From positions 3,944,130-4,008,129 of the forward strand of contig KV748177.1 in assembly GCA_001692895.1 (NCBI GenBank): 64,000 nucleotides of DNA, read 5' to 3'. The DNA comes from Cenococcum geophilum 1.58 (taxonomy: Eukaryota; Ascomycota; Dothideomycetes; Gloniales; Gloniaceae). The notes below the pieces were generated by a model. It was not told the DNA's origin, ran no database searches, and saw only the letters and a list, made by a program, of their open reading frames with translations. Shown here one piece after another: positions 1 through 64,000 of the stretch. The position numbers were made by a program, and so were the translations under genes. Position 1 is the first letter of the stretch. Every line of letters begins with the position of its first letter.

Positions 1-539
1 AAGCTTATGCGTTATTACTTATACGTTTTATATTAACCTAGGTAATAGGTATTGATTATACTGCTAGTAGGGTTTAAGGATCCGTCTAGCCTTGTATATA
101 GGTAAAAAGGAGAATATAAAAGAACCTCATATCCCCTTGCTAGGAGCCTATATAAAACACTTTTTAAAAAATCTATAGTATATATTCCGTCCTAAAGTCA
201 GCTAATTAAATATTAATAATAAAGGCTGTAAAAAGAATAATTAATATAAGTAATAGCGAAGTAATAAGTAATGGAGAAAGATATGCAGAGAGATCTAGAG
301 TAAAGGGCGTGTCTATTAGGGGAAAGGCGCTTCTAAAGATAAGGAATGCTTCCTATGCTATAGTAGTAAGAGGCCTTACTAATAGGGCATTAGAGCTAAA
401 GCTAAAACCGGAACTACTAAGGCTCTAAATTAAAGTGTAAGAGAGATTAACTTGGCGTTATAACTTAGAAGTTATTATAAGTATATAAATATATCGCAGT
501 TAGGTTAGGATTTACCGTTTTAGATATTACTAATAATAT
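1..539. other. AT-rich stretch without a recognisable gene
   Basis: No frame gives a protein I recognise. The base composition (TA-rich, poor in CpA) matches the RIP-mutated remainder of the window. A Lys/Arg-rich patch near 270-420 on the plus strand may be decayed coding sequence, but stops are frequent in all frames. Confidence 0.4.
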
Positions 540-800
540 ATTTAATAGCAGTAATCCTAGTCATACTATTGCTCTATAGATAAGCTATTTACAGACTAAA
601 AGTAAAATTAAAATACTAGAGAAGGCTAACTAGAAGTTAAAAAAGGAGGTAGTGTCTCTTAAAAGAAAAAGGGGAATTATAAATAAAATGTAGTAGGGAA
701 AGCGTGGAGATACTGGCTTTAATAAGTATATTATACTTAAGGTAGAGGTATATCTAAGTAGTAATTAGGGTAAATACCTAATAATTCTTACGTAAAGGGT
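540..800 (+). pseudogene. Unassigned decayed frame with coiled-coil-like Lys/Glu stretch
   Basis: One plus-strand frame reads for about 80 codons with only TAG/TAA stops and contains a charged heptad-like run (KIKILEKAN, then KLKKEVVSLKRKRG). Such a run resembles the C-terminal coil seen in pogo/Fot1-type transposases, but it is also common in other proteins, so I leave it unassigned. The stops sit where Gln codons would be expected after RIP. Nothing upstream shows a DDE catalytic core. Confidence 0.25.
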
Positions 801-1214
801 TAGTTTAATAGAAGTAAATAGATATCTAGCACGTGCGTATTTTATTTATAGGTAAGTAGGGTTAAAAATCTAGTGCCCTATGTAACTAATACTAAATAAT
901 ATCCTTATTAATACTATATTAGTTATTAATATAGCCCCTTAAGAGTAAATAGGGTACTTTTTATGCTTACTATATCTATTAAATAACCTAAAAGATTAAA
1001 AATAAAAAGCTAATAAAATTATTAGGCATACGGAATAGTAAACTATATTAAGTTTTTAGTCTAATATTGCCTATATAAATTCAACGCATTCCCTTTAGGC
1101 TCTTTTATAGTAGTACTATAAACTTATTCTAAGGTAGTCTTCCCTATATTATCTTATAACGCCACCTTATTAATACTAATAGCTATATTATACATAGCTT
1201 AGATATTTTATATT

Positions 1215-1995
1215 GCTATTTAATTTTTATAATCCGTATCCGCGTATATATGGGTGGAGAGAATACTGGTTCTCGCTACCAGTAGAGTACTTAAAGGATT
1301 TCCTAAATTTCCTTAAGGATATAGTAAGAAATACTTATTATAAGAACTCTAATATTTAACTAAACTTATTATAAGTGCCACGGACCCCTAAATTTAAAGA
1401 TCTATCTATAATATATCTCCTTCCTCTTAATACTCGTGATAATAATATTCTTCTATCTATTAATCTTATATATAAAGATAGTTAATCGCAGCCTAATTAG
1501 ATAGTGGGAAGTCTAATATTATCTACCTATTCTAGTAGTACTTTACTGCTAATATACTAAGAGAATGGCTATATTACTCTGCTTAATTAAACGCCTAGTA
1601 AAATTTCTTTTAGAAATATCTTTGTCTATAGAACGGATTAGTCTTTATTATTAGATACTCTTAAGGGGATTTATAATATGTGGACGCCGGATAGTAGTAG
1701 TAGTAATACTAAAGGACGTCTTCTTAAAGAAGTATTATTTAATAATAGTACCTGCTACTAAATTAATAGTAGCCTAGAATTACGCCACCGGAGGGTTTTA
1801 CTATAGCGGCATTATAAGTCTTTTAAAGGGAACGATTTGTGGTATAGAATAGAAGTTACTCTCCCTAAAAATCTAGTTAGAGGAAGTCTCTATACATTAT
1901 ACTGGGTTTAGGATTAGCTAATAGTTATAAGCCCGCCTATATTACCAAAGGGTAAAATTAAAATATATACCACCTGCATAGATATATTAATTATT
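1215..1995 (+). pseudogene. RIP-killed copy of a secreted DUF7492-like gene
   Basis: The family, known to me as fungal secreted proteins with a chitin-binding type 4/LPMO-like fold, opens its mature chain with a His after the signal peptide and has the blocks WVEQ, YLLPPN, MCK, RYQENGHVTLP, WTPDGSGG, YTLYWVWDWP and YTTCMD. Seen here: SAYIWVER from about 1242, IYLLPLN from about 1410, ENGYITL at 1561, MWTPDSSS from about 1678, NDLWYRIEVTLP from about 1831, LYTLYWV at about 1890 and IYTTCIDI at about 1968. The mature His reads Tyr and Thr reads Ile, both as expected for C-to-T change. Stops are TAA/TAG at Gln or Trp positions. The frame changes between the WVER block and the YLLPLN block, either by an intron or by an indel. 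The start and signal peptide cannot be placed. It is a dead duplicate of a host gene; the family name is from memory. Confidence 0.7.
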
Positions 1996-2294
1996 TAATA
2001 GTAAATTAGGTTCTAAATTATGTAGTAAAAAATTTAGTAGATTAAATTATAACTTACGAATTTAAAGCATGGTTACGCTTCGCTAATTAAAAACTATATT
2101 TATTAAATATAAAATAGAACTTAAAATTTAAATTTGTAGTAAATATATAGATAGTCTAAAGTAGTAACTTAATATCCTTATTAAATCCCCTAGAAAATAC
2201 CTATTAAAGCTTAACTTAAAATATACACTCCTAAGCTTTAATAGCTTTAATATTAGTAGGGATAATAATAACCTTAGATCCCTATAATAGATTA
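1996..2294. other. No gene seen
   Basis: AT-rich flank between the DUF7492-like remnant and the Copia element. It may hold the decayed 3' end of that gene, but no block is recognisable. A minus-strand open frame at 2128-2403 runs from the LTR into this flank and has no family signal. Confidence 0.5.
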
Positions 2295-2299
2295 GTAAT

Positions 2300-2472
2300 T
2301 GTCGGGAATAAGGCAAGCGGTCGTCACGTATTATCACGTATCGCCGCGGCACTAGTGTGGTAAGGAACCTTAGGTTCTTTACCCACCCCCTAATTCTAAA
2401 CAATAAGCTTTATAACTAACATTTACTATGTCTACTTGAGTAGCATTAGTGAGTTACCCTATAACACTAACA
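2300..2472 (+). repeat. 5' LTR of Copia A
   Basis: It begins TGTCGGGAATAAGG and ends CACTAACA, so the TG...CA ends are kept. It contains the conserved CGCCGCGGCACTAG core that all LTRs of this family share. The middle (TTACCCACCCCCTAATTC) differs from the LTRs of copies B and C. Confidence 0.92.
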
Positions 2473-2899
2473 CTGATCAGTGGTTAAATATATAGTCAAC
2501 TATAGAACAGCAAGGTTTTTAACAGAAGAGACAGTCTTATATAGGGGTGCTATATGCGCTCATATGGAATAGATCCCGGCGATATTGTGCTACCTTAAAC
2601 TTACGGAAAACTAGTAATAGAAGTATTACTAAGTACTAGGAGATACTAAGTTGCGTCTATTATGCAGAACAACCACGTTTACGAAGATTTGGTTGAGTAC
2701 TTTAGGTTAGAAGTATTACTGAACCTAAGGTCCTAAGTTAATGTCCGAAACGCGTCAAAAACAATACTTTTAACACTCTGCCACGTTCCTAGCGGCCCTG
2801 CCACGTTAAAATTACGTTAATAACGCGCTCTCTGGCCCTTATACTCCTCTGTCAGCATCTAAGGTAGTACCAGCGCGCCCTTACCTTATGACAATTTTA

Positions 2900-4430
2900 G
2901 CTCTATTAGACTATCAAAGTTCTACTAGTACGCTATCCCTATATTTTTAACACTCTCTATATATCGAACAACTATTATTATAGCGTTGACCTATCTAAAG
3001 AAGTATAAGAAAGATATTAACCCGGAGATATAGGACAGACCTATAACCGACTTTATAACCACTAAGCAAAAGGAGCTAAATGGATTCTTATTACACTGTA
3101 TGGTATACTATAAAGACAGCGAATATGATAACACTATACTATAGTATTATATAAAGGAGGACTTTGTTAGATAGATAAAGGAAATATAGGTTCCTATATA
3201 TAAGGATCTTATATAGGACTTCTGTAACTTCCTTCGGGAGTATAGAGTATTTATCCCTATAGATAGGGGAGGTATTAGAGATAATATTTAGGAGTATGTT
3301 ATTAAAGCAAAAGAAGAATATAAATGGACTCTATAAGAGATTAAGCACCAACTACGCACTATAAAGAAGCTTAACTTACAATGGAATCTAAGCAATACGC
3401 CATTAGAGATATGCTCTAGTTCCATTACTCTAGAACCCCCTACTTCGCAACTTAATAACCTTTAAACTCTCCTATAGCAAGATTAAGTATCATACTCTAT
3501 TCTATTAAGCTCTACATCCCCACTACAGCCTATAATACAATTTCTACCTCCTTAATCTCTAATACAATCTTAACCCAACCTAGCGCTACTTAGAGGCATC
3601 TTAAAGTTACTTACGGATCTTATAAAGCTCTATTTAGACTAAGAAAAGAAGTTTAGCAGGGAGCTATATGATATCCTTAATTTAAAGCTATATATCTTCT
3701 ACAACTGTTGCTAAAAGGTAGGACTAGAACCTAACTAATATTATAACGCCTATTCTGTTATGCTTAAAGGCCGCGCTAGTACCTTCTACTATGATCGTTT
3801 GGTAGGAAAAGGGTATAATTTTAACCGTATAATATATAAGTTAAGATGCCACTTTAAAACAGAAGAGAATAAGCAATAGTATATGTTGGAATAGAGAGAG
3901 ACTACCTTTCTAAGGATTATTGCTATAAACCCAGGTGTTTTTTAGCTTAATTGTCTTTAAAAGCTCTTTAATCGACTTTAGATAATTTAGCGTAGTTTAT
4001 CTAAATCATATTAAGAGGACTTCAGCCTATATAATTAAGTCATTAGCGTATACTAAGGTATTAAAGAATATAACCTTGCTTTCTTTAACCCTATAAGTAC
4101 TTATAAAGGAGTATATACTTAATTAAGATCCTCTATTGGTACTGCCCTATGCTCTTAAGAAGTATAGTAATTTAACGCCTAACTTTAACCTACTTCAATT
4201 GACCCGGCCGACTAATACGATTATAACTAGACTAATTAAATATATGGTAGTCGTGGCAGGGGATATAGTAGAGGGTATAATTAACGTTAACTATAAAGCA
4301 ATTGTGGAGGTCCTTGTGGAGGTTCATTTCGTAACAATTAGTAGAAGAAATGCTATGTTTGTAAGAAGCCAAATTACTAGTTAACTAGGCACCCTCTTAA
4401 TAGACGAAAAGAGGCATATAATAAGTTTCG
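2900..4430 (+). pseudogene. Copia A gag remnant
   Basis: Decayed nucleocapsid region of the element. A zinc-knuckle-like stretch (CYVCKKPN then RHPLN) is visible near 4345-4395, which marks the gag C-terminus in this fungal Copia group. The reading frame is interrupted many times. The equivalent regions of copies B and C lie at about 31000-32480 and 55200-58740. Confidence 0.7.
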
Positions 4431-4689
4431 CTAGAGTATAAGAAACGTTAGAAACTATAAGGTTACTATAGCCTACTTTTAAAGCTTCCTAGTTTAATAT
4501 AAAGGTATAAAAGATTTTAAGGGTAAGGTTAATGAGGCCGAATAACTTTTTATAGATATGGAAATTAAAGACTACCCTTCCGACCAATACTTCACCGAGT
4601 TTAGTGAGGTAGATAGTATATAAACTGTCACTATTCTTAACAACCAATCTACGCTTTATTCTGTTACGAAGTTAGATATCTTTAATAAG

Positions 4690-7600
4690 CTAAGGGAGAG
4701 TTCCGCGTTCTTATTTAATAATAAATACTTAGCGAACGTCTTCTATAGTATTATACTAGATACTAAAGCCGCAGAAGTATTTATAGTAGGAGAACCTCAA
4801 GTACGAGCTCTTTAGCAGCTTAATAGCTCTATTTAGATCAACTAATTAACGGCAGGCCAATATATAATTTGCTTTAGTAAGGGTACTATAATCTCTTTTA
4901 GCACAATTAAGGTCCAAACCCCGTTAGGATATATTATTTTCCACATTATTCCCGTAAATACCCTATTTCTATTCTGCATCTAAGATATAGATAAATTAGG
5001 CGTTAAGCTTAATAACCTTAAGAATATGCTTATTTAGGGAGATAATCGGGTGCCCGTTATATGTAAGTGGGGTTACCCTTAGTTACTCCTTTAATAGCCA
5101 GAAAGGAGTATTGCTTAGAGCTACTTAACCAAGTCAGAGCTACGTCAACTACACCGTCGTTTTAGCCACCTATCCGTTTACTAACTACTTAGGGTTCTTT
5201 AGCGAGCAGGTTATAAAGTTAAGGTTAAGATAATTAAGTATCTTATAAAGTACTGCTATTACTACCAAATGAACCAGAAGTCCCCTGGCCGATTTAAGTT
5301 TACCCTTAAAAATAACTATAACTTTAACTTCTATATTATTATTAATATTATATATCTTAGCGGCAAGCTAGTACTCTAAGTTATTAACTTCTTAACCTTC
5401 TTTTAAGCCGCACGCTTTTTAAAAGATATATTAGCTAGGAACGTATAGGATACTCTTTAATTATACTAGATTAATGTTTACCTAGGACCCCCTAATTAAA
5501 TTGTTTATAATATAAGAAAGAACTTCTTATCTGCAGAGTTTTAATAATAGGTAAAGGTAATAACAATTAAGGTTAAGAAAGTCCCCGTTAAGGCACACAA
5601 TAGTATTAAAAAGGTAGAATAATACTATACGCCATTACGCCGCATATATAAGATTATTTCTTTAAAACTAGAGGGTGCTAGTAAAAAGCTTATCCTATAA
5701 ATAGCTGTTAAGGCTATCAACGATACCGCTGGCCTAGATGGGCTTATACCTACATTGCTAGTCTTTAGCGCCTACCCTTAAATAACTAATAATTCTCTAC
5801 TATCTCCCTCTATTATATAACGAGCTAAGGCAATTCACAAGGCAACGAAGGAGGTGCAACGTCTCTACGCTACGCGCTAGGTCAATAATATACTAGGAAT
5901 AAGAAATAGCCTAAATACCTTAACTACGCTCGATCTGCCACTCCAATCTAAGATACGCGTATAGCGTAAAAAGGGAGGATGGTTAGGCCTATATAAACTT
6001 ATTATAATTAATAGTTAGACTTATACTCTTTAGATACCCTATAGACCTACTTAATTCCGTTTAACTGTTATTAAGCCTTACTATAAAGATAATAGTTCTG
6101 AGCCTTTACAGAATACCCTAGAAGATACCCCAGGAGATACCCTAGAGGAGAACCACAATTAACGTGCCCTAGAAGGCGACTACGACCCTAATATAACTAT
6201 AGTAGATACGCCGTAACTACGACGCGGTAGAGGTCGCCCAAAGGGATCACGAAACCGCCAACACCTTATTAATTTCAAAGAGCAACTTATTACCGCCATT
6301 AAGAATAAAGTTGAGCTATCAATAGCCTTTATAATAGCTAAAAAGAAGGCTAACTTTAAGCTCGTAAAACAGCTCTAAAAGGAAGGCCGTATTATAACTT
6401 TAGGAGCTCCTTTCCAAGCATCTAATAAGTAGGAGATTAACGGTCTTATTGTAAGAGGAGTCTTTAAGTTTAAGAAGTATGACCCTGCTAAGTTCAATAG
6501 GGTTCGCATATTTAGGTTAAGAATAGTTAACAAGATTAAAGGTAAAGCTACTAATACCCTATTCAAGAAGTTAAGGCTAGTTATTTAAGGTTATAATAAT
6601 AATAGCAAGGAAGTAATTCTTACGCAATCCCCTATAATTTAATAAGCTAGTTAGCAAGTTATTATTACGCTAGCTCCCTCCTTAATAAAGAATAGAATAG
6701 CGGTTTATTTATAAGATATTATCTAAGCCTATACCTAATTAGAGACACGCCTTTAGCGCTTAATACTAGCATACCTTTTAGAGCAAATTCGCCACCAATA
6801 TCCCAAAGATACGATTATAGTTATACTTAAGCCACTATATAGAATCGCAGAGGTAGGAACTTATTAGTGGGCTACTTATAGCAAGCACTATAAAGAGAAG
6901 CTTTTAATAACTACTTCTACATTCAATCCCTACTTCCTTATTATAGCCACGGGAACTCTATTTGGAATTGTTAGTATATAAATAGATAATATAATCATCT
7001 TAGGAGACAACTAATTTTTAGCTCTTAAAGAAGATAAGCTAGTAAAGGCAAACCTTATAGTAAAGCCAAAGGAAAGACTTAATTTAATAACACTATTACT
7101 CTTTAATGGATGTATTATTTCCCTAAATAAGGATTCTATTACCCTACGCCAGAAAGGTTAAGGTAAGAAGATTAACGTTATTAACGTTAATTCTCCAAAG
7201 TAAGGATATATAGAGTAATATGCTTACAGAGCTTATGTGGCTTCTATCTATTAACCTAAAGCTTCCTTTAATCTCTCTATTACCGCCTAATACTAGAAAC
7301 TAACTAAGGATAATGTTTTTAACCTAAATAAGCGTCTTTTTTAGTAAATAAACCATCTTAATCGGGGACTACTCTATATGCCTATTAATCTTCCTACCGC
7401 TAAGCTATTTGTGTTTATTAATAGATTATTTATAAATAATAAAGATTTTAGCTCCTAACTAGGATATAAGATTATTATAGTAAACAAATCTACTAGAGAG
7501 AATAACTTTATAATCCACGGTAATCTTATCTATTAGAGCTTAACTAAGAGTAAATATATTACTTAAAGCGTTTTAGCGTCAGAGATATATAGAATGGTTA

Positions 7601-7920
7601 GTAGAGTTAATATAGCAATTACAATTAGAACTACCCTTAAGATAATTATAGATTAACTCGAACTTCCTATTATCCCTATAATTATATACACCGACTTATA
7701 TTCCCTCTATAAGTATTTAGTTAAGCTTAGTATTATAAAGGAGAAGCGCCTTATAATTAATATTATGGCACTTTAGCAGTCCTATAAGCGTTAAGAACTC
7801 TTTAAAATCCAATAAATTAATGGCTAAAATAACCCGGTAGATGTAATAATAAAGGTAAACCTAAATAAGGCACTAGAGACGTTCGTTAACATAAATACTC
7901 TATATATACGAGTTAAAGGT
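4690..7920 (+). pseudogene. Copia A pol remnant (PR-INT-RT-RH)
   Basis: The integrase region shows the zinc-binding part (near 5130-5270, CYYCQMNQKSPG) followed by the core and an HNSIRKVERY block (about 5595-5630) typical of the region around the catalytic Glu. The reverse transcriptase is recognised by its order after integrase, by a block near 6600-6720 (ILTQSP ... YL.DI.QAYTQ) and by the later ILGDN block near 6995. RNase H ends with a D...YSLYK block and NPVDV near 7685-7850. The order places the element in Ty1/Copia. The frame is broken many times. Confidence 0.8.
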
Positions 7921-7960
7921 TAGGTTAAGAGGGAAATTTAGAGAAATTAAGATCTTATAG

Positions 7961-8150
7961 AACTTTAACCGCCGGTTAAAGTTATTTAATTAGTTAGATT
8001 CTTGCCAAGAGCGCTACGCCTAATTAATTTAGGTAGTGGTATAGAGTTCTGCCAACGCTATTTGTTAAGCTAGCTAATTAGGATTTTCTATCCCCAGGAT
8101 AAAAAATCGCCATTAGCTCGGCTAAGAGCGGTAAGCGGAACTAACATCTT
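7961..8150 (+). repeat. Hairpin-bearing 3' module, Copia A copy
   Basis: An inverted repeat at 7961-7983 has 11-bp arms AACTTTAACCG and CGGTTAAAGTT around one base, followed by a block containing TTAATTAGTTAGATT. A second hairpin at 8081-8110 has decayed arms GGATTTTCTAT...and...AAAAATCGC. Downstream is GCGGTAAGCGGAACTAACAT. Related sequences lie in the same position in Copia C and in chromoviruses F and F2; Copia B keeps the second hairpin only. It ends about 135 bp before the 3' LTR. Confidence 0.75.
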
Positions 8151-8285
8151 CGCACGAACCCGTATATCTACCTACGCTACCTCTTCCCCTTTATTTCTTC
8201 TTCTTTTTCTCCTTAGCTTTGTATCTTTATATAGTAGTAATCTATAAGTATATATAGATGGCAACTATAAAAGAAGAGTTGCTAG

Positions 8286-8458
8286 TGTTGGGAATGAGGT
8301 AAGCGGTCGTTATATGTCGTCACGTGTCGCCGCGGCACTAGTGTGGTGAGGAACCTTAGGTTTCTTACCCACCCCCTAATTCTAAACAATAAGCTTTATA
8401 ACTAACATTTACTATGTCTACTCAAGTAGCATTGGTGAGTTACCCTATAACACTAACA
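8286..8458 (+). repeat. 3' LTR of Copia A
   Basis: It begins TGTTGGGAATGAGG and ends CACTAACA, and is 173 bp like its partner at 2300. All differences from the partner are C/T or G/A. A short purine-rich run (AAAAGAAGAG) lies just upstream and could be the polypurine tract. Confidence 0.92.
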
Positions 8459-8463
8459 GTAAT

Positions 8464-8960
8464 AATATATTAAAAAATTCCTAAGGAGATCTTTTACTTA
8501 TAGAAGCTTTTCCGGCTAGGATAAGCTCTTATTAAAAATATAAACGAAGTACTTTCCCTTATAACGCACTATTATGAATATTTTAGCTTTAGTTAGACCG
8601 CTAAGCTTATTAGCTTTTTTTTAAATAATGTACTGCTTTGTCTACTAAACCTAAGTTATTACTATTTTTCTAGAGTTTGTGCGTAGACTTTACCCTTATT
8701 TAATAGAGTTGTTTTAGTCCTAGGTCTTATTCTATCTTCTTTAGAAGTATTACCTATTAGAGATCTATTAGGGCCCTGTTTATCCAATATAATATTACTA
8801 TAGCTTAACTATTTTAGTATTAGCTATAGGGTTATTTTTAGGGTATTATATTATTGTATAGAAGTTCTAGTTACCTTGCCTTTTAGAAAGAATAGAATTT
8901 ACTTAATAGGCGACGCCTATAAAGAACCTTTAAGGGGTATAGAATAAGATATGCTAATAG
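8464..8960 (-). pseudogene. Unassigned decayed frame
   Basis: One minus-strand frame reads about 140 codons with only TAA/TAG stops and contains readable runs such as LDKQGPNRSLIGNTSKEDR. I recognise no family. In RIP-mutated DNA such frames can arise from real genes because Gln and Trp codons become stops, so it may be a dead gene copy, but chance cannot be excluded. Confidence 0.25.
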
Positions 8961-9560
8961 GTAACAATTTTAGTGACATTTTAAGAAGCGAAGAATTTGT
9001 TAAATTAATGGCATGCTTTCTCTTTTATCTTTTAGACTATAGAGTAGTATAATCCGGCATTTAAGGATCCTTTATAGGCTTATATACTATTTTATCAAGT
9101 TTAGGTAGGTTACTAAAGAATTATAAGAGCTTACTATATATTCTAAACTTATAAAAGACATATAAGGGAAAAGAGTAAAGATTAGAATAAAGAGTTTACA
9201 AATTAGAATATAAGGACTATTAATAACTACTACTTATATCTTGTACGCGTAGAATAAATTTAGAAATCTTAAATTAGATTTATACTTAGCGCGTACTATA
9301 GCGTCAGCGGGAATAATAAGTAGTTAATGGTGGTATGCTAAGGACGTGCCGCCTAAAGCTATAGCGCTTAAGGAATCTTAATTTTAATTTATGCTAATAT
9401 AAATTTATTCTCTAGAAAAATTAACCCTTAGTTTTAAAGGATATAATAGGTTCTTTAATTAAACTATAGTAATTGCCCTAGCTAGATTTTCCACTTTAGT
9501 AGTAAGTATTCTTACCGCTTAAGTATAACTACTTACGGTCCTAATAAATAGTTATAAAGG
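8961..9560. other. No gene recognised
   Basis: TA-rich sequence upstream of the F-box/ankyrin remnant. No LTR, TIR or protein family block was seen. It may include the former promoter of that gene. Confidence 0.4.
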
Positions 9561-10329
9561 ATATTACTGCTTAATCTGCCGAATGAAATATTATTATTAA
9601 TAGCCAAGAACCTATAAGTGGAGGGAGATATTAACGCTTTTACCTAGATAAATAACTGCCTTTATAGTATTTTAAATTCTTACCTTTATTACCATAACGT
9701 TAAATGGGAGGATAGTATAGTATTAATATAGGCTGTAAAATAAGGACAAGATATAACTGCTTAAAAATCTCTTAATGCTGCCAAAATTAGAGTAGTGACT
9801 TAATATTAATACTATAGGCGTGCGGATTTATTATAGGTAGTAAGAAACGGACATGAATTAGTAGTACGGCTATTACTTAGAAGTAGACTTAGTAGTCTTA
9901 ACCTAAAGGACTTTTCCTATAAGCTATTATACGCTATAAGGTTTAGGCGGACGGTAGTAGTATAGCTACTTTTAGAAAGTGTTAATATAAACTATAAGTA
10001 AGAAAACGGCCAGATACTACTATTATTAGCCGTAGAAAAGAGGTATAAAGATATAGTTTAACTACTTCTAGAATATAAAAATGTTTATATTAATATAAGA
10101 GACTGCTTTAGTCAGACACTACTATTATAGGCTATTAATTATAAGTATAATATAGTAGTATAATTTTTAGTTAAGTATAGGGGTGTTAATATTAACTTAA
10201 GGGACTCCTTAAGTAGAATGCTATTATCTATAGCTAAAGTATATAGGGATGCTATAATAGTTTAACTGCTTTTAGAGTGCGAAAGTAATGGTCTAAAATT
10301 TATAGACTAGTGTAGTGGTATAAGCAGTC
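9561..10329 (+). pseudogene. RIP-killed F-box/ankyrin-repeat gene
   Basis: A single frame of about 256 codons reads through without a frame change. Its first codon is ATA at 9561, likely a former ATG because the F-box starts at once: LLNLPNEILLLIAKNL, then DINAFT and the NVKWED stretch (residues about 2-55). From about residue 60 ankyrin-type repeats follow: RNGHELVVRLLLR, LLLAVEKRYKDIV, NYKYNIVV and VYRDAIIV, with about five helices-plus-loop units and the loop spacing of about 33 residues. About a dozen internal stops are all TAA or TAG at Gln positions (for example before LLLE). Family members are adaptors of SCF ubiquitin ligases, with ankyrin repeats choosing the target. It is a dead copy. 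It lies on the same strand as the kinase remnant 650 bp downstream. Confidence 0.75.
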
Positions 10330-10981
10330 CTTTAATTTAATATTAAAGGATAAGTAAAGATTAATTTAGAGGTAGTCTAACTCTAGTATATAGATTAATT
10401 AGTAGGTTTATAGTTCTTAATAATATAGTAGATATAAAATTTTATAGATTGGCTAACTCTTCTTTCTGCTAATTAATGTAATTGTTTTCTGTATACCTTA
10501 ACCTTTTAGAGATCTACTTCCTTTTTATATTGGTAAGTTCTTATTATATACTAGACCCGGCTTTATATTTAGCTATAGTAATTATATAGTTAGTAGTATA
10601 GCCTAGTATATTTAATAACTATAGCCTTAGCTAGTATATAGCTATATTTAGTAATAATTTTTAGTTATAGAAAATGCGCTATAATAGAATAAGCTAGAAG
10701 TGGAACCTAAAGCTAAAAAAAATCCCTAGGCTAAAAAGAAGGGCACACTATAATTATTGCCGTCTTTTTCACTAGAAGTTATTACCCCTTTTTATATTTA
10801 TCTTATTATAGAGTATAGGGTTAGTGTATCTGCTATAAAGACTAATCTTATTTAAAAATAGTGTCTAAAATATAGGGCGAATAATAGATTAGTTAGCTAG
10901 ACACCGGCCCCTTTAAAGCTCTTTATATATTTAATATTAACTATTACTTTAACACTTATAGACCTTATTATAGTACTACCC
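10330..10981 (-). pseudogene. Unassigned decayed frame between two gene remnants
   Basis: About 10450-10890 reads on the minus strand for some 140 codons with only TAA/TAG stops (a readable run is SEKDGNNYSVPFFLA). No family is recognised. Alternatively this is the spacer and promoter of the kinase remnant. The rest of the interval shows nothing. Confidence 0.2.
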
Positions 10982-11698
10982 CCTAGCTATAGCTATAAGA
11001 ATCTTATTAGCTAAGGAGTTTTAGGCACTATATATTGCGATAAACTTTAAAATAAGGTTATTAAAGCTCTAAATAATATAAATTCTTAATGCTTTATTAA
11101 AGTTGAAAAGGAGATTTATAAAAGACTCGGTTAATATAATAGACTCTTATAATATTATAGCAGTAAACTTTTCTAAAAGGATAACTATATGGCGATATAT
11201 TTAGAACGCGGTTTAAACGGCTAGCTTTATAGGTTTCTTTAGAATAGAAGTAATAATATTAATTAAACTTTATAAATGCGTTAGATTTTATAGCTTATAG
11301 ATATTCTTAAATATATTTACTCTAGAGGTGTTATATATAGTAATATTTTGTATTATAATATTCTTTTAGATAAATATTTAAACGTAAAGCTAATTAACTT
11401 TACTAGTTTATTAATTAATGGGTCCCCTCTTCTCGCTTTATACTCCGTTTAAGCCTAACCTTTATATTTTAGTACGCCTTAAAAGAACAAAATTTTTACC
11501 TTTAGATTGGCTTATTATTATATCTTAATATATTATATTACCTTTTATAAACTTTCTAATAATAATATAAAGGATTATTATAAATAAGGAATATTTCCCG
11601 AATTAAAGTCCTTAGGGGCCTTTAGAGTTATTATTAGAGGCTATTAAAACGGTAAATATAACTATATAGATGGCGTTATTAAAGAAATAGATAAGTAA
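10982..11698 (+). pseudogene. RIP-killed protein kinase gene
   Basis: One frame of 239 codons keeps the kinase fold from the glycine loop to lobe C: GVLGTIY (about residues 12-18), the VAIK-type lysine in NKVIKAL, the helix-C Glu in KVEKEIYKRL, the hinge MAIYLERG, the catalytic loop GVIYSNILYYNILLD and the metal loop KLINFTS, then ending with FPELKSLG. In the catalytic loop and the DFG-like motif the expected Asp is read as Asn (GAY to AAT), the change RIP makes on the other strand. About 17 internal stops are all TAA/TAG at Gln or Trp positions; there is no TGA and no frame change. The catalytic loop sequence resembles an expanded group of short fungal kinases often found near transposons. 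The copy is clearly dead; the start is not certain. Confidence 0.8.
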
Positions 11699-13226
11699 GG
11701 TATGTTTATAAAACTAGAATTTTTTTAAACTATTTAAACTTATTTATAGGTTTATGGAATCTATCTTTAGTAGTAGCGCCGCGGCATTTCCTTTATACTC
11801 TTAAGGTTTTCCTTTTAATATTTATGATATTTTATCCTTTACTTAAAAATCTAAAGGCTTCTCTATTTAGATTTATACTCTACCTATTTCTTAGGTATTA
11901 TTAGCGTTAATAAAGGTAAGTTTTATACTTATAAGTCTATTAGTCTTACTATCCTTATATATAGTATAATATACTAACTATTTTTTATTTTAGATATACT
12001 AGATACTTTCCGCTTGCTAATAAGCTCCTAAACCACGCCGTACTTTATGTTATAGGTATTAGGTTAAGATATACTTACCTACCTAGCGTAATAGTACTAA
12101 GGTAAGGGACAATGCGATTTATCTTTAAGGAATATCTTAGTTTCTTCTAGTACTCTTTATATTCTACTATAATCTTAGTAAATTGGCATATTTTAAGTAT
12201 AAAGAAGTTTATAACTTAATGAATTCTTTTAAGTGTATTAGTAGTAAAAGAGAGGATTAGTATTTTAGCTTTAGTGTAATATAAATAAATAGTTATAGGT
12301 ATTATAATGCCTAGTAATATAATAAGTCTTATAGCTTATAAGGCTCCGTTTTAATTAAAGATATATAATACAGATGTGTTAGTAGTAAAATTTAAATAAA
12401 AACGCCTGTATATAGTAATACCGCCTTAAGAAAATGCACTTAAATAATTGGACTATTAAATGTAAACCCTAGCTTCCTATCTCCGTAGGACCTACTATTA
12501 TAAAGCCACTAAAAAGCGGGGATATTGTAGTTTACGTTAACCTAGATATTAGCCCTACCCTATAATATATATTACTGTATAACCGGACCCGCCTAGGACC
12601 TAGTATATTATCTTAAACTTATACCTCCTAAAACACTAATATTAAATTCCTATTCCGCCTTAAATACTTTAAATTAATAGGACCCTAGTTCTGGTAAACA
12701 GTTAGAAGCTTATATAAAAACTCACTAAGCCCATACCTTTACGCCTTTTAGGCTTGTAATATATGCTAAAGCCGTAACCGCCTTATAATTATGGTGCTAA
12801 GAAAATAGGCTAATAACGGGAAATTATAAGACGTTATAAAAAATGCGCTATAGGGCCCTACTATTATTACCGTCTCTTTTACCTAGTAGGCTGGCCCCTT
12901 TTCTTTTATATAGTAGGCTAGGCTTTTAATTTTAAATAATAATGCGCCTATAGTAATCCGAGAGTTCTCTTTAAAAAGTGGTTTTTAATCAATTCCTATA
13001 GAAGATTATATTTTTTCTTTAATTTAATAAGTAGCGCGTCTTCCTTTTTAGTGAATTTTACTTTAAACTTTACCTCCTAGGGCTTTAAGTCCTAGGGCTA
13101 TTTAACTAGGTTAAAAGGTAAAGAAAATTATTAAGGAAGGATATCTAGTATATATAACCCGTTTTCTTAGCACCTAAGAGCTACTTAAATTAACTATTTT
13201 TTTAAATTAGTATTTAAGACGGCTTA
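11699..13226. other. AT-rich stretch, possible decayed coding sequence, not assigned
   Basis: A plus-strand ATG at about 12112 opens a frame with a hydrophobic start (MRFIFKEYLSFF), which could be the signal peptide of a small secreted protein, but it soon meets stops. Frames near 12190-12480 and 12470-12710 (LPISVGPTIIKPLKSGD) also read with TAA/TAG stops only. I cannot link these to a family or decide which frame was real. Confidence 0.25.
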
Positions 13227-13384
13227 TGTGAAGGCTCAGTCAAAAGAACAAGAATCTATTGGTAGCCAGTAAACGAGAATTCTAAGACGAGGTCTGGAAG
13301 AAGGTCGAGGAAAGGACACGTCTATATACATGGCGCCAAGGCTCGGCCGAGCCCCTGACTAGGGTCTATATCAGTGCCGTAACA
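13227..13384 (+). repeat. Solo LTR, 158 bp, little RIP
   Basis: The segment starts TGTGAAGGCTCAG and ends GTGCCGTAACA. It is flanked by GCTTA (13222-13226) and GCTTT (13385-13389), a near-perfect 5-bp duplication. Its base composition is clearly richer in G, C and CpA than the flanks, so it stands out as an island. It is unrelated to the LTRs of the other families here. The internal part of the source element is absent, as after LTR-LTR recombination. The strand is arbitrary. Confidence 0.6.
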
Positions 13385-13620
13385 GCTTTTAATATTACTT
13401 TACTAGAGTTAAAGTTAGGGGCTAAGTTTAATAGTGGCTTTTAGGCATAAAGGCGATCATATATAGGGGATCTAGCCTACTTATAATAATTGCTGCTAAG
13501 TATAATACTTTAGTTAGACGTGCGTATAGATAGAATTAAAGAAAAAGGATAAGATTGCTAAAGACAATACTTTATAGTACGCTTTAGTTTTAATTTACCA
13601 CTAATAGGTACTAGTGATCC
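13385..13620. other. No gene seen
   Basis: Flank of the solo LTR; TA-rich, without a family signal. Confidence 0.4.
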
Positions 13621-16200
13621 TTATTGCCCTATATACCTATAGGCCTTATTACCCTTATTACTATCGCTGCTATTACTATCGCTGCTATCGCTATCGCTGC
13701 TATCGCCGTCCCTAGCGTTGTTATTATCCGTATCGCCACTGTCATCGCTTCTGTAGTTGCAGTTCTTAGTATTGCCTTTATCTATAACCTCGCCGTCCTT
13801 AGCGTTATTACTATAATTATATTCTTTAGCTAGGCTATTAATAAGATCGTCCAGAATTTAATTATAATTATTAATTATTTTATTTTATAGTAATTTAATA
13901 TCTAATCTAATATTATAAGAAGATAAAGATTACTAAAGGGAAGGGCTAGTAGATTATATAGCGAAGGCCGCTCGCTCCTTAATATGTTTATTACTATTAT
14001 TAAAGCTAAGGGTAGAAGGGCTAGGAGGTAAAGTCTTCCGGGGAGCTAGTAAGCTTTATTACTTTCTAGGTTATAGGCTTTTACTACTCTTACTAATAGA
14101 AGTATTAGAGGCAATATTAATATTATCTAGTTATTTAATATAATTAAACCTCCGCTTTTTTAACTTTTAGGCTCCTAAAGACCCTTAACTAGTAGTAACT
14201 AATATTTTAAGCTCCTACTAGAATTGCGGAACAGTTTTAATGCGACGCCCCTTTACTAAATTATCTATCTAGTCGCCGTCTGGCGTTAAGGGTATAGTAT
14301 AATTATATATAGATGCGCCTACCTCCTCTTTTAGCACTTCTAATAGAGGCAGCTCCTTATTATCTTTATTGTCCTTATTACTACTATTATTCCTATTATC
14401 TACTAATTATTAGATAAGGCTATTATAAATTAAAAGGGGAAGCGTATACCTAATCTATAAGGTATTAGTTAATTATCGGCTTCGCTAGCTTTATTAGCTT
14501 TATTATTAGTATTATTAGCTTTATTACCTTTAGCTTCTAAGTCTAGATTAACTATATTGTCTTTAATAACTATTAGATTTACTACTAGTTATTAAAACTA
14601 TATATTTAGAACCAGTAGGGAAAGAGGGAAAGCGGTAGGGTAATTGTTGGGATAATTACTAACTACTTCCTTTAGCGACTTAACTGTTATTTCTATCCCT
14701 ATAGAAATCTTCCTTATTATCCTCGTTGTCCTTATTATCTTTATAATACTTATTATAAGCCTTCTTGTAATTATATATACGGTTTATAGGCGCTTTATTA
14801 GAGAGAATCTCTAAACTAAGATCCTAGGTAGAATAATATGCTATTAATTACCTAAGCTTATAATGCTTCTTAACTTTATAAGGGGAAAAGAGGTACTCCC
14901 CTGCTCCTCCTTTTAGGCTTACTACTTACGCTTTTTTTAGGAGCTGTAATTATATAGTGCTAAGATAAAGCTATTGATTTTTTAGGGGGATTAGTATAGA
15001 AATTATTATTATTAAGCGAAATTTTAGGAGGGATTTAAAATAAAGATTAAGATGGTGCTAATCTTATTATTATTATTGGAGTTGCTATTGCTTTATAGCT
15101 TTTAAAAGCTTTAGGGGGGAATTAAAGGTCTTTTTAAGTGTATATTAGTCTTCCCTTTACCACTAGCTCTTACCTATTACCCCTTACCCCTTACCCCTTA
15201 TTTAGGTTTCTTATTAAATTAAAGTATTTAATATATATGCCTTTAGTATAAACTAGGGTTAATTACTATTTATAGGGTAAGGTTTATAAGGGCTTAAATC
15301 CTAGCACCTAATTAACACCCTTAGCAAATTGCGGTTAAACTATATCCGCCTATCCGAGCTAGTATATTTAGCTTTAATACAGCCATCGCATCTAGCCCCT
15401 TATTAGGGGGCTAATAGTACAAATTCTCTACCCTTATTCCTTAGTAAAGGGCAGTGCTAATATATTTATTTACTTCCTAATAATACCAACCCAGCTTATC
15501 TTCTACGCCGCTTATATTAATAGGTAAAGCCTTACTTATACGTGCGTATTATAAGCTCTCTATAATAGAAGGAGGTAGTGCCCTTATTAGTAACGGATAG
15601 GGCTCTTTAATACTAACCGCCTAGTAATAGATACGCCTGCCGCTTATATAGTAATCGTATATATATCTATAAATATACTAAATAAAAGAGTGTATAAGGT
15701 GCTACTAAATACTCGCCTTTTTAATATAGCTGGCTGGCGTTAGAGATTCCTTTATAGTTATACCGCTAAATTATTATACGCCTAAAAGCTATAACCTTTT
15801 AATTTTAATCTAGGTAGTTCCTACTATAGCCCTATAGCTTAGGAGCCCAGATTATTAATTCTTTACTACTTTACTATTAAGCAGTTAGGTAGAGCTAATA
15901 GCCCCTTAGCCTTAAACTAGTAGATTAAACAGTATCTCTAAAATATCCGTAGTAATATAACTATACTATTAGGTAGGTATATATAGCTACCTAGGCGATA
16001 CTTTATATAATATCTGTTTAAATAATGCCTAATATAGCCCCCTATAGCTATTTATAGCTACACTAATAGGGACTAAGTTATAAATTCTATAACTTAAGGT
16101 AACTTAGGGCTAATAGTATATAGCTAATTTCGGGGAGAAAATATCTATATAATTAAGTAGGGTTACTAGCTAAAATATAATAAGATATAAGGCCTGTCTA
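13621..16200 (-). pseudogene. Unassigned decayed coding block with Ser/Asp repeats
   Basis: On the minus strand, 13640-13720 reads a low-complexity run of Ser-Ser-Asp units (GDSSDSDSSDSN), which the plus strand shows as a false hydrophobic frame. Upstream on the same strand, 14680-14900 reads GGAGEYLFSPYKVKKHYKLR and then RIYNYKKAYNKYYKDNKD, and about 15310-15400 reads GARCDGCIKAKYTSSDRR, which has a CxxC and could be a zinc-binding patch. All stops are TAA/TAG. These pieces may belong to one large acidic, possibly nuclear protein, but I recognise no family and the frames are not continuous. A three-copy 7-bp repeat (TTACCCC) lies at about 15176-15200. Confidence 0.3.
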
Positions 16201-16377
16201 GTAATATAAGGGGGCTTGCGGTAATAAGGGACTAGGTACTATTACTCTAGAAAGGAGATTTTTTTAAAAAAATAAAGCAGGTAGTATTACTAGCGTAGTA
16301 ATTTCTACAGATCCTGTTAATTAGTAGCTATGGGTAATAGCTTCCTAAAGGTAAAGAAATAACTTAAATAGGAGGGG
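16201..16377. other. Flank of the chromovirus array
   Basis: No gene is defined here alone. The last bases (AGGGG at 16373-16377) resemble AGGTG at 24928-24932 on the other side of the array, which suggests that 16377 and 24928 were once adjacent. Confidence 0.4.
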
Positions 16378-16796
16378 TGTAACGGAACCTTATAGTAAGT
16401 ACTACAATAGGTTCTATTAATGGGCTAGGTATATAGGTATTGCAAGTAGTTAACAACGTAATAATAACTGGTAGAGTGGTTGCCTAATAGATTAACTCTA
16501 ATTATATTCTAAGAATTACTAAAGGAAGGAACTATCTAGGTAGGAACTAAGGTCCTTAAATACATAACTATACTCCTATAAAATCCTTCTTATACGTAAT
16601 ATACGTATACTCTATCTACTCTATTATAGATCCTATAGATTATATAGATTACACAAATTACCTTACGTAACTTATACTACTATTTCTTGTTATATAGTTT
16701 ACTAGACTTATTTTAAACCGTACTTATATTAACTAACTAGCTTCTTCTAACTTTTCTCTAAGTAGTTATAATATTATACTTAAAGCGTCCGTAATA
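16378..16796 (-). repeat. 3' LTR of chromovirus D
   Basis: 419 bp. On the plus strand it runs from TGTAACGGAACC to GCGTCCGTAATA, the last triplet having probably been ACA. The same LTR recurs at 23986, 24507, 59936 and, inverted, at 62844. Confidence 0.9.
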
Positions 16797-17559
16797 CTAT
16801 CTCCCTTCTCTTTATTTTTGTCCTTAAAGATCCTAAATATCTCTAGGTCGTTTACTAAAGGTATAATATCTATTTAGTTAATTTAGTTAATATTATTACT
16901 TATTATACCTAAAGTAACTTCTTTTTCTTTAATAGCCCGTCGGTTTCATACCGTCACTATAATATTATTATTAGGTAAGATTATACTATCTCTATATTCT
17001 CGTTATATAAAAGAGGGGTTAGTTTATATTATATTAGCAAGTCTTTCCTTTTAGTAACCCTTATTATATTTAGAGTGCACCAAAGCAAATATTTATTTAT
17101 TTTATAACGTTTACTTTATTTCTAACGCTAAGTATATATATCCTATAACTCTTAATAGTCTCTAAGTTCCCTAAGTAATTTATTATAGGGTTTATATTTA
17201 ATTTACTACTATAAAGCTTAATAACGAGCTCTTAATAGCCCTAGCTAAACTTTATTATTCTTATAACGCTAAAAAAGAGGCTGCTAATACTTAATAGCGA
17301 GCTCTTAACTCTTATCTTACTGCGTCTACTTAGTTAATCCGTCTTAAGAAAGTATATAAGAAGGTCCATTTTAAGAAGTAAAAACTTATAAAATAAGGTC
17401 TATAGGAACTTAGTAATAAGAAAACTAACTTTCTTTTTATAGTAAAGGAAATAACTCTAAGTAGTTTAGTAGTCGCTCTTTTTAGGTCCCCCTTAGGTAA
17501 CTTATTCTTTTGTAATCCTTTTTTTATTAATATTACCCGACATATTTTCCTCTAATACT

Positions 17560-17690
17560 TCTATACCTTTCCTATAGCGTTTTTTAGGTTCTCTAATAGT
17601 TTCTAAATAGTTTTATTATAGCCTATCTACTTTACCTTATACTATATTTTATTGTTAATATCTTTATAACTAACAATCTTTAAAACTTAC
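17560..17690 (-). pseudogene. Chromodomain remnant of chromovirus D
   Basis: The minus strand reads KIVSYKDINNKIQYKVK then IGYNKT and LLENLKNAI, the chromodomain core (Y.VKW.GY...TWEP...L). In chromoviruses this C-terminal domain of integrase directs insertion to heterochromatin, which fits the setting. It lies downstream of the integrase remnant. Confidence 0.75.
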
Positions 17691-17899
17691 TATTTATCCT
17701 CTTCTTATCCAATATATATATCTGCTTTATAGGCTAGTAGCTTAATATTCCTATATACTAGCTCTAGTATTATAATGTGCTGTAAAGGGTAGATTTTTAT
17801 TTTAGCTAGTAGGTTTAATTTAAACGTAACTAATAAAATTCTTTATATAATTTTAAAAGGTCCTAGTCTAACGTAGTTTAATTTCTTACTTAATTATCG

Positions 17900-20860
17900 A
17901 CTTTTGAAATTTTTATATAGTAGCTATACTTTATCTCCCTCCTTAAGATCTAGTCCCTTAGATCTCTTAACATTATAGTATCCTTTTATTCTTTACTATA
18001 CTACCTTAGCTGTTTCTATAAGGTTTATATAAAGATTTATTTAAGTCTTTATTCTCTACTTAGCTATACTACTTATCTTCTTTACTTAATATAGCAAAAG
18101 CAATATTCTTAGCTTATATCTATAGTTCGCCTTAAATAGTAAAGTACCTATTCCTTTCTATGGTATTATATTATATATAAACTATATAACTAGTAATAGT
18201 AATACCTAATTATTCTATATATAATTAATATAGTGCTTTAGATACTGTTCTAGGGTCTAGTTTAATCTTTCTATTTAACTATCTATCTGCGAATAATATA
18301 TAGTAGAAGTTACTGCTTATACTTCCTATTCCACTAAGAATACCTTCTAAAATGCTACTATGAATCTTAAATCTCTGTCCGATATAATTTTACTTAGTGC
18401 TCTATATCTTATAAACACTTCTTTAATATAGATTCTAGCGACATCTTCTGCTAAGTTTTCTTCTATATATACTATAAAGTATCCCCACTTTATAAACTTA
18501 TCTACTATTACTAAGATTATATTATAATCTTACCCTATAATAGGATCTCTTAATTTTAATAACTTAATAATAAAGTCCTATAATATAACCTCCTATAGTC
18601 TCTCTAGTATTTTAATAGGTTATAGCCCTTTATATAGCTTATGCCTTATTAATTTATTCCTTTAGTAATTTAGATATTCCTTAATAACCTTCCTAGCTAT
18701 TTTTTAGATTCTATTAATAATATACTCCTCTTAGAGTCTTAGCACTAAGCCTATAACTCCGTTGTGTCCTTAAGTTAGTCCCTTATAGAAATCTTTTATA
18801 AAGTTCTCTACTATGCTTCTTAGGATGTACTTCGCTTCTTAATTTTTATATATATCCGTCTATAGATCTTCTAGCTATACTTCTAGAATTCTTTATACCT
18901 AAAAGCTTTCTAGTATCTCGTAGACCTTTCCTAACTTATCTTCTTAAGTTACTATAATTTTTAGATAATTGTACCTAATTAGTCTATCTATATCTTTTCG
19001 CAGTAAAGCCCCTAATAGCTTTTTATTATTTTATAGTTTAGCCTTTTAACTTAACGCGTCAGCTTGTAAGTTATCTATGCCCTTAGTATACTAAATCTTA
19101 AAATAGTATTTTATAAGCATCTCTGCCCATCTAACCTATCTTTAGTTAAGTTCCTTTATTATTAGGAATCCTATTAGGTTNTTATANTNNNTNTTAACTA
19201 TAAATAGTTTNTCTATNCCTTATAAGAATGCTNTTTATTTCTTTAGTACTGTAACTATACCTAATAACTCCTTATTATAGATATTATAGTTTAGTTCTAG
19301 TAGTATTATCTTCTAACTATAGTATACTACTAGGTGCCATTTATTTAGATGCTTTTATATAAAATATACCCCTAGTATAAAGTCTAATATATCTATTTCT
19401 ATAACCGTTTTTAGTCCTAGTTAATAGATCTTAAGAACTAGCTCCTAGGTAAACAACCTCTTAACTTTTCTAAATAGTTTTTATTACTCCTTTCCCTATA
19501 CCTATAGTTCTTCTTTCTTTATTAATTGCGTAAATAGTTTAATATTCTTTAACTATTGCGCTATAAACCTTNTANAGTAATTATAAAANCCTANNAATAA
19601 TCNTAACTATATAANATTCTCTAGNTCNTACNAATTTACTATAGCCTTAATCTTCTTTAGATCTATACTAAGTTAGCCTAGTTTAATAATAAATTTAACA
19701 AAATTAGTCTTCCTTGTAAAGAACTTGCATTTCTTAATTACTACTAGCATCTATTCTTCTTATAGTTTCTTTAAAACCCATTTAACGTGTTCTCCATATT
19801 CTTCCTTAGTTATTAAGTAGATAATAATATTGTTAAAATATACTATAACAAATTCATCTAAGTATTCTCCTAATATATTATTAACCCGCTTCTAAAACGT
19901 TACTAGTACGTTTATAAGCCCGAATTATATAACTAATAGTTTATATAATCCTTCCTTTAACCTAAAGGCTACTTTCTATTTATTGCCTTCCTTAATTCTA
20001 ATCTAATGGTACGCCTATCTTAGATCTATCTTCGTAAAGATTTGCGTATTACCTATCCTATTTTAGATTTCGCTAATTAAGGGTAAAGGATATCTATCCT
20101 TTCTAGTAATGCTGTTTAACTATCTATAGTTAATATACAGCCTTAGTTTGCTATTTTTCTTTAGTATAAATAGTACTAAATAACCCGCTAATGACTGCAA
20201 TAGTCTGATGTATCCTTTTTATAAGTTCTTTTAGATAAACTCTTTTAATACTCTACCTTCCTCTTTAGTAAGCTTATAGATTAAAAAAAACCTTAAACTT
20301 ATTCCTAGTTCTAATTCTATCTTATAGTCCTATACTATATATTCTAACAGCTTCTTACTTTCTAGTAACTAAAGTTTCTTACCGTACTTATAGTATCTCT
20401 TTAGTATATAGCTTAGCCCTTTTTCTATTTCTTTATAGGTTGCTCCTACCTAGCACCATACTAACCTAGCCTATTATCGCATCTTATAGCGTTAAGTATC
20501 CTTAATATTAACCTAACCTATAACCTAATTAATCCTTAAATTATATTCCTATAACTAAGGCATTCCTAACACTACCTTATTATTCCCTAATAGTAATATA
20601 TTTAAAGACATCTTGATTTATCTCCCTTTAATAGTTAGCTAAATAGGTCATATTTTAAGATTAATAATACCTCCTCTATAGGCTATCGGATCTCCTAAAA
20701 TTATTACTAATAGGTAAAAACATTCCTTTTTCCTATATAGTAATCCTATTCTTTTAACTACTACTAGTAAGATATGGTTCCTTATTGCTCCACTATCTAT
20801 TAATACCTTAAACTGTTAATCTTACCACTTTACTTATAAATTTAGGTGTTAACCTTAAAT
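17900..20860 (-). pseudogene. Chromovirus D pol remnant (PR-RT-RH-INT)
   Basis: Recognised from protease (VLIDSGAIRNH near 20820), the reverse transcriptase blocks FTKIDLR (about 20015-20040) and the YxDD-type block near 19835, and a well-kept integrase core (VIVDKFIKWGYF near 18500, then KIISDRDLRF near 18375 and the STAYYPQ-type block near 18300). The order RT before INT places it in Ty3/Gypsy. It is interrupted many times. Confidence 0.82.
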
Positions 20861-21299
20861 TCCTTTAAGGGTCTAAGGCTCTACTATTAGCTCCCTTTAG
20901 TCCTATAAGCCTCTACTTTTCCTAACTATTAGCTACTTAATCCTATTTATACTTAGTCCAACTTAGGCCAATACTTAGTTCGCTTTTTATCTTTAATATA
21001 CTATAGACACGTATTCTTAGAATATTCCTACCACTATTATCCGTTTAGGTATTCTTCCGTAAGGAATCTTCCTAGTTAAAATATTAAGTCCCCTTATTCT
21101 TAAACTTCTACTAGGTGCTAACTATATATATACTTAACGTTTTAATACTTTGCCTTATCTATTATCCAATATATTCTTATTAAATACTTCTAATTTTTAT
21201 CCTTAGGTACTCTATATATATTACACGCATTATCCATATATACTATCTATAATAGTATATAATATACCTAGTATCTTAGGTCAACTCTCGGCTCGTTTT

Positions 21300-23945
21300 T
21301 ATCCTTAAGTTTAAACCTTTTACGTATTAATCTAAGCGTTATAACTTTATTTACAGGTACTAAGATTTATCTTTTACTTCTCTAGTCCTCTAATTACTCC
21401 TCTAGATCTTTTAACGTTATAATTAAGGCTCCTTTAATATAAGTTATAGCCTTCTCTATAATTGGGTAGTCTTAAATAACTTTTTTATCTAACTACATGT
21501 AGAAATCTTCCCACTTATCATTATATCGTTGCCTATACTACTTTTAATACAGTCCTTTAAGTATATACGGCTTATCTGTAAAAAAGTATCTCTTTATTAC
21601 TGCGTTATAACAGCCCTTTATGTATTGTTCTTTAAACCTAATTAGAATCCCTAGATCCTCTTCTTTTTCCAATTTAGTAAGCTACTTAGCTCTTAGTATG
21701 CCTACTTTAAGCCTATTAGTAATTCTTTATATAGGTGCTCTGTCCCTTATACAACCTAGTATACTAGATCTCTTATCTAGTTTCTGCTCTTACTATACAG
21801 CAATTCTTACTCTAAATTCTGCTATAATTTCTTTTCTTTTACGTCTTGTAAGTGGATCCTTAAAGTCTTTATACTTCTTAATTTTATTATTAACTTTTTA
21901 ATCTTTAGGCTAAACACTACGTTTCCCTAGTAAGTCTTCTAGGTCTATATACTTGTCTCCTAGTCTAACTACTATTTATATTGCAGATTCTCTAATCTAT
22001 AAAGAAGCTTCTTACCTCTTACTTATAGATACCCTTATTTGTGTCCTAAATCTTTAGTTTCTTAGATTCTCTAATCCTAAGCTTGCTAACTTAAGCTTAG
22101 CTTCCGCCTTAGTTTAACTAGGCGTCTGTAGTGTTCTTATCTCGTTTTAAGAGTCTTAAATCTTACTTATCTTATCTTAAGAATCTTATGCCTATAGGAA
22201 ACTCTATCCCAAGCTTATTCGTATATCTTTAAACTAAGCTACTACCCTACTCTATCGGTTTTCGTCCGTTATAGGTCCTTAGGTGTGCCTTATCTTATCT
22301 TAAGAATCTTAGTCGTCTTTTATCTCGTCTTAAGAATCTTAAGCCTTTAGCCTTTTGCCTTTATTAAGTAGTAAGCTAGCACTAGCAGTCATCTACTTAC
22401 TTAATCCCTTTTAGATATTACTTCTTCCGTCTTATAAAGCGATAGATGCTGTATCCAACGGTGTTATAATACCCATTACTAAACCTTACTCTATAGCGGT
22501 CTTAGTCTCTACTTTTATTACGTTATTAAGGTTTAGATACCCCCAGTTAGTTCCTTTACTATCCTTATCGATATTAATTAATAAGTACTCCAACTCCATT
22601 ATTATTATTGCTAATCTTTATTTACACATTACTATAATATCTTAATCCAGCTTATAGAGTCGATCTTAGTCTTTATCTAACTCTATAGTTCCTTTAAGTC
22701 CCTTTAACTCTAGCTCTTATAGCCAATAGCTTGCGCTATACTTAGCGTCTTTATAAATTTAGTATACGTTATTATAATAAAACGTAAAGCTTCTAATTAA
22801 ACATTCTTTTATTCCTCTTAGTATACTATTATCCCTCTATATGTATGTGTCTTCTACTAGTTAGGTTCCCTTTATTACATAGTAACTCTAACTATCTTTA
22901 TAATCCCTCGCGAAATAACCTTATTTCCTATAATTTATGCAAGCTCTATCTCTAAACCACTAACTTTGCTATAAAGTCCGCCTAAACGTCTTCTACTACT
23001 AAGATCCCTAGTTTAGCCTATACTCCTTAGTCCTATAATTACTAGATCCTTAACCTCTAGGTTTTTATAGTTTCTTACTTTATCTCTTATAGGTTTCTTT
23101 AATACCGCTTAGGTCTATTAGCTTTACGCTATACTATAGTTTCTAACTTAGCTTTAGTCGTTATGTGCTTTACGTCTTATATAACTATAAAACTCGATCC
23201 TAGCCTCTCTTAGCCTGTTCCCTTTAGTAGATCCTATTATTAATTTTTATTACTTAATCTATTAAATCCCTTAAGGTATCTGTATCTTCTATTAGAATAA
23301 TTACGTCCTAGACTTTAGCCTTAAGTCCCTGTTTATACTATGCTATAAGCGCCTTATTATTCCACTTAACTTATATAGATAGCGTTTAAAACTATATTAT
23401 ATACTTAATTACTAAAGTTTGTTGCATAATATCTTAAAGTTTTTTTTTACTGTAGTTACTGCCTTTGGGTCTCCAAACATTTATATAAGTCGCTCTATAA
23501 ACCCTTCCTAACTTAAAAATATAAACTACACCTTTTAATTAGTAGTCGTTATTCCATTTACCTATATTTCTATAAGGTAAGGCTTAAACTATTTAAGTAC
23601 TCTTCCTAATAAGAATAGTCCTGCATAAGCTATTCGATCTATAGGTATTAGCAATTTTACTCCTTCTTATATAACCTTAAAGTACATTTACGTAAGAAAT
23701 CCTTTAAGTTTTAATCTCTCTCCTAAAAATCTCTTAATTAAAGGTAACTTAATCTTTACTACCCCTATCCCGTTAATCCTTTATTTAAGCGTTATATTGT
23801 TTTCTATTAACTAGTTAACTATCTCTTATAGCTATTTAACTATTATAGGTTGCTGCGAGTTAGTATCTACTATACTAGTGTCGCCTTTTAACCTTAAAGT
23901 AGTTGCCGCCGTTAATGGCGTTGTAGTAGCTGCTTTTAGTAGCAT
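21300..23945 (-). pseudogene. Chromovirus D gag remnant
   Basis: The capsid region begins at an ATG whose complement lies at 23943-23945, 40 bp inside the 5' LTR, and matches the start of the gag at 63313 in copy D3. A CCHC knuckle (RACINYRK then GYFARDYKDS) is visible near 22890-22945. Broken many times. Confidence 0.7.
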
Positions 23946-23985
23946 ATTATTTAACTTCTTAAAACCGTAACCATAGTAGTAATTA

Positions 23986-24407
23986 TATAACGGAACCTTA
24001 TAGCAAGTACTACAATAGGTTCTATTAATAGGCTAGGTATATAGGTATTGCAAGTAGTTAATAATATAATAATAACTAGTAGAGTGGTTGCCTAACAGAT
24101 TAACTCTAATTATATTCTAAGAATTACTATAAGGAAGGAACTATCTAGGTAAGGACTAAGGGTCCTTAAATACACAACCGTACTCCTATAAAATCCTTCT
24201 TATACGTAATATACATATGCTCTGTTTACTCTGTCGCAGATCCTATAAATCGCTTAGATTATACAGATCACCTTATATAACTCGTACTACTATTCCTCGT
24301 CACATAGTTCTATCGGCTCCATCTTAGACCGTGCTTATATTAACCAACTAGCTTCTTCTAACTCCTCTCTAAGTAGTTGTAACATCGTGCTTAAAGCGTC
24401 CGTAACA
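23986..24407 (-). repeat. 5' LTR of chromovirus D
   Basis: 422 bp, from TATAACGG (a RIP form of TGTAACGG) to CCGTAACA on the plus strand. It differs from the other LTRs mainly by transitions. Confidence 0.88.
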
Positions 24408-24506
24408 CCTAACCTTAAAGTAGTTGCCGCCGTCAATGGCGTTATAGTGGCTGCTTTTGGTAGTATATTGTTTAACTTCTTAAAACCGTAACTATGGTAG
24501 TAATTG
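24408..24506 (-). repeat. Duplicated leader segment between two LTRs
   Basis: This 99-bp piece repeats the sequence at about 23891-23985, the start of gag plus leader next to the 5' LTR. Its position between two LTRs indicates a tandem arrangement in which a leader-plus-LTR unit was duplicated or a second element was almost fully lost. Confidence 0.8.
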
Positions 24507-24927
24507 TATAACAGAACCTTGTAGTAAGCACTATAGTAGGTTCTATTAATGGGCTAGGTATGTAGGTATTATAAATAATTAACAACGTAATAATAACTGG
24601 TGGAGTGGTTGTCTAATAGATTAACTCTAATTATATTTTAAGAATTACTATAAGGAAGGAACTATCTAAGTAGGGACTAAGGTCCTTAAATATATAACCG
24701 TACTCCTATAAAATCCTTCTTATATATAATATACGTGTACTCTATCTGCTTTATTATAGATCCTATAGATTATATAAATTATATAGATTACCTTATGTGA
24801 CTTATACTACTATTCCTTATTACATGGTTTTACCGGACCTATTCTGGACCACGCTTGTATTAACTAACTAGCTTCTTCCGACTCTTCTCTAAGTAGTCGT
24901 AATATTATACTTAAAGCGTCCGTAATA
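24507..24927 (-). repeat. Third LTR of the chromovirus D array
   Basis: 421 bp, from TATAACAGAACC to GTCCGTAATA on the plus strand. It closes the tandem array; the next bases (AGGTG) resemble the left flank AGGGG. Confidence 0.86.
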
Positions 24928-25373
24928 AGGTGGGAAAGCTCTAAATATTATGAATGCCTATATATATAAGTGGGATAAGTCTTTTAAGGTTAGGCTATAA
25001 AAAGGATAAATAGTAATTACTACTCTAGTAATAAGAGTAGAAAGAGCCATTTTATCTATTACTATAAAGAGAGTATAAAAAAAGTTATTATTAGAGAGCA
25101 TAAGAGGCGCTATACTACTATTAGTCTAAGATATAGAAATTAAGGGAAGTAATAGGGCTTATATATGCACGGACCCTAATAGGGGAATAAAATAGCTTAG
25201 GGGTGGAGTAAGGAGGTTTAACTAAGGCGATAATATCTAATAAGAGGGATGTGTGGCGTTAGGGAGGAAGAGAAGATAGAGAAGGGAAAGTAAAACGGTA
25301 AGAGGTGGACGCTTTTATATAATAAGGTTGAAATATAGGCTAGGATAAAGCGGCGAGCTAATAAGCGAGGGCG
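24928..25373 (+). pseudogene. Unassigned decayed frame interrupted by the chromovirus array
   Basis: From about 24953 one plus-strand frame reads some 140 codons whose only stops are TAA/TAG (readable runs: NAYIYKWDKSFKVRL, IVITTLVIRVERAILSITIKRV, GSNRAYICTDPNRGIK). The regular residue pattern and stop type suggest a real gene killed by RIP. It probably continues to the left of 16378, because the array inserted there. I recognise no family. It is neither transposase-like nor retroviral in any block I can see. Confidence 0.4.
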
Positions 25374-26539
25374 TGTTACCTATAAAGGAAGCATCCATTT
25401 CCTAATATAGATTTACTCTTATAAATATATCTAACTATATAACTTAGCTACCCCTTATTCTATAGTTTAACTAATTATAGTACCTTTTATACTTTTACTA
25501 CTAGTCTATTTATATATCTCTTTAGTAGTGCTACTACTACTAATATAAGGTCCGTAATACTATTCCCCTCCTTTTTATCTTTATTTTTAAAGATATCTAA
25601 TATCTCTAAGTCGTTTATTAAAGGTATAGCATTCCTATCTTTAATTTAATAACTTTTATTATTTCAAATACCTTCTATTAGATCTTTTATAACGTACTTA
25701 ATAAGCGAGTCGGCTATGCAAGCGAGTCGGCCACCTCAAAACTTACCAAAAATTGGAAAAATCGCATTTTATATCTCGACAACTACTAAATAATAATTAA
25801 TGCAAATTTAATAGCGGCCTATTAATGTAATAACTAACTTATATTAGAAGTATTGGATATTATATATAAGCGGAAGTAGGTTAAATAGAAAAGTGGGGGC
25901 GGAAATACTTTACTTTTTCTATTTAACCTACTTCCGCTTATATATGATTTCCAATACTTCTAATATAAGTTAGTTATTACATTAATAGGCCGCTATTAAA
26001 TTTGCATTAATTATTATTTAGTGGTTGTTAAGATATAAAATGCGATTTTTCCAATTTTTGGTGAGTTTTGAGGTGGCCGACTCGCTTATATAGCCGACTC
26101 GCTTATTAAGTACGTTATCTAAGTATTATACTTATAGAATTTTAACAATTCTTTTACTAGGTAAAATTATATCTCCTTATTCTTATTATATAGAGAAGAA
26201 GTTAGTATATATTATAATTACGGCTTTATTTAGTTACAAACCTTCTTTTTATGCTAAGTATACGCGAGCGAATATACAATTGTCTTATAATATTTAATCT
26301 GTCTCTAACGCTAAGTATATATATCTTATTAATCTTTAAAGTCCCTAACTTTTTTATCTAATCTATTATAGGGTCCTATATTTAATTTACTACTATAAAG
26401 CTTAATAAAGAGCTCTTACTAGCCCTAGATAAACTTTATTTTTTTATAAAGTAAAGTAAAAGATTATAAAAGCTTAGTAATAGGCTATTAAGGCTTACCT
26501 AGCTATATCTATTTAGCTACTCCGCCTTAAAAAGGGTTA
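25374..26539 (-). mobile_element. Chromovirus E, left (3') part
   Basis: A Ty3/Gypsy fossil related to D but with a different LTR. Its 3' LTR ends at about 25559 (CCGTAATA before internal sequence that aligns with D from 16797). The LTR's left edge is not resolved; TGTTACC at 25374 is a candidate. A hairpin MITE sits at 25690-26117, and the element is cut at 26539 by chromovirus F. It resumes at 38484. Heavily decayed. Confidence 0.6.
25690..26117. mobile_element. Hairpin MITE, pogo/Tc1-like, TA target
   Basis: Two arms of about 200 bp form an almost perfect inverted repeat around a spacer of about 22 bp (25892-25913). The ends read TA then ACGTACTTAATAAGCGAG on the left and the mirror image on the right, so the element proper is 25692-26115 flanked by TA. 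Each arm holds two copies of AGCGAGTCGGC. There is no coding capacity. The arms differ at only a few, mostly transition, positions. TA flanks and the lack of a gene fit a non-autonomous Tc1/mariner (pogo-type) element. Confidence 0.82.
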
Positions 26540-26844
26540 TGTAACGGGACTAGCCCAGTTATAGTAGGAATGTCTCGGTAAAACACTTAATAGATAAATT
26601 TCGACGCTTTAACCAAATTCTGCTAGATTAATTAAATTTTACTATAGTTTATTAAAGACCGCGTGTGTATATACGAACGCATTAACTACTAAGCCCCTAA
26701 CTATTTAATTATATAATTCTCTTATTATTCCTTTCTCTTTTTTATATAATGTATTATTCTTAGCAAGAGCTATATACCCTTAGATTTAGATAGAATTTAT
26801 ATTATTTCTTTAAATCTTCCCTAAAGCCTCTCCGCGCCCTTATA
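26540..26844 (+). repeat. 5' LTR of chromovirus F
   Basis: 305 bp from TGTAACGGGACTAGCC to CGCGCCCTTATA. It shares no obvious sequence with the D-family LTR beyond the first bases. Inverted copies occur at 41854-42139. Confidence 0.88.
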
Positions 26845-27019
26845 TTACGTTATATTAAAATAACTACTATTAAAATAGTAAACGAACTTAAACCTACTAT
26901 ATTAACTATAAGCATTATAACCCTAGTTAGGGAATAGTTAACTATAATATAATAGTCCTTTCTAGCTGCTTTAGCCTAATAGTAAGTAACATTAAAAGCT
27001 TAGTATTAGTAATTAATAG

Positions 27020-27185
27020 TGTTGGTCACATAGGGTAACTCACCAATAACGACTACTCGAGTAGGTTACAGTGATGTTGGTTAATAAAGCTTTTTGATTA
27101 AAATGAGGAAGGGCGAGGAGCTTAAGGCTCCTCGCCACGCTAGTGCCGCGGCGACACGTAACGACCGCTTGCCTCATTCCCGACA
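27020..27185 (-). repeat. 3' LTR of Copia B
   Basis: 166 bp; on the plus strand TGTTGGTCACATAGG to CATTCCCGACA. It carries an internal inverted repeat GGCGAGGAGC...GCTCCTCGCC, which is also present in copy C but lost or replaced in copy A. Confidence 0.92.
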
Positions 27186-27359
27186 CTAGCAACTCTTCTT
27201 TTATAGTTGCCATCTATATACAACTACTGCTTGACTAGCGTAACAAATATCAATCCTCCTTACTTACTATTGCTATCGTAATATAAGTCTCGCTATCCTA
27301 AAATTTGCCTCTTAGCACATGGTGCTTTCTTGCTAAGGAGTCATTAGTGAATATTATAT

Positions 27360-27480
27360 TAGGGTTGTTAGGGCCGCCAAGGCGCTAGCTGTAAGCAAGC
27401 TAATAGCGATTTTCTATACCGGGTATAGAAAATCCTAATTGGCTAGTTAAAATTAGGGTCTGTAGAGCGTCATACTCTTA
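27360..27480 (-). repeat. Hairpin-bearing 3' module, Copia B copy
   Basis: The hairpin at 27408-27434 has perfect arms GATTTTCTATACC and GGTATAGAAAATC around one base, within the flanking words AGCTAATAGC and CCTAATTGGCTAG. The first inverted repeat of the module (AACTTTAACCG arms) is missing here. Confidence 0.75.
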
Positions 27481-27499
27481 CTTCCTTTTAACCTAACCT

Positions 27500-30400
27500 T
27501 TAACTTATACGCGTAAAGTATTTATATTAATAAACGTTTCTAGAGCCTTATTTAGGTTTGCCTTTATTATTACATCTACTAGGTTATCTTAACTGTTAAT
27601 CTATTAAATCTTAAAGAGTTCTCACCGTTTGTAGGATTAATAAAGTGCTATAATATCGATTATAAGGCGCTTCTCCTTTATAGTACTAAGCTTAACTAAG
27701 CACTTATAGAGGGAGTATAAGTCAGTATACACAATTATAGGAATAACGGGAAGTTTAAGTCAATCTATAATTATCTTTAGGGTAGTTCCAATTGTAATTA
27801 CTATATTAACTCCGCTAACCATTCTATATATCTCTAACGCTAGAATACTTCGAGTAATATGCTTACTCTTAGTTAAGCTCTAATAAATAAGATTACTATA
27901 GATCGTAAAGTTATTCTCTTTAGTAGATTCGTTCGCGATAATAATTTTATATCCTAGTTAAGAGCTAAAATCTTTATTATTTACGAACGATCTATTAATA
28001 AATATAAAGAGCTTAGCGGTGGGAAGATTAATAGGCACGTAGAGTAGTCCCCGGTCGAGATAGTTTATTTACTAGGAGAGACGCTTATTTAGGGTAAGGA
28101 CGTTATCCTTAGTTAGTTCCTAGTGTTAAGCGGTAATAGAGAGATTAAATAAAGCCTTAGGTTGATAAATAGAAGCAATATAAGCTCTATAAGCGCGTTA
28201 CTCTACATATCCTTATTTTAGAGAATTAATATTAATAACGTTAATCTTCTTACTTTAACCCTTCTGGCACAAAGCAATAGAATCCTTATTTAGGGAGAGG
28301 ATATATTTATTAAAGAGTAATAGTGTTGTTAAATTAAGCTTTTCCTTTAGCTTTACTATAAGATTTACCTTTACTAGCTTGTCTTCTTTAAGAGCTAAGA
28401 ATCGGTTATCTCCTAAAATAATTATATCGTTAATTTATATGCTAATAATTCTAAATAGAGTTCCTGTAGTTATAATAAGGAAGCATGGATTAAATATAGA
28501 AGTAGTTATTAAAAGCTTCTCTTTATAGTACTTGCTATAGGTAGCCCACTAGTAAGTTCCTACCTCTGCAATTCTATATAATGGCTTAAGCATAACTATA
28601 ATCGTATCTTCGGAGTATTAGTGGCGAATTTACTCTAAAAGGTATGCTAATATTAAGCGCTAAAGGTGCGTCTTTAATTGGGTGTAGGCCTAAGTAATAT
28701 CTTATAAATAGACTGCTATTCTATTCTTTATTAGGGAGGGAGCTAGTGTAATAATAACTTACTAACTGGCTTGTTAAATCGTGGGAGATTATATAAGAAT
28801 TACCTCCTTACTATTATTATTATAGCCTTAGATAATAAGCCTTGATTTCTTAAATAGGGCATTAGTAGCTTTACCTTTAATCTTATTAACTATTCTTAAC
28901 TTAAAGATGCGAACTTTATTAAACTTAGTAGGGTTATACTTCTTAAATTTAAAGACCCCTCTTATAATAAGATTATTAATCTCCTGCTTATCGGATACTT
29001 AGAAAGGAGCTCCTGGAGTTATAATACGACCTTCCTTTTAGAGCTATTTTACAAGTTCGAAGTTAGCCTTCTCCTTAGCTGTTATAAAGGCCATTAATAG
29101 CTTAACTTTATTCTCGATAGCGGCAACAAATTGCTCTTTAAAATTAATAAGATGTTAGCAATTTTGTGATTCCTTTAGGCGACCTCTACCGCGTTATAGT
29201 TGCGGCGTATCTACTACAATTATATTAGGATTATGGTCGCCTTCTAGAGCACGTTAATCATGGCTCTCCTCTAGGGCATCTTCTATAGTATCCTATAAAG
29301 GCTTAAAACTGTTATCTTTATAGTAAGGCTTAATAACAGTTAAATGGAATTAAGTGGGTCTATAAGGCATCTAAATAGTATAAGTTTAACTATTAATTGT
29401 AATAAGTTAATATAGGCCTAACTATCCTCCCTTTTTACGCTATACGCGTACCTTAGACTAAAGTGGCAGATTAAGCGTAGTTAAGGTATTTGGGCCATTT
29501 CTTATTCCTAGTACGTTGTTGACCTAGCGTATAGCGTAGAGACGTCGTACCTCCTTTGTTGCCTTGTAAATAGCCTTAGCTTATTATATAATGGAGGGAG
29601 ATAGTAGAGAATTTTTAGTTATTTAAGGGTAGGCGCTAAAGACTAGCAATATAGGTATGAGTCTATCTAGGCCAGTGGAATTATTAATAGCTTTAATAGC
29701 TATTTGCAAGGTAAGTTTTTTACTAGCGTCCTCTAGTTTTAAAGAGATAATCTTATATACGCGGCGTAATGGTATATAATATCGTTCTACTTTTCTAATA
29801 CTATTATGTGCCTTAATAGGGACTTCCTTAACCTCAATTACCATTACCTTTATCTATTATTAAAACTCTATAGATAAGAAGTTCTTTTCTATATTATAGA
29901 TAATTTAATTAGGGGGTCTTAGGTAGATATCGATCTAGTATAATAAAGGGTATCCTATATATTCTTAGCTAATATATCCTATATATTCCTAGCTAATATA
30001 TCCTTTAAGAATCGTGCGGCTTAGAAGGAGGTTAAGAAGTTAATAACTTGGAGTACTAGCTTGCCGCTAAAATATATAACGTTAATAATGATATAGAAGT
30101 TAAAGTCGTAGTTATCTTTAAAGGTAAACTTAAATCGGCTAGGGGACTTCTGGTTTATTTAGCATTAATAGTAGTACTTTATAAGATGCTTAATTACCTT
30201 AACCTTAACTTTATGGCCTACCCGCTAAAGAACCCTAAGTAATTAGTAAACGGATAGGTGGCTAAAATAACGGTATAGTTAACGTAACTCTAACTTAGTT
30301 AAATGGCTCTAAGCAATACTCTTTTCTAGTTAATAAAGAAGTAACTAGAGGTAACCCTACTTGCGTATAACGGGCACCTAATTATCTCCCTAAATGAGTA

Positions 30401-30760
30401 TATTCTTAAGGTTATTAAGCTTAACGCCTAATTTATCTATATCTCTAATATAAAATAGAAATGGGGTGTTTATAGAAATAACGTAAAAGGTAATATACCC
30501 TAAGGGGGTTTAGACCCTAATTGTGCTAATAAAGATTATAGTACCCTTGCTAAAACGAATCGTGTATTAGCCTGCCGTTAAATAGTTAATCTAAACAGAG
30601 CTATTAAGCTGCTAAAGGGCTCAAACTTAAGGTTCTCCTACTATAGATACTCCTACGGCTTTAGTATCTGGTATAATACTATAGAAGACGTTCGCTAAGT
30701 ATCTGTTATTAAAGGAGAACGCAGAACTCTCCTTTGGCTTATTAAAGATATCTAACTTTA
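27500..30760 (-). pseudogene. Copia B pol remnant (PR-INT-RT-RH)
   Basis: It matches copy A block by block. The integrase C-terminal region keeps HNSIRKVERYYIPLRR (near 29760-29810). Integrase lies upstream of the reverse transcriptase in the sense direction, as in Copia. Interrupted many times. Confidence 0.8.
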
Positions 30761-32902
30761 TAGTAAAATGGAGCGTAGATTAGTTATTAAGAATAGTAAT
30801 GGTTTATATACCATCTACCTTACTATACTTAGTAAAGTATTGGTTAGGTAAGTACTCCTCAATTTCTATATCTATAAGGAGCTATTTAGCCTTATTAACC
30901 TTACCCTTAAGATCTTCTACGCCTTTATATTAAACTAGGAAGCTTTAAAAGTAGGCCATAGTAACTTTATAATTTTTAACGTTTCTTACACTCTAGCGGA
31001 ACTTATTATATACCTCCTTTTGTTTATTAAGAGAATGCCTAATTAACTAGCAATTCGGTTTCTTATAAATATAGCACTTCTTCTAGTAATTACTTTAAAA
31101 TAAACCTCTATAAGGACCTCCACCTTTACCTTATAGTTATTAATTATACCCTCTACTATATTGCCTACCCTAGCCACTATATATTTGATTAGTCTAGTTA
31201 TAATTATATTAGTTAGGCGGGTTAATTAAAGTAGGTTAGAGTTAGGTGTTAAATTACTATACTTCTTAAGAGCGTAGAGCGGTGCTAATAAAAAATCTTA
31301 ATTAAGTATATACTCCTTTATAAGTATTTATAGGATTAAAGAGAGTAAGGTTATATTCTTTAATACCTTAACATACGCTAATAACTTAATTACGTAGGCT
31401 AAAGTCCTCTTAATATAATTTAGATAAACTATACTAAATCGTCTAAAGTTAATTAAAGAGCTTTTAAAGATAATTAAGCCGAGGGATACCTAGGTTTATA
31501 GTAATAATCCTTAGGAAAGTAGTCTCTCTCCATTCTAACATATACTGCTACTTATTCTCTTCTGTTTTAAAGTGGCATCTTAACTTATATATCATGCGGT
31601 TAAAATTATATCCTTTTCCTACCAAATAATTATAATAAAAGGTACTAGCTTGGCCCTTAAGCATAACGGAATAGGCGTTATGGTATTAATTAGACTCTAT
31701 TCCTACCTTCTAGCAATAGTTATAGAAGATACGTAGTTTCGAATTAAGAATATCGTATAATTCCCTGCTAAACTTCTTCTCCTAATCTAAATAGAGCTTT
31801 GTAAGCTCTATAAGCAATTTTAAACTACCTCCAATTTAAGATTAAGATAGAGGAGGTAGGAGTTGCATTACAGGCTATAGTAGGGACGTAGGTCTAGTCG
31901 GTAGAGTCTAAAGGTTAGTAAATCGCGAAGCAAGGGGATCTTGTGCTTGCTCGTGTTAAGAGGCAGTAGTTAAAATTATAGGTTAAATTAGTGGATTCTA
32001 GGGAACTAAAAATAGAGGTAGAGGCGATAGATACAGAACGGAAGAACTTATGCCTAGAGCAATAGAATTAGAACGCGTCTCTTATAGTATATTACTTAGA
32101 TTCCATCGTAAGTTAAGCTTCCTTATAGTGCGTAGTTAGTGCTCAATCTCTTATATAGTTTATTTGTGCTCTTCTTTTACGTTAAGAACCTACTCCTAAA
32201 TATTATCTCTAATAGTACCCCCGTCCTTAGGGACAAATACTCTATTCTCCCAAAGGAAGTTATAGAAGTCCTATACAATATCCTTATTTACGGGGGCCTA
32301 TATTTCCTTTATCTATCTAATAAAGTCCTCCTTTATACATTCCCATAGCGCGGTATTTTTATATTCACTATCCTTATAATATGCTATATAGTGTAATAAA
32401 AATCTATTTAAGTCTTATTCATTAGCGTTTGCAAGGTCAATTATAGCTTTATTCTATATCTTTAGGTTAATGTCTTCCTCATACTTCTTTAGGTAGGTTA
32501 ACGCCATAGTAGGTATAGAATTAACGGGGTATCGTACGTCAAAGGTAGGTAGGATTTTCGGTTTTATAGGATCTCATAGGTTTGCTGTCAAAAGGTAGGC
32601 AATTTAAGATGTTGTTCGACGCGTTTTAGACGTTAACTTAGGACCTTAGGTTTAGTAACACTTCTGACCTAAAGTACTCAACTAAATCTTCGTAAACGCG
32701 GTTGTTCTATATAATAGACGCAACTTAGTATCTCCTAGTACTTAGTGATACTTCTATTACTAGTTTTCTATAAGTCTAAGGTAGCACGGTATCGCCGGGA
32801 TCCATTCCATATAAGCGTATATAGCACCCCTACACAAGACTGTCTCTTCTATTCAAAAACCTAGCTGCTCTATAGTTAACTATGTATTTAACCACTAATC
32901 AG

Positions 32903-33068
32903 TGTTGGTTACACAGGGTGACTCACCAATAATGACTACTTGAGTAGGTTACAGTGATGTTGGTTAATAAAGCTTTTTGATTGGAATGAGGAAGGGCGAG
33001 GAGCTTAAGGCTCCTCGCCACGCTAGTGCCGCGGCGACACGTGACGACCGCTTGCCTCATTCCCGATA
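32903..33068 (-). repeat. 5' LTR of Copia B
   Basis: 166 bp; on the plus strand TGTTGGTTACACAGG to CATTCCCGATA. The last triplet is a RIP form of ACA. Confidence 0.92.
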
Positions 33069-33073
33069 AATAG

Positions 33074-34100
33074 AAACAATTTATAAAGAACTCTATAACC
33101 TTAAAGCATTTATATTAAATACCCTAATAATAATACCTATAAATAAAATTAAAATAACTATATATAAACCCTAAAATAGTAATAGTAGCTTAACTTATAC
33201 CTATAAAAAACCTAGTACCTACTATAAAATCTAAAAAGCTCCCTAACCCTCTAATATTTAATAGAAATTAAAATAACCTACGTCCCTTTATAATTAAGCT
33301 CTATCTTAAACTTTTAATAAACTATAACTAATCCCCTACTAAAGCTAGCAAGATTAGCTATAGAATGTCTTATTTAAGTAAAGATACTATATAAACTATA
33401 GACTTATTCTTTTATAATAGCACCTTTATTAATTTTAAAATCTTTATTTCTTTACTAGAATAAATATATAATAACGCTAGCCGCGAATATATAGCTATTA
33501 CCAAACTTAAAAACCTATAATAATAAAACTAAGACTTTACTAGCTTCTTTTTAGAATTTTGAGGTCTTATTAGTAAACTAGATTAGAATAAAGCCACTAG
33601 AGTTACTACTCTCTATTAAGCTATTTTAGATAAAATTAGAGTATAGTTAGTAGGTAGAGAACTGCTAAAGGACTTACCTAAATTTGCTATAATATATTAA
33701 CGAATTAATAAGGACCTTTAATATAATAAATAAACTTATTCCCTAAAGCTAACTATACCTTACGTTTAAAACTTAAAAAAAACTAGTATATACCCTAAAG
33801 CGCGACCCATCTCTAAGACCTAAAAGCCCTATATATAACCTTATAGACCTTAATACTACCTAATTTTATATACCCTTAAGAACTAATAAATAAAGAACTT
33901 AAGCCGTAAATAGAGAATGCTTTATATGTAGTAAAAAGGGATATATTTAAAGGAATTATCAAACTTACCCTTTTAAAAAGGTCCGACGTAGTTCCTCTTA
34001 GTCCTTAAATTATATGTATTTTATAAATTATACTTAGTTACTATAAAGCGTCTTACCTTTAGTTAATTTAAAAAATAAATTATTTTAGGGCTAAGTCGCG
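33074..34100 (+). pseudogene. Chromovirus F gag remnant
   Basis: A decayed capsid region interrupted upstream by Copia B. The nucleocapsid knuckle is visible near 33915-33965 (ECFICSKKGYI then RNYQT; the His and last Cys read Tyr, as RIP would give). Broken many times. Confidence 0.65.
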
Positions 34101-34199
34101 CCTTAAAATAAGAAGTGAAAAAATATAAGTATCTAGGCTCTTTTAGTGTTAATATATAATATAACTCCCTTAATATACTTAGTAAAATTTAAATACTTA

Positions 34200-37100
34200 G
34201 AAAATAAAAGGAAGTATAAATTCTTATAGGTAGTAGAGCTACTAGTATAGGCTTTATTAATATAAACTACGCAAAAACTTAACGCTTAAATTTAAAAAAA
34301 ACTTAATAAGCCCTAAGGCCTATAAGGCTTTAATAGTAAGCCTTTAATATATGGCGAATTAACGCACTACGCTTTTATAAAGATGTAGATAAGCAAATAC
34401 CTTAAATATATTTCCCTATTTATAATACCATTAAAGTATTATAAGGTAATACTTAGATATAAATAGCTAAAATAATATAACCCTTTAATTAGCTAGGTTA
34501 AAGAAATACTAAAATTCCGTATAACTTACTACTAAATTTATTACTTAAAATACTACTTACCTTATAAATATGCATACGACTATTTAAATATAATATAATA
34601 TAAATTACCCTTACTATAAACTTTAAACTAATATAATAATTACGGTAAAGAATATAAAGATAATATATTTAAACTCCTTAAAATTTATATAGTATAAGCC
34701 GCACCCTTTTATTTATTAGTAAGAAAATAAGACTATAAGATCTTTACTATAACACTAAAAGATATTAAGAAGGCGTTAGAACTAAAGCAATATATTAACC
34801 CCTAACCCCTTATACCTAAAGAATATTATAATCTAACTAATACGTTTAAGAAACAATTTATAAACTAACTACCCCTATATTAAAATAAGCATAATTTTAA
34901 AATAAAACTTAAACCTAGTATAACGCTAAAGTTTGGCCTATTACACGGTATATTATAAGAAGAGCTACTTATAATATAATAATACCTTAAAGAGCACCTA
35001 AAGAAAGGATTTATTCGCCCTAGTTAATTACTATTTATCTTACTTATACTATTTATTAAGAAACTTAGAGGAGGCTTAAGGTTCTATATTAATTATTAAG
35101 CCCTAAATATAATTATAATTTAAAACTAATATCTAATTTCTCTACTTAAAGAAACGCTTAACTATTTAGTAAAAGTATAATACTTTATAAAGCTTAACGT
35201 AGTTACTACCTTTAATTAGATCTGTGTTTATAAAGGAGATAAATAGTATATAGCTTTCTATATATAATAGGGACTTTTTAAATACCTAGTAATACTATTT
35301 AGTATAAAAAACGGTCCTAGTATATTTTAGTAATACGTTAATAATATACTTCGCGAATTTATTAATATATTTATTACCGCGTATATTAATAATATCTTAA
35401 TTTATTTATCTTTACTTTCTAAGTATTAGAAGCACGTTTAAATAGTCCTTAAACGCCTATAAGACGCGGGCTTATAATGCGATATTAAGAAATGCAAGTT
35501 CTATGCGTTTAAAGTTATATACTTAGGCCTAATTATATCCTATAACGGAATTAAAATAAACCCTAAGAAAATTAATATAATTATAAACTAGGAAAGTCCT
35601 AGTAGTATATAAGATATTTAAGGATTTCTAAGATTTACAAATTTTTATTATTAATTTATTAATTACTTTTTAAAAATTATTTAGCTATTAGTAAACTTAA
35701 TAAGGAAAAATATAAGATTTAAATAGATTACTAAATATAAATAAGCGTTTAATAACCTAAAATATTGTTTTATAACTGCTCTAATTTTTACCTACTTTAA
35801 TTTAGATCTTAAATATATTATTAAAACAAACTCGTCTAATTATATACTAGAAGAAGTATTATTATAATATAATAAGAACGGCAAGCTATACTTAGTAGCC
35901 TTTCTCTCCTAGAAACTTACCCCTACTAAATTAAACTATAAGATATATAATGAACTACTTATAATTATTAAATACTTTAAATAATGGCGCCTAGAACTTA
36001 AAGGATTATTATTCCTAATATATATATTAACGGACTATAAAAACCTATAGTACCTTATAACTACAAAGCAATTAATATAGCGCAAAATTTATTAGGCTAA
36101 ATACCTTTTATAATTTAACTTTAAGATTATATACTAACCTAGTAAACTTAATTAAAAGCCTATCTTATTAATATAATAATTATAGGACTTATTTATAAAT
36201 GCCTTTAACAAACGAATTATAAATTCTACTACCCTTTAAACGCCTTAAGAAACTATAGCCTATATTTTTAAATATGGAGCTTAATAAAAATAAATTAGAA
36301 ATTAATAAGTAGGATATAAAAATTAATAAATTAATAGAGTATAAATATAAGAATAACCCTTAGATAGTAAATATAATAAAAGTAATTTAAATAGAGAAAC
36401 GGTAATATAAGGATATTATACTCACTAAATGCGAAATCTGTTATAATTGGTTATACTATTAATAGAAGATAGGAATCCTGAATTCTAAACCCTTATAATT
36501 TAAGATACTTAAATTTATATATAATTCCCCTATAGTAGGGCATCCTAGCTATATAAAGACTTATAAAATTATCTAATAAATATATTACTAGCTTATAATA
36601 TATAACTATATATAAAAATACGTTTAAGTATATAGAATATGCGTATATAGGAAGACCTCTTATATAAAGAAGTAAGGAGTACTTTAACTATTGCCAATTC
36701 CAATGCAAAGATAGCGAGATATTTTAATTAACTTTATAGTTAACCTGCCTAATAGTAATAGGTTTATAAAAATGCAATATATAATTCCTATAGACTTAAT
36801 TAATATAATATTAGTAGCTAAATGTTTTATTAAGTATATCTTTAAGCTATATAGACTTCCTGGTTTAATAATATTTAACTATAAAAGCTAGTTTATTTTA
36901 GATTTCTAGTAAGCCCAATATAAATAATTAAATATATAAACATAACTCTTAACTATATTTTATTTAGAGATAAATAGTTAAACTAAAATTATAAACGCGA
37001 TAATAGAATAATACCTATAAATATATTACTCCTACCTATAAGATAACTAGGAAAAGTAGCTACCTTTAGCTAAGTTTACTATAAATAATATAAGAAATAA

Positions 37101-37250
37101 ATTAATAGACGTAACGCCGTTCTACGCAACCTACAGATAAAACCCTTAACTTAGATTTAAACTATAACCTAAAATTAATATAATAGGACCTATAATTAAG
37201 AGGATTTAACTAATTAATATATATAACTTTATTAATTAAATAAAGTAGTT
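34200..37250 (+). pseudogene. Chromovirus F pol remnant (PR-RT-RH-INT)
   Basis: The reverse transcriptase is clear from FIKLNVVTTFN (about 35190) through NNILREFINIFITAYINNILIYLS (about 35335-35405), where the YxDD box reads YINN. RNase H follows, then integrase with its zinc-binding part near 36530 and core near 36800. Interrupted many times. Confidence 0.82.
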
Positions 37251-37589
37251 AACGGAACTATTATAAAGTAAATTAGCGTACGCTTAAACAGTATAAGAAT
37301 AGTATATAAATAAAGAATAAGCTCCTATATAGGACTTTAAGGGAGGTAATATAGTTTACCTAAATATATAAAACCTAAAGACTTAATAACCCTTAAAGAA
37401 ACTAAACTAGAAGTTTATAAGCCTATACTAAATTAAGAAGAAACTAAGCCTATACGCTTATAAGCTTAAATTATTAACTAAAATAAAAATATATTTAACG
37501 TTTTATATAAACTTACTGTAACCCTTAAAAGGTAAACCTATAACTTATAAAGTACTACTACTACCTCCCGTAATTGTTAATAACGGTAA

Positions 37590-37780
37590 TAGTTTTTACT
37601 TTATTAACTTAATTAATAATATATAATTAAAATCATAGTTTAAATAATTTAAACTTCTTATTAAATAAAAAAGATATAAGATATAAACCTAAAACCTTAT
37701 AAGCAAATTAAGACTAATATACCTTCCTTAGTAAAAGAATTCTATAAAGACTATCCTTTACGGCCTACTTTAGCTAGATA
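37590..37780 (+). pseudogene. Chromodomain remnant of chromovirus F
   Basis: The plus strand reads NSFYFINLINN, then a QFKLLIK block and later EFYKDYPLRPTLA, the core and tail of a chromodomain as in many fungal chromoviruses. This places F, like D, among chromodomain-carrying Gypsy elements that favour heterochromatin. Confidence 0.65.
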
Positions 37781-37916
37781 GATATAATATAAAAGTAAAT
37801 AATTACTACTTAATATAAATATATAAAACACAATAGTAGAAAGCTTAAAATTAAAAAGAACTTAAAATATATTATAACGTTTATAATACAATTACATAAC
37901 ATATAAGATATTAAGA

Positions 37917-38070
37917 AACTTTAACTACCGGTTAAAGTTATCTAATTAGTTAGATTTGCCTTACTAAGACCTACTATAAAGATATTAGTTCTGCTTACCG
38001 CATTAACTAAGCTAATAACGATTTTCTATTCCGGGAATAGAAAATCCTAATTAGCCTATTTAATAATAGA
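37917..38070 (+). repeat. Hairpin-bearing 3' module, chromovirus F copy
   Basis: The inverted repeat at 37917-37939 has arms AACTTTAACTA and CCGGTTAAAGTT (one RIP change), followed by ATCTAATTAGTTAGATT. The hairpin at 38020-38046 has arms GATTTTCTATTCC and GGAATAGAAAATC. Words around it (AGTTCTGCTTACCGC, CCTAATTAGCC) are shared with Copia A, but there the second half lies in the opposite direction relative to the sense strand. Confidence 0.75.
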
Positions 38071-38178
38071 ATTAATAAAATCCTATACTACTACCTAACG
38101 CAAAAATATAACATATAATAAGTTATAAGTCTTAACTAAAATTAAATTATTTAGACCTTTAGCTAAAAGTGGGGGTAC

Positions 38179-38483
38179 TATAATAGGACTAGCCTAGTTA
38201 TAGTAGGAATATCTTAATAAAATACTTAATAGATAAATTCCGACGCTTTAACCAAATTCTACTAAATTAATTAAATTTTACTAAAGTCCGTTAAAGACCG
38301 CATGTATATATACGCACGCATTAACCACTAAGCCCCTAACTATTTAATTATATAATTCTCTTATTATTCCTTTCTCTTTCTTACGCAATGTCTTGTTCTT
38401 AGCGAGAGCTATGTACCCTTAGATTTAGATAGAATTTATATTATTCCTTTAAATCTTCCCTAAAGCTTCTCCGCGCCCTTACA
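38179..38483 (+). repeat. 3' LTR of chromovirus F
   Basis: 305 bp, from TATAATAGGACTAGCC (RIP form of TGTAACGG...) to CGCGCCCTTACA, the same length as its partner at 26540. Confidence 0.88.
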
Positions 38484-41400
38484 GTTTATAAAAAGGTGCG
38501 CTTTAAGGAGTTCCGTTTTATAAAGTAAGGTCTCTATAGGCTTAAGGCTAAAAAGGCTAAAAAGGATTCTAATTAAGATAAGGTAGAAATAACTAATACG
38601 CCAGCGGTAGATCCCTTAGATAATTTAGCTTATCTATTACCCTTAACTAATCCCTTTATCTTTAGCTCCTTCTTAATATTACCTAACTTGTTCTTTTTTA
38701 ATACTTCTATACCTTTCCTATAGTGTTTTTTTAAGTTTTATAGTAGTTTTTAGGTAGTCTTATTATAGCCTATCTACTTTACTTTATACTATATTTTATT
38801 ATTAATGTCCTTATAACTAATAGTCTTTAAAACCTGCTATTTATCTTCCTTTTATCCACTATACATGTCTACTTTATAAATTTGCGGCTCTACGTCTCTA
38901 TACGCTAGCTTTAGTATTATAATATACTATATAAAGTAGATTTTTATTTTCGCTAATAAGTTAAGTCTGTATATAACTTCTAAAATCTTAGCTATAACTT
39001 TTAATAGTCCTAGTCTAACGTGGTTTAACTTCTTACTTAGTTATTAACTTATAAATTTTTTATATAATAGCTATACTTTATCCCCCTCCTTAAGATCTAG
39101 TCCCTTAGATCTCTTAGTATTATAGTACTTCTTTATATTTTTATACTAATTTTACTATAAAATAAAGGTCCTTATAAAGGTTTATTAAAGTCTTTATTTT
39201 CTATTTTACTATTCCACTTATTTTCTTTACTTATTTTAGTAATAGCAATATTTTAGGCCTATGCCTATAATTTACCTAAAATAGTAATATCTTCATACCT
39301 TCCTATAGTATCGCATTATATATAAACTATATAACTAGTAGTAATAATACCTAATTATTCTGCGCGTAATTAATATAATATCTTAGATACTGCTCTAGAG
39401 TCTAATTTAATCTTTCTGTTTATTTATTTATTTGTAGATAATATAAAGTTACTACTTTAACTTCTTACTCCGCTAAGAATACTTCCTAAAATACTATTAT
39501 AAATCTTAGATCTCTATCTAATATAATCTTACTTAGTACTCTATACAATATAAACACTTCTTTAATATAAATTCTAGTAATATCCTCTGCTAAAATTTCT
39601 TCTATATATACTATAAAGTAGCCCTATTTAGTTAACTTATCTACTATTATAAGGATTATATTATACTTCTATCCGGTAATAGGATTTCTTAACTTTAACA
39701 ACTTTATAATAAAGTTCTATAATATTATCTCCTATAGACGTTCTAGTACATTAATAGGCTATAGCTTTTTATACGGCTTATACCTCGTCGGCTTATTTCT
39801 TTAGCAATCTAAATACTTTTTTATAACTTTTCTTACTAAGCCCTAGATTTTATAAATAATATATTCTTCTTAAAGTCTTCATACTAATCCTATTGCTCTA
39901 TTATATCCCTATATTATTTCCTTATAAAAATCTTTAATAAATTCTTCTACTATTCCCCTTAGGATATATATATTTATTCTTTACTTATACTTGTCCATTT
40001 CTAAGTCCTTAAATTATACTTCTTAAATCCTTTTTATTTAATTACTCTCTAGTAGCTCGTACTCTTAAATTACTATAATCTTAAGATAACTATACCTAAT
40101 TAATCTATTACTATCTCTGTGTAGTATTGCTCCTAATAGCTTCTTATTATTTTTTAGTTTAGCTTTTCTGCTTAATATATCTACTCTTATATTTTTAGTG
40201 CCTTTAGTATACTAAATTTTAAAATAGTATTCTATAAGTATTTCTGCCTATCTAACATACCTTTAGTTAAGTTCTTTAATTTATCTTAACTATAAATAGT
40301 TTTTTTATACCTTATAAGAAAGCTCTTTATTTTTTAAGTGCTATAACTATATCTAATAACTCCTTATTATAGATGTTGTAGTTTAATTCTAGTAGTGTTA
40401 ATTTTTAACTATAGTATACTATTAGATGCTATGCATTCCTATACTTTAATAGTAAATATGCTCTTAGTATAAAGTCTAATATATCTATTTCTATAACTGT
40501 CTCTAGTCCTAGTTAATAGATTTTGAGGATTAATTCCTAGGTAAATAACTCCTTAAGTTCCTTAAATAACTTCTTTTATTTATTTCCCTAAACCTATAGG
40601 TCCTCTTTCTTTAAAGGCCTTATAAAGGGTTTAATATTCTTTAACTATTATGCTATAAACCTCCTATAGTAGTTATAAAATCCTAAAATAACCTTAATTG
40701 CGTTACATTCTCTAGTTCTTACTAACTTACTATAGCTTTAATCTTCTTTAGGTCTATATTAATATAACTTAATTTAATAATAAATTTAATAAATTCTGTC
40801 TTTCTTATAAAGAACTTATATTTCTTAATTGCTACTAAGATCTATTCTTTTTATAGTCTCTTTAAAACTTATTTAATATATTCTCTATATTCTTTCTTAG
40901 TTATTAAGTAGATAATAATAATATTAAGGTGTTCTCCTAATATACTATTAATTTACTTTTAGAACGTTACTAGTGCGTTTATAAGCCCAAATTATATAAC
41001 TAATAGTTTATATAGTCCTTTCTTTAACCTAAAGGTTGCCTTCTATTTATTACCTTTCTTAATTCTAATCTAATAGTACGCCTATCTCAGATCTATCTTT
41101 ATAAAGATTTACGCATTACCTATTTAATCCTAAATTTCGCTAATTAAAGGTAAAGGATATCTATCCTTTCTAATAATACTATTTAACTATCTATAGTCGA
41201 TATATAGCCTAAGTTTTCCGTTCTTCTTTAGTACGAATAGTACTAGATATCCTATTAATAACTGCAATAGTCTAATATATCCCTTTTATAGGTTTTCTTA
41301 AATAAACTCTTCTTTAGTTAGCTTATAAATTAGAAAAAACCTTAAACTTATTTCTAGTTTTAATTCTATTTTATAGTCTTATACTATATACTTTAACAGC
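38484..41400 (-). mobile_element. Chromovirus E, right part (pol)
   Basis: It continues E from 26539. It aligns with D along its length: chromodomain near 38745-38860, integrase about 39050-40000, RNase H and reverse transcriptase about 40100-41400. It stops abruptly at 41400 where a LINE tail begins. Compared with D it has more changes and several gaps. Decayed; the 5' half of E is not in the window or has been lost. Confidence 0.75.
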
Positions 41401-41556
41401 TTTTTTTTATCCATTGTATTATACTACGTATAATACTACGCATGCAGCCTCTAGGCTATGGCGCTATAGTCCTATATATATAAATCCATCTAAGGCGGCT
41501 TAATATGCATTAGTGTTATAAGACACCCCTATAATACCTTATATACGTCTACCTGT
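41401..41556 (-). mobile_element. LINE 3' end (5'-truncated copy)
   Basis: The plus strand shows an oligo-T run (about 41402-41410) followed by ATCCATTGTATTATACTACG, the reverse complement of the 3' end of the LINE at 55778-57882. Similarity continues through GGCTATGGCGCTATAG to about 41555 and then fades. A short 3' fragment with a tail is typical of 5' truncation during target-primed reverse transcription. No clear target duplication was found. Confidence 0.75.
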
Positions 41557-41853
41557 TTCCACTAACTTAGCAACTAAAGATTAACTACAAGACGGCAATC
41601 TAATAGTAATCTGCGGCAATCTAATAGCAACCTACCGCATTCTGCTATATTCCACTAAGTTTTACTAAGTTTTACTAAGTTTTACTAAATCCTGCTAAGT
41701 TCTACTAGGACTATTACCTAAATCCTATTCTGCTNNNTNTANNTATTAACTAAGTAACTAAGTCTATAATATATACCCTTTCTTTCTATTTTCTTACCTT
41801 CTTTCCTTATATAACGTCTTAACCTCCTTATACAGTTTATATATATAGCTTAA
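41557..41853. repeat. Spacer with 10-bp tandem repeat
   Basis: No gene. About 41640-41710 holds roughly six units of a 10-bp repeat, CTAAGTTTTA and variants. A short run of N at 41735-41744 marks an uncertain base call. The interval could be further LINE sequence or the pre-insertion flank of F2. Confidence 0.5.
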
Positions 41854-42139
41854 TATAAGGGCGCGAAGAGACTTTGGGGAAGATTTAAAGGAATAATATA
41901 AATTCTATCTAAATCTAAGGGTATATAGCTCTCGCTAAGAACAAGACGTTGCGTAAAGAAGAGAAAGGAATAACGAGAGAATTATGTAATTAAATAGTTA
42001 GGGGCTTGGTGGTCAATATATATATATATATACACGCGGTCTTTAACAGACTTTAGTAAAATTTAATTAAAGCGTCGGAATTTATCTGTTAAGTATTTCA
42101 CCAAGATATTCCTACTATAACTAGGCTAGTCCCGTTATA
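41854..42139 (-). repeat. 3' LTR of chromovirus F2
   Basis: 286 bp; on the plus strand TATAAGGGCGCG to GTCCCGTTATA. It is slightly shorter than the LTRs of F. A polypyrimidine run (ACCCCCCCTTTT) follows, the complement of a polypurine tract, which confirms the orientation. Confidence 0.85.
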
Positions 42140-42199
42140 GTACCCCCCCTTTTAGCCGAAGGTCCAAAACAATTCAATTTAGTCAAAACTTTATAACTT

Positions 42200-42403
42200 A
42201 TCATGTTTTTATATATTCGCGTTAGGTAGTAGTATAGAGTTCTACTAGTTCTAATCGTAAATAGACTAATTAGGATTTTCCATACCCAGTATAGAAAATT
42301 ACTATTAGCTTAATTAGGGCGTTAAGCAGAACTAATATCTTTATAGTAGGTCTTAGTAAGGCAAATCTAACTAATTAGATAACTTTAACTGGCGGTTAAA
42401 GTT
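42200..42403 (-). repeat. Hairpin-bearing 3' module, chromovirus F2 copy
   Basis: Plus strand: hairpin at 42274-42300 (arms GATTTTCCATACC / GTATAGAAAATT) and inverted repeat at 42381-42403 (AACTTTAACTG / CGGTTAAAGTT). Between them are AAGCAGAACTAATATCTT and GGTCTTAGTAAGGC. This is the clearest contiguous form of the whole module, about 200 bp. Confidence 0.75.
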
Positions 42404-42597
42404 CTTTAATATCTTGTATATTATATAACCGTATTATAAATATTATAATATATTTTAAGTTCTTTTTAATTTTAAGCTTCCTGCTATCGTTTTTCGTATA
42501 TTTATATTAAGTAGCAGTTATTTACCTTTATATTATATCCATCTAGCTAAAGTAGGCCGCAAAGGATAGCCCTTATAGAATTCTTTTACTAGGGATG

Positions 42598-42770
42598 TTA
42601 GGAAAAAATTTACCAGCATCTAATTTTACCTTTTTGCTATTTTAGCATTTTCTAGCATTTAGCAGCTAAATGCCGCATTTATAATTAAGTATTAGCATTT
42701 AGCTACTAAATGCTAGAAAATGCTAAAATGGCAGAAAAGTAAAATTAGATACTAGTAAATTTTTTCCTAA
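42598..42770. repeat. 173-bp palindromic terminus of the foldback element
   Basis: From TTAGGAAAAAATTTACC to GTAAATTTTTTCCTAA the two halves are reverse complements with a few mismatches and a short centre near 42680. It could act as an independent MITE. Confidence 0.8.
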
Positions 42771-42774
42771 TATA

Positions 42775-43190
42775 GAGGCTTTGTATAAAGTTCTATATAA
42801 AGTTTAAAGTTCTATATAAAGTTCCGCATAAAGCTCTGCATAAAGTTCTATACGAAATTTTATACGAAGCTCTGCATAAAGCTCTATATAAAGCTTTATA
42901 CGAAGTTCTGCACAAAGCTCTACACGAAGCTCTATACGAAGCTCTATACAAAGTTCTATACGAAGCTTTACACGAAGCTCTATATAAAGCTCTATACGAA
43001 GCTTTATACGAAGTTCTGTATAAAGCTCTATATAAAGCTCTATATTAAGCTCTATACGAAGCTCTATATAAAGTTCTGCACAAAGCTCTGTATAAAGCTT
43101 TATACGAAGCTCTATACGAAGCTTTATATAAAGCTTTACGCGAAGCTCTACATATAGAGGCTTTATATAAAGCTTTGTATTAAGTCCCTG
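42775..43190. repeat. 12-bp tandem array, about 33 units
   Basis: The units are variants of AGCTCTATACGA, with alternatives carrying TGCACA or TATATAAA, consistent with RIP turning CA into TA. The unit length is a multiple of three, so an origin as a four-residue peptide repeat is possible, but no open frame is preserved. Confidence 0.85.
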
Positions 43191-43337
43191 CTATATTCCT
43201 AATAGCCTCTATATATACCTCTGCTAAGTATACCCCCTATATATACCTAGGTAGCTACCGTATTTTTTACCCCCTTTCCTTTATATCCTCTTTACCTAGG
43301 GAGGCACCAGAACAACAGCTAGTAGATAACTATTATT

Positions 43338-43475
43338 AGACAATTGTCGCCGGAGCTAGACGACTATTACTAGAGCTAAATAACTATCGCTAGAGCTAAA
43401 CAACCGTCGTTAAAGCTAGACAACCGTTGCCAGAGCTAGATAACCGTCGCTAGAGCTAGACAACCATTTAAATAA
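43338..43475. repeat. 20-bp tandem array, about 6-7 units
   Basis: The units resemble TAGAGCTAGACAACCGTCGC. Variation is mostly C/T and G/A. The array is separate from the 12-bp array by about 150 bp. Confidence 0.8.
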
Positions 43476-43518
43476 CCAGCCAGCGAACACTATAAACGAT
43501 TTTATTAATTGATTAAAT

Positions 43519-43820
43519 TAAGGTAATATAGATAGACAGATAGACAGATAGATAGATAGATAGATAGGCAGACAGGCCGGTAGGTAGGTAAGTAGGTAGG
43601 CAGATAAGTAAATAGGTAAATAGGTAGATAGGTAAATAGATAAATAGGTAGATAGGCAGATAGGCAGATAAGTAGATAGGTAGATAGGCAGATAGGTAGA
43701 TAGGCAGACAGGTAGGCAGGTAGGTAGGTAGGTAGGTAGGTAGGTAGGTAGGTAGGTTAGCAGATAGGTAGGTTAGCAGGCAGGTAGGTAGGTAGGTAAG
43801 TTAGTAGGTAGATAGGTAGA
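43519..43820. repeat. Tetranucleotide microsatellite (TAGA/TAGG/CAGA)
   Basis: About 300 bp of GATA, GGTA and CAGA units, in places pure (TAGG)n at about 43713-43755. A length-variable simple repeat. Confidence 0.9.
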
Positions 43821-45799
43821 AAAGAACCGTTACTATATTATATTAAATTATCTAAAATAATTTATTTTATTTTATACTAACTATATAGACTAAGTAAATA
43901 CTATTAAATGTATGGGAAGAGTAATACTTATTTATTACTTAAAGTGAGCAAGATCTATAGAATGCGCGAGGAGGGCATTATATATTAATTGCGCATTAAG
44001 TGTAAAATGCGCAATTAGCTGCACCGCATTATTAAATACGATAGTATACTATACCGCATTATTAAATATAGCAGTTAGCTGCATCGTATTATTAAATACG
44101 GCAGTATACCTTACTTTAGTTAATACTATACGCTATATATTGTAGTGCGCGGAATGCGCATTTAGCCGCTAAATGCTGCTAAATGCTATAAAAATGCTAG
44201 TAAATTTTTTCCTAACGGAAGACGCATTGGTCTTAATTTGCTTATAAGGTTTCTAGGTTTATATCTTATATCCTTTCTATTTAATAAGAAGTTTAAATTA
44301 TTTAGACTATATCTTCTATTATATATTATTAATTAAGTTAATAAAGTAAGAACTGTTACTGTTATTAATAATTATAAAAGGTAGCGGTGGCACTTTATAA
44401 GTTTTAGGTTTACCCTTTAAGGGTTATAGCAAGTTTACGTAAAACGTTAGATATATTTTTATCTTAGTTAGCAGTTTAAGCTTATAAGCGTATAGGCTTA
44501 ATTTCTTCTTAATTTAGTATAGGCCTATAAATTTCTAATCCAGTTTCTTTAAGGGTTGTTAAGTCTTTAGGTTTTATATATTTAGGTAAACTATATTACC
44601 TTCCTTAAAGTCCTATACGGGAGCTTATCCTTTATTTATATACCATTCCTATACTATTTGAGCGTACACTAATTTACTTTATAATAGTTCCGTTAACTAC
44701 TTTATTTAATTAATAAAGTTATACGCCTTAATTAGTTAAATCCTCTTAATTATAGGTCCTATTATATTAATTATAGGTTATAGTTTAAATCTAAGTTAAG
44801 GGTCTTATCCGTAGGTTGCATACAACGGCGTTACGCCTATTAATTTGTTTCTTGTATTATTTATAGTAAACTTAGCTAAAGGTAGCTACTTTTCTTAGTC
44901 GTCTTATAGGTATTATTCTATAATCGCGTTTATAATTTTAGTTTAACTATTTATCTTTAGATAAAATATAGTTAAGAGTTATATTTATATACTTAATCGC
45001 TTATATAGGGCTTACTAGAAGTCTAAAATAAATTAGCTTCTATAGTTAGATATTATTAAATTAGAAAGTCCGTATAGCTTAAAAACGTACTTAATAAAAT
45101 ATTTGGCTACTAATATTATATTAATTAAGTCTATAGGAATTATATATTATATTTTTATAAAATAGTTAATAACTACTATAATATTTATAAACCTATTACT
45201 ATTAAGTAGGTTAACTATAAAGTTAATTAAAATATCTTACTATTTTTATATTAGAATTAGTAACGGTTAAAGTACTTTATATTTCTTTATATAAGAGGTC
45301 TTCTTACGTATATATATTCTGTATACATAAACGTATTTTTATATATAGTTATATATTATAGGCTAGTAATATACTTATTAAATAATCTTATAGGTCTCTA
45401 TATAGCTAAGATACCCTACTATAGGGGAATTATATATAAATTTAAGTATCTTAAATTATAAGGGTTTGGAATTTAGGACTACTATCTTCTATTAATAGTA
45501 TAACCAATTATTATAGATTTCGCATTTAGTAAGTGTAATATCCTTATATTACCATTTCCCTATTTAAATTACTTTTATTATATCTACTATCTAGGGGTTA
45601 TTCTTATATTTATACTCTATTAATTTATTAATTTCTATATCCTATTTATTAATTTCCAATATATTCCTATTAAGCTCTATATTTAAAAATATAGGGTATA
45701 GCTTCTTAAAGCGTTTAGGGGGTAGTAGAATTTATAATTAATTTATAATCCGTTTATTATTATTTATTCTATTTATTGCCCGATTTAGTCCCTTTTCTA

Positions 45800-48700
45800 G
45801 GTCCATATAGGCTTATACCTTCTATTTATAGGAAAAATCCCTAGTAAGGGGAAAACCCTTAGTTTAACCTTCCAGCTAGTCTTACGCGCTCCGCCTTCGC
45901 CTAGCCTGTTTACCTTTATAGTCTATCTACCTTTTAAACTATGCTTCTAAAGTATTTTAAAAGATCTAGGGGGGTAGTAGGAGGGTCTAGTGGTTCGCCT
46001 ACGCGCCGCTTTTATCTTAACGGGGGTGTCCAGTCCCTAAGGGGCTGGAGAGGGGCGTATCCCCCTATGTCCTCCTGTTAGATCTTATCCGCTATCTAGA
46101 ACTGCTAGAGAACTCCTTAGCCTATAAGCCATTTTATAGCTACGTGTAGGCCCCTACTTATAGAGAGCATTTAGGTAAGATTATATATACCCGCCCTAGC
46201 AAATAGCTGGTCTCTGTTTATACGGTAGTTATAGAAGAGTAAAACGTGGCGTATTAACTGTATAGGCCACCTATAGGTGTAGTGTGATATAGTATTTGGG
46301 ATATAGATGCTTGCTAGCCATGCATTTAGTCCTAGGACCTTTATCCGTAAAAGGAAGGCGGCCGTAGATTCCGCCTTCGTTTATCCTTTATATAGGGGGA
46401 GAGTCGGCTTTAACTATAGGGTGCCCCACGTAGTTACTCTCTATACTTTTACGGCCTTCTTCTATTACCGTTTCCACTTAATATCTACCCATCTTGCGAT
46501 ATATATAGTAGATCTCTACTTATACTAGTGGCCCCCTATCCTCTATTACCGTAGTAGCGCTCTACCGGCGCGGCGCCGGTTCTCCGCTTGGTGTTATAGT
46601 AGCTCCTATATTTCCTATTCTCTCTTTCCCACCTATAGGCGTAGGGTCTCTTAGCTTATAAGCTTAGGCGTAGTACCCCTTTAGGGGGCCCTTATTCCTT
46701 ATATACGTTTTAATATCCGGCGTATCTCCTTCTCTACTGGGTAGTCTTGTACTGTGGCTGCTCTCTATATAGCGGTTGCCTCTATATATACGTCTATTAG
46801 TAGTACTACTACTTCACGCTCTAGTGCGGCGCGTAGTATCCTTTTATAGGCCCCTATAATTCTATATAGGCATTAGTTATATATTTTTTCTAGTAGCGCT
46901 AGGGAGCTCTTTGCTAGTGGTTTGCCGTTTAGTCCTATGCCCTAGATCTAGGCGCCGTATAGCATTATCGGTCTTACTACTGCTGTATATAGTAGCCGTG
47001 TGCGTCTAAAGGAGGGTCCCTAGGTTAAAGCTGCTATTCATAATACCGCTGCAAACGCCGCTACTCCCCTATAGGTTGCCTATGTGATATACGCGTTCTA
47101 GTTTAGTTTAGCGTCTACCTAGACCCCTAGGACCTTAAGGGTTGCTTTTAGTTTTTCTTCGCATCCCTAGATATTTACTATTAATGCTAGGTCGTTATTT
47201 GCCCTCCTTTTCCTTATAAAGTAGATAAGCTAGTATTTATCTGGTGCGAATTTGACCCCATATTGCTTTACCTATGCGATATACCTATTGTGTACTTAAT
47301 TTAGCCTAGTACAGTTTTCTACTACCGTGTCTCCCTATATAATTAGGTTTGTATCGTTTATAAATCCTAGGGCTACTATTTTATGGTTACTATTAAATGT
47401 CTCTAGTAGCTTAGATATAAAGAAAAGGAATAGGATTAGTGAAAGGGGTGATCCTTATAGGATACTTGTGGGTATTGGTATTGTTTCGCTTTTATAGCCC
47501 TCGAATACTATTTTAGTAGTGCGCCCTATTAGGAAGGCTTAGATAAACTTAATTATCTAGTTTAGTAGGCCCTTCTTTCTTAGGATCTATAGAAGCCTCT
47601 TATATAATATATAGTTGAAGGCTCCGCTTATATCTAGGCTTAGTATAGATACTACGCAGCCTAGGCGGGCTTACTACACCGCCTAGACGCTAGAGGTAAT
47701 TAGGGAGAGAGCTAAGAGGGTTAATCGCTTCTTTCTTGCGCCTATTTATATCCACGGCAGTAGCCCTTACTCTTTTACGGCCTCTTATATGCGCTCTACT
47801 ACTATCTTTTCTAATATCTTTCCTAGCGTATTTTTAAGGGCAACTAGTTAGTAGCTTCCTGGTAGGGAGTAGTCCTTTTTATTTACTTTTCGGAGAACGA
47901 CTATAATTGTTTCTTTATAGCATTCTGGTAGCTTGCCTTTAAGGAGGTAGATAGTTGCGGCGTTAGCTAGTAGTATAGCTATAACCTCTAATGCAGCTTT
48001 AATCGCCTTATTTAGGATCCTATTAGGCCCTACCGCTTTACTAATAGGGAGTCTCCGTATAGCATCTTTTATTTCCTTTAGTAAGACTATCTAGCTTATC
48101 TCTAGAGGTAGGGGGAGGTCTTAGTTACTAATATCCTATAAGTCCGCTTAGCACGCGCCTAGAAAGAATCTCTCTATAAGTATTTTTGTTTTTTCCCTAT
48201 TATCGTTTATATACTGGTCTTAATCTATCTAGCGGAGTGTAGATAGGTAAGGGTTACCTAGCGTTTCCCCTGCGGCTTGCCTGCTCCACTTTAATAAGCG
48301 CTAAAAACCTTAGTTGTGTAGTTTAGTAGGGTTTGAGGAGGTTTCCTCTAGGAACCGGCGCTAGCTATTTCTATTTTCCTTCCGTATTGTCTTCTTAAGC
48401 CTATTTTTTAGGGCCTTATAGCTCTAATAGTAGTGGGCCTCGCCTATTACGCTATATTAACGCTTTACCCTCCTTATACCTGCAATAAGCTAAGCCGCCT
48501 TTAGTAACTATTCCCACTGGGCGTGTTTACTGGGTTTTGCTTTTAGGCAGTACTCTTTTAAGCAGTTGCTTATAGTTTTTTAGATATCCCCTAGCATTAC
48601 CTCCAGTATTAATGCTAGTCTATTAGTAATTTCTTAGGAGTATTTTTTCTGATTAAGTTTTCGTATGGCGTATTTCCGGTGGGTTTATTGCGCTAAAGCG

Positions 48701-49375
48701 TTAACGTTAAGAGAAATCCGTATGGGTATATGGTCTGCAGTTATTGCCTATATATTTTTTATCCTATAGAACGCTGGCCGGTCTGTAAGTGCTTCTTATA
48801 TAAATGTTAGGTTGATTATACTCTCCTAAATCCCTCTTTTCTAGGTAGGTTCGCTAGTTAGGGTAGTTAAAATAAGGCCTTGCGTTTCTAGTTCGTTAAG
48901 TAGGTGGGTTACCTATACTTCTACTATGGCCTACTGGCCTCCCTATGCTATATAGTGTGCATTAAAGTCCCCTAGGACTATTATCTCGCCTTTTACTATA
49001 TTGATAGTATATTATAGTAGTCCCTATATGGCTATCTAGGGCCTATTATCGCTTAGGTTATAGACGTTAATTATACTAATTTAGCCCCTATCTATAGCTA
49101 TTTATACTTTAGCTATATTAGGGCTAATGGTCTGGTAGCCCTACGCCTATATACTAATATATTGGCTAATTAGGAAGTACGCGCGGGTAGCCGGGTCTGG
49201 TTTATATAGGAGGTAGTATTCTTTTAGTTTATATATTTTTTAGGTTTGCTTATTATAGGCTAGTTCTTATAGGGCTATTATCTAGTATTCTTTTAGGTTA
49301 AAGCTATCGAACAAAGGGCATGTTACTCTATAGTTTAAATATCCGTAGTTGTATTATACTATTATTAACCCTTTT
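45800..49375 (-). pseudogene. LINE 1 ORF2 remnant (endonuclease, reverse transcriptase)
   Basis: From the N-terminus: an apurinic-type endonuclease with IIALQEPAYNKQ (about 49250) and KGEIIVLGDFNAH (about 48960-48995); a reverse transcriptase with GSPLSLILFLFFISKLLE (about 47400-47450) and GFINDTNLII (about 47340-47370), the FADD-type box in which Asp reads Asn; then GLNGKPLAKSSLALLEK and ALEREVVVLLIDVYIEA (about 46780-46930), a conserved stretch after the RT in Tad1 elements. The C-terminus has SISRGLHVAIK and ends near 45800. About 30 in-frame stops, TAG/TAA at Gln or Trp positions. The protein would nick and prime at the target and copy its own RNA. Confidence 0.82.
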
Positions 49376-49479
49376 ATAACTCGTTTGGTGACTTATAGGC
49401 ATCTTCCCTTTATATTTAGGGCGTCTCGGCTAGGGCCATTATAGTTAGGATTCTCTGCTGGGATAGGTCTCTAGCCGCG

Positions 49480-50706
49480 TTAGTGCTGCCTTATAGGCGT
49501 CCTACGCTCCATTTTGCTGCCGGTTGGGTAGATAATGCTCCTATAGGGGTAGGTACCCTAGACCTTTTCCGTTAAGCAACTATCCACCTACCTTCGCTTA
49601 CCCTACTTATCTTATTCTTCTTATAGGCGTTTCCCCGTAGCGAAGCTGTAATCTAATATAGCTGGGCTTATCTTACTATAGTGGCTTCTTAGTATACCTA
49701 GTAGGTCTTGCACGCCATCTTCTACTATACTCTATATTCTTTGCCGTAATTTACGTATCTAGCTCCTTTGTCTTTTAGGTAGTCCTTAGTATTATAAGTG
49801 TTGATATACTCTCCGCACCTTACCTACCTCCTATATACGCTCTAGGTATATCCCTACTATTAGCATCTAAAGCATCGTTTAACTTAGACTCCGTAGTAGT
49901 AGAGCCGGGCTTTATACTAGAGGCTATCTATAACTACTCCCTTATAGGCTAATGCTACCTATATCTCTTATATTAGTAGGCTAATTATTAGGATACCGCG
50001 CGTTTTAACCTTTTGGAACCCTAGTAACTCCCCTATATACATTATACATTCTTTATTAAGCTATACAACTCTAATTATAATAATTCCTAGGACTAGTTTT
50101 TTAGTAGCCTTCGTAATCCTCTAAATAAGCTATATATTTATAGCGCCTCGCCTACTTTCTACTTATGTATTAAGGGGTACCCCTATTACTTTAACTAGGT
50201 AGTCCTATTAGAGGATCTTATACTTAGGGGTATCTCCCTAGGTAATAACCTAATTCTTTATCTGCTGATTAGGGAGCGTAACTTTAATATCGCCGCTTTA
50301 TAGTACCCTTACCGCCACTGCCCTTAGTATATATACCTTAATTAATATAAGGATCTATTCTAGTTCCGCTCCTACTATCTCTAGTATTCTAACCCTAACT
50401 ATAGCCCTAATCGGTGCCACGCTAGGTATACGCTAAAAAGGCGCCGGTTAGGCGCTTATAGCGATATTTGCCTATAATAGCTTTATTGCCGGTACTATTA
50501 GTACTCCCTATACTTTTATAGCATCCTTAATACGCCTAAGCCTATCTTTTACCGCGTTTTAGTTCCTATTATATCTCGTCCAAAGTTCCCTAGCGATTTG
50601 TCCTACCTGTTAGGCTATACGCGCTACCCCTACGCGTGGGTATTCGTCTTCTTCCTTCCCTAAATCTTCCTTAATGTCTTTTAGGGTGTCTATAAGTTTC
50701 TGCCAT
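49480..50706 (-). pseudogene. LINE 1 ORF1 remnant with zinc knuckles
   Basis: The ORF1 frame can start at the ATG whose complement is at 50704-50706 (MAETYRHPK). Readable runs include LGKEEDEYPRVGVARIA and ILQSGDIKV-like blocks near 50280. Near 49900-49740 the minus strand gives RCFRC, then QSVC-like, CGEY...TKDCL and CVNYGKEHR, three CCHC knuckles as in Tad1 ORF1 proteins, which bind the element RNA. Stops are mostly TAG/TAA from Gln. It is followed closely by ORF2. Confidence 0.7.
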
Positions 50707-51156
50707 TTTTAGTTAATGTCCTTAAGTTAATGTGGTTGCGTCGCCCCCTAATAGGTTTGTTATGGTGTTGCGTTTTTCTATGTATTGGCCTACCTTTAAG
50801 TTTACAGCGACCTTCTTAGGTCGCGTAGGCTTTCCGGCTGTAATGCGTACATTAATTCTAGGGCATATTCTGCCGTAGATTTAATTAGAAGTGGTTATTT
50901 CTTTATTAAAAAGGTAGTAGGTGTATTTTACTGCTATAGCGGCTTTCTAATCCGTTTATTAAAGGCATTTATAGGTAAGTCCTATAATTATTATATTAAT
51001 AAGTTAGGCTTTTAATTAAGTTTGCTAAGTTAGTATATAATCTTAAAGTTAAATTATAAGAGGTATTTAGCTTAATAAATTTAGCATTATATTAATTGCT
51101 TTATAATTATAAAGTACTATAAGTTTTTATAGTCTGTTAATACACGTATTAGGAAT

Positions 51157-51322
51157 TATTGGTCACATAGGGTGACTCACCAATAACGACTACTCGAGTA
51201 GGTTATAGTGATGTTAGTTAATAAAGCTTATTTATTAGAATGAGGAAGGGCGAGGAGCTTAAGACTCCTCGCTACGCTAGTGCCGCGGCGTCACGTGACG
51301 ACCGCTTGCCTTATTCCCGACA
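51157..51322 (-). repeat. 3' LTR of Copia C
   Basis: 166 bp; plus strand TATTGGTCACATAGG to TATTCCCGACA. The first bases are a RIP form of TGTTGG. Confidence 0.9.
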
Positions 51323-51479
51323 CTAGTAACTCTTCTTTTATAGTTACCATCTATATATAAATACTGCTTAACTAGCGCAATAAATATAAATCCTCCTTAC
51401 TTACTATTACTATTATAATATAAGTCTTACTGTCCTAAAATTTGCCTCTTAGCACGTAGTACTCTCTTACTAAGGAGTT

Positions 51480-51672
51480 GTAGGTAGACGTTACGTTAGG
51501 GCCGCTAAGGCGCTAGTTATAAGCGAGCCAATAGCGATTTTTTATCCTAGGGATGGAAAATCCTAATTAGCTAGTTGGAGTTAGGGTCTACAGAACGTTA
51601 TACTCCCCCCTTTTAAAAAGTCTTAGTAAGAGAATCTAACTAATTAAACAACTTTAATAGCCGGTTAAAGTT
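51480..51672 (-). repeat. Hairpin-bearing 3' module, Copia C copy
   Basis: Plus strand: hairpin at 51536-51562 (decayed arms GATTTTTTATCC / GGATGGAAAATC) and inverted repeat at 51650-51672 (AACTTTAATAG / CCGGTTAAAGTT). TCTTAGTAAGAGAATCTAAC between them matches the F2 module. Confidence 0.75.
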
Positions 51673-51729
51673 CCTGGATATCTTAAGACCTTATATAACT
51701 AAGAAATTTCTAAGGACTCCCTTTTAACC

Positions 51730-54700
51730 TAACCTTTAACTTATATACGTAGAGTATTTGTATTAATAAACGTCTCTAGTGCCTTATTTAGGTTCGCCTT
51801 TATTATTATATCTACTAGGTTATCTTAGCCATTAATTTATTAAATCTTAAAGAGTTTTTAACGCTTATAGGATTACTAAAGTACCATAATATTAATTATA
51901 AGGCGCTTCTCCTTTATAGTACTAAGCTTAATTAAATACTTATAGAGGGAATATAAGTCGGTGCACATAATTATAGGGATAATAGGAAGTTTAAGTTAAT
52001 CTATAATTATCTTTAGGGTAATTCTAATTGCAATTGCTATATTAACTCTACTAACTATTCTATATATCTCTAATACTAAAACGCTTTAAGTAATACGCTT
52101 ACTCTTAGTTAAGCTCTAATAAATAAGGTTACCGTAGATTATAAAGTTATTCTCTCTAGTAGATTTATTCGCGATAATAATCTTATATCCTAACTAGGAG
52201 CTAAAATCTTTATTATTTATAAACGATCTATTAACAAATATAAAGAGCTTAGTAGTAGGAAGATTAATAGGTATATAGAGCAATCCCCAATTAAGATGGT
52301 TTATTTGCCAGGAAAGATGTTTATTTAAGGTAAGAACGTTATCCTTAGTTAGTTCCTAGTATTAGGCGGCAATAAAGAGATTAAATAAAGCCTTAGGTTA
52401 ACAGATAAAAGTAATATAAGCTCTGCGAGCGCGTTGCTCTATATATCCTTACTTTAGGGAATTAACGTTAATAACGTTAATCTTCTTACCTTAACCCTTC
52501 TAGCGTAAAGTAATAGAATCCTTATTTAGGGAGAAGATGCATTTATTAAAGAGTAATAGTGTTATTAAATTAAGATTTTCCTTTAGCTTTACCATAAGAT
52601 TTACCTTTATTAGCTCGTCTTCCTTAAGAGCTAAAAACTAGTCGTCTCCTAAGATAATTATATTATTAGTTTATATACTAATAATTCTGAATAAAGTTTC
52701 TATAGTTATAATAAGGAAGTAGGGGTTAAATATAGAAGTAGTTATTAAAAGCTTCTCTTTATAGTGCTTGCTATAGGTAGCCCACTAGTAAGTTCCTACC
52801 TCTGTAATTCTATATAATGGCTTAAGCATAACTATAATCGTATCTTTAGGATACTAGTGGCGAATTTGCTCCAGAAGGTATACTAATATTAAGCGCTAAA
52901 GGTACGTCTCTAATTAGGTGTAGGCTTAAGTAATATCTTATAAATAAACCGCCATTCTATTCTTTATTAAGGAGGGAGCTAGCGTAATAATAACTTACTA
53001 ACTAGCTTATTAAATTATAGGAGATTACATAAAAATTACCTCCTTGCTATTATTATTATAACCTTAGATAATAGGCCTTAATTTCTTAAATAGGGCGTTA
53101 GTAGCTTTGCCCTTAATCTCGTTAACTATTCTTAACTTAAAGATACGAACTCTATTAAACTTAGTAGGGTTATACTTTTTAAATTTAAAGACTCCTCTTA
53201 TAATAAGACTATCAATCTCCTACTTATTGGATACTTAGAAAGGAGCTCCTAGAGTTATAATATAACCTTCTTTTTAGAGCTATTTTACGAGTTTAAAGTC
53301 AGCCTTCCCCTTAGCTGTTATAAATGCCATTAATAGCTTAACTCTATTTTTAATAGCGGCAATAAATTGCTCTTTAAAATTAATAAGATATTAGTAATTT
53401 TATAATCCCTTTAGGCGACCTCTACCGCGTTATAGTTGCGGCGTATCTACTATAATTATATTAGGATTATGGTCGCCTTCTAGAGTACGTTAATTATAGT
53501 TCTCTTTTAGGGTATTTTCTATAGCATCCTATAAAGGCTTAGAACTATTATCTTTATAGTAAGGCTTAATAATAGTTAAATAGAATTAAGTGGGTTTGTA
53601 AGGCATCTAAATAGTATAAGTTTAACTATTAATTATAATAAGTTAATGTAGGCCTAACTACCCTCCCTTTTTACGCCATACGTGTACTTTAGACTAGAGT
53701 AGTAGATTAAGCGTAGTTAAGGTATTTGGGCCATTTCTTATTTCTAGTATATTGTTAACCTAGCGTATAGCGTAGAAATGTTATACCTCCTTTATTACCT
53801 TATAAATAGCCTTAGCTTATTATATAACGGAGGGAGATAATAGAGAATTATTAGTTATTTAAGGGTAGGCGCTAAAGATAAGTAATATAGGTATGAGTCC
53901 ATCTAGGCTAGCGGAATTATTAACGGCTTTAATAGCCATTTGTAAGGTAAGTTCTTTATTAACGTCCTCTAGTTCTAAAGAAATAATCTTATATACGCGG
54001 CGTAATGGCGCGTAATATTATTCTACTTTTCTAATACTATTATATGCCTTAATAGGGACTTCCTTAACCTTAATTGCTATTGCCTTTATCTATTATTAAA
54101 ACTCTATAAATAAGAAGTTCTTTCCTACATTATAGACGATTTAATTAGGGGGTCCTAGGTAGATATTAATCTAGTATAATTATAGGGTATCCTATGCATT
54201 TCTAGCTAATATATTCTTTAAGAAACGTGCGGCTTAGAAGAAGGTTAAAAAGTTAATAATTTGGAGTACTAGCTTGCCGCTAAGATATATAACGTTAACA
54301 ATAATATAGAAGTTAAAGTTATAGTTATTTTTAAAGGTGAACTTAAATCGGCCAGGGGACTTCTAGTTTATTTAGTAGTAATAGTAGTACTTTATAAGGT
54401 ACTTAATTGCCTTAACCTTAACTTTATAGCCTACTTACTAAAGAACCCTAAGTAATTAGTAAACGGAGGGGTGGCTAAAACAATAGTGTAGTTGACGTAA
54501 CTTTAACTTAGTTAAATGGCTTTAAGTAATACTCTTTTCTAGTTAATAAAGGAGTAACTAGGGGTAACCCCACTTGCGTATAACGGGTACTTAATTATCT
54601 CCCTAAACGAGTATATTCTTAAGGTTATTAAGCTTAATACTTAATTTATTTATATCTTTAATGCAAAATAAAAATAGGGTATTTATGGGAATAATATAGA

Positions 54701-54960
54701 AAGTAATATGCCCTAAGGGGGTTTGGACCCTAATTATGCTAAGAGAGATTATAGTACTATTACTAAAACGAATTGTATATTAGCCTGCCGTTAAATAGTC
54801 AACCTAAACAGAGCTATTAAGCTGCTAAAGGGCTCGAACTTAAGGTTCTCCTACTATAGATACTCCTGTAGCTTCAGTATCTAGTATAATACTATAGAAG
54901 ACATTCGCTAAGTATCTGTCATTAAAGGAGAACGTAGAACTCTCCCTTAGCTTATTAAAG
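51730..54960 (-). pseudogene. Copia C pol remnant (PR-INT-RT-RH)
   Basis: It aligns with copies A and B throughout, with integrase before reverse transcriptase in the sense direction. Interrupted many times. Confidence 0.8.
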
Positions 54961-55777
54961 ATATCTAACTTTATAATAGAATGGAGCGTAAATTAGTTAT
55001 TAGAATAGTAACGGTTTATATACTATTTACCTTACTATACTTAGTAAAGTATTGGTTAGGAGAGTAGTCCTTAATTTCTATATCTATAAGGAGCTGTTTG
55101 GCCTTATTAACCTTACCCTTAAGATCTTTTACGCCTTTATATTAAACTAGGAAGCTTTAGAAGTAGGCTATAGTAACTTTATAATTTCTAATATTTCTTA
55201 TACTTTAGCGAAACTTATTATATACCTTCTTTTGTTTATTAAAAGAATACCTAGTTAACTAGCAATTTAGTTTCTTATAAACATAGCACTTCTTCTAGTA
55301 ATTACTTTAAAATGAACCTTTATAAAGACCTCCACCTTTACCTTATAGTCGTTAATTATACCCTCTACCGTATTACCTACTACGGCTACTATATATTCGA
55401 TTAGTCTAGTTATAATTATATTAGTTAGGCGGGTCGATTGAAGTAGGTTAAAGTTAGGTAGTAAATTGCTATACTTCTTAAGAGCGTAGAGCGGTGCTAA
55501 TAGAAGATCTTAATTAAGCATATACTCCTTTATAAGTATTTATAGGATTAAAGAGAGTAAGGTTGTATTCTTTAACGCCTTAGTATACGCTAATAACTTA
55601 ATTATATAGGCTGAAATCCTCTTAATATAATTCGGATAAACTATACTAAATTGTCTAAAGTTAATTAAAGAGCTTTTAAAGATAATTAAGTTAAGGGACA
55701 CCTGGGTTTATAGCAATAATCCTTAGGAAGGTAGTTTCTCTCTATTCTAATATATACTACTACTTATTTTCTTCTGT

Positions 55778-57882
55778 ACCTTTTACCACACATGCAACCT
55801 TACCAAAAGGTAGCGCCGCACTTTAAAACTTACGCATACCCATCTTACCACCAAAAACAATCGATTTTCCAACTTTCAAGACCCAATTCCTACCGCTTAG
55901 CAAGCTATAGGTGGATTTAATTGTCGTTTTACCCCCTTTCCCCTAACAGAAAATTCTTCTTAGGGGTGGTCCTAGCTTGTAAGCGAGGCACGGACAGGAA
56001 CACNAAAACTACTACNANTACTACNACNACNAATACNAGGGGTCTAGTATTACTACTACCTTTAAACCTAATCTCCCCAGAAATCCTCTAGTAGGATTAG
56101 TAAGGAAAAAGGGTATAAGGATAGTAAAAACTAGAAAACTTCCCTACAAAATGCCAAGGCCGGCAGGCCTAAAAAGAAACCTCCTATAGAAATAAGTGAT
56201 GAGTCTATATCTACATCCACTTTTTCTGCCCCTTTTCCTTCCCCTGGCCTATTTGGGACAGGAGAAAAAAGAGGACATCCTTAGTCTTCTACTGAAAAGA
56301 AAACCAAAAACTGCAAAAAAGACAACAAAATGAGGACTTTCACGGCTGGTAATACATAGTATATCTTTCTCTCCCTTTCTCCAAGAACAACACCTACAAA
56401 AGGCTCTAGATAGCACTAACCCAGGGCCTATAAAGGGCTAGAAGAAGAAGAAGAAGAGAAGAAGAAGAAAAAAAAGGAACAAGTTAAACAGCTAGAGGAC
56501 TATACACGTAAGTGTCCTAGCAGGAGAAACACCCTTTATAAAAGGAAAAGAAGACAAACGATGTCCTAAAAGGACTAGTCGAAGAAGTAAGAGCTCTCCG
56601 TAAGGAGGTAGCCTCTACTAAAGAAACCTACGCAGAGAGGCTAAAGAAGGGCCCTCCCTACTTCGTCCTCTCTACCCTCACTCATTACCATCTCCTACTC
56701 CTTCTACTTCTACTAGAAGTAAGAAAAAGCAGCTATAAGAAAGAAAGCTAGTCCTAATTACAGACCAAAAGGACCAACCTTTAGATACTTTCTCTATACG
56801 AAACAAAGTCAATCAACTATTTGCATCAAACTGCAAGTAGAAAAACCTGTTTTAGCATCCATAGCTAGAACTAAAGGAAAACGAAAATATTCTCCTTACG
56901 ACACGGAAGAGTATAATGCGGATTTCCTAGTTAAATACAAAGAAATCTGGCATAACTGCCTTTACCTTTCAAAGAGAACAAAAACTAGATACCTTGGGTT
57001 CAAATTATAGCCCATGGGTTCCTACCTCACCGTTCTTTAGGAGAAGGAGGCTCTAAGCTTCTAAAAGAAAGAAATTGAGACCTTTAATCCTATAAGGATA
57101 CAAGGATCTTACCTAGATGGATCTTTATCTAGTGTAAAAGAACACGATCCACAGACCAGATTTGGCTCCTATAGTTTTTACTTATAGAAAACGAAGAAAA
57201 AAGACAGAAATCCTTAAGCAAAAAGAGATATCAATTGCAGGTACAGCTACTAAGGTAGTAAATACCTCGAAGTCTCTCCTACTACGCAGTTGTACGAGCT
57301 GCCAAAATTTGGCCATATTAGGAGACAGGTGCTCTACTAGGGCTGCAGATACTGTGGCGCTGCACATTTATCTAAAGACCATCCTGTTCTACCTGTATAA
57401 TAATAGGCAAGCCTTGCTAGCATACCACCCCTCTTTGCATTAATTGTAAAGAAAAACACTTTGCTAACAGTAAAGACTGCGAGACTCTTAAAGCTGCTAA
57501 ACTAGTACGCGAGGAAGATTCTATGGAAGAATAAAAACAGATAGGATTCTAGAAGGAGGCAACTCCTACTTAAGGCTCTTAAAAAGATATTAGAGAGCAA
57601 AAGGACAGAAATAAATTGCAAAAGGACAGGGTTAGGGGTTAGGATTTCTTATAGTTTTTTCTTACATTTTCTCATTCCTAGTAGTTGTAGTATCTTAGTA
57701 TTTTACTAGGAAACTATAAACTCTAATTTAAGGGGTTTTATAACTACTAGGACATAGCTACTAGTACATATTAAGCTGCCTAGAAAGGATTTATGTATAT
57801 AGAACTATAGCGCCATAGCCCAAGGCTGCATGCGCAGTATTGTACGTAGTATAATACAATGGATAAAAAAAAAAAAAAAAAA
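55778..57882 (+). mobile_element. ORF1-only Tad1-type LINE with poly(A), weakly RIP-mutated
   Basis: A 2105-bp plus-strand insert ends in 18 A residues and is flanked by an 11-bp target duplication. It has a 5' untranslated part (about 55778-56140, with ambiguous bases at 56004-56038), a gag-like ORF1, and about 350 bp of 3' untranslated sequence. There is no endonuclease or reverse transcriptase. Because both ends look original, it is best read as an internally deleted, non-autonomous LINE moved by the enzymes of a full element; an upstream-truncation product would lack ORF1 instead. It is richer in CpA and GC than its surroundings and so younger than, or less exposed to, RIP. Its last 150 bp recur at 41401-41556. 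Confidence 0.85.
56140..57533 (+). pseudogene. LINE 2 ORF1 remnant with three zinc knuckles
   Basis: A plus-strand frame from about 56143 (AKAGRPKKKPPIEISDES) runs through a Lys/Glu-rich coil (56440-56490) to the open piece 57162-57443. This holds CTSCQNLAILGDRC (about 57292-57335), a first knuckle with the conserved GH altered. The next two, CRYCGAAHLSKDH and CINCKEKHFANSKDC (about 57345-57480), are in another frame, so at least one indel lies between. It ends at GAAGAATAA near 57533. In-frame stops are few, mostly TAG from Gln codons. This is the typical three-knuckle C-terminus of Tad1 ORF1, an RNA-binding protein. Confidence 0.72.
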
Positions 57883-59159
57883 TTTTCTTCTGTTTTAAAG
57901 TGGCATCTTAATATATATATTATACGGTTAAAATTATATCCTTTTCCTGCTAAATAATTATAATAGAAGGTACTAGCTTAGCCCTTAAGCATAACGGAAT
58001 AGGCGTTGTGGTATTAATTAGACTCTATTCCTACCTTCTAGTAATAGTTATAAAAGATACGTAGTTTTAAATTGAGAACATCGTATAATTCCCTGCTAAA
58101 CTTCTTCTCCTAATCTAAGTAGAGCTTCGCAAGCTTTGTAAGTAATTTTAAACTACCTTTAATTTAAGATTAAGATAGAGGAGGTGGGAGTTGCATTATA
58201 GGCTATAGTGGGGACGTAGGTCTAGTTAGTAGAGTCCAAAGGTTATTAAATTGCGAAGTAATGAGATCCTATGCCTGCTCTCGTTGGGGTATAGTATCTA
58301 ACATTAAGGTTACGGGTTGAATTGGATATAGAGGAGTTAAAGGTAGAGGTAGGTTCGTCTCTAGAGGTATATTACTTAGGTTTTATTGTGAGTTGAGCTT
58401 CCTTATAGTATATAGTTGGTGCTTAATCTCTTATAGAGTCCATTTATGCTCTTCTTTTACGTTAATAACCTGCTCCTAAATATTATCTCTAATAGTACCC
58501 CTATCTATAGGTATAAATACTCTATACTCCTATAAGAAGTTACGGAAGTTTTATATAATATCCTTCTTTATAGGAGTTTATATTTCCTTTATCTATCTAA
58601 TAAAGTCCTCCCTTATACAGTACTATAGCATAGTATCGTTATATTCGCTGTCTTTGTAGTATGCTATACGGTATAATAAGAATCCGTTTAGGTCCTATTG
58701 CTTAGCGTTTATAAAGTCAATTATATTAGTGTTCTATATTTCCGGGTTACTATCCTTCTTATACTTCTTTAGATAGGTTAACGCCATAATAGCAGATGTG
58801 CGTAGGTGGATTTAGGTATTGATTATGGTCCTAAGATCTACGAAGGTATACGGAGGGTGTTAAGGTAGTTGTTTAACGCGTTTTGGACGTTAACTTAGGA
58901 CCCTAGGTTTAGTAACACTTCTAACCTAAAGTACTTAACCAAATCTTCGTAAACGCGGTTGTTCTGCGTAATAGACGCAACTTGGTATCTCCTAGTACTT
59001 AGTAACACTTCTATTACTAGTTTTCCTTAAGTCTAAAGTAGCACAGTATTGCCGGAATCCATTCCATATAAGCGCATATAGCACCCCTATATAAGACTAT
59101 CTCTTCTATTTAAAAACCTAGCTGCTCTATAGTTGACTATATATTTAACCATTAATTAG

Positions 59160-59325
59160 TATTAGTTACATAGGGTGACTTACCAATAACGACTACTTAA
59201 GTAGGTTATAGTGATGTTGGTTAATAAAGCTTATTTATTAAAATGAGGAAGGGCGAGGAGCTTAAAACTCCTCGCCACGCTAGTGCCGCGGCGTCACGTG
59301 ACGACCGCTTGCCTCATTCCCGATA
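59160..59325 (-). repeat. 5' LTR of Copia C
   Basis: 166 bp; plus strand TATTAGTTACATAGG to CATTCCCGATA. Confidence 0.9.
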
Positions 59326-60269
59326 GGAATAATAATCCTTTAAGTTTTAAACGCTATTATTTAAAGCATTTAATAATTATAAGCAGTTCCTTATTATATA
59401 TCTTATAGTTTAATTTAGTAGAGGTAAGTTTTTAGGAAAGAAAGGCTACTAGGCGTAGCTCGCTATTCTTATTATATTATAATAATACTCCTCCTAGTAT
59501 ATAATTAAACGAGTTTGTTTTAATGATATATTTAAGGTCTAGATTAAAGTAGGTAAGGATTAAAGTAGTTATAAAATAATATTTTAGGTCGTTAAAAGCT
59601 TATTTATATTTAGTAATCTATTTAAATCTTATATTCTTCCTTTTTAAGTTTACTAATAGCTAAATAATTTTTAAGAAGTAATTAATATATTAATAATAGA
59701 AATTTGCAAATTCTAGAAATCCTTAAATATCTTATATACTACTAGGACTTTCTTAGTTTATAATTATAGCGATTTTCTTAAAGTCTATTTTAATTCTATT
59801 ATAGGATATAATTAGGCCTAAGTATATAACTTCGGATACGTAGAACTTATATTTCTTAATATTATATTATAAGCCTACGTCTTATAGGCGTTTAAGGGCA
59901 ATTTAAATATACTTTTAATACTTAGTGTAACGGAACCTTGTAGTAAGTACTACGATAGGTTCTGTTAATGGGCTAGGTATATAGGTATTGCAAGTAGTTA
60001 ATAACATAATAATAACTAGTGGAGTAGTTGCCTAATAGATTAACTCTAATTATATTCTAAGAATTACTATAAGGAAGAAACTATCTAGGTAGGGACTGAG
60101 GTCCTTAAATATATAACTATACTCCTATAAAATCCTTCTTATATATAATATACATGTGCTCTATCTGCTCTATTATAGATTATATAAATTATATAGATTA
60201 TATAGATCACCTTATATAACTTATACTACTATTTCTTATTATATAGTTCTACTAGACCTATCCTAAACC

Positions 60270-61225
60270 GTGCTTATATTAATAATAGATTCAATTTACC
60301 GTCCGACCTGGTCCCCCTAATAGGTCCACACAGACTAATTCCTATAGGAAAAACCTCCTTATCTGAGAAAACCCCCATTTTTTTGGGTGTATAAAAAACC
60401 TCTAGGGGAAATATAAGAGGTAATACTTCCAGATAGCATCCGTACTACATTAATAAGAGGAAAAACACCGTCAGGTTACTGCTCTAAGACTCCGTAGGAG
60501 TGTCTAAAATGCCTATCTTACCCCGTCTGCTACTTAAACCATTTTTACTATATCTGTGTATTGCCTATATAAAGTCGTATGCCTATCCCTAGCTCCTTTT
60601 CTAAGTCTCCTGTAAATATCTCCTAATAATAACGCTTGCGCTCCACCTGGGCCTGCATGCTGAGGTCTCTTATTTATTCCTTTATTAAAAGGTTTCTATA
60701 ATAGGGTGTATATAACTTAGTATTGCTTTTGCCCTAGGGCCTAAACCTAGGCCCTTATACCTATTTATAAGGTGTAGGAGGATACTCTAGTATTTAGGGG
60801 GGACCAGTCCCTATAACTAGATACCTAGGTTACCAGGTAATGTTAAAATAGAGGGCGTCTGCTACGCTTAGGGCGCGGATTGTTTGCGTATATATATGGT
60901 TGCTATACGGTATATATAGTATTTGTAGGAGGAAGGGGGTACGCCGGAGGGATGATTGCTTATTAATTCGAATAACCGAATGTGTATAATAGACATGGTA
61001 GCTATGCTCAAACTTTTTACTGGGGCTTACCCCCCAGTGAAAAATTTTCACCCTACCACCACGTCGCTGCGCAGGCGCTGCGCAGCCGTATATACGTCTC
61101 TGCGTTTACTCTAGTAGTCTATTAACACAATCTAAATGGAATATTAATAGTAGCTGCTAGGTTCCTGGGCTCCACCGCGTGGAGGTACAGAGGCCGATTT
61201 TATTAAGCCCCTGTGCTTATATTAA
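60270..61225. repeat. Target-site duplication GTGCTTATATTAA around the unknown insert
   Basis: The 13-bp word is found at 60270-60282 and 61213-61225. Intact D-family LTRs (for example near 24330) carry it once. The length fits a non-LTR (LINE or SINE) mechanism. Confidence 0.9.
60283..61212. mobile_element. Unknown 930-bp insertion, weakly RIP-mutated
   Basis: This is a clean insertion into a D-family LTR. It lacks terminal repeats, and neither end has a poly(A) tail. It contains a perfect short hairpin (ACTGGGG ... CCCCAGT near 61018-61039), a palindrome GTGAAAATTTTCAC-like stretch beside it, and GC-rich repeats GCTGCGCAG near 61065-61087. A minus-strand open frame of 73 codons (60830-61051) has no recognised family and may be chance. 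Base composition is much less AT-rich than its host LTR, so it is young. It could be a SINE-like or 5'-truncated LINE copy of an unrepresented family. Confidence 0.7.
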
Positions 61226-62843
61226 CTAACTAGCTTCTTCTAACTCTTCTCTAAGTAGTTATAATATTATACTTAAAGCGTCTATAACACTATTTCCCTT
61301 CTCTCTATCTTTATCCTTAAAGATCTTAAATATCTCTAAGTTGTTTACTAGAGGTATAATATCCATTTAGTTAATTTGGTTAATATTGTTACTTATTATA
61401 CATAAAGTATCTTCTTCTTCTTTAATAGCCCGTTAGTCTCGTACCGTCGCTATAATATTATCATTAGGTAAGATTATACTATCTTTATATTCTTATTATG
61501 CGAAAGAGGGGTTAGTTTATATTATATTAGTAAGTCCTTCCTCCTAGTAACCCTCTTTATATTTAAAGTGCACTAAAGCAAATATTTATTTATCTTATAA
61601 CGTTTACTCTATTTCTAACGCTAAGTATACGCGTCCTATAACTTTTAATAGTCTTTAAATTCCCTAAATAATTTATTATAGGGTTTTATATTTAATCTAT
61701 TACTATAAAGCTTAATAATAAGCTCTTAATAGCCCTAGCTAAACTTCATTATTCTTATAACGCTAAGAGAGAGGCTGCTAATACTTAATAGCGAGCTCTT
61801 AACTTTCGTCTTACTACGTTTACTTAGTTAATCCGTCTTAAGAAAGTTCGTAAAAAGGTCTATTTTAAGGAGTAGAAACTTATAAAATAAGGTCTATAGG
61901 AACTTAGTAATAAAAAAACTAACTCTTTTTCTATAGTAAAGGGAATAACTCTAAGTAGTTTAGCAGTTGCTCTTCCTAGGTCCCCCTTAGGTAACTTATT
62001 TTTTAGCAATCCTTCTTTATTAATATTGCCCAACCTATTTTCTTTTAATACTTCTATACCTTTTCTATAGCGTTTTTTAGGTTCTCTAGTAGTTCCTAAG
62101 TAGTCTTATTATAGCCTATCCACTTTACCTTATACTATATTTTATTATTAATATCCTTATAACTAATAATCTTTAAAACTTACTATTTATTCTCTTCTTA
62201 TCCTTTATATGTGTCTGCTTTATAAACTAGTAGCTTAATATTCCTATATACTAGCTCTAGTATTATAATATACTATATAGGGTAAATTTTTATTTTAGCT
62301 AGTAAGTTTAATTTAAATGTAAGCGATAAAATTCTTTATATAATTTAAAAGGTCCTAATCTAACATAGTTTAACTTCTTACTTAGTTGTTAACTTTTGAA
62401 ATTTTTATATAGTAGCTATACTTTATCTCCCTCCTTAAGATCTAGTCCCTTAGATCTCTTAGCGTTATAGTATCCTTTTATTCTTTATTATACTACCTTA
62501 GCTATTTCTATAAGGTTTATATAAAGATTTATTAAAGTCTCTATTCTCTACTTAGCTATACTACTTATCTTCTTTACTTAATATAGCGATAGTAATGTTC
62601 TTAGCTTATATCTATAGTTTGCCTTAAATAGTAAAGTACCTATTCGTTCCTATAGTGTTGCGTTATATATAAACTATATAACTAGTAATAGTAATACCCA
62701 ATTATTCTATACGTAATTAATATAGTGCCTTAAATACTATTCTAGTGTCTAGTTTAATCTTTTTATTTAACTATTTATCTGCGGATAATATGCGGTAAAA
62801 GTTACTACTTACACTCCCTATTCCGCCAAAAATACCTCTTAAA

Positions 62844-63268
62844 TATTACGAACGCTTTAAGTACGATATTACGACTACTTGGAGAAGAGACGGAAGAAGC
62901 TTGTTAGTTAGTACAAGCACGGTTTAGGATAGAACCCGTGGAACCATGTAACGAGGAATGGTAAGCAGAGTCACGTAATATAATCTGTGTAATCTATATA
63001 GTCTATAAGATCTGTTATAGAGTAAATAGAGCAGACAGAGTAGATAAAGCAACGACTTTTATAGGAGTACGGTTGTGTATTTAAGGACCCTTAGTCCCTA
63101 CCTAGATAGTTCCTTCTTTATAGTAATTCTCAGAATATAATTAGAGTTAATCTGTTAGGCAACTACTCCACCAGTTATTATTATGTTGTTGACTTTTATA
63201 CTTGCATTTCCTATACACCTAGCCTAATAACGAGCCCATCGTAGTTCTTGCTATAAGGTTCCGTTACA
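62844..63268 (+). repeat. 5' LTR of chromovirus D3
   Basis: 425 bp from TATTACGAACGC to GGTTCCGTTACA. It keeps more CpA and TpG than the other D-family LTRs. Confidence 0.88.
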
Positions 63269-63312
63269 TAATTACTACTTAGTTATAGTATTAATATAAG
63301 AAGTCGAATAAT

Positions 63313-64000
63313 ATGCCACTAAAAGCAGCTACCACGACGCCATTAACGGCAGCAACTACTTTAAGGACAGGAGGTGATACTAGTATAGCAGATACTGACT
63401 TATAGCAACCTATGACGGTCGGATAGCTATAGGAGGTAGTTAACTAGCTAACAGCTAATAATATAGTATTAGAAGAAAGACTTAACGGAATAGGGGTAGT
63501 AAAGATTAAGCTACTATTAATTAAGAGATTTATAGGAGAAAGGTTAAAGCTTAAAGGATTCCTTATACAGATACACTTTAAGGTCTTATAGGAAGAAGTA
63601 AAGTTACCTATACCCGTGGATCGGATAGCCTACGTAGGACTATTCTTATTAGGGAAAGTACTTAAGTGGTTTAAACCTTACCTTATGGAGATATAGGTAA
63701 ACGGAATAACAACCACTAACTAAGATGTGCGATTTATATTCTTAAGCTGGGAAGGATTTATAGAATAACTTATATAGATATTTGGAGACCTAGAAGAAAC
63801 AACTATAGTAAAAAGAAAACTTCAGAACCTTATGTAACGAACTTTAGTAATTAAGCATATAACACAGTTCTAGATACTAATAACACGAGTAAAGTGGAAT
63901 AATAGGGCGCTTATGGCATAGTATAAATAGGGACTTAAGGCTAAAGTCTAGGATGTAATTATCCTAATAGAAGATACGGACACCCTAAGGGAACTAATAG
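63313..64000 (+). pseudogene. Chromovirus D3 gag remnant, partial
   Basis: An ATG at 63313-63315, 45 bp after the LTR, opens the gag (MPLKAATTTPLTAATTLR). A later run (LKGFLIQIHFKVL near 63545-63590) is the expected capsid start. It is interrupted and runs off the window. Confidence 0.7.

Follow-up and report, generated by a model that had tools for sequence, protein, structure and literature searches.

A non-coding module of roughly 200 bases, composed of two blocks that each contain a hairpin, is shared by Copia and gypsy LTR retrotransposons of Cenococcum geophilum, and its second block is inverted between families. Block 1 contains hairpin H1, and block 2 (about 120 bp) contains hairpin H2. 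The two superfamilies, Ty1/Copia and Ty3/gypsy, are regarded as lineages with separate inheritance, and we posit, with about even confidence, that the module is a palindromic 3′-end cis-module of LTR elements exchanged between these superfamilies by recombination or by the capture of nested LTRs. The stretch analyzed is C2:3944130–4008129 of the 177.19-Mb, 162-contig genome; the whole of its 64,000 nucleotides is called the window below, and no stop-to-stop frame of at least 150 aa is listed anywhere in it. A genome of 177.57 Mb with a GalEa content of 10.4% is given for C. geophilum in PMC5445492.

Three complete elements in the window look like fungal GalEa Copia elements. Copia A (2300–8458, plus strand) has a pair of 173-bp LTRs (2300–2472 and 8286–8458) with the target duplication GTAAT on both sides. 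Copia B (27012–33066, minus strand) and Copia C (51159–59323, minus strand) have 3′ LTRs at about 27012–27183 and about 51159–51320 and target duplications of CTATT and ATTCC, respectively; Copia C also contains about 2.1 kb of foreign sequence (55782–57881). All three have TGT...CA LTRs and 5-bp duplications; in B and C, transitions have altered some of the LTR ends. GalEa elements are described as having a Conserved Hairpin Site (CHS), a palindrome CTGATCAGT or CTAATTAGT located directly after the 5′ LTR (PMC5445492). Copia A has an exact CTGATCAGT directly after its 5′ LTR, and the CHS of B is one transition away from CTGATCAGT and that of C one transition away from CTAATTAGT. The GalEa motifs KSRLVI, QTDD, and ADxxTK were also looked for. 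Among 30 loci of the A family, KSRLVI occurs in two (L034 and L049), KLRLVI in 15, QIDD in one (L048), and AD..TK in one (L035), in the expected order but in separate copies; B and C yielded none of the three. The coding sequence is heavily decayed, and the pol regions of A, B, and C have no Pfam Copia domain when searched in three frames with stops masked or in pieces. Because a Pfam Copia match is lacking, the assignment of these elements to Copia rests on the CHS, the element structure, and a few motifs.

Ty3/gypsy elements are recognized here by integrase or RT/RNase H domains of gypsy type, and by this measure the host families F, X, and Y belong to Ty3/gypsy. Pfam matches of the X2 copy are above the cut-off (RVT_1, 5.2e-12; RT_RNaseH_2, 3.3e-15). 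In the chromovirus Y, RVT_1 (5.7e-24) and SH3_Tf2-1 (7.2e-12) are above the cut-off and Chromo (9.6e-5) is below it; RNase H is also matched. Both F matches, SH3_Tf2-1 (3.4e-6) and H2C2 (6.8e-5), are below the cut-off. The window contains the 3′ part of an F element (36215–38481, plus strand), which comprises the integrase H2C2 region, a Tf2-1-like SH3 region, the module, and a 3′ LTR that starts at about 38173–38179 and ends at 38481. The 3′ part of a further member of this family, F2, lies on the minus strand. Sequence at 26534–26842 is similar to the F LTR.

The five segments that the original prediction had named in Copia A, B, and C and in F and F2 are all present at its positions. In Copia A, block 1 (about 7948–8010) and block 2 (8029–8150) are both on the plus strand, with H1 at 7961–7983 and H2 at 8082–8108; the first letters of block 1 are AAGATCTTA and the last letters of block 2 are TAACATCTT. 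In F, block 1 (about 37904–37972; H1 at 37917–37939) is on the plus strand and is followed by block 2 (about 37973–38098; H2 at 38020–38046) on the minus strand, inverted relative to Copia A. F2 has block 2 on the plus strand (42222–42347; H2 at 42274–42300) and block 1 on the minus strand (42348–42414; H1 at 42381–42403). In Copia C, both block 2 (51501–51605; H2 at 51536–51562) and block 1 (51619–51684; H1 at 51650–51672) are on the minus strand. Copia B has block 2 on the minus strand (27373–27477; H2 at 27408–27434), and neither block 1 nor H1 was found there; about 100 bp present in C, including H1, is missing, in agreement with the earlier observation that B has the second hairpin only. 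Block 2 of both B and C has the arm beside H2 that we call beta. Read in element sense, the order in A and F is pol, block 1, block 2, 3′ LTR, so that block 1 has the same sense in the two families and block 2, as had been noted, the opposite one. A location of the module within the LTR of A, C, F, or X was considered and rejected, its position being upstream of the 3′ LTR. Of the hairpin arms originally quoted, both of H1 are exact only in A, with one exact arm each in F, F2, and C, and both of H2 are exact only in B, with altered arms in A, F, F2, and C. The D elements of the window, in which no module had been noticed, yielded a single marginal 40-bp match (19665–19704) in a scan with the blocks.

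The kinship of these segments extends beyond their palindromes. We compared module segments, and 40-bp stretches just outside the module, with 1000 shuffles each after leaving out both palindromes. For the four module segments of A versus F, 3, 0, 0, and 0 of 1000 shuffles score as high, and over the segments of A versus F and A versus X the range is 0 to 3; the similarity of A to C is weaker (74, 0, 9, and 15 of 1000). Of the stretches outside, three of four are at chance (F left, 116; F right, 360; X left, 747) and one is borderline (X right, 31). Confinement of the similarity to the palindromic cores, the result that the original prediction had named as contrary to it, is therefore not what we see, because the module similarity persists without the palindromes and the sequence outside is mostly at chance level. 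Likeness arising by chance among AT-rich, RIP-degraded palindromes accordingly appears exceedingly improbable: AT-rich repeats do yield many weak palindromes, and A versus C outside the palindromes is just moderately above shuffles, but A versus F and A versus X are far beyond shuffles whether or not the palindromes are included, and for these two pairs the shuffle test rules chance out. Among loci fetched with the module as query, block 2 is matched to A in 29 of 30 F loci (the exception is L030), with 73–83% identity, and to F in all 30 A loci, and block 1 is matched to A in 14 of 30 F loci under a 60-bp filter. The entire A unit, including the junction between its blocks, is common to gypsy X with 74–82% identity, and the other flanks of X have no match to the Copia A or F elements of the window.

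Sharing across superfamilies holds as first noticed, and it reaches beyond Copia and F. At least ten repeat contexts contain block 1, block 2, or both, among them gypsy X, the chromovirus Y, and sites inside LTRs. A pattern composed of the H2 core and flank has 2,413 matches in the genome with at most 1 mismatch, and the reversed control pattern has 0. To follow up the proposed check of A and F copies, we used queries spanning the pol end, the module, and the LTR; the module is unbroken in 40/40 scored A places (the best of 4,635 candidates) and in 40/40 scored F places (the best of 3,139), counts that are no census since only the best candidates were scored. In Y, 40/40 scored places cover the module and 36/40 reach query position 1450 or further, in the chromodomain region. 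The X2 copy (L091) is complete, with LTRs at 1290–1485 and 8032–8227, ATTAT on both sides, and the module at about 7784–7976.

A search away from LTR elements had also been proposed, and in a small sample it gave no demonstrated free-standing copy (0/21). The sample consists of 21 of the first 25 H2 matches listed among the 2,413, in 20 stretches; three matches beside block 1 pattern matches and one known F copy were left out. It comprises eight copies in gypsy X, five in Copia of the B/C type, three in Y, one in F, and one each in the L093 solo LTR, the L092 family, the L079a family, and L086a. The last lies within a repeat that L026 and L029 also carry, and the other 20 are in an identified repeat family; L093, L092, and L079a were considered as free-standing copies and rejected, each belonging to a repeat family. 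Copia A falls outside this sample yet is abundant elsewhere. L093 contains a solo LTR of 319 bp that includes block 2 and has TTAAT duplicated on both sides; at 21 empty places elsewhere the sequences flanking this LTR meet directly, overlapping by 5 bp, and related sequences occur as six pairs spaced 5.6–5.9 kb apart. Two further contexts are the L095-type Copia, assigned by its A-like LTR start and flank (pol was not seen), and the L103-type LTRs, assigned by TGTAACGG...CCCGTTACA-like ends and by a single pair, spaced 5.9 kb, in the 40 places scored, without clear target duplications. Repeats with block 1 only are L094, which has direct repeats of about 180 bp that are 75.6% alike and spaced 4.4 kb, and L012/L016.

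Comparison of these contexts reveals rearrangement at two levels. A and X have one common arrangement, and F has block 2 inverted. Y has block 1 together with inverted block 2 on the strand opposite pol (pol is on the minus strand of L090), and its element end and module are contiguous in 40/40 scored places; the Y compound has therefore been flipped as a whole relative to F, so that the compound points one way relative to pol in F and the other way in Y. In every context of known strand, the module is located in the interval from pol to the 3′ end or inside an LTR. The second level concerns the arm to the right of H2, which is of one type (alpha) in A, X, L093, and, in inverted form, F, and of the other (beta) in B, C, the L095 and L103 types, L092, and L079a; a beta-like piece of 34 bp also occurs in the X LTRs. 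The GalEa-type lineages (A; B/C; L095 type) thus have different arms, each of which is also found in other families.

The H2 tip is paired more often than in shuffles. In 103 distinct copies, positions 18:24 are C:G in 59, A:T in 19, G:C in 4, T:A in 3, and other combinations in 18, so that 85 are Watson–Crick pairs, compared with a mean of 44.5 and a maximum of 59 in 10,000 shuffles that ignore relatedness. Copies picked by pattern in this count had been selected on the left arm; L001, L031, L065, L066, and L089–L093 were dropped as repeat fetches of one place, and others, e.g., Copia C of the window and L008, for exceeding the mismatch or length limit. Changes of the tip from C:G to A:T or G:C are impossible by RIP transitions, although templated correction of palindromes would also maintain pairing. 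A 3×3 internal loop next to the H2 core is nearly constant; given that the genome is RIP-affected, invariance of A/T is no evidence of selection. Folded as RNA, the whole module outperforms shuffles in A (z −3.8) and F (z −4.7), as does H2 alone in six contexts other than Y (z −2.8 to −5.2); H1 pieces have z of −1.9 and −1.7. The fold of H2 in Y does not exceed that of shuffles, either on the strand opposite pol (z 0.02) or, in three copies, on the transcript strand (z −0.73, −1.38, and 0.33), and this weakening counts against selection for pairing in that family. The earlier suggestion of a selected hairpin thus gains from the tip covariation and loses in Y. Rfam has 0 matches at the gathering score for the window and 0 at E≤5 for 7900–8300; a tRNA or SINE origin was rejected, as ARAGORN identified no tRNA and Rfam nothing.

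Retroviral RNAs have nuclear export or packaging elements, and by analogy the module might function in the transcript as a hairpin with sequence-specific action, kept by selection in each family. The location between pol and the 3′ end or inside the LTR, the folding of A and F, and the nearly constant internal loop are what such a role would lead one to expect. We nevertheless regard it as improbable: the inversion of block 2 in F means that its transcript bears the complementary loop, H2 in the transcript sense of Y resembles shuffles, Rfam offers no match, and strand-specific recognition of the RNA is disfavored because the orientation of the module is not conserved. A DNA-level origin is possible although unlikely; here, a small non-autonomous MITE-like element of about 200 bp, either the module itself or its ancestor, would have inserted independently into the 3′ regions of many LTR families, which then amplified it. 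MITEs are about 200 bp long, palindromic, and non-coding, with a short terminal inverted repeat. The module resembles them in length, in being palindromic, and in being non-coding, and the A/X unit is bounded by a short inverted repeat, AAGATCTTA (7949–7957) and TAACATCTT (8142–8150); edges are mostly sharp, and the compounds of F and Y differ in orientation to pol. Sharp edges, two orientations, and many hosts would likewise follow from a mobile DNA element. The module departs from MITEs in that no target duplication around it was recognized by eye and none of the sampled matches proved free-standing; contexts with block 1 only or block 2 only and the differing arms are also unexpected for one element. 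The 9-bp AAGATNTTA-like ends are both present in A and X and occur at one outer end only in F and Y.

As a general account, an origin of the blocks as remnants of nested solo LTRs, with block 2 born in the LTR of one family and kept in the 3′ UTRs of others, is rather doubtful. In its favor are the L093 solo LTR, with its block 2, its TTAAT repeats, and its 21 empty places, and the L095-type Copia, in which about 200 bp of the 3′ UTR align colinearly with L103-type LTRs and a further block common to Copia A lies within this stretch; the single LTR pair spaced 5.9 kb, which is L106-like, also fits. However, block 1 is not found within any LTR examined, the A/X unit lacks LTR ends, and the account explains the beta-armed copies better than it explains A, X, F, and Y. 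For the beta-armed copies, repeated capture of solo LTRs is well supported as the source.

Of the three mechanisms originally put forward, exchange fits best, given the shuffled arms, the presence of the module in all scored A and F places, and the lack of a demonstrated free-standing copy; capture also occurs, and a role of the RNA on a fixed strand is disfavored by the varying orientation. The location at the 3′ end, together with this presence, the arm differences, and the sampling result, favors a cartridge carried among LTR elements. In this exchange reading, the module would be a 3′-end non-coding cartridge assembled from exchangeable parts, namely the two hairpin-bearing blocks and the varying arms beside H2, and its host LTR elements would carry and amplify it. 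Transfer among GalEa Copia, gypsy F, X, and Y, and further LTR families may occur by recombination while co-packaged RNAs are reverse-transcribed, and a second route may be the capture of nested LTR pieces, as the L093 and L095-type cases illustrate. The shared hairpins could act as pause sites and as islands of homology for template switching, and arms would then change right beside H2; inversions may originate at the palindromes, either at the DNA level or by aberrant strand transfer. We infer template switching, pausing, the route and direction of transfer, and any function; the comparisons yielded no proven exchange intermediate or breakpoint. The H2 palindrome is kept in most families, and since the module may face either way relative to pol, a function, if any, has to operate in both orientations; candidates are a palindromic DNA site or a hairpin near the element 3′ end that is read by its fold and not by its strand.

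Among known systems, the CHS is similar in being a non-coding palindrome or hairpin of GalEa elements, with an extended version common to different families of one species, and differs in that it is located directly after the 5′ LTR and is described there for GalEa (PMC5445492); the present module is about 200 bp long, occurs also in Ty3/gypsy, and was encountered downstream of pol, ahead of the 3′ LTR, or within LTRs, not at the 5′ LTR junction. The palindromic repeat motifs of plant Sireviruses are likewise non-coding and conserved across divergent LTR elements. They are reported from one Copia genus as short boxes that precede the TATA box of the LTR, most of them having a CGG-CCG core (PMC2829016). 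The module, unlike these motifs, is compound, rearranged, and crosses superfamilies, and repeated boxes of the Sirevirus type in the LTR were not encountered, H2 being single per module and outside the LTR in A, C, F, and X. Mitochondrial repetitive or double hairpin elements are likewise described as short palindromic units scattered over many contexts; the module differs in being nuclear and in residing in LTR retrotransposons. No description of the 3′ module was recognized in the portions of the literature searched, which include PMC5445492, PMC2829016, and PMC5023957, and its absence in print is not established.

Our results suggest that a piece of control sequence is held in common, and traded, by families that are unrelated. 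A broader hypothesis, which we advance as speculative and probably not correct, is a genome-wide economy in which one orientation-independent palindromic 3′ cartridge serves unrelated LTR superfamilies by way of exchange; if true, the cartridge might be, for example, a shared site of strand transfer or particle recruitment through which the machinery of one family acts on the RNA of another. A non-coding unit that crosses between Copia and gypsy would reveal the extent to which co-resident elements trade 3′ sequence, and the module would serve as a marker of interaction between families, such as co-packaging. Shared modules mistaken for family membership also affect the annotation of repeats in RIP-degraded fungal genomes.

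Block 2, the hairpin-bearing part of about 120 bp (H2) in the 3′ module common to several LTR families, lies inside a 319-bp solo LTR at locus L093 (4412-4730) that is flanked by a TTAAT duplication. Twenty-one empty places for this solo LTR were found elsewhere, and related sequences form six pairs spaced 5.6-5.9 kb apart. At L079 473-550 and upstream of it, a minisatellite with units of about 23 bp, as judged by eye, is followed by block 2; the two occur together in 20 scored places, and the minisatellite is present without block 2 in other places.

The insert in the minus-strand GalEa-type element Copia C (55782-57881, about 2.1 kb) shares approximately 90% identity with L089 537-2625, a copy containing long open pieces that include a cysteine-rich, knuckle-like stretch, which may resemble a LINE ORF1. 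In L090 (2117-5592), chromovirus Y starts where a stretch of the D repeat family stops, a junction that probably reflects insertion of Y into D.

Two tandem arrays (42759-43190 and 43519-43824) adjoin F2, the minus-strand 3′ part of gypsy family F, and give rise to spurious, repetitive reading frames. One of these arrays repeats every 12 bp, and a 168-nt reference has 23 matches there that overlap one another. The region at 26534-26842, approximately 90% identical to the F LTR, is probably a solo or partial LTR. By eye, similar TGTAACGG-like words open the LTRs of F (38151-38200), gypsy family X (L084), and the block 2-bearing L103-type family (L103-L106); these starting words suggest that the LTR ends of the three families are related.
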